Below are positions 1 through 64,000 of a DNA stretch of 64,000 nucleotides, in pieces. The notes below the pieces were generated by a model, which saw nothing but the letters and a program-made list of their open reading frames with translations, had not been told where the DNA came from and ran no database searches. A program made the translations under genes and the position numbers. This stretch comes from Telmatactis stephensoni (Eukaryota > Cnidaria > Anthozoa > Actiniaria > Isophelliidae): assembly GCA_029948255.1 (NCBI GenBank), contig JALIZF010001868.1, positions 62,001 through 126,000 on the forward strand. Reading direction: 5' to 3'. Each line of letters opens with the position of its first letter. Position 1 is the first letter of the stretch.

Positions 1-2
1 GA

Positions 3-3000
3 GAATTTGATCTTGCTGTTGATGACTTGGCATTAGCATGGAAAGCCAGAATACATGATATAAGTACCTTAAATGAAGTAGCAAGAGTCATTATTGAACA
101 AGTATGTCCTCAGTTAATCCTCCCTTACACCTTCAAGTAAATGAAGGGTTCCATGTGAAAATGGCCTAAGTGGCTTTTTGATGTTATTTTTTCAATGGTA
201 TAAAAATGGCATAATAAACATTCCTATGGTGGAAAAATTAATCTCAGGATATCCATCAAAAAGTCACTTAGGTCATTTTCACAGGGAACCCTTCAAATAT
301 GGTATTAATCTTTTCCTTCCTTCCTTCCTTCCTTCCTTCCTTCCTTCCTTCCTTCCTTCCTTCCTTCCTTCCTTCCTTCCTTCCTTCCTCCCTCTATCCC
401 TCTCTTTCTTTTTTTTATACTTTCTCTCTTTTCCCAATTTTCCTTCTGTCTCTTTTTTTTGTCCCAGATTTTGTATTATTTTTATACAATGTATCTGCAG
501 TTCTCACACTGTTTTTTTCTCTACTGTAGTCTATCTTGCAAAAAAACTTTACTTATACTGGGGCCAGGCTGTGTGACCTTATTGCAAGAAGAAAAGAGTT
601 AAATGATGTTCAAGATGTGTCTAAAAGCTTTAGAACAATATTTTTAACAAGGTACTAAACATAAAATCTTATGCAACTTATAAAAAACATACAAGTTTTG
701 TATGGTCAAACGTTCATTAATGACCATATCTTTACAAAGGTCTCTTCCCCACGATAAGCATATTATGCCCCGGCCATTGATCCATGTATCTTTTGTTGAA
801 ACATACAGCCACCTTTCCATAGTGGCAAAACCCAGCAAATTGGACCCCAAAAGAACCCCTCTCCATGATAGCCACATTATCCTGTCCCCAGAGTAGCCAT
901 TGTGGAAATGTTCAAAAATGTCAGAAAAAGGTTGGAAAAAAGTTTCTAACAACTTTTATCTTACCAAAAAAACACAGGTGCTCAGATGAGCATGTGCGCC
1001 GGGAAGAGTTGATAAAAAATCCTGCCACCATATCAAGAGTGCATGGATTTGCAATGTTCCTTGCTGAGCTATATTCTACCTTCAGAGTAAGTCGTCATTT
1101 CTCCTCCCTCCCTGGAACTTCTTTAAATTTGCTCATTGTCAGCCTTGATCGATTGTGTGTCATATAACAAAGTATCGCGATTCTTCTATCATTTTGATCT
1201 ATAGAGAGAGAGCATTATTGTAATATTTTCCGATAATGCATGTTGTCTCCAAATCAGTGCTTGTGATTGGCCAAACATTGAGGACTGCATCGAAGTGGCT
1301 TTCTTCAAAATCACAAGATAAATCACAAGATGACCGAAATTAATGATATATTTTGATAAAAAATAGCCACTAAGTTGAATTACAGAGCTCTACACACGAC
1401 TACTGCAAAAAGGAAACTTGAACTGGAATCTGTTGGTCTAAACTACCAGTAGAAAAAATAACTGCACTGACAATAATCATGAAAAGAAGTGAAAAGAAAT
1501 CATCCTAAGTAAAAAAATCATGTTTGATAAGTATAATCAGTAATTTCATTTTTGTTTTTGGCTTCAATGACTTTAAAGTCACAGCAAAAGTGAATTTTCA
1601 GCAAATCAAACAAATAATGTCCTTTATGAAGACAAAAACAGTATTGTTTAAAAAAAAGAAACACAATTAAATTAAATCTTTTTAAATAAGATAAACAGGG
1701 AATACACAAGTGGGGACTACCTTTTTAATACCTTTCAATAACTTTTCAGCATCATTCCTTCAGGTTGAAGCTATATTTTGACACACTTGATACTAATCTC
1801 GCGATCTGATTGGTTGATTAGAGTGTGTCAATAAGAGGACAGACACACTGCTGACGCGTTTCAGCGCGCGCGCTCATTCTGTTGCCCCGTTTGAAAAGGA
1901 TTTTTAACTTTTATCTCAAATAATTGTTGTAAAAAACGAATTGAAGATGGTTTTGAGTTGTCTGTCCTCTTATTGACACACTCTTGACATCATAAAATGT
2001 TCAAAACTTTGCAGTGAAACCACTCGCTGCGCTCGTGATTCTACTTGAGTTTTGAGCATTTTATGACGTCAAGAGTGTGTCAATAAGAGGACAGACAACT
2101 CAAAACCATCTTCAATTTGTTAACTTTCACATGTCAGTCAGCTCGATCACTTTTCACCAGTTTTGAAAAATCTTCAAAAAGAAATCTTCAAAAGCATCAA
2201 ATGACCCATACTTCTTTCATTTTGTGAGCTTTTGGACTTGTTTCTATAATTAAATCACCTCTTTTATGCATGAGAAAGCTTCCCGGGTCTGGCCACCATT
2301 TCCTTTTTGGCTTTCTTCTTGCAAAGAAAGAAGTTGCCATAGAAACTGTAATTCCTACAACTTTGCAGGTAAAGAGAATCTTGCGTTCAATCAATCAAAA
2401 ATGATAACTTTTCTCTTTTTCCTTTGCAAAAAATAGTTAGAATCGCAATACAAAGCTAAACACGATTTCGAGACGGCATTATCAGTTTGTAATGACGGCT
2501 AGTTGGGAGAATACAGTATATTCAGGTATTGGCTCTGTCGCTGCACGAGTCCGCCAATACTGAATATATTTTCTCCCAACTAGCTGTCATAAACCGATAA
2601 TGCCATCTCAAAATCACATTTAGTTTATATAGACTCCATTTTTACATGCATCTGTACTCTAATAGATGCACAGATTACATCAAAATGTGGCGAGAACAAA
2701 AACGTACGTCATGAAACGAAGTCATGTGGCGTGACTGTTGCTCCACCACATTTTAATGTCTTCTGTGAATCTATTAGAGTACAGACCCACAGAAAAATGG
2801 AATCTATTTTTTTTAATATAATATCCATCAAAACATTTCAACCAATCAGAGAGTGCATAAGATTCACTAATGTTGTCTAGGTGTGTGTGTACTGTAATCA
2901 CACATGGTTCTCAACCAATCAGATCAAGCGTACCAATACCAATACCAATACCAATTATTATTAAATATATAAACATGTATAATACAAATATTAAGAACAT

Positions 3001-3913
3001 TGTTCTTTTTAGTTTTGGTAACAGCCAATGCAATTAAAATTTTGAAGAAATGCACACAAATAAAGCAGGGAGGTGTGAAAGAACAAAGCAAATACTTTAA
3101 ATATGCACAGGTTTTTGCTCTGAAAAATGTTTAATATCTTATGGGAAATCGAAGCCAACATTGAGCTACACATAACCATGAACTGGTCTATTACCTTTGT
3201 GGAAGGGTATGGAAAGAAAAAAGAAAAGAAAGAAAAATAAATAAGTAGGGCCCAACTGAAAAAGGGGGGGACTGGCTCCCTCAGGCCTTTGAGTATACAT
3301 AGTTACATACAATGTACTACAGGATGATTTTGTTACTGTCAGCTTTCTTGAACTCATGTTGATTGATTACATTTATTTACTACTTGTTCATCGTGTACAT
3401 TGCAGTTGGAAAGTGATAACACCCCATTGAAGATATTGGCAAAAAAGCTGCTGGAGATGCTGATGACTCTGATAAAACATGGAAGTGATGATTCTCTCTT
3501 ATATGCTGGCCGCATTCTTAAGGTAAATTGTTAGATTATCCACAACAGAGTAGTTTTTGTATCAATAACTGTGAAAATGCCATGATCACTGCATGGCACC
3601 TTCAGGCAGCAGCGGCAGATCCAGACCTTTTGAAAGGGGAGGACATCTTTTACAAAACATGTTGGTGGGAGCATTAACTTCCTCAAACCCCCTTCAAAAG
3701 TAACCTCGCAGGGCTTTAGCAAGCCATTGAATTCTGAGGGGCTAAAACAACCTATATCATGCTTATCCTTTTGCTCGAGTATAGCGAGCGCAAAATTTGA
3801 GCTAAGGTGCATCAATTCAATTAACAATTACAATAAAACCAACAAAAACAAACATTTAGAAAGCAAAGCTTTGGGAAACTAAGTACATGACTTGTCCTAC
3901 ACGTTTAGACAGA

Positions 3914-3954
<41 letters not shown>

Positions 3955-6911
3955 ATAAGAGAGAGAAAGAAAGACAAAAATGAGTATGGCCCAACTGAAA
4001 AGGTGGGCACTGGCCCCCCAGGTCCCTGCCCCTTGGATCCGCTGCTGGGCAGGACTTTCAAATGTTTTCATAGACATCAGAGTACATGGTTACAACACAA
4101 CATGAATTTTGAATGTTTTTACATGTGTATATCATGGCACTGCAGTCTCAGCATAGTGCATGCAATTTAAAACACATAGGTATGAGAACTGGGTGATACA
4201 TTTTTATCTGCAACAATAATTTGATGTTACCAACTTGGGTTATTTATTGTTATTCATTGGTTGATGACAAAGATACCATTAAGACATCAGATGTCTGGAA
4301 TTGTGTATGTTGTATAAATTTCCAAATCAATAAATATTAAAATAAAATATTTGTTATTATTTTTTTAGTTGACAGGGTCTTTACTAGATGATTCTCAGTT
4401 TAATAATAATGAAATAAGCACTAAAGTGGATGATATTTTTAAAGAAATACAAGCACTTCTTGTTCCATCATCCCATCTTGGAAGGTGAGAAGATGCGATG
4501 ATTTTTGCTGTAATGTTCCTAAGCTGTTATCTGAATCAATATTATTTGTATTGAACATTCAAAATTGCATTGTATTTTAATTTATTTTCTCTTCAGTTCT
4601 ATCAAAGTGTTTTTGGAATCTGTTTTAAGTCTACGGAAATCCAACTGGGGTCGTGAAAACGCGGTTGTTACCAACTCAACCCTATCAGCTGAAGCACCAC
4701 CTTTTCAGTTCAACATGGTGACCAACCAGCCACCCTTTGCGGATGATCCTGTAAGTCTTTTGACATAATTGATTCTTTCTGATCAAATACTAAATTCTCC
4801 TTTGAGAATAAAAGATTTTTGAGGAGAATGTATACTTTGATCAAAGAGCTTTTTCTGTTATTTTTACACTGATGCCTTCAATATCATATACCCTAAGGGT
4901 GTATATTTATACTGGTAGGGTTTTTAAAAAGATAGCTCCAAGGGATAATTATCATCCTCATATTTTAGAGAATAGTTATTTGATTTGAATTACCCTCAAT
5001 GTTCTTTTGATTAAACACTCCAATTTATCTCCAAGATGACCACTACAGTGGAAAAAAATATATATATATGATATATATGATATACATGAGGAATGACCTA
5101 CATAGTGCTAAGTTGATGTAATATATTCATTTAAGTATCATGAATAACAGATAAAACAATAGACAGAATGACAACAGAGTACAATAGATTTTATGAATAA
5201 TTATACATGTAGGGGTAGGTGCCATGCAACAAAAAGGTTGGCATGTAAATGTGGCTTTAGATTGTGATGTCATTCATGATGATAGTGGTGGTCATTGTCA
5301 TTGTTGTCGTCATTGCATTGGTAATGGTGGTGGTGAAAGTGGCAGTGGACTGGTGCATGGTGACAGTGGCAGCAGTGGTGGTGAAAGTGGCAGTGGTGGT
5401 GGTGATAGTGGTAGCAGTGTTGGTGATAGAGTTGGTAGTGGTGGTAGTGATAATAAGAAATTGTATGTATATGAGTGTCTAATTAATACTGGCTCTGTAT
5501 TACTCACTAGGATCTATACTATCAAGAGGATCAATATTCTTATGATGTGGATGACATAACACCAGTATCAAACCCTGGTAGGTGGTTATTTAGAGGAAGA
5601 GTCATTATTGATTACTGTATTATTTTACTCATTTATATGCCACCCCCAATTAAAAATCCCAAAAATTTAACAAGCACCTCAGTACTTCAACAAGTACATG
5701 TAAATATGATATTAATTGAATAATCATTGATTGGCTGTCTGTCTGACCGACCCACCGACCAACCCACGACCGACCCACCCACCCACCCAGTGACTAAGTA
5801 ATAATGACTGATTGACATCTGCCCTGACTCTCTGGCTGCTGACTGATATTGCCTGACTGACCAACCAACTAACTAAATTAATTGTGTACTAATTGATTTC
5901 CCTAGATCAATGGAATGATTATTGTGAAGATCAAAGCCCAGATGAAAATAACTTCTATCAAAATGAGTAAGTTTACTTACCAAAGTTTATTTCATATCTA
6001 TTGAGTGCTGTTAGGTCTGTGCATAATCCAAATTCCTTGTTGGGAAGATTTATTTCCTTTGTTGGAAATATTTAAGTGGAAAGATCAGGGTATCCATTTC
6101 CTAGCTAAATAGGAACCTAACTGTTTTGAATGGACATTTTACTGATTTGGGCGCCATCATTATTAATGTATTTTAAGCAATATTATGGGATGCCCAGGTA
6201 GCAAACTGATTTCAGTCCTGCAAGTTATATCATACCCTGGGTGCCAGAGGTTTGAGAAGTTTCACGATTTAGAGTAATTTCGTAGGACATTTTGTGTGCA
6301 TTTTAGTTTGTTTAAAAGATGACAAGCCCCTCTGGTATCTAGGGTAGTTATATCAGGAAATGCCCCTCAGAAAATCATACGAGTTTCCAGTAGCTCAGTG
6401 GTAGAGCATCCATCTGGTTAATCGGAAGGTCGTGGGTTCGGTTCCCACCTGCTCAGGTTTTTCTGTAGTGTTGATGTTGTGTTGTAACGTGGAATTATCA
6501 CTTATTCATTCAAGTTATATGTATCTTTACCAATTCTAAGGAAATGCCCAGTTATAAAAATCTGTCATTTTCATACGAGCCTCCTACTTCCATCAATGGA
6601 AGTTTTTTCTAACCATATTTTAATTTCAAAATAATTTTTCATCACAAAAGAAATGATTTTATTTGAAAATTACCTCCAAACTTGCAGCTAATCGAGTACA
6701 TTTTGACCCCTGGGCAGCCCATAATATTGTGTAAAACTAATTTATCAATAAAAAGGTCTATTCTAACATCCAGTCGGGCTTACAATTTGCTGTTTTGATT
6801 ATTTGCAGTGATTTCAATGGTGAAGATGACGATTTTGCATTTACAGAAGAAATGCAACGTGACTTTGACAAGTTCATGTCCGAGCAACACCCAACACCTC
6901 CAACAGGCTAA
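3..6911 (+). CDS. PAIP1: PAIP1-like poly(A)-binding-protein-interacting protein, 3' part (nine exons)
   Basis: Translation factor: in animals PAIP1 contacts PABP, eIF4A and eIF3 in the cytoplasm and promotes initiation. Exons read: 3-101, 530-651, 978-1086, 3406-3522, 4369-4484, 4597-4750, 5511-5577, 5906-5966 and 6809-6911, all with GT-AG borders and compatible phases, giving the last 315 residues. The first four exons encode most of a MIF4G-type helical domain: an FDLAVDDLA helix, then NFTYTGARLCDLIARR, HGFAMFLAELYSTF and LTGSLLDD. LRKSNWGR matches the conserved LRSSNWGR end of the vertebrate domain. The tail is acidic (DDFNGEDDDFAF, then EEMQRDFDKFM), in the place of the C-terminal PABP-binding region. 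The N terminus lies outside the window. Exon 2 was found by matching NFTYTGARLC in the right phase. The long intron 3 is full of foldback elements. Identification is by remembered family similarity; I am fairly sure. Confidence 0.9.
313..389. repeat. (TTCC)n microsatellite in PAIP1 intron 1
   Basis: About 19 tandem copies of TTCC, followed by a pyrimidine-rich tail. The open frames across it (FLPSFLPS) are repeat artefacts. A second, longer array of the same unit lies at 55017-55140. Confidence 0.97.
1820..2122. mobile_element. Foldback element A in PAIP1 intron 3
   Basis: Arms at about 1935-1996 and 2060-2122 are inverted copies (GTCCTCTTATTGACACACTC and its complement) around a loop of about 60 bases. 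A third partial copy of the arm lies at 1820-1845 in the orientation of the right arm, so a larger or duplicated element is broken here. The right arm has a TGACGTCA palindrome at 2064-2071. No coding capacity. Confidence 0.8.
2455..2625. mobile_element. Foldback element B in PAIP1 intron 3
   Basis: Arms of about 70 bases (2455-2532 and 2552-2625) are imperfect inverted copies. The shared core is GCTAGTTGGGAGAA on the left and its complement on the right. The loop is only about 20 bases, so a single strand could fold into a long hairpin. Non-coding. Confidence 0.8.
2625..2811. mobile_element. Foldback element C in PAIP1 intron 3
   Basis: Arms at 2625-2691 and 2742-2811 are inverted copies (TGTACTCTAATAGAT / ATCTATTAGAGTACA; CATCAAAATGTGG / CCACATTTTAATG). 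It abuts element B, so three unrelated hairpin elements sit within about 900 bases. Confidence 0.8.
3915..4150. repeat. (GA)n tract and a dispersed repeat copy, PAIP1 intron 4
   Basis: A (GA)n tract at 3915-3971 is followed by a block beginning GGCCCAACTGAAAAGGTGGG at about 3988. A second copy of this block (GGGCCCAACTGAAAAAGG) follows a GAAA-rich tract near 3248 in intron 3. Both look like the same non-coding dispersed repeat attached to a purine-rich tail. Confidence 0.65.
5277..5452. repeat. GGT/GAT-rich imperfect minisatellite, PAIP1 intron 6
   Basis: Irregular runs of GGTGGTGATAGTGGCAGT-type triplets. Open frames on both strands through it are low-complexity Gly/Ser/Asp, Val-only or Leu/Pro translations and are not genes. 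It lies wholly inside the intron between 4750 and 5511. Confidence 0.85.
6384..6457 (+). pseudogene. tRNA-like element (possible SINE head) in PAIP1 intron 8
   Basis: It carries an A-box-like TAGCTCAGTGGTAGAGC and a B-box-like GGTTCGGTTCC at tRNA spacing, and the D arm and T arm can pair. The anticodon stem is degenerate and the acceptor ends do not pair, so this is not a working tRNA gene. It is better read as a tRNA-derived SINE head or tRNA pseudogene. Confidence 0.6.
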
Positions 6912-7169
6912 ACCATGTGGGACACTCCATTCACTTTGCATATCCCTACGGCGCAAACTCACGTTAAGAAAATGTTTTTACAAAAATCTATTATAGTGTA
7001 CTTGTCTGAGGTGGAGCCAATCACAATGAACCTCATTGTCTGATGTAAATAGGAAATATTAGACAAGCATCAAGGCTCAAGCGTTGTCATAGAAACCATT
7101 GTATGCCTATTGCTATGGTAACGATGTTACTGCACTAATATTGTTACCATTGCAGTATATGCCTCATGC

Positions 7170-7175
7170 AATAAA
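7170..7175 (+). terminator. Likely polyadenylation signal of the PAIP1-like gene
   Basis: AATAAA lies about 260 bases after the PAIP1 stop codon, in AT-rich sequence, and is the first such hexamer I noticed downstream. The 3' UTR before it contains a short inverted pair around 7085-7155 (CATAGAAACCATTG and GGTAACGATG type words). Confidence 0.6.
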
Positions 7176-7679
7176 ATAATATAATACGTTGAATGTTGCA
7201 AAGAAGTGGTTGGTTTGTACAGTAAAAACCCTTATAAAAGAACCCCCGTTTTTTCAGGTCAGGCTGAAATGGTTCTTATAAATTGGTTGTCTAGTGAGAA
7301 ATCAGCCTCAACAGATTCTTAATAGGTTCTTATTTGTAGGGGAAAATAAATATTTCTAATTTCATTAAAACTTGCTATAAGCAGTAAACTTGCGCACTAA
7401 TTGGGGGACACCATACTCGCACACTCACTACCTCTACGTTAAATATTTTTCATACATTGCTCAACTCACATGATGATTTTTTCTGGGGGGGAGGACTGGA
7501 GAACCTTTGTGTGTATTTACTCAGATGTAAAGGGGGCGTTAAAATATGGGTGAGAACAAGTCATGACCCTCGACTTCGTCTTGTATGTGCGCTATTGGAG
7601 TACAGACGCAAGGAAAAATTGAATGATACACGGACGTTACATGATTGCATTTTGAAAAAATTGAACATTCGTCTTGTAT

Positions 7680-7747
7680 TCGTCAATAGAGAACACGTGA
7701 GATTCACGGACGTCGTCAATAGAGAACACGTGAGATTCACGGACGTC
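7680..7747. repeat. 33-bp direct duplication
   Basis: CGTCAATAGAGAACACGTGA followed by GATTCACGGACGT occurs twice head to tail, with no difference I can see, so the duplication is recent. It falls in the non-coding region after PAIP1. Nearby, CAACCAATCATAGCGCGCG (about 7810) is a typical repeat end of this genome. Confidence 0.9.
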
Positions 7748-8234
7748 ATCTATGCCGCAACGTGTGATACTGAAAAGTACACATTATGTAATGTAATCAC
7801 GCGCGCTTCTCAACCAATCATAGCGCGCGTAATATACAATTATTACATAGTTCCTGTTAGTCTCGACTCGATCGATCTTAATTTCTGGAACAAAACGCGT
7901 TCCAAAAAGGAGACTTCATTCACAAAGTATCATCCTAACCAAACTAAAAAGTCAATGAATTGCAGCACTCTCCCAGACCCCTTTCTCAACCCCGTCCAGT
8001 AACCTCTCGTCCGATAACCCTTTTCAAAAATAGCTGTATCGTATGTGAGGTACACTAGCAAATGTTTCATTATCTACAACAAACAGATTCAGCCTTAGGC
8101 CAAGCTATCTACAATTACAAATACTGTATCCTTTTTCTGATAATAAGCTACTCCCAGCTGGACTAAATATAGAGCAGATGTCGCGAAAGTATTTGTGGAA
8201 AATACAAAATAATTTCTATATAGTGATATGTACC

Positions 8235-8600
8235 TATACTGTAACTGTACGATACGATTTTCCTATATGAGTGTGGAAAACCTGGACGGTATACAGAACG
8301 ATTTTCGTATAAGTAGAATCTAACGGGACAGTACTATTTTCGTAGAGGTAAAACGGTACGATATGCTTTCCGTATAGTGGAATTAAACGATATGATATGA
8401 TCTCTATATAGGAGGAAAACGGCCATTAAATGATAATGTTGGTGTAAGTGGAAAACGGTATGGTACGATTTCCCTGCGGAGGAAAACGGTACAGTATCAT
8501 TTCCGTTTGGATGGAAAACGTTAACGGCAGACTGATATGAGTCAAGTGGAAAGCAGCACAGCATGATTACCGTATGAGTGAAAAACGGTAGGAAAACTGT
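8235..8600. repeat. Degenerate minisatellite with GGAAAACGGTACGAT units
   Basis: About ten diverged units of roughly 35-40 bases, each with a GTGGAAAACGGTA-like head and a GATTTTCCGTAT-like tail. Units differ from each other at many positions, so the array is old. No coding signal. Confidence 0.65.
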
Positions 8601-8689
8601 CCCTCTCGAATCCCTAACGACAAAAAATGGAACTATACGAATAAGTAATAAACTCAATTCATTGTCAAGACTAATACGATTACATGGTT

Positions 8690-9180
8690 CGTTCGTTCAT
8701 TTGTCCGTCTATGCATGTCCGTCCGATCCTTCCGTGCAGATAATCAAACGAACGAATTAATTAATCCAAATAATTCTCTTTTACTTTATGGCCGGCCCTG
8801 GAGCCGGTTGTACGAAGCCTGGATAATAAGTTATCCATATGATAACTAGCTATAGATAGCGGAACTCAAAGCCCACGGAAAATCCATTTCTTGTCCTTAG
8901 AGACGGGCCATTTGACTTTTGAAGGGCGGGTCCGAGAAATAGTAATTTTTAGTTTCTATTTTCCGTGTCCGTCAGATCCGTTCGTGCAGATAATCAATCG
9001 AACAATCGAACTAACCCAAATAATTATTTCTTAAATAAGAGTGTCGCGTTTCAAACGTACGAAGTAACACCAGGGGTGTAGCGTGGATTTTTCAGAGTGT
9101 ACGCGCACGAGCCACTAGATAGTGAACCCAAAGTCCTCGAAAAGTCCATTTCTTTTCCTTAGAGACGGACTATTTGATTT
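8690..9180. repeat. Dispersed repeat module, two copies here and a third at about 10470-10600
   Basis: The phrase CGTGCAGATAATCAA, preceded by CCGTCCGATCC or CCGTCAGATCC and followed by AATTAA/CCAAATAA words and GAGTGTCGCGTTTCA, recurs near 8735, 8975 and 10515. A second phrase (CCATTTCTTGTCCTTAGAGA) is repeated near 8885 and 9150. No open frame; it looks like decayed transposon ends. Confidence 0.6.
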
Positions 9181-9350
9181 TTGTGGCTACTGCCTCCAAG
9201 AGGCGAAGCCAATATGTTATCAGGAAGGAAGAATATCCGTGAGTAACACCACAGGAAGCCCAACAATAAACTTCAATTCGGAACCAATTTGAACGAGTAG
9301 ATAATGATCGAAAAAGATAAACAAAGGACGATTTTCATAACCAATCAGCT

Positions 9351-9721
9351 AGAGTGATCGCACTCAACCCGTGAAAAGGTACAAATCTAAATTGTACGAA
9401 ATGGTAAAAATCTTTTGTTTTCCATTGTTTAATAGTGCTATTTTGCATTATTTAGCAAGTACAATTTCACGGGTTAGAGTGCATGCACTTAATCTGTGAA
9501 ACAAACACTACTAATTAGCACTATTTTGTACTATTTATGTTTCACGGATTAAGTGCGTGTACTCTAGAGTGATCGCACTTAATCCGTGAAATTGTACTAG
9601 CTAAATAATGCAAAATAGCATTATTAAACAATGGAAAACAAAGGATTTTATAATTTTAGTTCAAAGTAGATTTTGTACTTTTTCATGGGTCAAGTGCGAT
9701 CACTCTAAGTGCGATCACTCT
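9351..9721. mobile_element. Cluster of abutting MITEs with GAGTG...ACTTAATCCGTGAAA ends
   Basis: Three elements are joined end to end: 9351-9475, 9472-9566 and 9565-9721. Each begins with a variant of AGAGTGATCGCACTTAATCC plus GTGAAA and closes with the inverted copy (TTTCACGGATTAAGTGC...ACTCT). Interiors are AT-rich without a gene. The last element has an extra copy of its terminal 15 bases (9708-9721). Confidence 0.8.
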
Positions 9722-9851
9722 ATTATGAAATAAAAGAATTTTGATTCAGTGTTTAAATGAACAGAAACGAAAACATTTTGATAGCGAACTGCCTCCTGAA
9801 ACTAGGCCGTCGAGTCCGCCAAGAAAACAGCAACAAAAAGTGTATTCGATC

Positions 9852-10285
9852 TAGCATGCACTTAATCCGTGAAAAAACACACACTACTAATTACTACTAA
9901 ATAGTGTTGATTAGACAATAGGAAACAAAGGAATTACCATGATTTAGCACTATTTTGTACTATTTATGTTTCACGGTTCCTGATAGTGTCTACTAATGTC
10001 TGTTAGACTAATATCTATTTCACGGATTAAGTGCCATCACTCTATGAAAACCACTCTATTATCGATCTATTGAGCACTTACATGTTAGAGTGCACACACT
10101 TAATCCGTGAAGCATAAATAGTACAAAATAGTGCTAAATCATGGTAATTCCTTTGTTTCCTATTGTCAGGAGCCCATTAATGGGCTCCTGACACTATTCC
10201 ATTATTTTCTTTTGTTTGGATTAGACTAATAGACACTGACTATTAGATTTTGTTTCACGGATTAAGTGCCATCACTCTAAACCCG
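9852..10285. mobile_element. Second cluster of the same MITE family, with internal rearrangement
   Basis: Terminal words GCACTTAATCCGTGAA occur at about 9857 and 10090, and inverted closings (TTTCACGGATTAAGTGCCAT) at about 10018 and 10253. Inner segments contain inverted copies of ACCATGATTTAGCACTATTT and a small palindrome GAGCCCATTAATGGGCTC near 10170. The pattern is nested insertion or template-switch copies of one family. Confidence 0.75.
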
Positions 10286-10942
10286 TGAAATAAATACTAG
10301 CAGGTAATGTGTAATAGTCGAATAAACAATTGAATTAGGGTCTACTAATGTGTATTAGTTTAGTATCTATTTCATATTTTAAAAAGCAATAGCCACCATG
10401 CGCTTCACAAGTGGCTATTCCTCTATGGTGTGGATTCGAAAGATGGTTTTATGTTTGGGAAACGACTTGCAGATACTTTTTAGTTTCTATTTTCCGTGTC
10501 CGTCAAATCCTTTCGTGCAGATAATCAATCAAATGAATTAACCCATGTAAATATATATAATAATCCTTTGTTAGGAGTGTCGCGTTTCATGCATGCAAAC
10601 GTACATTTTGAACGTACATTGGGCCCTGGTGCACGGAGCAACATTAATGTCCTAATAACATGACTTTTGGAGAGCATATTGTTCATTTGTGGCCCGAGTA
10701 GCTTCATTTGCGCCTTAGCGCAGCTCGCTTCGCTCGGAGCCTGAGTCGGGCCAAAAACACATTTACGCCCGCGAACATCATCTCTAAATTAATAAATCAT
10801 GGTTGTCAACGAGGGCTAATCCGACATCATCGTGCCGCATATCTTGTATTAAATCCTATATCTATTGTTTCCTCTTTTTTCTTGTCTCTCATTTATCCAT
10901 CCACCCACGTATCCATCCTACTATTCCTTCACTCATATACAT

Positions 10943-11066
10943 TCCCATCCATCCATCCGTCCATCCGTCCATCCATCCATCCATCCATCCATCCATCCAT
11001 CCATTCGTCCGTCCGTCCGTCCGTCCGTCCGTCCGTCCGTCCGTCCGTCTGTCCATCCATCCATCC
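10943..11066. repeat. (ATCC)n / (GTCC)n compound microsatellite
   Basis: Runs of ATCC units pass into about eleven CGTC/GTCC units and then back to ATCC. Reading frames across it ([16 protein letters not shown]) are repeat artefacts, although one is 155 codons long. Confidence 0.95.
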
Positions 11067-12124
11067 CGTCTTCATTCATTTGTGTCCATTTACTTTTGTA
11101 ATCATTCACTCAATGTGGACATCTGCTCGCTGTGGTCACTCCGTACAGCCTCATCCATCAACTAGTCTTAAGTAGCCCCGTCAAAATATCGCTTTATGTA
11201 CGTCCTTAAGGTTATCAGTGCCTTCCAATTAGAGATCATTTAGTTCTCTTTTCTAGAGTTCTTAACATTCCAGTTGTTGTACGCAAATACGATACATGCC
11301 TTAGTAAAGAATACTAGAGCTAAACACGGCCTTTTGTTATGGTGTCTAGAACACTTTTGGCGGGTTTTAAAGCCCAGTTTGTGCTCACTTCAAGACACGT
11401 AAGACTTTCTGACACTTTCTTAACTTAACGCCGTAATAACAGTTTGTGCTACAAAATAAAATGGAAAAACGAAAATCTTCAATTTATATCATATCCTCAA
11501 ATATTGATAGTAAATACAAAATTTCTGCTAAAATTCTAGGGCTCAATAACCATATAACTAGATGTATGTACAAAGTTTGTCAGAGTGCACTTGTAGGATT
11601 TTATCTGCTATTGATAGCCTGATCCTGAGTCTGGCAGATAGCCCCGTGATTTATTACATGTAATCATATTGATAAAATTATTCCGATAAGAATATATATT
11701 ATATATCAGTCCATGTAACTTAGCAAAAAAGCGGTCCCATCCAGTTTTGTTTCAAAAAAATTGCACTGTGTTTTTATATCTGGAAGAGGCTCTAGTTAAC
11801 AAGTGTAACAAGGAAACGGAGGGTATTCAGTCATACCATTTAACTCAATGTACTAAGACTGATCTAGGATAAGCACCTTTTCGGCTCTCTAATGTGCATG
11901 GCTGCCGCAACAACGGATCGAGCTTACAATGTTGCCAATCCGGTGAACAGCGATATATTTAAGACATTCATGACGTACTGTTGTAGAAATTGAGTTTTAT
12001 CAAATTAAAATTGTCTCTTGCTTGGAAGTCGTCTCTTCAGTGAATTGTCATTTTTACGTCCTCGGGAGACGTTTTTGGAATAACACAAGCAAACGGTTTC
12101 CAAACTGTTGGACGTAATTTCACG
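11067..12124. other. Non-coding stretch, nothing recognised
   Basis: AT-rich sequence without a long open frame, clear inverted repeat or tandem unit. Its right end is the 3' flank of the first CSTEL-tail gene. Confidence 0.5.
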
Positions 12125-12535
12125 TCACAGTTCAGTTGAACACAGTGTAGTAGTCAAAGTACCATTGATAACTTGTGTCTCATCGAACTCAATTTCTGAC
12201 ATAGATAAAGTTTTCCTTGTTTTTGAAAAGACTAGCTGATAAGCTGGCAAAATCGGGAGAGTGTTTCGTCTTTGCTCTCTAATCCTTTTGCCTTTGAGGT
12301 TTGGTAAAGTGAACGATGGGTTTTCGTCTTCAGTGTCTATCAAATTTGTAGCAGATTCGCTGGAGTAGCTGCTACTTGTTGATGTGCTGCATCTTGTGGT
12401 GCCTAAATTTCCTTCTAAAGCTGAAAACTTTACGCTTTCTGACTCAGCAATAAAAATATGACACTGCCGGTGTACTTGGACAGTTGTTTCCGCCATTTTA
12501 TGCTGAGAAATTGCTTCTTGCTCATCAGCTTTCAT
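12125..12535 (-). CDS. CSTEL-tail family member 1 (136 aa, unrecognised)
   Basis: I do not recognise this protein outside the window. It ends NGTLTTTLCSTEL-stop, the tail shared by five local genes; the final T-E-L fits the class I PDZ-ligand pattern (S/T-x-hydrophobic-COOH). No signal peptide or membrane segment is visible. The body is polar and probably disordered, with a Ser/Thr run (TSTSSSYSSES, about residues 50-62) and basic phosphosite-like words REQRRNTLP and KTRKTLSMS. An in-frame GTG six bases upstream could extend the frame, but ATG at 12533-12535 (MKADEQEA) is the credible start. Single open frame, no intron needed. Expressed or not is unknown; conservation of the tail in differing codons argues for a real protein. 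Confidence 0.75.
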   Translation of the reverse strand: MKADEQEAISQHKMAETTVQVHRQCHIFIAESESVKFSALEGNLGTTRCSTSTSSSYSSESATNLIDTEDENPSFTLPNLKGKRIREQRRNTLPILPAYQLVFSKTRKTLSMSEIEFDETQVINGTLTTTLCSTEL

Positions 12536-13142
12536 ATTCACCGCGAGCTTCCCGTGAAGTACTCGAGTTGACTGGTGATATCAATCTTGATGAGATTATC
12601 CCCCTTTGACTTGCTAATTTCAACAGTAACTATCATCAATCTTTGATTTCAAGCTTCTTATAATTGATTAGCGTTGAGGGTCTCACTTTAACGTTTCCAA
12701 AATTGTTGTCAGCTGCTAACCATTCTAGGGACACTGCCTTTCAACCAGAAATATGTCCTCTATGGAAGTCTCAAAACTTGCTGTTGTCGATGATAAAACC
12801 TGAAAAGATATTTCTTGGAAGAACATTGACTTTCTTCAAAGTCCTTTTCAAGTCAACGAAGCAAAATAATTGTGGTTTTTTAAGCTTAAGACGATAAGAC
12901 GCGTAAAGGCAACGACTTCTCCCATCTGCTACTTGAACAGACTAATTGTTCTGAGTAATGGATAAACGGCTGGCTATCTGGAACACTTGGAATACCTTTT
13001 AAGAAAAGTGAGTGACAGGAAAGCGCTGCATTAAACCAATGGTGAGCATATAAACTTCAGTTATAAGATACTTAAAGGGGATTATTAAACCTATGAGTCG
13101 TGACGTACATGGCGCTGCATGCACGCATTGAACTCAATATGT

Positions 13143-13205
13143 GTGCACAATTGTATTGTTAAGTGCACAATTGTATTGTAAACTGCACAATTGTATTGTA
13201 ATCTG
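13143..13205. repeat. Three tandem copies of a 20-bp unit
   Basis: TGCACAATTGTATTGTAA with a two-base spacer is repeated three times. The centre CAATTG is palindromic. It lies between the first two CSTEL-tail genes. Confidence 0.9.
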
Positions 13206-13477
13206 CAGTTTTATCAACAAAAGAAAGTCATCGCGTAAATTTGTGTGAAATTTCAGTGCCTTAAGAAAATTAAATGCGAATTAAAGTCATTTTTATACAT
13301 GTACATAATACAAAGCTAGGTCAAATATAATGAAAAATAACGAGCTTTTACCGAAATGTCTCTGTCCATAGACAAACGAAGGTTATGTAACTCCGGTCAA
13401 GGTCGAATCACTAAGCGAAGTTTCGTCTCCTGCAGCCAAAAAATGCATTTATTCTTCCGTTCAAAGCGCGAGCTCAT

Positions 13478-13752
13478 TGTAAAAAGACAACAGAGCATAA
13501 CTCAGAGGGGGCAGGTTGAAAATACCATGAATAGCTGATTTCTAAAAATACCCTATCGAATGACGTTTAAAAGTAACCAATCAGCATAGAGTGTACTTAT
13601 GACGTCACACATGCAGTATAAAAATGACAACAGAATATGACTTAGAGGGGATAGGAAGAAATATCAAAACCAGTTGATTTCTAAAAATACCCTATCAAAT
13701 GACATGATAAAAAATTACCAATCAACATACAGCATACTTATGACGTCACACG
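13478..13752. repeat. Tandem duplication of about 140 bp, each copy ending in TGACGTCACAC
   Basis: Two diverged copies (about 13478-13615 and 13618-13752) share AAAAAGACAACAGA/AAAATGACAACAGA, GATTTCTAAAAATACCCTAT and ACTTATGACGTCACAC. Each carries a perfect TGACGTCA palindrome (13600-13607 and 13741-13748) and CCAATCAgCAT/CCAATCAaCAT. Non-coding. Confidence 0.8.
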
Positions 13753-14355
13753 CAAAAATGTTTATGAAAATTTTACCACTCGTGACCCATTTTGCGTCAA
13801 ATGCATACCGGTCACGTTGATTATATTTAGTTGCAAATAATATCGCCCGTCGAATATCATGCATCCCAGTCCCTTTGTCTTCTAAACAAACGTGGGGGCT
13901 TGGGTCTTGAACAATGATGCGTATAATTGGGTCCGGTCTCCAGACGTCGGGGTTACGTGCACCCGCGGGTCGCACCCGCGCGTAATTCAAATTGAGATTT
14001 TATCACCAAGGCAACTAATTTTACAAAATAAACAAATAACGTAACCGATAGTTTGGAATGACAATAATTACTAAAAAATTTGTACAACTTGTGCGATATG
14101 TTTAATCCAATCAATTATATTATAATTATTATAAAGTTGCACCAATCTCAGCAATGGTACTAATTTTAACGATTGTTACAACCCTTTCTAAAAATGCCCT
14201 CCTTGGCTTTCTTGATAATATTTTATAAAACAGTCAAGTATACCCTGGAATTGAACCAGAGGTTTATTTCTATCTGGTTTCCAGGGTAATTCAAGCAAAG
14301 AATGTTTACATAATCTATACTACAATCTTGGTTGTTATTTCATTTTTTGAACAAT

Positions 14356-14672
14356 GTATACCGTATATTCTCGACTTAGACGCCGGGGGCGTTTATATAT
14401 GTAAAACTCGACCTTGTTTAATTTGTAGACCTGGCGTTATCAAGTGAAATTTTTACCATGACGGCTTATTTCGATAGAATAACTAAACTTGAAAAATGTC
14501 ACTAAGCTGTCATATCTCAGCGAATTTGGCTAGTAGTTCTGGTAGTTGAGCGGGACCCCGAATAAACGCTGGGGATATTAATTTGTTTTAAACTAAGCCG
14601 GCCTGGTAAACCCGGTGTTTAGTTGAACTCGGCGTTTATTCGTGTCTCGACGTTTCATCAAGAAAATACGGT
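14356..14672. mobile_element. MITE-like element with TACCGTATwTTCT ends
   Basis: The left end TACCGTATATTCTCG and the right end AAGAAAATACGGTA are inverted copies. Inside, GGCGTTTAT-type words recur (GGGGGCGTTTAT, AATAAACGCTGGGG, CGGCGTTTATTCG) in both orientations. No coding capacity; about 317 bp. Confidence 0.6.
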
Positions 14673-15285
14673 ACGTACATTTAGACTTCGTCCAAAGCAA
14701 TCATGATAAATTTGAAAATGTATCTTCTTCCGTTCAGAAAAAAATCTAGTTTCCTTGTTATCTGCGAAAAGGCCGTTTCGATACAGTATAGAGAGCGAGA
14801 ACGGAGAGCGGAGAAAATAAGATGCGTTTTCAAATTTATGGATTAGTGACATAGCCTTAAGGCCATTCTCCAGACCTCTCTGAAAGCACTCGCAGCGAGC
14901 TAACGAGTACCCGTTGGGAATAAAATCTATTGTTCAAAATTTCGCTACGAGCTGAGTAAAAATCAAATGTCATTTCTGTCTTGCACTTAATTAAGTTCAT
15001 TATCAGTATAAAAGGCTTCGAAAGCATAAAATGAAGTTTCTAAAAACGTTTTCGGGCCGGTGATATACTGGGTCATCTTCAGTCGAAAAAAGGCCATTGG
15101 TCGTTTTTTCTGGGCAAGTTGAAGCACAAGTGTTGCTCCCTTTGAGCATTCAGGCCACATTCCACCCTTTAGCTTATACTTATCGAATTAGCAACTCTGA
15201 CAAGTTGTCTCTGCACGTTTCAAGTATGATTTTTTCCGCATGATAATGAGAAAGCTATAGCTCAATGTGGACACATTGTCAGTTT

Positions 15286-15894
15286 TCAAAGTTCGGTGGA
15301 GCAAAAAGTCGTTGTCAAAAACCCATCCACCATTACCGTGTCTTCTTCCTCGTAGTAAACAGTATTGTTTATAATAACCACCTTTTTGCTGTCTTTCCCA
15401 GAAAAGCTCTTTGAGCGAATTTTTGAAGGAATTGGTCTTGGTATGGAATCGTAGAATTGAGGCTCGGTTTTTCTACGCTGGAATTTTTTCCATTGCTTTA
15501 GGTGCATTGGTTTTATTGCTACGTCTTCTTTGTCACTCTTAGCTTCTTCCATTATAGCATGCTGAAGTGGAGGAACACTTTTGGCAGAAGTTACGGCGGA
15601 ATTTTCTTGTAAAGAATGTCGGAGTTTTTTCCATTGCTTTAGGTGCATTGGTTTTATTGCTACGTCTTCTCTGTCATTCTTAGCGTCTTCCCTTCTAGTA
15701 TGCTGAGGTGGAGGAATACTTTTGGAAAAAGGTGCGGGATTTTCTTGTAAAGAATGTCTTCTTGAAAGTGTGTACAATTGTACAACTTTCTTGCTGAATC
15801 TTTGTGCCAAAGAAGCCAAGTTTTCGGGTAAAGTCTGTTGGCAGTCTTTTTTATAATCGAAATTGTCGTTCTCCGTGTCTATAACTGACAACAT
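15286..15894 (-). CDS. CSTEL-tail family member 2 (202 aa) with a duplicated 47-residue module
   Basis: Unrecognised protein ending DGFLTTTFCSTEL-stop. Residues about 46-92 and 93-139 are two copies of one module: RRHSLQENPA...EDVAIKPMHLKQWKK and LRHSLQENSA...EDVAIKPMHLKQWKK. The DNA repeat has an exact 141-bp period (landmark words at 15490 and 15631), so it stays in frame. After it come RRKTEPQF and KIRSKSFSGKDSKK, the second family motif, then an acidic stretch (YYEEEDTVMVD) before the tail. No signal peptide or membrane helix; probably a cytosolic, largely disordered protein with basophilic-kinase-type sites. Single exon from ATG at 15892-15894. Function unknown. Confidence 0.8.
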   Translation of the reverse strand: MLSVIDTENDNFDYKKDCQQTLPENLASLAQRFSKKVVQLYTLSRRHSLQENPAPFSKSIPPPQHTRREDAKNDREDVAIKPMHLKQWKKLRHSLQENSAVTSAKSVPPLQHAIMEEAKSDKEDVAIKPMHLKQWKKFQRRKTEPQFYDSIPRPIPSKIRSKSFSGKDSKKVVIINNTVYYEEEDTVMVDGFLTTTFCSTEL

Positions 15895-16195
15895 TTTGGC
15901 GAGCAGGCAATATTGCTAGACTCACAGAAGTTTGTCAGAGTCTTACTATTTTAAAACCCATCACTCTCTCTCGCATGTCTTCCCTCATATGCCCTCCAGT
16001 TGTTTACTTTTAATTCTTTAAGGTCCTCATTAAACGTCAAATTGTTGAACAAAAGATGTAAAGACGCTCATTCAAGAGGGCTTAACTCACATATTTTGGG
16101 CCAAACATGTTATTGTTCCTTAACGATATTGTTAGTCTAAGTTATTAATAAGGTTTGTATATCTATCATAGGAAGTTGACAAGGATCACTGGTTA

Positions 16196-16600
16196 ATCAA
16201 GTAGGGTGTCCACCCTCACTGAACGTTAATTGCCTCTAGTTGATCCATGCATTTATTCGCAGTCTCAAACACTTAAACCACTTACAAACATTACTATACG
16301 ATCTTCGATCATGAACTCCATCAGAGCAATACCATTTTGATACCCAATTTTAACTACCAATTTTAAAGATACTCTAAAAAATCCCAAATCACTTCAAAAT
16401 TGATATAGGTAGTAGGGTGTCTACTCTTACTAAACATTATAATTGCCTTTTTAAATTACTTACTCGTAATCTCAACCACTTAAACCATTCATAAACACTT
16501 CTATACAATCTTCGATCATGAACTCCATCAATGCAATACCATTTTGATATATAATTTTAACCACCAACTAATATATTAAAAGATACTATGAAAAATCCCA
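16196..16600. repeat. Tandem duplication of about 215 bp
   Basis: Both copies begin AGTAGGGTGTC (16200 and 16412) and share ATCTTCGATCATGAACTCCA and GCAATACCATTTTGATA. They differ by small indels and substitutions. Non-coding, upstream of family member 2. Confidence 0.85.
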
Positions 16601-17270
16601 AATCAAAATTGATATATCTTAAAACAAAATATACAGGCAACTTGAGTGCCATCCTTGCCATGCATGGCTTACAATTAAGATAAGTCTCAAGAAGCCTACC
16701 CAATGCCTGCCTAAAATGATAATGATAATGATAATGAAGATGATGATGAAACGGTTTCAAAAATTAAACAAATTAAAAGAAATCTTTTTTGGGAGGGGAA
16801 GTCCAAGAATGCCACATATTCTCCCGTAGAACAGTCTTGGTATCCACTAAATGGTGGTCACAGTTTCGGCGTATGACTGTGAAAACGTTACAGCCAAGCA
16901 CAGCCAGGAATTTGGAATGTTTTTATAGACATCATGGCACTGGCATGGCGACATTACGACGCGGACGCTTCACCACTTATACAAAATCTGCGCTATTCAA
17001 CACGCACGTGTATTGTCGCCCTCTATTCAAAATTTGATGACAAATTATATGAGACCAATTAGCTTTGTTTACTCGAGAATCCGCGCAACAATGCAGACAT
17101 ACATGCTTCTGTATATTAGCGTGTAAGCAAAGCAACTACGCGTCAAATGTATAGCTATAAACATTAAAATAAAATACGGCTTCAGCTCTCTATTGACGGA
17201 CCAACACTTGATACATTGAACAGATATGGTACATGATGGTGATGATAATGATGATGATGGCATGAACCAG

Positions 17271-17668
17271 TAGAGTGATTTGATTTAAAAAGAAAAATGG
17301 CTATTTAGTTTGTACTAGTTGATAATAAAGAAAAAACGAAAACAATGAGTCTACTACTAAAGGCGCTGTTACACTGTGCAATTCTCCCAGCAACTTGTCT
17401 CGCAACGGCGTTTCAAAACAAGTTGCAGAGACAATTATGGCGCTGTTACACTGTGCAATTTTCCCTAGCAACTTGCAATATTTTTGGTCAGTTGCTGGGG
17501 AAAATTGCACAGTGTAACAGCGCCATAAGTTTCTCTGCAACTTGTTCTGCAACGCCGTTGCGAGACAAGTTGCTGGGGCTGGGAAAATTGCACAGTGTAA
17601 CAGCGCCTTAACTATTATACGTATTATTTTTTCACGGGTTCTTGCTCGGGTTAAGTAAAATCACTCTA
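17271..17668. mobile_element. Nested MITEs: GAGTGATTT...AAATCACTC element split by a GGCGCTGTTACAC element
   Basis: Outer ends GTAGAGTGATTTGATTTAAA (17271) and the TTCACGGGTT...AAATCACTCTAC end (to 17668) are inverted and related to the 9.4-kb family. Inside, 17361-17608 is a second element with ends AGGCGCTGTTACACTGTGCA / inverted copy and extra internal copies of the arm. It is a fourfold foldback of about 248 bp whose frames on both strands (CYTVQF, QCNSAI) are artefacts of the repeat. Confidence 0.8.
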
Positions 17669-18063
17669 CATTCATTCTGTTCGTTGTTGTTGTTTGTTTG
17701 TCTAATACACCCACTCTTATTGATCCTGATGAATTTAAAACTCATTTTTTAACTCCGTAATCGCTCTTCACAGTGAAACAGCAATTATTTGACGAATGGA
17801 AAACGTGACGACGGCCGAAGACGGAAGACAGAAGGCGTTACCGTAGTAAAAAGGGGCGTTTTTGAATTTATCGCGGGGATATTACTGTGGCGTACCCTAA
17901 TAATACACTAGAAAGCTCACGTTCTCTTCTCTCGAACACCACGTGTACTCACGATTCTAACTTGGGACTAATTAACAAGTCCTTCCAAAATTCCGCGCAA
18001 CGACCTTAAAACGTGACTAGCAATGTTTATTCAAGAGATAGAAATTGGGAAATCGTGCTTGGC

Positions 18064-18345
18064 TTACAAATGGGTACATAACCTCATTGATAACGTTAAC
18101 AAACTTGTTGGCTGGCAGGACGTCAATCCTGCAAAAAAAAAAATCTTTATTTTAAGGAGGGTATAGACATTATTACCGGTGACCTGGTACTTGTGTCGGG
18201 ATCGTATTATCTTTTCCCCTCGAGTATAACTAATCTCGTATCTGACAGTTTGCCCCTTATTGGATTCATGTTTCCGGTGTGACTCCTTAGTTACTGCAGT
18301 TGCTACGTCTCGCAAGCAGTCGCGTATTTTCTTAGACATCAGCAC
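18064..18345 (-). CDS. Uncertain open frame, possible exon or gene remnant
   Basis: The 93-codon frame begins MSKKIRDCLRDVATAV and goes on with a charged, protein-like composition as far as SRHKYQVTGNN; the last 30 residues look like non-coding translation. A donor-like CCG|GTAATA follows TGNN's region, so this could be a 5' exon or a decayed gene. I do not recognise it, and there is no family tail downstream. It may equally be chance. Confidence 0.2.
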   Translation of the reverse strand: MLMSKKIRDCLRDVATAVTKESHRKHESNKGQTVRYEISYTRGEKIIRSRHKYQVTGNNVYTLLKIKIFFFAGLTSCQPTSLLTLSMRLCTHL

Positions 18346-18460
18346 ACACAGAAAAAAGTGTGATTGTTAAGTCAATAATTTTCAGAATATTTCATAAGGT
18401 AGACTCCCACTGTTTTAACTGTTTCTAGATAAAATTCGAAAGACCTTTCGTATACGTTAA

Positions 18461-19016
18461 AGTGCTACTATTATGAAAAAACGCCGAAATCAAATTTAGC
18501 TGAAACGACACTAAATAACTCTTTAAGGATCTAATAATCACTAGGTAAAATCTTTTCTCGGTATTCCAAAGGGAAGTACTATATTTTTATGAATCTTTAG
18601 AGGTGTCAGTGACGTCATTTACTCAACTCACAGCTTCGCTTCATACCGATTTCTTTGTATTTAGTTAACGTTGGCCAGTGATTTATTTTATTTCTTTTAC
18701 ACTAATAGTTTGTGTGAAAGGGTTTTATTGCATTGTTTGCGTCTAGAATTGATTTTCTGGCCAATTGTATTCAATGTAGAGCATTTACATTGACGGATAT
18801 TTCGATGAACAAAATACAAAGAATGTATGGAAAGTATGGAGCGAAGCGGTGAGTTGAGTAAATGACGTCACTGTCACCTCTAAAGATTCATAAAAATATA
18901 ATACTTCCCTTTGGAATACCGAGAAAAGATTTTACCTAGTGATTATTAGATCCTTAGGAGTTATTTCAGTGTTCTTTCAGCTTTTGATTTTGGCGTTTTT
19001 TCATAATAGTAGCACT
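18461..19016. mobile_element. Foldback element D, 556 bp, with TGACGTCA in both arms
   Basis: The ends AGTGCTACTATTATGAAAAA and the inverted copy close two arms of about 200 bases with few differences. Both arms contain TCTTTAGAGGTGTCAGTGAC plus GTCATTTACTCAACTCA, giving TGACGTCA at 18610-18617 and 18863-18870. The central loop is AT-rich and non-coding. The core is shared with elements at 22022 and 58103. Confidence 0.88.
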
Positions 19017-19205
19017 TACTGATTTAACTTGATTGTCTGGTAACGATTTAACATTGGGAATTATGATTATATAATTACAACAGTTATTTCTAAATTTGTA
19101 AAATTCAAGCTAGAGCCGCGGTGATTCCACAGAATCGGTTTAACGCCGTTTGCGCCCTTGATAGTTTTGTGCGCATGTTCAATACATTTACAAAAGTTTT
19201 TATTC

Positions 19206-19335
19206 CAGGTCATTATTTATCACCTGGGGGAAGGAGGGGGAGGAGAATTTTTAGGGGGAGGATGGGAGGATTGCATGATTTTAGTCGAAGCAAAAGAGGG
19301 GATCATTCGGCTTTTATCACTTTGAGAGGGGGAGG
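19206..19335. repeat. G-rich dispersed element; inverted relative at 21665-21838
   Basis: The block starts GGTCATTATTTATCACCTGG, followed by GGGAGGAGG runs and GGGGATCATTCGG. Its reverse-complement relative at 21665-21838 ends in GGGGATAAATAATGACCGGT with GGGGGGATCAT words. The 87-codon frame over it is Gly/Arg repeat translation and is not accepted as a gene. Confidence 0.65.
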
Positions 19336-20211
19336 GGGGGTCACAGCTGATGAACAAGAACTCTTCACCATAGTTAAGCAATAGAAGATAGTTTTCTATG
19401 ATTCATCGGTGAAATAGAGCACGCGTGATGTTGGGAGAAACACGAGAAAAGTTTGAAAATCATGAGCCGTAGGCCTTTCATTTCTTCGTCCTCCCAAAAA
19501 AACACAGATCGCTAGCAACGCAGGGTAAAGTTTGGGTTACCTTACTAAGGTAAAATTTGTGGATAGACTTTTTGGTATAATCATTCATCAGAAAACCATG
19601 TCTTTACCGGTGAAATAGAGCATAGATTTTGGTGGTCTCTCAGCCAATCAGAATGTGTGTTATAATTGAGCTATATTACACTGATTTATGTTAAAGACCA
19701 AGACAAAAAATGAAAAAGAGAGTAAACTTTTGCAACTACCCATATACGTACTCCTCTTCGGGTCTAGTGGCGTGGGCTCTCGTATGAAAACCTTGAGGTG
19801 TAACTAAAACATACATCTTTTCAGTTTCCAAAATAACCAGAAAACAGCCATTCAGTGAGTTACTTTACTTAAAATATATGAGATATAATGCTTGCAAGTA
19901 TTGTTCCACATTAGTATTACTTTTTCACAAGAAAATTTAAACACAATATCTGCATTGCTATTCGAAAACAAGCGAATTCTTGACGGCTCATTATCACATT
20001 TTTCATTTCCCAAATTACAGTAACCAAACATAAATAAATATATAAGAAAAGGAAATAGCCATTGCGAGCCATTTGCATAATTGTTACATTATTTTTACCA
20101 AGCGGCTAACGCTTTGTGCTCGAATGATCTACAATCCTTGCCAGAATTAGTTGGCACGATGTAAAATATACGGATTTTTTGTACATTATATACTTTGTGG
20201 CTATATTATTA

Positions 20212-20326
20212 GACCCCCCTCCCCCTGTACAATGTTGCTGGTAGCTAAAAGGTATGTTGCATGGACTGATTGCCGAGTAGTAGGTGTCGGGGGTTGTCAC
20301 AGCAACATTGTACAGGGGGCGTGGGG
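20212..20326. repeat. Short inverted repeat with CCCCCTGTACAATGTTGCTG arms
   Basis: Left arm CCCCCTGTACAATGTTGCTG (20221) and right arm CAGCAACATTGTACAGGGGG (about 20301) are perfect inverted copies around a loop of about 60 bases. It is probably a small MITE; no gene inside. Confidence 0.8.
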
Positions 20327-22021
20327 AGAGCAAATCTCATGACCATCTACTATGCACGCGCATCGAGACAAAATCGTGTCAACAATTCTGGCAATAATTT
20401 TGTCCATAAAAGCCTATAGTGGATTCCATGCATAATTTTTCATATCTTCACATGCAGAAGTGAGATTTGATTGGTAGGAATTCATGCTTCACTCAAACGT
20501 TTTGAAAATATTTTGTAGAAAACGTATGCTTCCCGACTGATACAAAACAGTTGATAGGGTCAGCTTTGCCAGTATACGAAGAAATGTCGTTTTGAGAATT
20601 TGAATACCTGCATGTATGTCATTTGACTTAAGAATAAAATGAACATTTTTATCACTTATAAGCACTTCAGGCTTTACAAGCAGTAGCAAGAGGACCTCTT
20701 ACTTAACCGATAACTTTGGCATAGTAACAAGTAATATGATCTGTAGCAGTGAGCCTCAGAAAGCGACGATGCTCCACGTCCTCCACAAGTCCTCCATGGT
20801 TCCGTCGTGCTTTCTCATAAATCGTCGTGCTTCTCTCATAAATCGAAAACTTGAGTGAATGCGCAAAGAGAAATAAGCAAAGAAAATAGAAAGAGAAATA
20901 TCATTCCATATCGTCCATGACAAAAAATTCCACATCAAGCCACGTAAAGATTTTTTAGCGAGGGCCGGTGTTCCACGTGTATGTATCATAGACTAGAACT
21001 TATAGCAAAAATAACTATATTTTGATGGAGCACCGTTGAAAAATCTAGGCATAATAATTATCGAAGCTAATTCTGGGCGCTTGTACGTTATAAGTTAGTT
21101 GGGAATAGAATAAAAACATTTTCAAAACATGCTAATGTTATTGAGTTATGAGATATATCAAAGGGGCCAGTTAAGGGGAGCACCGTTGGGCTTCCTGTGT
21201 AGAATCGTTAGACATATCCCAAAAGACGCTTCTAAAGAAAATTCTCTAAGTATAGATTCATCATATTTCCCATAAGCGAATTAAATAAACATATCGGCTG
21301 CTACAAATTACTGTCGCAATTCAAGTTTTTCGATATTTCATGATCTGGTCAAGATACAGGCCAAAATAAAAGCTTAAGAAAATTACTTGTAACACAGGGA
21401 TACCCAATGACACGTTGTTAGGACACATTCCATCAAAAATCAAATGGTCCGTCCCTAATGAGCCTTTTTATTATTATGAGCGATAAATCCGAATTTATTT
21501 AGCCGCACCACTTTTAAGTTTGCTCCGCGGTCCCTGGAAAAAGGAAAGTGAACGAACGGACCTACAACGACTTTAGTTACGGTGGGACGATCAGGTTATG
21601 AGTAGGATTTGAACAAGAACATGGTTTGACTACCGTCAAAACGAAGGCTATGTACTTACATTGGTATTGATAATAACCACTTTTTGAGGGGGTGGGGATC
21701 ATGAAAATTACACCCAATGAGGGGGGATCATTAAATGCTACAGTGCTTTATGGGGGGATCATGTGAATTTTACGGTCTCAACAAAAATCCTCCGACTCCT
21801 CCCCCCTCCTCCAGGGGATAAATAATGACCGGTCCCTTAATTCAGCAGGCTCAGATTTCAGCCGTCAGGGATTCGTGCGCCCGCGATACTCATCCCCCTG
21901 ATGAGTATTGTTGACGTACGTGGACACTATTAAGAATGTATCAGAATTAAGCAAAAAATCGATCCTTTTTTCTTACTGTTGATGTTTTTGACCCTTAATG
22001 TATTCACCCAAAAACGTATTT

Positions 22022-22563
22022 TTGCTACTTTGATCAAAAATCGGTGAAATTTTATTTTGCAGAAACTTCGTGAAAAAAATCTTCAAGAGTCTATTGATCA
22101 CCAGTTAAAATATCTTTTTGGTATTCAAAAGGGGAATTAAGTACTAGATTTTTAGCGTTCTTTTTAGGTGTCAGTGACGTCATCGACTCAACTCATGGAT
22201 TCAATCCATACATTTCTTTGTATTTTGCAATCAAAATATCTCCGTGTAATTTTTTTCGAATTGAAGATCACTGGCAATGCAGTTAATCCTTGACACAACT
22301 GCAAGAAAACTCTTTTCAGCAAAATTATTAGAGCAGAAATGAATAAAATAATTCAAGTCATAAAATACAAAGAAATGTATGGAGTAAATCCATGAGTTGA
22401 GTCGATGACGTCACTGGCACCTAAAAAGAACGCTAAAAATCTAGTACTTCCCTTTTGAATATCAAATAGATATTTTAACTGGTGATCAATAGACCCTTGA
22501 AGATTCATTCAACGAAGTTTCTGCAACTAATAAAGTTTCACCGATTTTTGATCAAAGTAGCAA
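22022..22563. mobile_element. Foldback element E, about 542 bp, with TGACGTCA in both arms
   Basis: The ends TTGCTACTTTGATCAAAAAT and the inverted copy close arms of about 200 bases. Each arm has GGTGTCAGTGACGTCATCGA / inverted, with TGACGTCA at 22175-22182 and 22406-22413. A truncated relative lies at 58103-58475. The left arm has small insertions (GGGGAATTAAGTACTAG against GGGAAGTACTAG). Confidence 0.88.
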
Positions 22564-23149
22564 TTTAAGACTATCAACATATCCTCACTGTTTTATTTGA
22601 AATCAAGGAACTGTATCAAGATTTAGGGGAAGGGTACTAGTTTGGTGGTCAATATTTAGTCAAAAAGGGAAAGTTGCACTATGGCCAATTTGAGGGGCGG
22701 TGATCTTGAAAACTAGGATAGAGAAGTGGAGTTAGAACAGCTAGTGGTACTAAGTGGCTGAAGGTCAGTTCGTCTAGGGTGACCAAGTTTGGTACAGTTG
22801 CTTATCACGTGATCTGGCTAGCCTTAAACCTAGGCCCTAACCTTACCTAGGCCAAGGTGAATTCGCCCAGCCCTACAAATTTCAGTAGGTTTGAACTAAC
22901 CCCAGGTTTGAACTAACCCCAACCCTAGTATATGAAAGATTTTAGAGATCCGCGCTTCTATAACTCTGTGAGAATTTTGTACCCAGACTCGTACCCAGTC
23001 GCCACTTATTTTTTCTATCCGCAAAGGAATTATATTTGGGAATGATTGGGGCGCGCAAAGGCGCTTGGGAAGGAGGGAGAAAAAGTGATGCAACGCGAGC
23101 TCGCTAAATCCTTACAACAATCACTTCGCGAATAAGAAGAAACGACTTG

Positions 23150-23239
23150 GTATTAATAATGATGATAATAATAATTATAATAATAATAATAATAATTAAA
23201 TATATTTAAAAAAATATCATTATTACTATTATTATTATT
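23150..23239. repeat. (AAT)n/(ATT)n tract beside the large palindrome
   Basis: TAA/AAT triplets (23152-23200) and ATT triplets (23217-23240) form a loosely inverted pair flanking the start of the long foldback element. Confidence 0.85.
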
Positions 23240-23628
23240 ATCTGTTCTCTGATGTCACAGTGACGTCACTCGGCGTCGGAATTTTGTCCATTTTATTGCA
23301 CAATTATCGGATAACGTAACTCTAAAAAGATTTACATTGGGATGGTTTGGTGTCATTATAGGACTTTATTTTAATGTGAGGATTTAAATATTGCAAAATG
23401 ATAAGTTATTCTGATAGTAATCACCTCATTTGACAAAAACGTCCTTAATCCCGTTGATTATGATCCATAACCCACCTTCGTGGCCTATTCGACCTCCAAG
23501 GTCAAAGCAGACTAAGGATCTGTTTATATGGAGGCGAGCCAGCCCGGTATGTCCGGGCTGACTTCTTTTGTTCTCTGGGCCCCCCCGGCTGGCCCCAAGG
23601 GAAAAGAAAACAAAAGAAGTCGGTCTGT

Positions 23629-23659
<31 letters not shown>

Positions 23660-23934
23660 ATCCTTAGTCTGCTTTGTACCTTGGAAGTCGAATAGGCCAT
23701 GAAGGCGGGTTATGGATCATAATCAACGGGTTTAAGGAATTTTTAGTCAAAAGGTGATTACTATCAGAATAACTTATCATTTCGCAATATTTAAATCCTC
23801 ACATTAAGAAAAAATCCTATGATAACACCAAACCATCCCAATGTAGTATTTTTAAAGTTACGTTATCCGATAATTGTGCAATAAAGTGGACAGAATTCCG
23901 ACGAGTGACGTCACTGTGACAGCAGAGAACAGAT
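23240..23934. mobile_element. Giant foldback element, about 695 bp with about 330-bp arms
   Basis: The ends ATCTGTTCTCTGATGTCACA and AGCAGAGAACAGAT are inverted. The arms match over their whole length with scattered changes, e.g. CGGATAACGTAACT / AGTTACGTTATCCG and GATCCTTAGTCTGCTTTG in inverted copies. The loop at about 23560-23605 is short and GC-rich. TGACGTCA occurs at 23261-23268 and 23906-23913. It ends about 500 bases before the start codon of family member 3. No coding capacity. Confidence 0.9.
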
Positions 23935-24439
23935 CACGTGGTGATGCCATTCAGTGTTAAACACAATATCAACTTCGGTAAGTGCTTTTGTCTTTGTGGC
24001 TTATTTAAATACTTGATATTTGTTTGTTGTGCTTTTTGTATATGCAATTAATTGACGTTTTCACTTGGTCGAATTCTTAAAACATGTCGTATAACATAAC
24101 TACGATGATAAAACTTGGCAGAGTGATATACGTAAGTCGTTTTTGCCTAATAGTTATGTCTTTAAAGCGACACTGAAAATCTTGCATGCAGGATCGAGGC
24201 CACTGTCATGGATGAGTGATCAAATTGGATTTGCAAGCTAGTTTACATTGGCTTTGTCAAAATATATTCATAGTTGTTTCGGTACCTTTATCATACTTGA
24301 CAATCCAGTACTCCTGTTCATGGACAATCCTTCAAGGAGTTTCTAAGGATATCTTTTCTCTATCAAATTATCGGTGATTAAATACTCGAGAATGGTTAAC
24401 TAAAACAACATTTAAGGAATCCAGTGAGAGAGAAAAGCG

Positions 24440-24859
24440 ATGGGCATGCAAGTAGAACAAGCGAACGAGTCCAGTTGTGACGAAATTTTGAGTATGAGTC
24501 CTCAAGCTCACGACAAATCTTTACTCCAAGAATCACATATGAATGAACATACCATCTCTAATGAAGAACTCAAGATTCATGACGATCAAAAACAAAATAA
24601 TCTAACAGACGTCGACTGTACTAGTAAAACTGAGATGGTACAACCTAAAAGAATACTACACGCAAAACCACGGCTTCACCGAAGAAAAAGCAGTTCATTA
24701 TCAGAACTAGACAAAGCTATAAGTTTATTGAAATTGGAGGATTCTCGGTCCAAAATTCGTCGATATCACTCTTTTGACTTTTCGCCGGATGGTACGGAGA
24801 CTCATGTGGACGACACGGATGGATTGTTGACAACATCTTTGTGTTCCACTGAACTTTAG
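24440..24859 (+). CDS. CSTEL-tail family member 3 (139 aa, unrecognised)
   Basis: Unrecognised single-exon protein ending DGLLTTSLCSTEL-stop, the same last 13 residues as member 4 but in different codons (TTG TTG ACA ACA TCT against CTT CTC ACA ACT TCG). The first 60 residues are acidic and polar; the second half is basic, with LHRRKSSSLSELDK (about residues 79-92) and KIRRYHSFDFSPD (about 104-116), which resemble PKA or 14-3-3-type R-R-x-S sites. No signal peptide or membrane segment. ATG at 24440 follows an AG-rich leader; a second ATG two codons on (MQVEQ) is also possible. The stop codon lies in the first unit of a 107-bp minisatellite that runs on into the 3' flank. Confidence 0.8.
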   Translation: MGMQVEQANESSCDEILSMSPQAHDKSLLQESHMNEHTISNEELKIHDDQKQNNLTDVDCTSKTEMVQPKRILHAKPRLHRRKSSSLSELDKAISLLKLEDSRSKIRRYHSFDFSPDGTETHVDDTDGLLTTSLCSTEL

Positions 24860-25200
24860 CTCTTGATCCCAAGAAGGAAATACATTGATGCTGTTTTTGT
24901 TACTTTTCAGAAAAATTGACAATGCCTGGACAATTGATAGGATATCTTTAGTCCACTGAGCTTTATTACTTGATCCCAGGAAAGAAGCACGGGCATTGCA
25001 GCTGCTATCTTTCTTACTTTGCAGGCAAATTGACAATGCCTGGATGACTTTGAGGGACATCTTTAGTTCAGTTCTTGATCCCAAGAAGAAAGTGCATTGC
25101 TGCCGTTTTTCTTACTTTTCAAGAAAATTGATAATGCCTGGATGATTTGAAAGGATATCTTTAGTTGTCACTGAACTATAGTTCATGATCCCAAGAAGGA
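24842..25200. repeat. 107-bp minisatellite that starts inside the last codons of member 3
   Basis: Landmark TTGATCCCA (ATGATCCCA in the last copy) occurs at about 24863, 24970, 25075 and 25184, giving periods near 107. Each unit has GACAATGCCTGG-like and TATCTTTAGT-like words. The unit includes TCCACTGAACTTTAG, the last codons and stop of the gene: later copies read TCCACTGAGCTTTA and TCACTGAACTATAG. Copies 2-4 are non-coding. Confidence 0.85.
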
Positions 25201-25375
25201 ATTACATTGATTGACCTTGATTTGATTTGAGACATTTTCTCGGCCAGGAACAGACTGCAAGTTTTTGGGATGTCTTCAGTGGATATAATTTGTATGTATA
25301 TATATGTAGATAGGTTTAAATGTTTATGCTTGCTGACATGCTTTGTGTATTTAGTTTATATTTAAGGAATATAAA

Positions 25376-25549
25376 ACGCGCGCGCATGTCTCTGTTACTG
25401 TGATATAAACACGATGGAAGTTGTAGAGCAAGAGAAAAGCAAGCTTAGGAACACGAGGCGTAGCCGAGTGTTTCTCTTGCTTTTCGAGTGCTCTACATCT
25501 TCCAGAGTGTTTATATCACAGTACAGAGACATAAGCGATCGTTTTATAT
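25376..25549. mobile_element. Foldback element F with GCGCGCGC end
   Basis: The left arm (ATGTCTCTGTTACTGTGATA, then TAAACAC) and the right arm (GTGTTTATATCACAGTACAG plus AGACAT) are inverted copies around a loop containing AGAGCAAGAGAAAAGCAAG and its complement. A further diverged arm at about 25588-25640 ends in CCAATCAGCGCGCGCGTTAT, the CCAATCAG-type terminus seen throughout the window. Confidence 0.8.
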
Positions 25550-25640
25550 TGCTTTTATAAAATATTTTCGACGTTTTTTGAGCGAGCCATGTCTCTGTCC
25601 TCCGATATAAACATGGTAGCCAGCCAATCAGCGCGCGCGT

Positions 25641-26803
25641 TATATCTCAAATATTTTATAAATAACCTAATATAGTTGTAAGGTAGAAAAAATGGACAAC
25701 AGGCATTTTGCAGGATCTGGTCATGTGACACAAGTCAATATCAGCTCTGATCACAAAATGGACAGAATTAAAGAGCACTTTCAGGAGTTTTACAGTTTTT
25801 GATTCTAGATCTAATAGTTCAAGACTGGAAGTTTTGAAAACTTGATTCCAGAAAGAATGGTTTTGCTGGTCGGCATGGCTTGTAAAAAATTGGAATTCCA
25901 AAAATTCATTATTCTTTTTCTGGTATATGAATAAATCCTCAAACACAGAAAAAGCCCTAGAATAAAGGTGCTGTTTGAGAATGTAGTCCATTTTGTCATC
26001 AGCTTAAATTTTTGTAACTTGTGTCGATCGGACCAGGCTTGCTAAGGTACTCAAACCACACCATAGGCCTTGGATTACCTGTGGTCATGATACGTCGTCT
26101 GCTACCATGGATACCATGCTCACTAATTAATGATGGTTATAGTTAGTGCAATAGATAGTGTTTGTATGCAGTTAGATCAAATCGCGAGCTACTGTCCTTC
26201 ACCAAAGCCTAATAGAAAGTTAATTACAATTTAATTGAAAAACAATATGTGATGAGTCGAATAGCAGACAAAGTGAAGTGATGTCAAGCGCACAAATCCG
26301 TGATAAAGGCTATAAATAAACTTAGACAGTTTGTCAAATCCCAACATAATGCTATGTAGTTTTGAACTAAAGTTGTTTGCGCGCGTTGCTATGACAACCA
26401 ATTTTGTAAATATTATGTCTAATGTCAGCCAATCATTTTGTAAATATTGTCAAATTTGGTATGTGATTTGTAATGATATCAAAATTGAGTTGCATATTTT
26501 ATATTTATAGTTCTTCATGCTTGATTGTTTCCTTTGAATAACGAAAATTGTTTTCAAGAGCATTTGTGTCTTGAGAACCCTGACGGTATTTGACGGTCAT
26601 AAAACCCGAATCAATGAAATGAACTCCGACCCTGAATAATGATATCCAATTCATAATGACTGTATCGGACGATCTGATGAAGGCCAAAAATGCTGCAATA
26701 GAATCTAGCTCATCTCAAAGATCTACAGCATAGCCAGTCAGTCTATTGTTCTTTGCTTTCTCTTTGAAACAAGCCACAAGATCTTTTTGCATACTGTACA
26801 ATC
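25641..26803. other. Spacer between members 3 and 4, no gene seen
   Basis: No supported gene. A short repeated phrase (TTTTGTAAATATTATGTCTA and TTTTGTAAATATTGTCAA, about 26401-26455) is a small duplication. The last 300 bases should hold the promoter of member 4, but I see no clear TATA box. Confidence 0.4.
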
Positions 26804-27202
26804 ATGGATACGACGGGTGAAGAGAAAGAAGACACCTCCAAAAATGTGAAATTAGAATTAACAGTCCCAAAAATCTTCACCTCATTCGACAGCGATCAAG
26901 CGCAATCAATCGATGCGTCGAAGGTACTTGACTTGAAACATAATGAAAACGACTCAAGGATTAACGCAGCAGTCGACGCCAACGCGGACTGTCCCAGTAG
27001 TCTGCTGGTACGTAGACGGAGCTCTGGAGCAATGAGCAAAAGAAGTGCTAATGATGTTAAAAGCGAGTTCTTTCTAAAAGAGCCGGAGTTTATTCGCGAT
27101 TTGAGACGTAATTCATACAGTGGCCGTTCGTACAAAGATGAATTCGACACAATGTTGGAAGATGGGCTTCTCACAACTTCGTTATGTTCCACGGAATTAT
27201 AA
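26804..27202 (+). CDS. CSTEL-tail family member 4 (132 aa, unrecognised)
   Basis: Unrecognised single-exon protein ending DGLLTTSLCSTEL-stop. It is acidic and polar for 65 residues, then has LVRRRSSGAMSKRSAND (about 68-84) and DLRRNSYSGRSYKDEFD (about 99-115). The second matches the family motif RRxS[FY]SG[RK] also seen in members 2 and 5. The ATG at 26804 (ATCATGG, a fair start context) gives MDTTGEEKEDTSK. No signal peptide, membrane helix or cysteine-rich region. It lies 1.9 kb after member 3 on the same strand, so these two may be a tandem duplicate pair. The 166-codon frame on the opposite strand is a shadow. Function unknown. Confidence 0.8.
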   Translation: MDTTGEEKEDTSKNVKLELTVPKIFTSFDSDQAQSIDASKVLDLKHNENDSRINAAVDANADCPSSLLVRRRSSGAMSKRSANDVKSEFFLKEPEFIRDLRRNSYSGRSYKDEFDTMLEDGLLTTSLCSTEL

Positions 27203-28913
27203 ATAGATGAATCTTTTTTCTCTTCACTGGCTTGGCGCGATATGCTACAAGATTTCGAGAGATCAGTTGCTAGCTGGTAAGGTTTCATGTGATTACTAAA
27301 CAGTATTGCAGAAGATGGTACTTTGTTGCCGTTTTGCTTACATGGCTTAGTGTGAACTAAGACAATAATGTAGGAGATGAACACAAATTTGTTCATGCAG
27401 TTAATAATATTAGAGAATATAGATAGAACGCTCTGATAAGAACTAGAAAATATTAATGAAGTATATCAGGAGACAAGCCCACAGATAAGAAATGAATGGA
27501 TAAGAAATCATCTGGTTTTGGCTTTGGCATATTGTATTTAGATAATAACCGTTTTTAAATGTGATATGTTTTACGCGCTAACTGGAGACACTGTACGTTC
27601 GCACACACTATAACTGCATTCTAATAGTGCAATAATACTGTTGTTATTGTAGTTAGATATCGTGGCTACTGCACAAAGATGCGCGCGCACTGGAAATTGA
27701 CAAGACAAGGTGTCTCAAAAGTTTGTGCCCCTGTTTTTTAACTGAAATAGTTTTTTATTAACTGGCCCTGGACTACCTCAATTCTAGGGTGTTCTTCTAT
27801 GCTGTGTCTACTATTTATGTGAGGAATTTCAGCAGCGCACGTGCATGGCCATGGCCTCCTTTGGTTTTATCACATTATTTAATAATCGCGATATCAAATG
27901 TGATAACTCTTGGAGTGATGAAAAATGACATCTTGTTGTATGCTTTGCTTGATGAAAATTTCACTTTTTTCAAGTGTTTTTGAATTTTCTTTGGCTGACA
28001 TTCCAGAAATTCGCACTGCAGATCTTTGAGCTTGTAATTAATGTGATTTGTTTTCGTTATATTTTGAAAATGAATGAACAGGAAGTTTGAGAAACTCAAA
28101 ACTGCTAACTGTGAACAATTGAAATGGTGGCACCGAAAACGCACAGACATGAAAAGAGCCCGTTTTGAGATTTAAATGCGGATGAATTAATTAAAACTAA
28201 GAACATCAACTGCAAGATTGTTTATAAAATGTCCGGAAAATGCTTTTCCATATAGCCGAAATAAGATAATACAAAATCAGGGGTAAAAACACCTTGTTTT
28301 CTGTGCGCTACTTTAAAATGGTGAGTAGGTAACGCGGAAGTAAGACGGGAAAGGAAGAGACAACGTAGAAGACGAGGGGGGAGTACTATGGAGTTGTAAT
28401 TTCAGAAGATGCGTTATTACGTGTTACATCATTATTCTGATTTGTTGCGTTATATGGTGGCCAGGGGAACTATCCTCTGCCTCTATTCAAGGGAAAAAAC
28501 TAGTGAATAAAAGTGTACGCGCTTATGAAAGACAGCCACTATTCAACAAAACAAGTACACAGTGATCTTCATCCTGAACCAGTCGGTAAAGATTTAACTG
28601 TCTTGGAACCAAAGATCAAACTGAGTGGGATATTCAAGGTCTTGGGTTCAAAAAGATAGACATCGAAGAACATGATCAGCTCATTTCGGTCTTGTCATCA
28701 CACCAGGTCTATAATTACGTCACGGTTAAACCTGCATAATATCACTGCATGCATTAATATACATTGACTTTTGCCCTAATGTCATGTAACAATTCAATTC
28801 AATGATAACGAAGTGTGGGTATCATTGAATGCACTGAGGGAGATGGTGTTGGTGATCGCGACGAATCGAAACAAACTAAGTCATTTACTTCAGTCAAAGC
28901 TGTTCGTATTGTA
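27203..28913. other. Non-coding stretch after member 4
   Basis: AT-rich; I see no supported gene, tandem array or clear inverted repeat. Frames at 27789-27983 and 27875-28150 overlap on opposite strands without a recognisable motif. Confidence 0.4.
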
Positions 28914-29148
28914 AAGCCTGGTTTACACTCGTTTGTAAAGCCTTGTTTACACTAGCGACACAAACATACAAGCAACATATTCATATTACGTTTATCAAAT
29001 AAGTGTGAAAAAGACAAGCACTGCAAATGAGCAGTACATTACTGAGTCTGTGTATGTTGCTTATGCTTATGTCACTAGTGAAAAGACGAGCAGTACATTA
29101 CTGAGTCTGTTGCTAATTATACTTATGCCGCTATTGTGAACCAGGCTT
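28914..29148. mobile_element. MITE with AAGCCTGGTTTACAC ends
   Basis: The left end AAGCCTGGTTTACAC and the right end GTGAACCAGGCTT are inverted. The left end is partly repeated at 28937 (AAGCCTTGTTTACACTAG). Inside, GAGCAGTACATTACTGAGTC is directly repeated (about 29028 and 29088). No coding capacity. Confidence 0.8.
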
Positions 29149-29565
29149 AATTAAGAGAGCAGTTCAATCAGCAATGTTTGGTTGCCGCGGACTATACATG
29201 GCTTTGTTGTATTTTTGATTCACAAACGTGAGACAGTTGGCTCTGTAGTTCTCATCTTGTGATGTTTCAAACTTGATCGCCCAAGGACATACTTGGCTCT
29301 CTAGTACTTTTGACCTACAGTTGGCTCCATGTATATAGTTTTTAATATAGTTTTTAATCTTGTTATGGTTCAAAGTTTGATTGCCAAGGGCTATGCTTTG
29401 CTCTTTAGTTCTTTTGGCGTCATACTTGTATAATTATTTTATGATGACGTTTTTCTTACTGTGGAAAATTACCGACCACTCGTGACGGGGACCACGAAGA
29501 CGCTACCAAAGAATGCAACTGATGAAATTGCAAGATGAAACGCAAAAATATCTATCTTGAGGAGG

Positions 29566-29880
29566 ACTAGTACAAGCACGTTTTGACACACCCACTTCAC
29601 TCTAAAAAAGAAATGAATAGTCCTCTTTCGAGAGATGCTTCACCTAGTACATATACAAAGGAATTTGAACGAGGCTAAGTGGAAAGAGCTCGTACTTATG
29701 GACTTTCGTCTAGCTAAGAATGACTGAGCTTTACGCTCGTAGCCTTGTCTTGGTTACGTGTATGTAGTAAGTGAAGCATGTCTGGGAAGTTGGTTACTGT
29801 GGTTACTGCTAACCGGATAAAAAGTAAAATATCTATGAGAAGGACTAGCACAAGCACGTTTTGCCACACCCACTTCATGT
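29566..29880. repeat. Direct repeat pair of about 35 bp
   Basis: ACTAGTACAAGCACGTTTTG plus ACACACCCACTTCA at 29566 recurs as ACTAGCACAAGCACGTTTTG plus CCACACCCACTTCA at 29846. The 245 bases between show no gene. Confidence 0.75.
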
Positions 29881-30387
29881 TCAGCCCACATCAGACAAGT
29901 TTAATAAAAGATAGATTATTAATTGCTTTGTTCGATTAGTCTTAACCTGTTTTATCATCAATATATCTTAGCAATGATTATCAACGATAACAGCAGTAGA
30001 CGGGTTAATTGAACTTCAATGATTTAAAATAACATGGCGAGAATCTACCAGTTAGGCAGTTCCAATCTGTTTTGGCCAGTGAATCAAAAATTGACACATA
30101 AAGAACGAAAAAAGATATATTTAGAGGGCTTAAGATTAAAAATGTTTTAAGGGGATTGAGCTTAGGATTTTGATTCAGTGTGATAAAAACGACTTTCGAT
30201 AGTTATCTACTATATATAGGGTTAGTCAGTACGTCAGACAATAATGCCAGCCAGCCCAAGTAACTACTCATGAATACTTGACCTTAGCCAACTGATGGCA
30301 TATAAAAAAGCACTCTCCAAAACCTAGCCATCTTGGTACTTTTACTCATCAAAATACTAGATAACACATTACAATCTTCTATCTAAC

Positions 30388-30513
30388 ATGGCGCAAGAAT
30401 CCCAGGATTTAAATTATTTCTATCATCATCAGAAAGGTCACGACCAAATGGTTTACCTCAGGGGTTTGCTATTTGTTAGCCTCAATCATGCATTAGAGAT
30501 TCTACAAGTCTAG
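30388..30513 (+). CDS. Candidate small ORF or first exon behind a TATA box (41 aa)
   Basis: TATAAAAAAG at 30301-30310 lies about 80 bases upstream of an ATG in good context (AACATGG). The frame reads MAQESQDLNYFYHHQKGHDQ and continues to 41 residues. It lies between members 4 and 5 of the CSTEL-tail cluster, but no CSTEL tail follows in any frame I read before 31074. It could be a decayed family member, a first exon, or chance. Support is the TATA-ATG geometry only. Confidence 0.2.
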   Translation: MAQESQDLNYFYHHQKGHDQMVYLRGLLFVSLNHALEILQV

Positions 30514-31074
30514 ACTTTTCCATGTTACAAAAAAGAACTAAAAATAGATTTGGTATCGGTGTTGAACAAGCTTAAGAGCTAGTACGTGTACAACGTAGCA
30601 TACCATGTAGATTATAGGACCTTATAGGCTGTTTAGGGTCATGTCTCCTTTATTAAATGAAATGCTTACTCCTTTTTCAAAAATATATGCCCATCTAGTA
30701 ATTATTCCGGTCATTGATATCTCAATTGAGGAAACAGAATATCCACAAAAGTTTATATACATACTGATTTTAGTGAACTTGAACAACTTTTAAATCTTCA
30801 TTTCAGTAGTGAATGTTTGTAATTTTTCCATGGATTAGACACACAGTCGTACTGCGTGTCAATTTTCATTTGTCTTGACATATTATTATTCATGTTGTTG
30901 GTGTCCCACAGCGCTCATCAAAAAGCATGATTTTGAACAATATTCAGACAAGTTTGAATACGTGAAGTCATGCCAGTGACATGCACTGACGCACCGAGGT
31001 GCTTCTGATTATTACATAATTCAAATGAACTCTATCGACAACTCGGCAGCAAAAATACATGATATATTCTCCTA

Positions 31075-32158
31075 TTAAAGTTCTGTAGAGCACAAATTAG
31101 TTTCCAACATTCCATTCGTATCACGATGGGTTTCCGACTGAACCCTAATCCGAGCGCTACACGATCGACTTCGGTCCTCGTCGGTGATCTGAGACCAAAA
31201 TGGAAACTCGAATGAGTTGCTGTTTTTTCGCTCGAGCAACTTTTTGTCGGAGACTGCACGCTGTTTCAATCCACGCTCTAAGCTTAAGGTGGAAAACTTA
31301 GAAGACCTGAGTTCTTGCTTTGCACCTAAAGGCTTTCGTAGCATTGAAGTCAGTTTGATCGCTATATCTGCGTTGATAGTTCGTGCGGAAAGCGTGATCA
31401 TCGCGATTAATGTTTTTAAGGTCGATAATCTTATAAAACACGGGTGGCTGTAAATACTTAGATCTTTGTTGTTCTGGGGAGCCGGCCGTTGTATGGTTGG
31501 AATTACTAGGGGTAATACTTTTGATTTTATCTTTAATTCTGCCGCTGAATGATCGACTTCTTCGTAGAGAGCGAAAACCGATCGGAGGTTCCACGTTTTT
31601 TTCACACTGCGATTTTGATTGAATTTTTTTGGTGAACCATGCCGGGAAGAACTTAGTGGCCTTCTTTGTATCATTTTGTTCGAGCTGAAGTGATTCCATG
31701 ACTTGATTACCATCGTTTGACGTTTCCTGCTGCGGAGACGCACTCAATGACCCGCGAGGGCAGTACTTTCCCTGTATACACGTATCCAGTACTTCTTTCC
31801 CTTCAACTAAAATCTTCATGTGAAATTCTTTATAATCAGTCAGATCAGAGTGACTTTGCTTTTGAAGCTTAGGACGACGTCGTGCGCTCATTGCGTAAGG
31901 CGGTGGATATTTGGGCCTTGGTTCGGTGTTTGGAAGCTGGTTTGATCCATGAATTTTTTGTTGAGTAAGGTTGCCAATTTCCACCTTATCTCTGTTGCCT
32001 GAACCGTTACATATATCATCCCCCTCTCGAAAATCACTTAAGCAGCATTCATGAAGGCTATGTTCTAAGTGAGTGGTTGATCCAGATAGCGTCTCGTTCA
32101 TCTGTGGTTCAATCCTTAGCGTTAAGTCACGAGCAGGTTTCTTCATCGCAGAAGTCAT
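31075..32158 (-). CDS. CSTEL-tail family member 5 (long form) with a reading-frame break
   Basis: Unrecognised. The frame from ATG 32156-32158 runs 286 codons and stops near 31298. The family tail (NGMLETNLCSTEL-stop, ending 31075) is in the next frame, which is open across the junction. Either a frameshift or a 46-base intron (31306-31261, CAG|GTCTTC...GAAACAG|CGT) joins them to give about 345 residues. The first part carries RSLRRSRSFSGRIKDK, the family's RRxSxSG[RK] motif, and QRRYSDQTDF; the second has RSRSCSARI just before the tail. A proline-rich word PRPKYPPPYAMS lies in the N-terminal half. No membrane segment. TTTATAAACA, a TATA-like word, lies about 42 bases upstream. It could be an intact gene with a mini-intron, an assembly indel or a recent pseudogene. 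Confidence 0.65.
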
Positions 32159-32199
32159 CTTGGTCTCGTTCTAACCATCTTTACAGCTAGCATTACGTG

Positions 32200-32205
32200 T
32201 TTATA
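32200..32205 (-). promoter_or_regulatory. TATA-like box of member 5
   Basis: TATAAA reads on the - strand about 42 bases upstream of the start codon, in GTTTATAAACACG. The short distance would leave a very short 5' UTR, so this is tentative. Confidence 0.35.
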
Positions 32206-32540
32206 AACAGCCAGAGGTCACATTTACATTAGTTAAAATATTGGAAGGCTTCACTTAACGTCTTGATTACATTTGATTAAACGTTCCATTTGATTCATGA
32301 TCACACGTTCGAAAGCCTCACCACTAGAAAATCTTCATAACTAACATAGTACATTCCAATATCCTTACGCACTGAATACTTGTGTGACAAATACAGGTAA
32401 TCTGATAGAACACTAGGGCATAATGAACGAACATAAATTGAGGTGCTGTCTGACACAGGAATCCCAAGACTTCATATACAACCTATGACGTCATATGTCC
32501 TGTTTTTCTTGGGCCTTGGCCATGTATGATTATCGATTTA

Positions 32541-32704
32541 GTGACAACCTCTAAAATGACCAGCTCTGTACAATGACCATCTCTGTACACTGACCAGCTC
32601 TGTACCAGCTCTGTACAATAACCAGCTCTGTACAATAACCACCTCTGTACAATGACCAGCTCTGTGCAATATGACCAGCTCTCTATAATGACCACCTCGC
32701 TAGA
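32541..32704. repeat. 17-bp tandem array, variant ACAATGACCAGCTCTGT
   Basis: About nine diverged units. The array is cut at its right edge by the MITE at 32705; array-like TCTCTACAATG resumes at 33089 just after the element. It is the same repeat family as 34305-35029. Confidence 0.9.
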
Positions 32705-33086
32705 GGGTCTCAATGGGGTTAACCGTTAGCCGTAAAAGGGCCAAAAATTTAGCTGTTAGACGTAGAAATAGAAAAAAAATTAACCGTTAGCCGTAAAAAT
32801 GTCAGTCGTCAAACGTTTTTCTGACAAGGATTTTTCGTTTGACGAAACGCAAATATGTAGGGGGTTTGTATGAGTCTTGTTTCGTCATCTAGTACTGGAG
32901 AATAGAGCTGGGGGCCTTGTGCCGTAAATCAGAAGAGTCCTAAAACGTCAAGTGTGTGTTATTCATCGATTAAAATTAATTTTTAACATTAAAAAATAAT
33001 AATGAAAATTAATTATTAACCTTATACTTAGCCGTAACGGGCGAATTTAACCGTTAACCGTAAAAGCCACTACCCCATTGAGACCC
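32705..33086. mobile_element. MITE with GGGTCTCAATGGGGT ends, inserted in the 17-bp array
   Basis: The ends GGGTCTCAATGGGGT and ACCCCATTGAGACCC are perfect inverted copies. Next to each end are AACCGTTAGCCGTAAAA-type words, repeated several times inside. About 382 bp, no gene. Array sequence on both sides makes the insertion direct to see. Confidence 0.85.
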
Positions 33087-33931
33087 TTTTCTCTACAATG
33101 TTACGTTACATAGTTTATCTTATTACAATTTGTTTATGTTATATAAAAATATTTATTATATATACATATCCGGAGATTTACTCACTAAAATTCCATTTAG
33201 TAAATGTTCGTTCGTTCATTGCTCTCAGCCAATCAGAATGCGCGTATAGTTTTCTTCACTTGTGAGGAAAACGATACGTCGATCCAATCAGAAGTGACTT
33301 CATTTCTTATGAAAATTTTTCTTCAAACTGGCTTTACTTTTTATTGAAGGATTTTCAGTCTTGGCTGTTCAATTTTTAATCTTTATCCAGTAAAAATTCA
33401 AGTAGATTAGCTTATTTACCACAAGTCATCGATGTCATGCAGAACGGAAGAGCTCTATAGGCCTAGGAAAAAGATTTTCAAAACCACGCTGTGCTGCAAA
33501 AAGCGATGGAGGATTCACGGCCGCGGCAGATTGGGAGTCACCGAATGGAAATTTAGTCTAACTGAGCCCTTTTATACAAAAGCTTGGAAAAAAACACTGA
33601 TAAATCAAGTTCAAGGTAATTTTTTCAAGCTTAGAGGGACATTTGAAACGCCGAGCATGTTTAACAGGCGTGAATTTGACAACAAAAACGTCTGTCAATG
33701 AGAACAAGTCCAAGTTACACAGAAAAGAATTCTAATTTTGCACTATTATTCACTTTAGATACAAATGAATATTATTATTGTTTTGTTTTGACGTCTGTTT
33801 GTAATATAAATTTGTTTTGTAGGGTTTTTGTCCTTTTTGAAAATCTTGAACATGGAAAAGCAAACTATTTTCAAAGAAAAATGACTAGAATTTATAGAAA
33901 TCTCGATATGCATATGATAAACAGAAAACAC

Positions 33932-34072
33932 CATGGAAAGTACTTTCTTTGTACGTTTTTTATTCACTCGTTGTTTTGTATCATAAAAACTCACTCGCTC
34001 GTTCCTCGCTCGTTCGTTCTATGATACTTCACAACTCGTGAATAAAAACCGTACGCGCGCACTTTCCATGAA
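33932..34072. mobile_element. Foldback element G
   Basis: CATGGAAAGTACTTTCTTTG...TTTTTATTCACTCGTTGTTT and the inverted CTCGTGAATAAAAACCGTAC...CACTTTCCATG form arms around a loop of CTCGCTCGTTCCTCGCTCGTT. The 108-codon frame (33698-34024) crosses it and is not accepted. Confidence 0.7.
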
Positions 34073-34081
34073 GTATTCTCT

Positions 34082-34304
34082 CTCTATATATGCTTTAGCA
34101 ATACCTGTAATTAAATAGGTCATGCCAATAAAACAAATGATTACTACTACAATGACCACCTCTACAATTATATTCTTTATACTCATTAGATAAATATTGT
34201 AAAGTTCTTTATTATCTTCTGTAACCTTGTAAAATTATGCTTTTGCAATACTTCGTATAATCAAACTGATGAGTCATGCAAATAAAGCAATAAAGCAACA
34301 ACAA
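34082..34304 (+). mobile_element. Two retroelement 3' ends abutting the 17-bp array
   Basis: GCTTTAGCAATACCTGTA...GGTCATGCCAATAAAA (34091-34133) and GCTTTTGCAATACTTCGTA...GAGTCATGCAAATAAAGC (34239-34290) look like diverged copies of one 3' terminus ending in AATAAAGC repeats. Each is followed directly by ACAATGACCACCT units. A third copy, inverted, lies at 43986-44262 beside the other 17-bp array. Confidence 0.55.
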
Positions 34305-35029
34305 CAATGACCACCTAGCTCTGTACAATGACCACCTGTGTACAACAACTACACATCTGTACAATAACCACCTTTCCGTACAATGACCACCTCTCTTGAC
34401 CACCTATCTACAATGATGACCTCACAACAACGACCACCTCTCTAAAATGACCACCTCTGTACAATGACCACCTGTGTACAACAACTACACCTCTGTACAA
34501 TAACCACCTTTCCGTACAATGACCACCTCTCTTGACCACCTATCTACAATGATGACCTCACAACAACGACCACCTCTCTAAAATGACCACCTCTCTACAA
34601 TGACCACCTGTGTACAACGACTACACCTCTGTACAATAACCACCTTTCCGTACAATGACCACCTCTCTTGACCACCTATCTACAATGATGACCTCACAAC
34701 AACGACCACCTCTCTAAAATGACCACCTCTCTACAATGACCACCTGTGTACAACAACTACACATCTGTACAATAACCACCTTTCCGTACAATGACCACCT
34801 CTCTTGACCACCTATCTACAATGATGACCTCACAACAACGACCACCTCTCTAAAATGACCACCTCTGTACAATGACCACCTGTGTACAACGACTACACAT
34901 CTGTACAATAACCACCTTTCCGTACAATGACCACCTCTCTTGACCACCTATCTACAATGATGACCTCACAACAACGACCACCTCTCTAAAATGACCACCT
35001 CTCTACAATGACCATCTCTTTGCAATGAC
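34305..35029. repeat. 17-bp satellite organised as a 136-bp higher-order repeat
   Basis: The base unit is ACAATGACCACCTCTCT. A landmark (TACAATGACCACCTGTG) recurs at 34323, 34459, 34595, 34731 and 34867: an exact 136-bp period, equal to 8 x 17. Higher-order copies differ only by single bases (CATCTG/CCTCTG, CAACAACTAC/CAACGACTAC). This is satellite, not CRISPR: there are no unique spacers and the genome is eukaryotic. Confidence 0.95.
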
Positions 35030-35055
35030 CACACACACACACACACACACACACA
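35029..35055. repeat. (AC)n microsatellite ending the array
   Basis: About 13 AC dinucleotides grow out of the last GACCAC unit of the 17-bp array. Confidence 0.95.
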
Positions 35056-36810
35056 AACATCCATCGCCTATGACGGCAATGTTTGACTCTGCCTCTTGAC
35101 AGTCTAGTATAATTCATCCCTGCTGACGTAATCAAGTATTTTTAAAAGCCGTTTCTATGACGACACTTTGGAGACCATTTATAGAGTGTGATCAAGTGTT
35201 CATTAAATCAATAATCAGCGTGTACTTTATAGTCCTATTTTTGACTTATACATTTCTCCTTAAGGGTAAACTCTTAATTTCAAAATTGAAACATTGTCCC
35301 ACAACATTTATTTAATCGTCTTTTCAAAAACTTAGTGCTATGAATGGGGATAAGACTCGAAGCCAAAATAGTGTAAATATCTAGAAGCGAATTATATCAA
35401 AAAGCAAGCCAGTCATCACGTCCAATTCTGTAGAATTAATTTCATGCTCTAACACACGTAAATACGCTTGCACAAAGGTTCTGAAGTACTTATTAGACGA
35501 CTAGTTCTATGGGTTCATTTTATTCCTTCCGCTAGATGGATTTTGTTTCATTAGCTAGTGCAGTTAATTTAACACGAAAGGTCGATACAGAGCGTTTTTA
35601 TAGGAGTCGGTTTGACCGATACCATGAGATCTAAAGCCAGCGTTCACGTAGGTAATGGGACTAAAAAATAAAAGTAAGAGAACAAGAGCATTTTACGCTT
35701 TTAGATTTCATAGCAATTAAAGGATTAAATCTTAAGTACGGTTTTGAGTTCAAAGCCGCCCCAGGAAGATTATCATTCGAAGAGGCATTTAGACTTATTT
35801 TCAAACGTCAAAGTCTTGTTGTAGTATAATGTTTTGCAGGCTATGTATTCGTCAATTTGGAAAACAACGTCTAAAAGGCTTCGTTGATTGATTCTCTCCA
35901 TTGCGAAAAAGCAATGTAATGAATAAAATTATTAAAAATGTTTTTAAAGATTCGTGATTCGAAATAAAAAAATCACAAATACTCAAGTTGATTTTTTTAT
36001 TACAAATGAGAAGTGTGACTCAGTGAGATGCAGGAAGGAAAGGGCATAGAATGAAAATGGAAAACAAACCCAAATGGAAAGAAAGCAAGGAAAGATAAAA
36101 CAGAAAACAAGGTAAAACGGTGACAATACCCTCCCCTCCCCTGCCTCTTCGTAGCTTTATGCCGAAAGACAGCCGTCTCTGTGAGGTTACTCTTTATCCA
36201 TTTATACAACATTTTAAAGAAAAGGTATCCATTTTATAAACATAAAAACAAAACAAACAAACAAACAAAAAGGTTATCTCTTTTAAATACCTTATGAACG
36301 AAAATGGTACTCCTGCAAAGACTCAAATGGTAAGTCTTCCGGTTCCTACCTTCTAAGTCTATAATTCAGCTCGACCGTGTAATCTCTTCAGTTTATCTCC
36401 TCAAAATCCCCAGTCTTGTATTCCTGCAGCTTGCGAAAGGAGATACCCTTTCGGCCGGTGCCACTTAATGTAATCTATTACAGGGGCTACTCCACCCCTC
36501 CCCTCCCCCTGACTCCGTGATTGTAAACCGATCTGTAAGCTATAGATTATTTTACTGATCGTAGAAAGAGACGCGATGTTTGCAGCACGGGTTACAATTG
36601 GATTAGGCAACTCCGTTGGAAGAATAATCGGATGGGTTCCAGGGGGAGCGGTAAAGTGGGGTGGAAGGAGGGGGAGGGGAGACGGGAACTAGGAGTTACT
36701 TTGATTTCTGATATATCATGCATGTTGCCATGAATTTTATTTCCAATTACAAGTTGTTTTTATATATTTACAAACGGAAACTAACAAGGAAACTATTTTA
36801 TAATACCTTT
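35056..36810. other. Non-coding stretch, nothing firm
   Basis: No supported gene. A (CAAA)n-like run lies at about 36245-36270 and G/C-rich words CCCTCCCCT / AGGGGGAGGGGA at about 36130, 36490 and 36668. Frames at 36000-36212 and 36401-36610 have no recognisable motif. Confidence 0.4.
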
Positions 36811-37133
36811 ACAGGGTTTGTACGCCCAGAAAATTCAATAAATCCAGGAGTTTCAAGGAGGATTTTCGGATTATTTCCAGGAGTTTTCTAGGAGTTTTTC
36901 ACTAGTTCACTCAAGCAAAATATATTTGCATAACGTTTTTTACTGGCTGAGTTAAGGAATGAAAACGGAGCTTTTATGTGAACATATATGCACAGTAAAC
37001 GTACACTTATTCGTTTCTGTTTTCCAGGAATTCTCCAGGAATTTGTTAAAAAATCCAGCACTTTCAAGAACTTTCCAGGAAGAAAATAAAAATCCAGGAT
37101 TTTCCAGGATTTCCAGGAGGTGTATAAACCCTG
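36811..37133. mobile_element. MITE with ACAGGGTTTGTAC...GTATAAACCCTG ends and CCAGGA-rich flanks
   Basis: The left end CAGGGTTTGTACGCC and the right end GGTGTATAAACCCTG are inverted. Beside both ends AATCCAGGA / TTTCCAGGA words repeat many times. The interior at about 36900-37020 is unique AT-rich DNA. No gene. Confidence 0.75.
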
Positions 37134-37337
37134 CCTTTAGGTAGTATTTCCCTGTCTATACTTTAGTCATTAGGTCTTGTGATTAAGACTCTATTCTTTA
37201 ATTTTTCTCTATCAATTTAGACAGTTACTTGATAGCTCAATTGCAGATCGATTGCAACAATTTTGTTTTAATTTGAGTGATTTCGTGGCGGTCACCTGTA
37301 CAAGGTCAAATTGAGAGAGCTTAATTCTCCCAAGAGA

Positions 37338-38340
37338 AAATGTTACAGTTTTCAAAGATGGCCATATCTTCACGTAATGAAATGAGGATATATACAATTA
37401 AGCTAGCGCTAACATGAGATCAGATTTTGACATCGATATGTTAAATTAAATAGTGAGTACTGCTATCAAATTATAATTTTTTTTTGAATTTTAAATGTTA
37501 CAGTTTTCAAAGATGGCCATATATGGGGATACATCAGTTTTAGCTAGCGCTAAAATGAGATTAGATTCTGACATCGATATGTTAAATTAAATAGTGACTG
37601 CTATCAAATTTTTTTAAAATTTTAAATGTTACAGTTTTCAAAGATGGCCATATCTTCACGTAATGAGATGGGGATACAATTAAGCTAGCGCTAAAATGAG
37701 ATTAGATTTTGACATCGATATGTTAAATTAAATAGTGACTGCTATCAAATTTTTCTAAAAAAATTTAAATGTTACAGTTTTCAAAGATGGCCATATCTTC
37801 ACATAATGAAATGGGGATACATCAGTTTTAGCTAGCGCTAAAATGAGATTAGATTCTGACATCGATATGTAAAATTAAATAGTGACTGCTATCAAATTTT
37901 TCTTAAAATTTTAAATGTTACAGTTTTCAAAGATGGCCATATCTTCACATAATGAAATGGGGATACATCAGTTTTAGCTAGCGCTGAAATGAGATTAGAT
38001 TCTGACATCGATATGTTAAATTAAATAGTGACTGCTATCAAATTTTTTTAAAATTTTAAATGTTACAGTTTTCAAAGATGGCCATATCTTCACGTAATGA
38101 AATGGGGATACAATTAAGCTAGCGCTAAAATGAGATTAGATTTTGACATCGATATGTTAAATTAAATAGTGACTGCTATCAAATTTTTTTAAAATTTTAA
38201 ATGTTACAGTTTTCAAAGATGGCCATATCTTCACGTAATGAAATGGGGATACATCAGTTTTAGCTAGCGCTAAAATGAGATTAGATTCTGACATCGATAT
38301 GTTAAATTAAATAGTGACTGCTATCAAATTTTAAATTTTA
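37338..38340. repeat. Satellite-like array of about 145-bp units, seven copies
   Basis: The word GTTACAGTTTTCAAAGATGG starts at 37342, 37497, 37628, 37771, 37917, 38062 and 38203 (intervals 155, 131, 143, 146, 145, 141). Units share AGCTAGCGCT, GACATCGATATG and AATAGTGACTGCTATCAAAT. Two versions occur: GATACATCAGTTTTAGC with GATTCTG, and GATACAATTAAGC with GATTTTG. No open frame. Confidence 0.95.
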
Positions 38341-40447
38341 TCTACTACAATTTTTGTGTGTTCATATATGCATATTTTTATATTTTTTAATTTTCTTTTT
38401 TCTCTCCAAGTTTCCTCTTTATTGCTATTTTTGCGTGAAACAGGTAAGCCTGTTTTGTAAGGGAGGTTTTTTCCATTTCTGGTTTTTTCCCCATAGCTTT
38501 TTATGTATAATTTATTGCTGTGTAAAACTATTTTAATAAAAAAATTAAGTAAAAGTAGAAGTAATGAGTATTTTACTCGATAAAATAATTAAAAGTTTGC
38601 TTCTCTAATATAAAAGAAAAGCTTTACAACGCTTGAGGGAGAATAACGAGAGTGTTCAATTTTGCTCATATTTATCTCAAATTTGGAGTCAACAATTTCT
38701 TCTGGATTTTAGTTTGACAAAGGAGGCGTGTTCATGGACCATTTTTAGCTTTACGCCCGCGACCGATCGACAAGTGTTGAAGAACATGATTTATATAACA
38801 GAACAGTGCCGTGATGTCTATTAAAAAAGTAAATTAATTTAAAAAAATCGAAATTCTTGCCGTAGTAACACAGTCATACGAACTCTACTCTATTGAGTGG
38901 GCAGATTCTGATATAGAAGCAATAGTTTCCTTTTCGCTATCCTTTCAGTTTACTAAAAAACTCGTCAATCTTACGAACAAGTTTCTCTCGCAACGCCATA
39001 TTATGAATTTGATTTATTATCGCGAAAAATCGAAATGAATTGGTCTTAGCCAAGTTGAGAAACTGACACAAATACAATACCGCTATCTACTAGGCCTGTC
39101 TACGAGTATGGCCTAGGTACCGACTAATAATCACAATAAAAGACAAATTTTTGACGGGATGGAAAAACCCTTCAGTGTATAAGACACTTTTATCAATGGG
39201 GTATTGTAAAACAACATTTAAAAAATATATAATTAAAGTACAACTATATGAAAACGAATATTCGACCCCGTCTGTGGGTCTTCGTCAAGATGAGTGTAAA
39301 GTACTTGTGCATGAGTAGTGTTCGCTCGTGTCTCTTCTTTAATGAACTCAACAAAACAATGTATACTCTAGGTAATTCCTTCATTTCATTTGTTGTATTT
39401 GATTTTTTGTTTTATAAAATTTAGCAGTTTAAATCTGATTTACCTACAAATTTTGATAAAATGGCTACAGATCGCCCGAACGCTGGTATACGAAAACGGT
39501 GTATAATCAGAGTCTTTGATCAATTACCTTTATTACTTTCAACTAAAAGAAATAAATTTCGCGAAATTTCATTTACAAATTGCTGTTCTCATCTGCAATA
39601 GCAAACTGATACAAGGTTTTAATTGTACATATTCATATTTTATAATGATATCTAACAGAACTATTACAAAACAAACCGTGAAACACCCTGACAGCGGTTC
39701 GATTGGGACAACCAAACACAACTACGATACACAGGTCAATATTTGTTCATATATATAATGATGAATCGACGTCCTAAAATCTGACATATTTTGGTCGTGT
39801 AAACTGAGGTAGTTAATATTACGTCCTTAAATATCACGATAACTTTTTTTCGCGGGTCTCAGTAATTAATTTCGCGGGTTTTTTCAAAGATGATTAAAGT
39901 AACAAATCGGAGGCGATTGTTTGGGAACTGACATTTTAGGCAAACGTAAGGTACTCTTTTGGGTTGAAAAAAAAAAAAAAAAAAAAAAATACCCGAGGAA
40001 AAAGGTTTTGATAAAAAAGTTTGTTATGTACGTCCGACCACTAAAAAAAATAAAAACAATTCAGAAAAGTACTTTAAGTCCATGCTTTACTGACCGCTAT
40101 GTACGCAGCGCGCCTGCAAGCGTAAATTTAGCAGCTTGGGTTACGATCAATATTATAATTTTGCTGCATATTTTTCTGTTCACGATATATATAGGAACGT
40201 GTGTAATCCATACGATTCGAGTAGCATCTAGGGATAAGGGTGTGGCAAACCCCTTTTTAGTTTAGTTGTGGTTTCGGATGCACAAACCCCTCTTGACTTC
40301 AGTTTTGGCAGTTGTTGTGCTCCAAGTTCAGTTTGAGATAAGGGCGTGGCACATTTAGGTGGAAAACTGGTGCCAGAACGCCTCTTTCAAGTTAAATGGT
40401 TGGACTCGAAACATCGGAAGTCTCTTTATAAACGGTGCAGCCAAACT
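38341..40447. other. Non-coding stretch before the receptor gene
   Basis: No supported gene. A (A)22 tract lies at 39967-39989. At 39250-39292 the - strand reads TTGACGAAGACCC, a short loop, GGGTCGAA: a hairpin flanked like a hammerhead core (see findings). The 39921-40265 frame runs through the poly(A) and is not accepted. Confidence 0.45.
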
Positions 40448-41518
40448 TCACTGCATTTCCAGGCTAGTGATATTTGTATTCTTCTGACTACGGAGAAACA
40501 CCCGTTGCTGTTCCAAGCGATAACGCACCAGCTCTTTCAATGCTCCGCGGAATTTCGAGCTGAACAAGAACGTAATTACAGGGTTGATCGCCGAGCTTGC
40601 ATACGCTAAGAAGCATCCAACGAAAAAAAATATTTTAAGGAAGCAACTTGCTTTCGGCAAAACAAAGATAGAAAGAAACGCGTAGACATTCAATGGCGCC
40701 CAGCAAATTACAAACGAGATCACGATCGCAAAACAAAGATAAAGGATCCGACGTTGCCTAAAGGACCTTTGAGCTTTTTGAGGATCGGAGAGGGAGATTC
40801 CAATGCGGCGTTGCTGGCGTCTGAGGTTGATGAATATAACGGTGTAAAAGGTCATTATGAACAACAGTGGAACCAACGCAAAACAGACAAATAAGGCCAT
40901 GTAGTAATCATGTCTAATTTTGGCCGGCAAGTTGGAGACACAGAGAGGGTACACACTTTGGGTATCGTATATTAAGGCGAATGCATCAAAATATACCCCA
41001 TGGATACAAGTACCAACCAACCAGGTCAATAGAGCCAAAAATTTACATGTTCGTTCTTTTATGACAAAGCCTCGCAGAGGAAGAACGATAGCGTTGAATC
41101 TGTCTATAGTAATGAGTAGAATGGTCAAGATAGATACAGCTGTAGACAAGTCTTGTAAGAAATAAACACTCTTACACAATCCCAGCCCCAGCGACCCTCT
41201 GACGAGCCAACGTCCTTCGCCAATGTACATGTGGCCGATAAGCCTTGGTATTGCCAGAACTGGGATAAACAGGTCAGAGAAGGCCATGTTAGCGATGAAG
41301 ATATCCGTAGTGTTCTTCATAGTCTTCGCCGTCTTGAAAACAAACAATATCATTGAGTTTCCCGTTAGAGCAACCACCATTACAACAGAGTTGGCAACCA
41401 CCGCGAGTACACGACCCCATTCTGAATTCGGCACTTCTCGACAACTACTTCCAGTCGAAAATGATGAATTTGAACTATTAGAGAAAGTCATGATAGTTTG
41501 TTTTGTGCCGATTCGCAT
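40448..41518 (-). CDS. Rhodopsin-type (class A) G-protein-coupled receptor, intronless
   Basis: A 356-residue seven-helix plasma-membrane receptor. Seen: two N-glycosylation sequons in the N terminus (N14, N17); TM1 about 36-61 with G-N at 53-54; TM2 about 72-94 with SD82; W104 in loop 1; C115 and C193 for the conserved disulphide; TM3 ending D139-R-F instead of DRY; W166 in TM4; TM5 about 205-231; TM6 with CWAP 272-275; TM7 with NPVIT 312-316; then a short basic tail. TM6/TM7 resemble peptide and amine receptors of the rhodopsin family; the ligand cannot be named from sequence. A single exon is common for cnidarian class A receptors. ATG 41516-41518 gives MRIGTKQTIM; an internal Met at residue 10 (MTFSNSS) is the alternative start. 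Intergenic DNA lies on both sides. Confidence 0.93.
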   Translation of the reverse strand: MRIGTKQTIMTFSNSSNSSFSTGSSCREVPNSEWGRVLAVVANSVVMVVALTGNSMILFVFKTAKTMKNTTDIFIANMAFSDLFIPVLAIPRLIGHMYIGEGRWLVRGSLGLGLCKSVYFLQDLSTAVSILTILLITIDRFNAIVLPLRGFVIKERTCKFLALLTWLVGTCIHGVYFDAFALIYDTQSVYPLCVSNLPAKIRHDYYMALFVCFALVPLLFIMTFYTVIFINLRRQQRRIGISLSDPQKAQRSFRQRRILYLCFAIVISFVICWAPLNVYAFLSIFVLPKASCFLKIFFFVGCFLAYASSAINPVITFLFSSKFRGALKELVRYRLEQQRVFLRSQKNTNITSLEMQ

Positions 41519-43570
41519 GAATCGATTTGTAGTGGATTAGGATAAATCCTTTAGAGAGAGGGCAAACGGTCGTGGAAGCAAAGCCCAAATGACTGACACT
41601 AGAGTTGACGACGGTACTTTATTGGCACCCAATACGTTGTCATTGGCTGATTTAAATACATTATTCTAAGGACCTGAGATCGAGTTTAAGAGAGCTCAAA
41701 TGATATCTGAAAGAAAGCCTTTTAATCTATAGATACACGAGAATTCATTTCCACGTCAAGGAATAAGAACATCACGTCTTCTCCGCCTTACTTGTAACCA
41801 ACGAATTACAAGATTACAATTATTTTGAATGTAGTCAACAACGTGGTTCTCATTGATGCCATTTTGATTCTCTCGCTGTTTCCTATTACTATTTCGTTTT
41901 TCTCCCGAGGCTATCTCTCACACAAATACAAGTATAATAAAATCCTATGTCCACAAATACCAGTTTAATAAAATTAAATGTCATCAATCGACGTATTACA
42001 ACTAATTACTTTAATCTTTTACCGCTGTTTGTTATTCTCATGTTTCCCTTCTCGTTCTGCGATTAATTTCCTCGTCCCTCCATAAGCACAAGGGAAATAG
42101 AACAAAAGTGGAATTTCGTCGGTATATTAACGATTTCTATATCAAGGAGACTAGTTCATTTACTTCAGCTATTGCCCAAAAGGCTTGTGTCTTGGTCAGG
42201 CTTCATTGCGCATTACAAGACTATAACAGCACCTTGCAGGTGCACTATAAAATAATAATACATGAACTTTGAAAGGGAATCATCAATACCAATCTCTAAT
42301 TTTGTTGATCATTTTGCACGCCTGGCGTTCTTTTTTGTCGATTCTTGTTGTTTTCCTATGTTTTCCTTGTCTGTTTTTCTTCAATCTTTATATCTCATTA
42401 GAATTACATGATGAAAGGAATCGGCATATATATTTGCTTTGTTCTTCTCGTGTCTTTGGAAAAGTAAGAAATAAGTCTGATTACCGGTCAGCATATTGGC
42501 AACAAAGGCAAATGCCTCGATAAATTCCCCCCTTTTTCCACTTGCCTGACCGTCATGTTTACATTCTCATTCCATCTAATGAAGCCTGGTAAGTTATTAA
42601 CACATTTGCTAGCCATTGCGCTAAAACCAGAACCACGACCAAAAAACAACAACTACAACAAAATTTTCTAGCGCAACAAGCTCAAAACATTTGAATATCA
42701 CTTTGTACTAATATAAACAGAGTAACATTTTTGCGCTCAATAAAATTTCCCTCCTTATTTACTCTCGTTGCAATTGTCCTTCCATTCCTGGCTATCACAA
42801 CAACCAAATCCTCCCGTAGATAATTAACTCAAAACTCTAAAAATACACTAATCATTGACTGAACAGGGAACCACTTTTGTGGGCAATAAAATTTCCCTCT
42901 CTTTAATTTTCACTCTCTCTCACTCTTTCATCTCACCTCTATAATTCGTTTCTCATCGTAGCTATCAAATCCTTCTGAAAAATTAATTCAAAACCTTGCA
43001 GAATACAATCATTTACTAACAAGAATACAACTTTGCGCTCAACAAAATTTCTCTCTCTCTTTCCCTCCTCCAACACATTCTCTTCCTTTTGCAACTTTCA
43101 GATTAGGCCGTCAGGCGTTTCCGGCCACTCACAGAGTACTTTCGATAATAAAAAGACGGTTTACATATAGAAATATAACGTCAAAACGTCGGATCCTCTT
43201 ATCTTAGAATTCATAACACAAAGTGTTGTCCCCCCAAATTTCTTCGCAAAGCATAATTTCATACTATCAGTAAACTGACGTACAACACATAAGTAGAGTG
43301 CCCTTGGGTGCTGAATGACGATTGATTTTGTTTGAGCTTTGTCTGGTGTGCACTTTATTTAAGGAGAATAATCTCAAGGGTTTTTGAGGATGAGCCCTGA
43401 AAGAACATTTGACCAAAATATTTTTATTATAAAAGTTGTAGTATCGTAGGAGAGATATGGTTGGTGCGTCAGTCAAACAATGATATATTAGTGATGCTTT
43501 ACAATGTACAAAACACCAAATACTTTTGTAGTCCTTCATTTTCAAATCGATTAGCATTATGATGTAATCA
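41519..43570. other. Upstream flank of the receptor; degenerate tandem repeat at about 42733-43080
   Basis: No gene seen. GCGCTCAATAAAATTTCCCTC at 42733 recurs as GGGCAATAAAATTTCCCTCT (about 42879) and GCGCTCAACAAAATTTCTCTC (about 43036): three diverged units of about 150 bases with CCATTCCTGGCTATC/CTCATCGTAGCTATC-like middles. Confidence 0.5.
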
Positions 43571-43652
43571 GTTGCTTACAATCGCTGACGTTAAGTCTAT
43601 TGATCGTCGTCTTGTTGTTTACAATCGCTGACGTTAAGTCTATTGATCGAGG
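43571..43652. repeat. Direct repeat of about 35 bp, two copies
   Basis: TTACAATCGCTGACGTTAAG plus TCTATTGATCG occurs at 43577 and again at 43619, separated by TCGTCTTGTTGT. A recent tandem duplication. Confidence 0.9.
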
Positions 43653-43985
43653 GTATTTTTGGTAATGTTTAACATTGTTTTTGTAGTGTTTGATGGTATT
43701 GAATAATACTTAAAAAGAAGTTTATTTCCTGTAAACAGCCAACGCGAATAATTCGATCATATAGACACCTCTATAATCCAGACACCTCTATAATACAGAT
43801 ACCTCTATAATACAGACACCTCTATAATACAGACACCTCTATAATACAGATACCTCTATAATCCAGACACCTCTGTAATACAGACACCTCTATAATACAG
43901 ACACCTCTATAATACAGACACCTCTATAATACAGACACCTCTATAATACAGACACCTTTGTAATACAGATACCTCTATAATACAG

Positions 43986-44262
43986 GTAGTAACAAGCTTT
44001 ATTGGCATGACCTTACATACAGGTATTGCTAAAGCATTTACAATCATAACAGCAACATATGGATAAAAAGATTAATTTACAATCATTGATTTCTATAATT
44101 GATACAATAGCAATTATACATTACTATAATTATAAAATTTATAAAATTTACAAAATCAATTCCTCATAGATATATGTGAAAGAAAATTGTTTATATGCCA
44201 ATATAAAAAGATTATATATAAACTATACGGCTAATGTAAGTTTGAACTATTGCTCATTTTCT
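43986..44262 (-). mobile_element. Retroelement 3' end inserted in the 17-bp array
   Basis: On the - strand it ends GCTTTAGCAATACCTGTATG...GGTCATGCCAATAAAGCTTG then TTACTACCTG, and the array follows. It matches the 34.1-kb copies. The rest is AT-rich without a frame. Probably the 3' UTR of a non-LTR element, 5'-truncated. Confidence 0.6.
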
Positions 44263-44869
44263 GATAATACAGACACCTCTATAATACAGACACCTCTATA
44301 ATACAGATACCTCTATAATACAGACACCACTATAATACAGACACCTCTGTAATACAGACACCTCTATAATACAGATACCTCTATAATTCAGACACCTCTA
44401 TAATACAGATACCTCTATAATACAGACACCACTATAATACAGACACCTCTGTAATACAGACACCTCTATAATACATGCAGACACCTCTATAATACAGACA
44501 CCTCTATAATACAGACACCTCTATAATACAGACACCTCTATAATCCAGACACCACTATAATACAGACACCTCTGTAATACAGACACCTCTATAATACAGA
44601 CATCTCTATAATACAGACACCTCTATAATACAGACACCACTATAATACAGACACCTCTATAATACAGACACCTCTATAATACAGACATCTCTATAATACA
44701 GACACCTCTATAATACAGACACCTCTATAATACAGATACCTCTATAATACACACACCTCTATAATACATGCAGACACCTCTATAATACAGACACCTCTAT
44801 AATACAGACACCTCTATAATACAGACACCTCTATAATACAGACACCTCTATAATACAGACACCACTATA

Positions 44870-45578
44870 ACTACGCTCGTCAAGCCACACCTGTGCTATG
44901 CCACTGAGGTATGGTCCCCTTGCCAAAACTCACTTAAGAAGATGGTGGAACAAGTTCAAAGACGAGCAACGAGGTGGATCCTTCGCGTCAAAGTGGGAGA
45001 GATGTCCTACAAGGATAGACTTATCAAGCTCGAGCTTCTTCCCTTGTGTTATGATAGAGAACTGAAAGATCTGGTTTTCTTCTATAAGTCCCTGCATGGA
45101 CATACAGATTTAGATGTCCGTCAATTTGTACGATTTGTGACTCAAAGTCGGACTAGATTGAGCACGTGCTCTCTGAACTTAACTATGCCTGCTTGTAAGA
45201 CCACCACATTTCAGGCATCTTTTTTTAATCGAATAGTGAAACTTTGGAATAACATAATTGCTATCAAACCTTCAAGTAGTTTAAAAACTGTATCTGCATT
45301 TAAGAAATTTTTGAAAGAAACCTTTTTAAATCTGACAAAGCAAACTTATGATATAGATTTTGCATGCACGTGGACTTTAGCACGTAATTGCCCGTGCCAT
45401 TAATTAATTATTGATTCATGTCTGTAGACTCTATGATTATAATTCCTTTGATCTATTGATTTATTTATTATTATTCTTTTTTTAGGGTGGTACCTCGCAT
45501 GGGACATTAGTCCCGTTCGTACTCACCCCTTTGGGTTATACTCAATGAATCTAATTAAAAAAAAAAAAAAAAAAAAAA
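44870..45578 (+). pseudogene. 5'-truncated LINE: C-terminal end of a reverse transcriptase ORF
   Basis: The frame opens at once from the array edge (TTLVKPHLCYATEVWSPC...) and runs to a stop at 45403: the C-terminal region after the RT domain in CR1/Jockey/L2-type elements, with the VEQVQRRATRWI and YKSLHG words typical of that region. The 3' UTR follows and ends in (A)22 at 45557-45578, where the 17-bp array resumes. The junctions show target-primed insertion; the target-site duplication cannot be read because the target is repetitive. Not autonomous. Confidence 0.85.
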
Positions 45579-46010
45579 TACAGACACCTCTGTAATACAG
45601 ACACCTCTATAATACAGACATCTCTATAATACAGACACCTCTATAATACAGACACCTCTGTAATACAGATACCTCTATAATACACACACCTCTATAATAC
45701 ATGCAGACACCTCTATAATACAGACACCTCTATAATACAGACACCACTATAATACAGACACCTCTATAATCCAGACACCTCTATAATACGGACACCTCTA
45801 TAATCCAGACACCTCTATAATCCAGACACCTCTATAATCCAGACACCTCTATAATACCTGAGACACCTCTATAATACAGACACCTCTGTAATACGGTCAG
45901 GTCTTTCCAATCACGTTTCAAATCTTTTACGATTAGTGCAAATATGGCCTATATGTTATTAAGGCCCTTAACTTCCACACCAGCAAATTTTGTGGTAAAA
46001 TTTCTTTGAC

Positions 46011-47510
46011 AAACGTTGATCTCTATATCGGATAAATATTTTTGTTCATTTGCATAAACTTTAACTTGGATTTTCTAAGCTAAAAATAGTCCAACTTGGA
46101 AAATTCTGGTCAAATATGATAACTAGACGTTTGATAAGTAATAAACTCGAGAGCGTGTTATATCGGGTCTAAAAATCCTCGCCTTGGGCTTGTAGACGAG
46201 AAGAATTTGACCAAAATTTCATGTCGTCACAAATGCATTTCCCGTATGAAATTTGTTCCTACAGACGTGGGAATTCCTTTGTCATAGAGAATTTACTAGT
46301 GCCGTGAAAGGGCCTTTAATTTCTGTGAAAAAGTGAATGTAGAAATTATAGAATATAGAAACTATAATTTATACGAAATTGAAACGATGTATGTAGTTAT
46401 ATGTATATATGTATGATATGCTGTATATGTGTCTATATATGTATGTATGTACGTAATTTCTGCGAAAAAGTGAACGTGGAAAGGGGCTAGAAACTATAGT
46501 TTCTACGAAATCAGAAACACATAAGGGGTTGAAACGTGTAACAACAGTACATTTCTTTGGTTCCATGCTCCGGAATATTCAAATGAGCAAAACAAGCGTT
46601 TTATGACCATATTTGGTAATGATATGACCTTCAAAAAATGGCGGAACAATTTCCCATCTACATGTTGCTCACTTTCCAGCAGCTTATAGTGATCAAATCA
46701 TGTTCAAAACGAAACAGAATTTTATTTCAAGGTAACTGACTAAATTGTGAAGACTCGGAGGCCAAGCCAGGGCAATTTTCTGGTAAGGAACGCTTGAATC
46801 GTAACCTCGAATATGAAGAAATTTTACAGAGATTTTATACTTGTAAACAGACAGTCATTATTTAAAAAAATTCAAATAAATAGAAGCGCTTAGGTAGACA
46901 CTAAATACGTTGTTTATTTGTTTGTTCTGAATGTGTTTAAAGTAGCTGAAAGAGCGATAAAATGCTTTGTAAATCCATTTAATTACTGTTTGCCTTGAGA
47001 ACTCAACATTTGGAGCTGATCGTAAACTTTCTTTTCAGAGTACGAAGTTGCACTTTAGGATGTCCAAAGTCATCAAAAATGCAAAATATACTTTAATAAT
47101 GACCGAAAAATTACAAATAAAAGCTACAAAATATATTTTTGGCCAAGTTTTCATTTTCCAAATATGGTCAAAAAGCGCCTTTGCCTCATTTGCATAATTT
47201 GAATATTCCGGAGCATGGAACCCGTGTTACACGTTTCAACTCCCTTATGTGTTTCTGACGAAATTGAAACGATGTAAGTATGCAAGTGTATATAATGTAT
47301 AAAAAACGAAAGAGCGTGCTATATCGGTGGATAAAGGCGAGGATCTTTAGATGATATAACACGCTCTCGAGTTCTTTATATTACTTATCAAACGTCTAGT
47401 TGTCATATTTGACCAGAATTTTCCAAGTTGGACTATTTTTGGCTTAGAAAATCCAAGTTAAAGTTTATGCAAATGAACAAAAATATTTATCCGATATAAA
47501 GATCTACGTT
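46011..47510. mobile_element. Nested palindrome: outer arms of about 178 bp, inner foldback of about 750 bp
   Basis: The outer arms 46011-46188 and 47331-47510 are inverted copies (CTATATCGGATAAATATTTT; CTCGAGAGCGTGTTATATC). The inner element's arms are about 46505-46600 and 47185-47262 (CAGAAACACATAAGGG; CCATGCTCCGGAATATTC), enclosing a unique AT-rich stretch. The part between outer and inner arms on the left holds a copy of the TATGTATG repeat. No gene. Confidence 0.85.
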
Positions 47511-47664
47511 ACTGTAGCGATTTCCATTGTGTTTTCTAATAAATTTATATTAATGAGTTTGATAAGTACGTAGTTATATGTATATATGTATGATAGGTAT
47601 ATGTGCACATATATCTGTATGTAATTTCTGTGGAAAAGGGATTGTTGCAAAGGTTTTTGGAAAC

Positions 47665-48557
47665 TATTTATTTATTTATTTATTTATTTATAAATTTCAG
47701 TATTCCCATAAATTACAAACATGGTATTACCTACTCTAAAGTAACAATAACAATAACTATTAGCTAAATATATAAAATTATATATATATTTGTATTAAAA
47801 ATACAATCAATGATCAATAAAAAGATATTGAATCTATAAAAATGATCTAAATCTACTGGCAATTGCTATTTTGTATATGATTACTAATATAGTTTGTTTT
47901 TCTGGTATTAATAGCATGATTTATAAAAGCTGCAGTTGATTTTGAAACTGTTGGGTCGATACTGTTAAAAAGAAACATAATTTTGAGAGTGTCATTTAAT
48001 TGTGTAAAGTGTGGGAATTTGTTGTTAATTTTCTCAAATAGTTTTTTACGTTCATTTTCATAGAGATCACAATCTAACACGAAATGTTGTTCGTTTTCAA
48101 TTTTGTTTTGTTCACAATATTTACACAGTCTTTGGTGTTCAGGCGTTCTTGGTATTGTATGCCGCCCAGTTTCTATCCTTAATGTATGGTTGCCCAGTCT
48201 TAATTTCACTAAATGCCTTTTATGATCACTAATTTTAATAAAATTTAGACTTTCGGCTGGTTTCGTGTCTTTTTTGAATATTGCGGAATAAAAAGCTAGT
48301 TTTCTATTTGTTTGTATCAATGTTATTTGATGTTCTTCGAGTTTTTTTCTTATATTTGTTTTTATTTCAGACGACATCACCTTTAAATTTTGCTTGTTCC
48401 TCATTATTTGAGAAGCATCGAGGTCATAATGCTTAATTATAGAATTTACCTTTCCCAGCAAGCCATGTTTACCATTAGAATTTAATTCTTTGGACATAAC
48501 CAAGCACTGATAAGCTATATTTTCCTCTGATTTATTTTCAAGATAAGACCAAAATTT
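47665..48557 (-). pseudogene. 5'-truncated LINE: C-terminal part of ORF2 with CCHC-type finger
   Basis: An open - strand frame from about 48557 (KFWSYLENKSEEN...) to a stop at 47853, about 235 residues. It contains LRLGNHTLRIETGRH followed by C-x2-C-x9-H-x4-C (CKYC...HFVLDC), the zinc-binding region found near the C terminus of many non-LTR retrotransposon ORF2 proteins. The RT and endonuclease domains are missing. The 3' tail is an (AAAT)n tract at 47665-47691 (written ATTT on +). The insertion splits a copy of the TATGTATG repeat. Probably dead. Confidence 0.8.
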
Positions 48558-49424
48558 AAGTATAGTTTCTACGAAATTGAAACGACCTAAGTATGTAAGT
48601 ATATGTAGTTATATTTAACAAATATGAAACGTTTTCCGTGTTTACATAGCCTGATGTAAACTCGCGGGAACGTTTGGGAGAACTCGAGAGCGATTGTATA
48701 AAACCGAGCCGTAGGCGAAAAATGTGAAAAATCTCGTTTTTGTTGGACATCACTCAAGGAATTCTCCCTACGTTGCCAAAGAGAAAAACTGTCCAATCAG
48801 CGTTGTCATTTTACAGTCGATCCTCGAGCTCAAAAATATAGGAGAAACTTTGGCAAAAAAGAAAGAAAAGCGCCACTTTCTAAGGACAAAATAACTCCCC
48901 ATTATTTGTAAGAGTTCTGAGACAACAACGAGGACTTTCTTTAATTGAAAAGTCGTAAAATGGATGAAAAGTAACCATTATTCTTGGACCTGTGAAAAAA
49001 GAGCAACCAAGCCATGAGTGAAACTTTACCGAGCCGACAAGGTCATTCATTTTGTATAGGGAAAATTGCTGTTTATGGAGCTTTATGATGCCATGATATC
49101 TGGATAAGACTGAATTCTGCATGCTAGCTAGTACGCTCAATATATGTATGATATGTATATGTGCATATATATGTATGTAATTTCTGTGAAAAGTGAATGT
49201 AGAAAAGGTTTATAGAAACTATAGTTTCTACGAAATTGGAACGATGTAAGCATGTAAGTATATGTATAGTTATATGTGTATATGTATGATAGTATATGTA
49301 TGTAGAATTGAAGTGGGGCGTGTGTTTCAACGAAGGACTCCCAGCAGAAGGATCCAAACGAGGATTCGAAGTGGCCACCAAGAACTTTATAAATTGAATA
49401 GAGGATGAAGGTGAACCAAGCAAC

Positions 49425-49615
49425 TTCTAGCAATCCATGTAGATAAAACTTTTTAATAACGTTTCGACCCTTCGGTCTTCTTCAGAATAAAAATATATAG
49501 AAAACTAAATACAAAATGATAAAAATGTAATGAATGAATTTGGAATGGGCTATATATAGGGGATGTAAGACAAAAGGGCACAAATGGCACGGGCTATGAA
49601 GCTAAAAATATGTAT
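49425..49615 (-). mobile_element. Retroelement end with CTGAAGAAGACC...GGTCGAAACG hairpin
   Basis: On the - strand the text reads CTGAAGAAGACCGAAGGGTC then GAAACGTTATTAAAAAG. The GACC-GAAG-GGTC hairpin between CTGA-GA and GAAAC is a phrase I associate with ends of Penelope-like and related elements, which can carry hammerhead ribozymes. The flanking sequence has no open frame. Confidence 0.4.
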
Positions 49616-49719
49616 GATAGTATATGTGTATATATATGTATGTATAATTTCTGTGAAAAAGTGAGCGTCGTAGAAAAAGTTCTACGAAATTGAAACGATG
49701 TAAGTATGTAAGTATAATC

Positions 49720-52700
49720 GAACTCTATTGACCGCCCACCCATTTAAAAGCAGTCGCTTTATAAAGGTTTAAAACAAAGTGTACCTCTTTAGTGGACTTG
49801 GACAACTTCTGTACTTTAGACACTTTATCTTATCGAGACTAGACCTCAACGCAAAGGGCAAGGCTCCACGATATCGACAATTTGAGCACTAATTAAATCA
49901 GTTCGTTTACTGACATTTCCTTGTCTGTGGTCCTAACACCTGTTCTATTTGGGGGAAAATATTTTCATTTGTAAGCACGCTCGTGGCCATAAGGCTTTTG
50001 TAACGCAGAACAACGATCCGGAACGGCTTGGACGTAATAATTCACCAACAATTGATTCTGAGAGTGATGGCGCCTTTAGCTATAATGGCTGCTGCTGGCA
50101 TTTTGAAAATATTTATATCATTCTCGCTCGTATCTGGATAGACTTTCTGAGTTCCATTTTTTCCTCCAGATTTTTCGTGTATATTAATTCGTAAATTCGT
50201 CTTAAATGAACAAGAGGGAAAAGTGCGACTGTTCACAGTCTACACCTGGACCGTGTGCTGATTTCAGTAGTCCTAATCGAGTTATTTCCCAGGTTATTTA
50301 GAGGGAATTAAAAAAACCTGGTTGACCTTCCCCGGAAATACTCTGAAGGATCTAGGCTGTGAACAGCTTATTTTCACTTCCAGGTTCAATAAGACGAGTT
50401 CTTAGAATACCTAGACTAAAAATCTGGAGGAAAACACGGGACTGCTCACTGTCTACCTCGATCCGAGTCCTGTGTTCGAGTCCTCATTTTACAGCTGTAT
50501 GCTGTTTATAAAGACCTCAAGACCACCTCAGAGAAAATTGCCTCAAACCATCAAATTCACGCTTATCCTTTAAAGACAAAAAATCCACTAAAACCTCCCC
50601 AAAATGCCACACAGGTAAAGCCTTAAGCTCTAAAAGTAATGACCTCTTTTATTCTCTCGATGAACCTTTTTGAAATTCACTGTAAAGGTTGAAAACACTT
50701 TCTATAGGCTTATTACTACTAAGTACAAAACAGAAATTTAGATTTAAGCCTAAAGCAAAGATAACAGACTTAATTATATTTCATAATCACAGTTTACGTG
50801 TACGCTGATGAACATTTTTGAAGGAAATCCCAAAATGTTTACCGGCAAATCTCGTGGACGTTTTTCGATTTAGTCGATAACGTATTACTGACGATACTTC
50901 ACGGAATTTGTGACGAAATGAACAGACACACTCCAACGCAGTGATTGATAACTTAAGTGCTTTCAGTAAAAATGTATTGAATTGCCTACGTACCGTGTAT
51001 TACTCATGTTAGAAAATTGAAGGAGTGATAAAAGAATTAATTTTCTTGTAAGAAATTACCGAGTTATCTTAGAGAACCAAGTGGCTAATTCAATACTATT
51101 AGAGTATTCAGTGGCTGAAACTATGTACAAACTATATTGGTCATGTTGGAACAAATCAAATAGTATTAATAAAATAAAATGGTAGCTAACGATAAAAAAA
51201 TTCTTTCAATAAATTACAGTTATCATTAGAGAAGTGAGTGGCTAATTTAGTACCATTAGAGCATTCAGTAGCTGAAACAATTTAGTACAAATTGTATAGG
51301 TTATGTTGGACCAAATGAAATAGTAATAAAATAAAATTGTTTGCTGCTACAAATATGTATAACAGGTAGTATAGAGTATGATAATTCACTCACAAACCGG
51401 CTACAATTAATACTATTAGATTTCTACAGCTAAAGCAATTACAGTGCATTAAGGAAATGGCCCACATAATAACATTTTGTCAACGCAAGACAAAAATAAA
51501 TAAAAAAATAAATAAAAATAATAAAGGCCCACCCGAATTAAATATACTTAGTCAATTGGTTAGTCTTTTCTCTTGACATTCTCAAGAGAAATCCCCCAAA
51601 TACAGTGGACTACATTGACAATTGTGCTTTAAAAGCTTCCTTAAGCTTTTTCAGTTTAAAAGATGAGCTTATGGTTTTTGAAGAATTAGATTTTTCTTCC
51701 TTAATCAGGGCGATGATATTCTTTTTTGAAATTCTTTAATTCTTCATATTGTTTTCAGTGTGCTGTAACGAGGCGGATTCAAGGAAATTTGTCGATCTCG
51801 ATTTCAGATTAATTGAGTCTTAAATGAAATCACTGATATATGGGGAGTTCAATGGCTTTGATAAGGAAGGATGTCAGACATTACCCAACACTTTAGTACT
51901 GACCAAATACACAATCTGAAAATCCAGGAGCATAGCTTTAAAAACGCACGATCTTGACGATTGAAAACGATGTTAAAAATACGAAAAATGTCGAGGGAAA
52001 TGAATTAAGGGTTAAGCAATAAAAAAATTGTTTTCGGTGAGCTGAGCTTTTAAGAGAACTGTGAAAGCACTCGCCTGTACGGGCGGCTCGTGCTTCCACC
52101 ACGCTCTCTCGTGTTCTCTCAACATCACAACTGTTTTGATCAGGCTATGAAACATGGAAAAACAGTTTTTTTACTTCTTCTTTTATAAAATAAGAACGGC
52201 GCACAAATTTACGAAAAATTCGAAAAGGTCATTGTGAGCGTGTTTGATATGTAAATAAAACATAAATAAATTTGATTTTTGGTATTCTACACGGAAATCA
52301 AAATCGATCCTATCGAACAATGGACTTAGGCTAGCAATAATTTTGAAAATTCAACAAAATTGAGCGGAGTTACGGCAAGTCAAAGTGATCCAGAATGATT
52401 CTATATATTTCTCCGCGTTTGCCCCAATTCAAAATGGCGGACGAAAGCGTGAAGTGGCTTATTCATGTTAGATCACGTCAAATGAATCCCTGTCTTTTCT
52501 TTGAAAACGACAACTAACACAGTCGAAATACAGCATATAAGTTTGTTTTAACGTAATTCATTTGGCATGGCCGTAACATGAATTAATATCCGTTTCACAA
52601 GCCACGGGTTTCCTGTGTTGAGCAGCACGCGCGCATTATTTCCCGCGTTTTTCCATTCACCAGTAGACGGGCAACTATTGTTGTCGAATCCAATTCAATT

Positions 52701-53362
52701 AAGAATTGTGGCTACCTCTGAAAAAACCTGACTACGCTCCTGAGATCGTTTCAAACTGTCATACAACTAAAGGAGAGGGTAGCAGTCGAGTACCCAAGAA
52801 ACAAAACATTCTTTGATATGGATATCGAAAACATAGACATCGAAAGGACAACATTACACCAATTTGCCGTTTGCTTCTTATAATTAAGGTTTTTGCTGGT
52901 TTTTGCCTAAACATGATTCCTCAAAACTGAAAAGTCGACATGCATATTTCACGAGACTTAATGTTCAGCGATTTAACAGAAAAATGTTGTATATGGAACT
53001 AAATTTTACGAAAATTTTCCATAATCACTAAAAGCAAACCGGTTGTTAAATTTTTTAATAAGTACACAAAAAATTTAATTCGGACATGTTCAGTTACAAA
53101 AAAACATACAGATTTTATACACTTAAAAATTGAACGGCATCATCACCCAATTTCTCATTAATAACAGTTTTTCCTCGGTAAATTAAAAGGTTTTCCAGGT
53201 TATTATATTTGACACAGCATTGCTGATTTTCGCGAAAACTTCTTCGCGGGGTAGTCTTCAACTTGGCGATTTTTCAAATCATTATCGGCCAACAGCCTTT
53301 TTATACCATTATTTTGACGTTCATCGCGATGGAATGTTTCTTCATTCAAGTCAAGTGGTTTA
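49720..53362. other. Long non-coding stretch with a duplicated block at about 51051-51345
   Basis: No supported gene. Two diverged copies of a block of about 150-170 bases share GTGGCTAATT, ATTAGAG-ATTCAGT-GCTGAAAC and ATAATAAAATAAAAT (51051-51190, 51225-51345). At 50200-50470 the phrases ACTGTTCACAGTCTAC and ACTGCTCACTGTCTACCTCG recur. The rest is unremarkable. Confidence 0.5.
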
Positions 53363-53620
53363 TGCTAAAGCGCATGACAACCAGGTAGGAGGGAGCGCAA
53401 AGATATCTGGGTATATATGGATGGTTGCTACGATACGGTTTCTTCTTGACTTTAGTGCACATGACAGCCATTTAGGAAAGCGCGCAAAGTCATCTGGGTA
53501 ATATGGATACTTTTTATGACGATATGGTTCAGTTTTTTCCCTCTTTATTGCGCATGACATTAGGGTAGGAACGCGCGCAAAGATATCTGGGTATTAGGAT
53601 ACTTGATGGTTTCTTGTTTA
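53363..53620. repeat. Three tandem units of about 100 bp
   Basis: GCGCATGACA...GGAGCGCAAAGATATCTGGGTAT recurs with changes at 53371, about 53457 (GTGCACATGACAGCC...CGCAAAGTCATCTGGGTAA) and about 53550 (GCGCATGACATTAGGG...CGCAAAGATATCTGGGTAT). Open frames on both strands here follow the repeat and are not genes. Confidence 0.8.
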
Positions 53621-54372
53621 CTTTGTCTGGTAGTTTGGTCGATCAGCTAAGATGAATAACGCTTGCTCTCGAAGATATTCGTCCCAAGAAACAAGTCTAG
53701 TAAGATTAAAAGTTTTCATGTTAAGAAAAAGGCCTGATAAATAGTTTACAGCTAGTAGCGCCTATTCAAGTTACACAATTAATTGTATGATGACAGTATA
53801 ACTTGCATAGTGCCATTTCATGGGGTCATACATGAAGTAGTGACCCTTCGATCAACATGCATTCCGTCCCTAAATAAACGCATTCATAAACAAATGCCTG
53901 TGGATGTCCTTTTCTCCTGCTCAACTTGTCCATGTTCAAAAACATCAACTTTTTATCGGCGCAACAATTCTGTTTGTTTTAATTTTTACTCATATTTATC
54001 GGAAAAAAGTCTCGAGCCGGTCCGTTTAGTTATTATAAGCTTTCGTCATTTCTATTTGTAGCAGCAAGAAGGAAAACCAATCAACAATAGGTTGCTATCA
54101 ATAGACGTCATATCCCGTCCTGTTCGGAATTTTTACCAGCTGAATTGTAAGTTTTCAAAATAATTGAAAGCTTTTGACCCCCTGTCAAACCGGTTTTTGC
54201 CCTCCAGTCAAACGCAGATAATGAGATTCAAATTGATAGCAACCTGTAGGTTTGTTGACGCACTTTTCTTTGTTCGACCGCGCTTTAGTAATTCCCAAAG
54301 GAAATTTAACATAAATCTACACAACAATGGCTATTGTTCAGACTACTATAAGTACCAAAATTTGCTGCTACG

Positions 54373-54640
54373 TCATCCGTAGGACGCAGTGGCGCAACGC
54401 ATGGAATTAGCTACAAATGGACTAGGATCCGGCTAATTTCTCCCTCACGGGCCCGGCTTGCCGGCTAAGCGTTGTAACTTGGGGGCAGAAATCTTCAGCC
54501 GAATCGTAGGTTAATGCGATAATTCAGTTCCACTGGTGTCTGGATGCATTGTCCGGGAATTTGTATTTTGGTTGCAGGTTCGAACCCGAACCGGAGCAAT
54601 TTTTCTTCTCTTTTTTTCTTTTCTCTTTTTTTTTCTTTTC
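54373..54640 (+). mobile_element. Possible tRNA-derived SINE with pyrimidine tail
   Basis: GTAGGACGCAGTGGCGCAAC has an A-box look, and GGTTGCAGGTTCGAACCCGA has a good B-box (GGTTCGAACCC), but they are about 190 bases apart, too far for one tRNA gene. A T/C-rich tract (54599-54650) follows. Perhaps a composite SINE or two tRNA halves. Confidence 0.35.
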
Positions 54641-54948
54641 TTAATTCCTCTTTTATGACTATTTTATTACTAACCTGTTGGCATCAGTATCAGCATGCAT
54701 AAAAATCTCTGTATGCCTGTCCACGTGACCTGACACGGTCTTTGCGTCTAGCGGTCTTCCAAATGATGACGTACTCTGCCTGAAACACAATATGATCGCC
54801 AAATTGTAAAAGTGCCTATAAATTACTTGCTCACTAGCTTCTTTCTCCTTAAGGAGGGAGATTTCACTTGATTTTAAAGGGATCTAATGGAAGGATCAGA
54901 CGGGGGGTGGGGATCATTTTATTACTCCAGATACAACAGGTATACCAA

Positions 54949-54983
<35 letters not shown>

Positions 54984-55016
54984 ATTTTTGGGGGCGGGCA
55001 TATTTTAAGTATTTTC

Positions 55017-55140
55017 TTTTCCTTCCTTCCTTCCTTCCTTCCTTCCTTCCTTCCTTCCTTCCTTCCTTCCTTCCTTCCTTCCTTCCTTCCTTCCTTCCTT
55101 CCTTCCTTCCTTCCTTTCTTTCCTCCTTCCTTCCTCCCTT
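55017..55140. repeat. (TTCC)n microsatellite, long copy
   Basis: About 25 TTCC units with a few TTTC/CTCC variants at the right end, downstream of the PHF24-like gene. The FLPSFLPS frame is an artefact. Same unit as 313-389. Confidence 0.97.
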
Positions 55141-55218
55141 TCTTTTTTTATGCTCTACGCGCGAATTTCCCTTTCAATCCCGTAATAAAACATTTATCGA
55201 CTAAGGATTTAATTGCCG

Positions 55219-58200
55219 TTACCCTGCATCATCTGCGGATACTCTAAGGTTGCCAAACCATCGACCAAAACCTTTAGAAACTTCATAGGAGTTAATGTAG
55301 CCATCTTCATCAGTGTCGAAGGCGTGGAATATATCACGAGCAACCTCAATCTCACGAGGCGACAGCATTTTTACTAACTGAAACTAGATACGCCCAGAAA
55401 CTAGATATAAGTTATAGTTAGCCCCCCTGCTCCATTTGAATTACTCAGATGAGCGTGTTTTTATGCTGTCTGTCAGGCTGGGAGTGATATGTTTAGGAAA
55501 TAGGTCAAGGTTATATAAACAGGGGCGGATTTAGGGAAGGGGTGCAGGGGGTGCGCACCCCCTACTGGGACGACTTTGAGTCCTTCTTTCTCAGTGTTGC
55601 AACTGTTGCAACTCTCAGTGTTACAAGAATGCAACTCACCCGAACAGGACGATCGAGTTTGAGTGAGACATTAAAAACTCTAAAAGCAAACACGATAATT
55701 AATCTAGATTGCACCAAATCTCAGCTTTCATTTGTGAACAATTACCCACGTATACTAGTCCTTTTCGGTCTAGTCGCGTGGGCTTTAGACATCTTGTACG
55801 ACAGGGTTTTTTAGCAATAGCTGTAAACAAGTTGTAAACAAGTATGTAAATAAGTATGTAAACAAGTTGTAAACAAGTATGTAAACAAGTATGTAAACAA
55901 ATTGTAAACAAGTTGTAAACAAGTTGTAAACAAGTATGTAAACAAGTTGTAAACAAGTATGTAAACAAGTTGTAAACAAGTATGTAAACAAGTTGTAAAC
56001 AAGTATGTACGTGCGGCGGACAGTTTACCTTTGTTCGTTTAACTCCAAGTGTTTTCAACGATTCGTGATTTAAAAACTCCCACCAGTCTATTGTGCCAGT
56101 CTTGTTCTTGTCCATCATTGTAAACTGCAAAAAACGTTATACTTTGACCATATTCCTTTTAATCCCCAACGTATCACAAGCTCATATTCAGAGTCGGAAG
56201 GATCACACAAAATATATATAATCTTACAAAGACTTAAAGACGATTAATTTAAGTAGCTTAAGCAATACTTCATTTAAAGGCAAAACGGGTACAACTGAAG
56301 CCTGATTTACACAACAATCTTTTCATGGTATTGCATCCCTGAATCTTGCCACGATGACCTAATATTATTTTGGGTACGGTACCCTATCAGGCCAACAATT
56401 TTTCTGTTCACACGATAATAATTACGGGTTCCGTGACTGGCCCGTGTGCCCAGAATTAAGGTGCTATGCCATAAAAAGGTATCGAACTTGAATGATAAAT
56501 GACTTATCAAAGGACGCGTAAGATACGAAAATGGTTGTGAGACTTTTTGATGGTACATTTGCCGAAGAAAAACACATTCTCAGAGAAGTGAATAACAATC
56601 TATAATTACCTCGCGTCGAGCCTCATCAACTTGGACACGCGGTAAATCAGTCTTGTGGATGTCTTTGTATTGCGCTTTTTTGTAACGAACATATTCTTCT
56701 TGAGTTATCTGAGTATCTGCAACATAATTCTTCACGGTCAGTTTAGGGATGAGGTCAAAACAATGGTCATCTGAAGGTACCCAATTTAGACGGGTGGGGT
56801 GGTATTAACCGGTACCCACCACCTTTAAGAGTAAAGTACTGAACTTGGTCATCAAATATCTCGAAAAGTAAATTTTAAATTGCAGTAATTAATGGACTCT
56901 ATGTTCCAAGGCATGCTAAACAACGTATTTCTAAATAGAAACTGTAACTACATGCAGTCAGTATCGAGATTTTCAAGATACCCATTAGGGGAGAGGGGGG
57001 GGGGGGGTATGTCCCGGTTATTTTGGACCGTTGTTTTGACCTCTTCCTCAGTTTACGAATCAAACACCCAACATTAGAAGTTGTATGGTAATATCAATGA
57101 AGGGAGATTCGCTTGCAAACGTTGACTTTTTCTCCCTGAAAACGTTAAGGAAAAACGCGGCTTTGTCGTCTTCGTTTGGACAGTCGAACGAAAACGCTTG
57201 AAAACGTAACTACGTATGTCGTCTTTGTGAGCTTAGAACGGTCGAAAACGCAACGTAACGTAAACTTTTGAAAATGTGTAACTGACGTTTCTAGCAATAT
57301 CTTAAGGATAAGATAAGATATCTTAATATCTTAAGGATTCATACACAAACCTTGATTAACGTCCAGTCTGTCGAAATTTTCAATAAGTTCCTGCATTTCT
57401 TCGTCTGTTAACAACGCAGTCAAACTTTCCTGCAAACAAGTCAGGATAAACACAAGTGAGTTGTAACTAACGGCTGTGCCGAGACTTAAATTTTCGCTGC
57501 GCATGCCTAAAGGACGGGGGCGGGCAGACTGCACTGGACTAGATGGATGTGGGTGTGCGGCGCAACCAGATCCGGCTTGCAAGCTGGAAATTGTTTTAGT
57601 CTAGTTTTGGAAAATTCAGTCGACAGACAATTTCCGCGTTTACTATAGTGTAATTAATTTTGCGATATGTCTTCAAGTGGAATCTGTCAAAGGCCAATCT
57701 CTTCCTTTCAATTTGGTAAAAGAACAAGAGCACAGCTCGCCCGCTAGCTATCATAATACTTACACAATTGTGACAGCTCCAGCCAGTTTTAGAATTAGCA
57801 TTTTGAAACATTTCCATTTCCCATGGATCGTTAAGTTTGCCTTTTCTCTTCATACACGTCTGATGATATACATGGCAACAGACTTTGCATGGGAACACTG
57901 GTTCAGCGGTATATACCCCACACACGTGGCAAAGCTCATCATTTTCAACCTTAAAATAACTCATAAACTTTAGAATATATAAAGTAGGTCGTATGCCTAG
58001 GCCCTCTTTCGCCGCTCCTATTTTTCATTTGGACTTCCTGTGTCGCAGAAACACAGGAAGCTCAAATGAAAAAGAACAGCGGCGAAGGAGGGCTCCGTGT
58101 GTGCTACTTTGATCAAAAATCGGTGAAATTTTATTTAACAGAAACTTCGTAAAATAAATCTTCAAGGGTCTATTGATCACCAGTTAAAATATCTTTTTGG

Positions 58201-58923
58201 TATTCAAAAGGGAAGTACTAGATTTTTAGCATTCTTTTTAGGTGTCAGTGACGTCATCGACTCAACTCATGGATTTACTCCATACATTTCTTTGTATTTT
58301 ACAATCAAAATATCTCCTTGTAATTTGACCACGCAGTTACTGATCCTTGACACAACTGCAAGAAAACTCTTTTAAGCAAAATTATTAGAGCAGAAATGAA
58401 TAGAATAATTCAAGTCATAATATACAAAGAAATGTATGGAGCAAATCCATGAGTTGAGTCGATGACGTCACTGACAATACACTGTAATACTGTACACTAT
58501 GTCACTGTAATACATGAGCAACTGAGGTAGTCAGCAAACTTTTCTTTTCATAACACAAAATACTTATCTACAAACCCGCTTATTCCAGGCGCCAAAGTAA
58601 GGAATACCATTCGATGTCTCCCCAGACGTATTCCAATATCCCGTAGTCCCTGCCGTACGACTTCCAGCGTCTAAATCTTCCAATTCAGGCAAACCATAAG
58701 AAAGCGATCCTTTATCAGGGTTTCTACCCGTCAGAGAGAAATTTCCAAGGCTAGAATCATGGCTTGTTTGATATCCAGTTCTATTGTAGGGTGAATTCTT
58801 GTTTCCATCGAGAAACTTGGGACTTGGTTTGGGACTGGCCTTGAAAGCCTTGACGACAGCAGCAGTTTGTTGAACTTTTTTAGTTTTGTCTTGTCCATCT
58901 TTCTTGGATACTACTACTCCCAT
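55219..58923 (-). CDS. PHF24: PHF24/GINIP homologue: N-myristoyl-type, PHD finger, three EF-hand-like loops
   Basis: In vertebrates PHF24 (GINIP, KIAA1045) binds active G-alpha-i and tunes GPCR signalling in neurons. Exons read on the - strand: 58923-58576, 57967-57764 (or from 57949), 57429-57351, 56716-56610, 56124-56029 and 55377-55219; phases agree, giving about 330 residues. The N terminus MGVVVSKK fits N-myristoylation (G2, S6) and resembles the vertebrate start. Exon 2 is a PHD finger: CHVC, CKVC, VYHQTC, WSCHNC (C4HC3). TALLTDEEMQELIENF leads into loop DVNQDTQITQEE (split by an intron), then DKNKTGTIDWWEFLNHESL and FDTDEDGYINSYE. The order matches PHF24 throughout. The C terminus is about 60 residues shorter than I recall for vertebrates; GCAGG|GTAACG at the stop could be a donor to an unseen exon. 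Intron 1 holds two foldback elements. Confidence 0.85.
55821..56009. repeat. TTGTAAACAAGTATGTAAAC minisatellite in the last PHF24 intron
   Basis: About a dozen GTAAACAAG-cored units of 11-12 bases, alternating GTTGTAAACAA and GTATGTAAACAA, just downstream of exon 5. The VYNLFTYLF and LQLVYILV frames over it are artefacts. Confidence 0.93.
58003..58092. repeat. Hairpin with AGGAAGTCC/ACACAGGAAG loop, PHF24 intron 1
   Basis: CCCTCTTTCGCCGCTCC...TTTTTCATTTGGACTTCCTGTGT and the inverted ACACAGGAAGCTCAAATGAAAAA...GCGGCGAAGGAGGG pair around CGCAGAA. Nearly perfect; it abuts the next element. Confidence 0.88.
58103..58475. mobile_element. Truncated copy of foldback element E
   Basis: Starts GTGCTACTTTGATCAAAAAT and follows the 22-kb element closely (GTGTCAGTGACGTCATCGAC; CAACTCATGGATTTACTCC). 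The right arm breaks off just after GTCGATGACGTCACTG. TGACGTCA at 58249-58256 and 58463-58470. It lies 36 kb from its relative. Confidence 0.88.
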
Positions 58924-60006
58924 TATTTTTACACTTCCAGTGTCATAATTTAGTATTAAAGATTTAAAATACAAGCATAATAGTAGAGAGCAATAATTTC
59001 CAGTGTTGACTGTGGTGGGACGCAACGCTGGAATGTAGTGTGTCATCGAGCGTATCCCGTTGTTTTGTTTGGCTAATAATTGACCCGACTGTCAAGGGCA
59101 ACACTGGATTAAAGAAGTTTTAAATTCGTATTAAAGTAATTGTAGCTGTCGTCTTCATTTTGTTTTACGGCTGTTATCATGACTTACTTTTATAATCCTC
59201 GAAATTCATATGGAAAACATGTCACGGAATGTAGCCGGGCTACCTGTGGTTTTACACAGGAGCCCCAATCGACCAACATTATCTAACTGATCGTTAAAAC
59301 ACAGGTAGCCCAAGCTTTTGGTTTGTGTTGATTTACTATAGAATGTAGGGGGACTTTTAAACAGTCAATTTTTTGCCCTAAAATTTCATAAAATTTAATG
59401 AAATACTCACAGTGTCTTCTTGTTGCTCTAAATAACCCCCTGACTGAGTTTCAGACGATTTCATTCGGGTTTAGGTACTTTCTCCCCACCTCTTATGTTT
59501 GGTGGATTATTTGGTATTTGCCGAGGAACTCATTTCTTGAAGGCACTGTCAAGTTATGAGACATGATAGAGTGTATTCAGTGTAAGCATGAAACAGCACT
59601 AACTAAAATAGTGCAAAAAGCATTAATTAAACAAAAGAAAACAAAAGATTTTGTACTATTTTAATAGTGCACTTCAATCATTTTATTGTAGTACAATTTC
59701 ATGCTTATATAGGGGGATTTCATGGCAGCCATGTTTGTGGGCAAGTACAATAGAAAGTTTTTGAATAACAACTGAGATTTCACTTCTCTTGGGAAAAAAG
59801 CTTTATTATTTTGATCACAAGCATGGCTGCTGTGAAATCCCTCTTACTATTGAATGCACTCTCACCCTCTATTATCGCAATAACATCTTTGGGATAATTC
59901 ACAAAGCTGCATTGTTCTAATTCATGGGTAATTTAAATTTACAAGTTGGCTTTATGGTAGAAAAAGCAAATACATCCCTGTTAAATCACTTCGTTATGAA
60001 ACACAT
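58924..60006. other. Intergenic stretch with three inverted-repeat elements
   Basis: (i) 59236-59312: GGGCTACCTGTGGTTTTAC / AAAACACAGGTAGCCC hairpin. (ii) About 59575-59707: TGTAAGCATGAAA / TTTCATGCTTATA ends, with an interior (AGCATTAATTAAACAAAAG, AAAACAAAAGATTTT) like the MITE at 9575-9700. (iii) 59710-59846: GGGGGATTTCATGGCAGCCA / CATGGCTGCTGTGAAATCCC ends. No gene. Confidence 0.75.
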
Positions 60007-60012
60007 TTTATT
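60007..60012 (-). terminator. Likely polyadenylation signal of NDUFA11
   Basis: AATAAA on the - strand (TTTATT on +), about 100 bases after the NDUFA11 stop codon, at a typical distance. Confidence 0.6.
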
Positions 60013-60109
60013 TATCATCTTTTTCATACAACACAGTAATATTTGCATGTCAAAAAGCAGCTCATTATTGGACAAAAATATATTACAATTAAGAAAGTCT
60101 AATCAAGTG

Positions 60110-62725
60110 CTAAACGTAGACTCTGTCCTCTCTAAATGGATGTTTGTAGACACCAGTAAATTTAGCCACACCTGCGGCAACACCTAATGCAGCCATTGCT
60201 CCTACACCAACACCCCAGCTGCGCCCTAAAACAACAAAAAATACTTAGTATAAAAAGTGGAATTTCATCATTTTGCAGTGTCCACTATTTCTACATTATA
60301 TAGTGCTGAAGAGGAACTTTGCAAAAACATTCAAAAACAAGAAATGCTTATCCCTTAACTCTCATTGAGCTACAGTACAAAATTTTGTAAAAGTTATAAT
60401 TTTATTGAAAAATAACATTTGTTTTACACAAAAATTTATCCACAAGTTGAATGCAAATAAAATACCCTCTTACTGTTATTTTGTGACTTGACCTCAAAAT
60501 TTGACAAGAAAACTACTTTCAAGAAGCAATTCACTGCCCCCCCCCCCCCCACAAGTGATCCCCACTGAATGAAACGTATCTGTTAACCCTATTTTTTAGA
60601 CTTACTGCTTAAACCAAATATTGCACCACTAGCAGCTCCACCAGCTGCCCAGTTTTTATAGTCATCTTTTCCTCTAATAGCAGCCATTGATGAAGTTGTT
60701 CCTGCAAATACTGCAGCTGCACCTCCTGATGATCAGAAATTTCACATTTAAGTATCAAACCAAGTAAAAATTGGATCATGGAGAGATCAATGGCCATGCA
60801 TGCACTTTACTACATAGGTTTACTTTAACTAAACAATACAATCCTAAGGTTCAGATTGGTTGAAATGAAAGTGCTAAAATGCCACAAAGAATATGTGTAA
60901 ATCGACATGCAAATATTTCCATGGAAGTATAGATAATGCTCCTTTGTTTCTGAATGATTGACAGCAATCTTCACTGGGAATTTTTCCTTTGTACATACTT
61001 GATAATTTTCCAGTAAAAGCAATGATTCAGGCTTGACTAGTTAGTGTTTATTGCTTTATTTAGAATGCAATTCTTCTTCTTCTTGATGCATAAATTAAAA
61101 ACTTTCAAATTTTGCACTCTTGGTAATTCTATCCAATAATCACAAGTATAGTCATTTAATTTGAGTTGTGAAAAAATATTAACTTTGGCTGCAGAGCCTA
61201 TTGCTCTTGCTCCAGTTCTTATGTGAATCATTACTTAATTTCTTTCATTTGTTTTTTTTTTTTTTTGAAGTTTTTATTTAAATTATTGTACATGTAATTA
61301 TTTTAATTTCTTTTGTTCATCATTTTATTGTACACTGCATACAACGAAACACCAAAAGTACTGCATACTATATAAATTATGTATATGTACTGTATAGTGA
61401 TACTTCGTGTGACATAAGCCTTTATCATTCATGTGCAAACCAGAGAGCATTTCGCTATGTTTTTCAAAGCAACTTGTGAGAAGCTCTTGTGCAAATGGTT
61501 AGCACATTAGCATTACAATTCATTTGTTAGTAAACATGAACTATTGCTATAGTTTGCTTTTTCAGAGACATGCCAAGTTGTTGAAAATCTTACCTAATAA
61601 TATAGTTGTATTCTTCATAATGTTAAGGGCTTGTAGGATAAGAGGTGTTGGTGCTGGTTGAGGGGGTGTTACAGCTGCTACACAGGCACCATAAAATGCA
61701 CCTACAAACCAATAACAAGCAATCAATGATAATATATCTCAACTCACATGCATATAGAGAATAATAGCATTGGGCTTCCTGTGTTATCCCCAGGCCAACA
61801 GGGACTGGGCATAGAATGTTATCTTGTGGACTCCTTTTAGTCCTCCAGCATTCCACACATATGGTAAGTGTATTTGGAGATGGATAGACTCTTATCTACA
61901 TATATGCATGCAGTTATAGACTGTTATGCACTGTATAACAACCATCCACTTTATTGCATACACTCGAACCTCCACTAACAGGTACCTCCCATAAGCAGAC
62001 AGCAACCCTTGGTCCCTTCTCCTAACAAACTCTACATTTTTAACCTCCCATAAGTGGACCAAGCAGACAGCAAACTTCAGTCCCTTCTCCTAACAAAATC
62101 TACATTTTTAACCTCCCATAAGTGGACCAAGCAGACAGCAAACTTCAGTCCCTTCTCCTAACAAAATCTACATTTTTTAACCTCCAATAAGCAGACACCT
62201 CTTGTCAGGAGTGGACACCAATTTCGGTCCTGAGGGTGTTTAAGCTTATATAAAAACAAGGAATGACCTACATGTAAATATAATACGCTTCAATGATCCT
62301 TCAGTGAACTACGTTGACACTCAAAATACCTTACAATAATCAAGTTACATTAGAACCAGGATTTGTACAACATAAATGATTATAACTTACTGCTTGAGTG
62401 CAATGATTCTATACTACAACAGATCACACCTTTTGAAAATTAAATCATTTCACCGTCAAAATTATGACGCAGGAAAATAACGTTTACATTAAATTTTCCT
62501 TAGCTTCTATTTTACTACTGTAAAACTAAATGTACGGTACTTTTAGCGAGTGTCTTTTATGCACGCATTTTCAACATGCAGTACATGTACAAGCATCTAG
62601 CAACAGTTCATTAATTTAACCATTTACTTACCAATCAAGGCCCCTTTTCCACCAAAAGACGCTGTCCTTTCAATTATGTGTTCCCCATCAAACTCACCGA
62701 CGTGTATACGGTTTTGTTTGGACAT
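60110..62725 (-). CDS. NDUFA11: NDUFA11, mitochondrial complex I accessory subunit (complete, four exons)
   Basis: Small membrane subunit of NADH:ubiquinone oxidoreductase in the mitochondrial inner membrane, needed for complex assembly and stability. Exons on the - strand: 62725-62632, 61701-61594, 60725-60606 and 60225-60110; all introns GT-AG, each interrupting a codon after its first base; 145 residues against about 141 in mammals. Four hydrophobic Gly/Ala-rich segments of the Tim17/22-like fold are visible: GGKGALIGAFYGACVAA, the stretch after NIMKNTTILLGGAAAVFAG, WAAGGAASGAIFGLS and VGVGAMAALGVAAGVAK. The matrix-loop word IRGKDDYKNWAAGG corresponds to the REKPDDPLNYF-GG region of mammals. 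It ends HPFREDRVYV. The start is the first ATG of exon 1 (MSKQNRIHVGEFDG). Intron 1 carries a 71-bp tandem repeat. Family assignment by remembered alignment; a Tim17-like relative is the alternative. Confidence 0.85.
61967..62195. repeat. 71-bp tandem repeat in NDUFA11 intron 1
   Basis: Three-plus units with AACCTCCCATAAGTGGACCA, AGCAGACAGCAAACTTCAGT and CCTTCTCCTAACAAAATCTA. The middle copies are identical by eye; the first (CAACCCTTGG) and last (AGCAGACACCTCTTG) diverge. The AGCAGACACCTCT words echo the 17-bp satellite core. Confidence 0.9.
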
Positions 62726-63260
62726 ATCAACACGTAAAATATCACAATTTTACCACTCGATGAACCCCTTCACTGGTATTGAGTTTTGGGAAAACTAGAG
62801 AATCGCTTGGTGACCAGGCTCAATCAATAACACAGGAAACCCAACAAATAAGGCAAAAGGTTGTTCAGATTTTCGCTCTTTGGAAAGCGCAGGGAATAAT
62901 AAACTCGAAAATAAAGCAAAGCTTTTACTGCGGTTTTCGATATTCTGCGAACTATGACCTTCAAACAGTGCGTTGGAATTTGGTTATTCGCTTCCGCCCA
63001 CCTCAACAAAACATCGAAAAATCAATACTAAAAGTTCCTAAAATCCTACCAAATGACCAAATTTGATATTTAGAGAGTATATATTAGCAGAAACTCATGA
63101 GTTTCTGATATTAGCTATATTATCATTTTGGTATTAAACGTTCTTCGTATTAGTGATCTGATTTACTTTTGATTGACAGAAGCAAAAATGCAAATTAGCG
63201 GTTGACGTTTGAAAGTCAGAGCCGGTCGCAGAATACCGAAAACTGCAGTAAATGAAAGAT
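62726..63260. mobile_element. Upstream flank of NDUFA11 with a diverged inverted-repeat element
   Basis: TGCGGTTTTCGATATTCTGC with ACCTTCAAACAG (about 62930-62970) is inverted at about 63205-63250 (TTTGAAAGTCAGAGCC, GCAGAATACCGAAAACTGCA). The ends may reach further. The 95-codon frame at 62779-63066 covers the left arm and has no recognised motif, so I do not call it a gene. The NDUFA11 promoter should lie at 62726-62800; no TATA seen. Confidence 0.55.
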
Positions 63261-63269
63261 GAAAGAGTG

Positions 63270-63352
63270 ACAAAAACAAACAAACAAACAAAAACAAACA
63301 AACAAACAAACAAACAAACAAACAAACAAAAACAAACAAACAAACACACAAA
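63270..63352. repeat. (AAAC)n microsatellite
   Basis: About 19 AAAC units with two AAAAAC slips. The CLFVCLFV frame on the - strand is an artefact. Confidence 0.96.
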
Positions 63353-63782
63353 GCTAAGAAACAAAATCAAAATCCTGCTGGAAAGTAGTGATAAGTAATA
63401 CACCAAAACACGCAGCCATATTGTTGAAATTTAAAACTTTTAATTCCTTTAAAAATAGTTGATAGAAAAATTGATTTCATTTTCACTAATCTTTCTATTT
63501 TAAAATGGAACTAATAATAAATACAATTTGGTTGGAATTTTCTTTTCAAGAAAATAAGGCCCAGGTAAACAGACTGGCCTATTCACTTACACTATAAAAC
63601 TTACGACATAGTTATTATTTATAGTATTATTTATAGTATCGATAATTGACACAATATAAAAGGACGAATAAGTGCCTCTAAAGCGAACTTCGACTGACAT
63701 CTCCTCCTTGCATGGCCATGGAAGACGAACAAATGACTAGTATACAGTAGTACTAGTTTTGACCATATTGTGTACCCTTTTC

Positions 63783-63862
63783 TATCGTTTGTACTATAAT
63801 TAAATTTATTTTTCCTGAAAAATCGTTTATACTATAATTAAATTTATTTTTCCTGAAAAATC
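63783..63862. repeat. Tandem duplication of about 40 bp
   Basis: TCGTTTGTACTATAATTAAA plus TTTATTTTTCCTGAAAAA is repeated at once with one change (TTTGTACT to TTTATACT). The rest of the window end (63863-64000) shows nothing further. Confidence 0.92.
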
Positions 63863-64000
63863 TCTCAGGTGCATACGATGTGCACTAGGGTCCCCTCCCT
63901 CAACTGATACCAACTAAAGAATACCCACCCCTTTATTTTTTCCCGCGGAGTGGAGGGGTACGTAACGGTTGTACATAGGCTAAAAATGGATAGCTGAACA

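What the first reader, a model, noticed from the sequence alone, without database searches (positions are those of the whole stretch)
12125..32158. Cluster of five unrecognised genes sharing an invariant CSTEL C-terminal tail
Seen: five open frames (ends at 12125-, 15286-, 24859+, 27202+, 31075-) finish NGTLTTTLCSTEL, DGFLTTTFCSTEL, DGLLTTSLCSTEL, DGLLTTSLCSTEL and NGMLETNLCSTEL, each followed directly by a stop. G, L, T, C, S, T, E and L are invariant. Codons differ: the T of STEL is ACT, ACC, ACT, ACG, ACA; the last L is CTG, CTT, CTT, TTA, CTT; stops are TGA, TGA, TAG, TAA, TAA. So the peptide, not the DNA, is conserved, while the rest of the proteins barely align. Established: T-x-L-COOH is a class I PDZ-ligand pattern. 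Inference: a lineage-specific family of cytosolic, disordered adaptors that plug into one PDZ scaffold through a fixed tail while the bodies diversify. Alternatives: a C-terminal degron, or lipidation of the Cys at position -5 (a non-canonical C-x3-L end).
Basis: partly seen in the sequence, partly recalled or inferred. Interest (0 to 1): 0.93.

Follow-up and report, generated by a model that had tools for sequence, protein, structure and literature searches.

The report
Disordered adaptors sharing one PDZ-like tail
Five neighbouring predicted genes in one genome (probably a cnidarian's), and at least three more elsewhere in it, would encode otherwise very different proteins that all end in almost the same short peptide, which is predicted to plug them into a shared PDZ-domain scaffold inside the cell.

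Summary
Five frames in the window end in [DN]GxLxTx[LF]CSTEL-stop with different codons and stops; the next best frame end scores about 42 bits below the weakest of them. Homologues of two of the five genes, from unnamed sources, keep the tail (5 of 5 found). Three further members lie elsewhere in the same 483.5 Mb genome, ending NTDLCSTEL, ETDFCSTEL and TTVLCSTDL; a fourth is a weaker candidate. No member scanned matched Pfam above a cut-off; the two modelled look disordered. The bodies share one feature: R-[RKS]-x-[ST] sites (21 against 4.8 in shuffles). The Cys seems part of the signature: of 17 Cys-less look-alikes read, none closes a long frame. Best reading: a family of disordered, phospho-regulated adaptors that dock on a class I PDZ domain. 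The closest known tail chemistry is the S-T-x-L end of the kinases RSK1 and RSK3, which bind Scribble PDZ1. PDZ binding, phosphorylation, expression and host lineage were not tested. The papers listed in my searches gave no earlier description.

The parts
12125..12535 (-). g1, 136 aa single open frame (MKADEQEA...), ends NGTLTTTLCSTEL; homologues P0001, P0002
12128..12166 (-). g1 conserved 13-residue tail
12254..12271 (-). g1 RRNTLP, fits the canonical 14-3-3 form Rxx[pS/pT]xP, identical in P0001 and P0002
15286..15894 (-). g2, 202 aa single open frame (MLSVIDTE...), ends DGFLTTTFCSTEL; holds an in-frame duplication of 141-bp period (47 aa) at 15480-15758
15289..15327 (-). g2 conserved tail
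15406..15417 (-). g2 RSKS basophilic site (-43); a second, RRKT, lies at 15466-15477 (-63)
24440..24859 (+). g3, 139 aa single open frame (MGMQVEQ...), ends DGLLTTSLCSTEL
24680..24694 (+). g3 RRKSS basophilic site (-59); a second, RRYHS, lies at 24758-24772
   Evidence: RRYHS read from the sequence
24818..24856 (+). g3 conserved tail
24835..25211 (+). tail end and start of 3' region of g3 repeated, 4 copies (spacing 105-110 bp); the three non-coding copies do not encode CSTEL-stop
26804..27202 (+). g4, 132 aa single open frame (MDTTGEEK...), ends DGLLTTSLCSTEL; homologues P0003, P0004, P0005
27011..27025 (+). g4 RRRSS basophilic site (-63)
27104..27115 (+). g4 RRNS (in LRRNSY) basophilic site (-32), invariant in P0003-P0005
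27161..27199 (+). g4 conserved tail
31075..31743 (-). g5 tail-bearing open frame, ends NGMLETNLCSTEL; the part above about 31,300 is probably not coding in this frame (judged by eye)
31298..32158 (-). g5 start-bearing open frame (MTSAMKKPARD..., 286 aa) with RRSRSFSGR and RRYS sites; link to the tail frame (splice or frameshift near 31,300-31,330) not resolved
31078..31116 (-). g5 conserved tail
31156..31173 (-). g5 RSRSCS basophilic site (-32); a second, RKNS, lies at 31219-31230 (-51)

Best explanation
These predicted genes likely encode a family of disordered, cytosolic adaptor proteins whose near-invariant C-terminal peptide T-x-[LF]-C-S-T-[ED]-L would dock them on a class I PDZ domain, while basophilic (R-x-x-S/T) sites upstream would let kinases, and possibly 14-3-3 proteins, regulate each adaptor separately. 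Shown: the shared tail in 8 open frames of one genome (5 of them clustered) and in 5 proteins from elsewhere; selection on the tail peptide; enrichment of R-[RKS]-x-[ST] sites; no Pfam hit above a cut-off in the pieces scanned; low-confidence (disordered-looking) models for the two members modelled. Inferred: PDZ binding (T at -2 and L at 0 are the class I anchors); that the paralogues share one scaffold (from the nearly fixed -1, -3 and -4 residues, stricter than class I requires); phosphorylation of the sites; a phospho-switch at Ser -3 as in the RSK tail. Mechanism proposed: the tail is a common plug, the bodies are variable cargo or regulatory modules, and duplication with rapid body divergence yields interchangeable adaptors that compete for, or are recruited to, the same scaffold.
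For: The five-tail signature is expected 1.3e-7 times in the window. Codon divergence with peptide conservation: pS 0.69, pN 0.18 over 13 codons pooled over 10 pairs. Homologues P0001-P0005 all end in LCSTEL; tail 13/13 and 10/13 invariant while the N-terminal parts average 41% and 23% identity. Further members g6, g7, g8: single open frames of 159, 112 and 162 aa with basophilic sites, ending NTDLCSTEL, ETDFCSTEL, TTVLCSTDL; the E-to-D change keeps class I form. Of 32 Cys-bearing look-alike places read outside the window, g6, g7, g8 and the second copy of g6 belong to long frames, one on C17 has 64 open codons before the motif, and the other 27 have 1-40. Of 17 Cys-less places read, all have 2-46, so within this search the Cys marks the family. 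R-[RKS]-x-[ST]: 21 observed, shuffle mean 4.8, 0 of 5000 shuffles reach it. AlphaFold2 mean pLDDT 54.6 (g4) and 50.2 (g1) on 3-row alignments. Class I PDZ form and p-2/p-3 phospho-control: PMC8786283 (passages). RSK1 ...PSTTL and RSK3 ...TSTRL peptides bind Scribble PDZ1, better when Ser -3 is phosphorylated: PMC6100724 (passages).
Against: No PDZ domain was tested and no interaction tool was available. The conserved stretch (up to 13 residues, with an invariant Cys at -4 and T at -7) is longer than a minimal class I ligand needs, so it may do something besides, or other than, PDZ binding. The broader motif R-x-x-[ST] is not enriched in most members taken singly (p 0.12-0.51 for g1, g2, g3, g4, g6, g7; 0.008 and 0.010 for the g5 tail piece and g8), and R-[RKS]-x-[ST] is not significant in g1 or g7. 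Homologues were found only for g1 and g4 in 3 protein searches; candidates were picked by words that include the tail, so relatives without the tail could have been missed. The genome patterns required the Cys and the stop. In one search the reversed-pattern control (198) exceeded the observed count (30), and (Cys left free) it was 80 against 73, so the counts alone show enrichment only for the strict pattern (33 against 6). No transcript evidence. g5 has a frame break. Host lineage unverified.
Confidence: 0.58

Rival explanations
1. The tail is a non-PDZ C-terminal signal: a C-degron or other C-terminal recognition element that sets protein turnover of the family.
For: The peptide sits exactly at the C-terminus in the five window genes and five foreign homologues; small disordered regulatory proteins are often unstable (recalled); g6 carries DSGFVSD, which fits the recalled beta-TrCP phosphodegron form DSGxxS.
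Against: Known C-degrons are mostly defined by the last few residues (recalled); here about eight positions are fixed or nearly so, and T(-2)/L(0) match class I PDZ anchors.
Confidence: 0.13
2. The invariant Cys at -4 is a lipid or redox site (S-acylation, or prenylation of a non-canonical C-x3-L end), tethering the proteins to membrane.
For: Cys is invariant in the five window genes and five foreign homologues; 17 Cys-less look-alikes read include no long frame; [LF] always precedes it.
Against: The canonical prenylation box has three residues after the Cys, not four (recalled); S, T and [ED] after the Cys are polar where aliphatic residues are usual (recalled); T and L at the end would not need to be fixed. 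A search for non-canonical five-residue prenylation listed nothing on it.
Confidence: 0.12
3. The tail is a KDEL-like ER retrieval signal (S-T-E-L) of luminal proteins.
For: E-L at the C-terminus; HTEL-type variants of KDEL are recalled to work.
Against: No signal peptide or hydrophobic N-terminus seen by eye in g1-g8 or P0001-P0005; Thr is not the usual second residue of the motif (recalled); conservation extends well beyond four residues.
Confidence: 0.03
4. The five genes are tandem duplicates whose tail is simply the slowest-decaying remnant, without a special function for the tail.
For: Clustered, four of the five single-frame; the g3 tail lies at the edge of a local tandem repeat.
Against: Tail codons are far diverged at synonymous sites (pS 0.69), members far away keep the tail, foreign homologues keep it while bodies diverge, and non-coding copies of the g3 repeat lack it.
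Confidence: 0.05

Closest known systems
RSK C-terminal PDZ ligands (RPS6KA1 ...PSTTL, RPS6KA2 ...TSTRL) bound by Scribble PDZ1 (PMC6100724, passages)
   Same: C-terminal S-T-x-L; Ser at -3 is a phospho-toggle there; same class I anchors T(-2), L(0).
   Different: RSKs are kinases; no Cys at -4 and no upstream G-x-L-T-T-x-L; here the tail sits on small proteins without known domains in a multigene family. Similarity of the tail only, no homology shown.
GKAP/DLGAP, a disordered postsynaptic scaffold with a C-terminal Shank PDZ ligand (PMC12589307, start of abstract in a search listing)
   Same: Largely disordered adaptor with a C-terminal PDZ ligand preceded by a disordered segment.
   Different: No GKAP model among the Pfam matches here; GKAP is reported to have gained its PDZ ligand only after the protostome-deuterostome split (PMC1876816, passages).
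HPV16 E6-type overlapping PDZ/14-3-3 motifs (PMC8786283, passages)
   Same: PDZ-ligand form and 14-3-3-like phosphosites in one protein.
   Different: There the two motifs overlap; here they are separate and there is no basic residue in the conserved tail core.

Membership tests
Class I PDZ ligand | [S/T]-x-hydrophobic at the free C-terminus | tested here: met
   T-[ED]-L-stop in 8 of 8 genome members (for g6-g8 the search pattern required it) and 5 of 5 foreign homologues; definition from PMC8786283
Class I PDZ ligand | binds a PDZ domain | not testable with these tools
   no complex prediction or binding tool
14-3-3 ligand | Rxx[pS/pT]xP | tested here: inconclusive
   sequence form met in g1 (RRNTLP), g2 (RRKTEP), g6 (RTFSDP), g8 (RSTSLP); not in g3, g4, either g5 piece, or g7; phosphorylation unknown
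GKAP/DLGAP | GKAP domain in Pfam | tested here: not met
   not among the matches for g1-g5 or P0001, P0003-P0005, g6-g8
KDEL-type ER-retained proteins | signal peptide plus [KRHQSA]-[DENQ]-E-L end (recalled pattern) | tested here: not met
   STEL has T at the second position; N-termini hydrophilic by eye, no signal-peptide program run
Prenylated CaaX proteins | Cys with exactly three residues after it (recalled) | tested here: not met
   four residues follow the Cys in the 8 genome members and 5 foreign homologues
Any Pfam family | profile match above the curated cut-off | tested here: not met
   no match above cut-off in 13 pieces scanned (P0002 and the C17 candidate not scanned)

The most novel reading that the evidence does not exclude
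A lineage-restricted family of plug-compatible disordered adaptors has evolved around one fixed C-terminal address, so that many paralogues with fast-evolving, phospho-regulated bodies share a single PDZ socket; the extended signature [DN]G-x-L-T-T-x-[LF]-C-S-T-[ED]-L, with its Cys, would define a new extended PDZ-ligand class. A candidate socket is an ancient scaffold such as Shank or Scribble, and for Shank this family could fill the place that GKAP takes in bilaterians.
Probability: 0.25. Interest if true: 0.8.

Novelty: new variant of a known kind. Interest (0 to 1): 0.62.

Why it matters
Genes without recognisable domains are usually left unnamed. Here a short C-terminal peptide, invisible to domain searches, ties such genes into one family and predicts a concrete class of partner. 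If one scaffold binds all of them, the family would show how a lineage adds new inputs to an ancient PDZ scaffold by keeping the plug and replacing everything else, and the prediction can be tested with one peptide.

Tried and rejected
Rejected: KDEL-type ER retrieval (no signal peptide seen), canonical CaaX prenylation (four residues after the Cys), GKAP membership (no Pfam match), simple duplication remnant (synonymous divergence, remote members). Promoter motifs: CRE-like TGACGTMA occurs 4 times upstream of 8 members against 0.98 expected from window density, but the motif is common in the window anyway (26 strand matches against 3.8 in shuffles), so I give it no weight. PDB sequence search with g3: nothing. 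Prokaryote genome contigs with g4: 38 pattern matches, no relative. Flanks of the cluster on its contig, C66:1-62100 and 125900-255000, scanned with the tail profile: best E 0.11, no further member accepted. Papers: searches for CSTEL (20 of 57 papers listed), coral + intronless genes + PDZ (33), cnidarian taxonomically restricted genes (36), PDZ/14-3-3 adaptors (41), PDZ-binding motif + Nematostella (67; 15 of 19 listed), RSK/PDZ/STTL (91; 8 of 58 listed), Scribble + cnidarian (100), farnesyltransferase non-canonical (101; 6 of 7 listed), Acropora + PDZ ligand (117) showed no description of this family among the listed titles; that is all I can say about its not being in print. PMC7138185 was queried and gave no passage.

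Genome tallies. Degenerate pattern for [LF]-C-[ST]-T-E-L-stop: 33 places against 6 in the reversed control. 13 of the 33 decode as exact [LF]CSTEL-stop: 5 in the window, g6 on two contigs, g7, and 5 short frames (C57, C58, C160, and one sequence on both C208 and C804), in line with the chance expectation of 4.7. 19 of the 28 places outside the window were read; the 9 not read are C3 (decodes FCWTEF-stop) and places without a stop, with a stop inside, or second copies. Looser pattern T-x-[LF]-C-x-T-[ED]-hydrophobic-stop: 30 places against 198 in the control, giving g8 and a candidate on C17 (LLTTDLCTTEL, 64 open codons, exon structure unknown); 18 of its 25 places outside the window were read, the other 7 lack a stop, have one inside, or are second copies. 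In all 32 distinct Cys-bearing places were read (decoded in 54, 63, 131, recounted in 134). Pattern with the Cys left free: 73 places against 80 in the control, 61 of them without Cys by my decoding; 17 were read, none a long frame. Not read of the 61: second copies, a repeat ending TTEF-stop (6 places), and places with another residue or a stop at -3 or no stop at the end.


Full report
What is there. The window is C66:62001-126000 of an unnamed 483.5 Mb genome in 1782 contigs. g1 to g4 are single open frames of 136, 202, 139 and 132 aa. g5 has its start in one frame (31298-32158) and its tail in another (31075-31743); a short GT-AG intron or a frameshift near 31,300-31,330 could link them, and I did not resolve which. 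None of the bodies matches Pfam above a cut-off.

More than chance. From base composition CSTEL-stop is expected 0.004 times in the window and the longer signature 1.3e-7 times. In a tail-matrix scan of window frames the five score 40.5-44.5 bits and the sixth -1.1 (the matrix was built from nine tails that include the five). Over the 13 tail codons, ten pairs pooled, pS is 0.69 and pN 0.18; for CSTEL alone 0.82 and 0.03, the latter from paths between Leu codons, since the residues are identical. The pairs are not independent and pS is high, so these are descriptive values. A natural comparison lies beside g3: its last codons and the following 3' sequence form a repeat of four copies spaced 105-110 bp, and the three non-coding copies do not encode the peptide.

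Relatives from elsewhere. Three protein searches of 5.8 billion sequences gave five distinct homologues: P0001 and P0002 for g1 (2 of 2575 candidates at E up to 10), P0003 and P0004 for g4 (2 of 2 candidates) and P0005 for g4 (3 of 5 candidates passed, one the query itself and one already known). All five end in LCSTEL. Against the own genome P0005 picks g4 (E 2.2e-22) and then only the g2 tail (E 0.28). In the g1 group the last 13 residues are invariant while residues 66-136 from the end average 41% identity; in the g4 group 10 of 13 are invariant, the 12 residues before the tail average 33%, the next 15 (with LRRNSY) 81%, and the N-terminal part 23%. Candidates were chosen by words that include the tail, so loss of the tail elsewhere could be under-reported. 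g2, g3, g5, g6, g7 and g8 were not searched singly in that collection.

Relatives in the same genome. A degenerate pattern for [LF]-C-[ST]-T-E-L-stop gives 33 places against 6 in the reversed control. Reading them shows a clean split: the five window genes, g6 (C110:709111-709590, also on C125 with an identical protein) and g7 (C532, 112 aa) close long frames, while the other five exact matches have 5-38 open codons before the motif and agree in number with the chance expectation of 4.7. A looser pattern adds g8, 162 aa, on the same contig about 420 kb away, ending TTVLCSTDL, and one candidate on C17 ending LLTTDLCTTEL with 64 open codons. That looser pattern as such is not enriched: 30 places against 198 in its reversed control, so g8 rests on its long frame and on its tail, not on the count. 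Of 32 Cys-bearing places read outside the window, g6, its second copy, g7 and g8 belong to long frames, C17 has 64, and the other 27 have 1-40 open codons. Leaving the Cys free gives 73 places against 80 in the control; I read 17 of the 61 Cys-less ones, those with S or T at -3 and a proper stop, one copy each except for a repeat ending TTEF, and all have only 2-46 open codons. So within these searches the Cys is part of what defines the family. Single-protein searches with g2, g6 and g8 found no further paralogue at a meaningful E-value.

Architecture. Outside the tail the members share a style more than an alignment: disordered-looking and carrying basophilic sites. R-[RKS]-x-[ST] occurs 21 times in the eight bodies (for g5 only the 71-aa tail piece was counted) against 4.8 in shuffles; 0 of 5000 shuffles reach it; the rate is 0.021 per residue against 0.0016 in other window frames. 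In several members one site lies near -60 and another near -32 from the end: RRRSS and RRNS in g4, RRKSS and RRYHS in g3, RRKT and RSKS in g2 (-63, -43), RKNS and RSRS in g5 (-51, -32), RSNS and RSFS in g6 (RRYHS read from the sequence). g1, g2, g6 and g8 have a site of the canonical 14-3-3 form Rxx[S/T]xP. Against this: member by member the enrichment is not significant in g1 or g7, and the broader R-x-x-[ST] is not enriched in g1, g2, g3, g4, g6 or g7 singly. AlphaFold2 gives mean pLDDT 54.6 for g4 and 50.2 for g1 on three-row alignments, consistent with disorder but weak as proof.

How it most likely works. The chain ends at Leu with Thr at -2: the class I PDZ-ligand form. Because -1 ([ED]), -3 (Ser) and -4 (Cys) are fixed or nearly fixed too, I infer selection for one particular pocket rather than for PDZ binding in general. 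The nearest described chemistry is the S-T-x-L end of RSK kinases, whose peptides bind Scribble PDZ1 better when Ser -3 is phosphorylated (PMC6100724, passages). Phosphorylation at -2 typically abolishes class I binding (PMC8786283, passages). The picture is a common plug with variable, kinase-controlled bodies. All binding and phosphorylation steps are inferred.

Known relatives. It would work like a small GKAP-type adaptor or an RSK-type ligand, but it is shown to be a member of neither: no domain is shared and the tail signature is its own. PMC1876816 (passages) reports that GKAP gained its PDZ ligand only after the protostome-deuterostome split while Shank is present in sponge; if the host is a cnidarian, a lineage-specific ligand family for such a scaffold is an open possibility, not a result.

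Limits. Host lineage not verified (the planned GFP-family search did not complete, last tried); no expression data; no binding test; g5 and the C17 candidate not resolved.

Noticed in passing
window 24835-25211: Tandem repeat (four copies spaced 105-110 bp) that starts inside the last codons of g3 and runs into its 3' region; the non-coding copies lack the tail peptide.
   Followed up: yes
window 15480-15758: In-frame duplication of 141-bp period (47 aa) inside g2, 88% matching.
   Followed up: partly
window 18498-18982, 22057-22526, 23274-23903: Nested inverted repeats of MITE-like form. The palindrome TGACGTCA is enriched in the window (26 strand matches of TGACGTMA against 3.8 expected); 6 of its 12 palindromic sites lie within or just beside these inverted repeats.
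   Followed up: partly
window 32555-32698, 34304-35032, 43759-43985, 44264-44870, 45577-45894: Minisatellite arrays with a 17-bp unit (ACAATGACCACCTCT-like and ATAATACAGACACCTCT).
   Followed up: no
window 40451-41536 (-): Rhodopsin-type GPCR in one open frame (7tm_1, E 1.2e-39).
   Followed up: no
window 57599-58024 (-): Frame with a KIAA1045 RING finger (zf-RING_15, E 6.7e-21).
   Followed up: no
L031 412-888: g6 carries DSGFVSD near its N-terminus, which fits the recalled DSGxxS phosphodegron form.
   Followed up: no
G000 contigs C110/C125, C208/C804, C316/C338 and others: Many pattern matches come in pairs with identical matched letters on two contigs (g6 identical over 217 bases and as a protein), which suggests uncollapsed haplotypes; the five window tails were found once each.
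   Followed up: no
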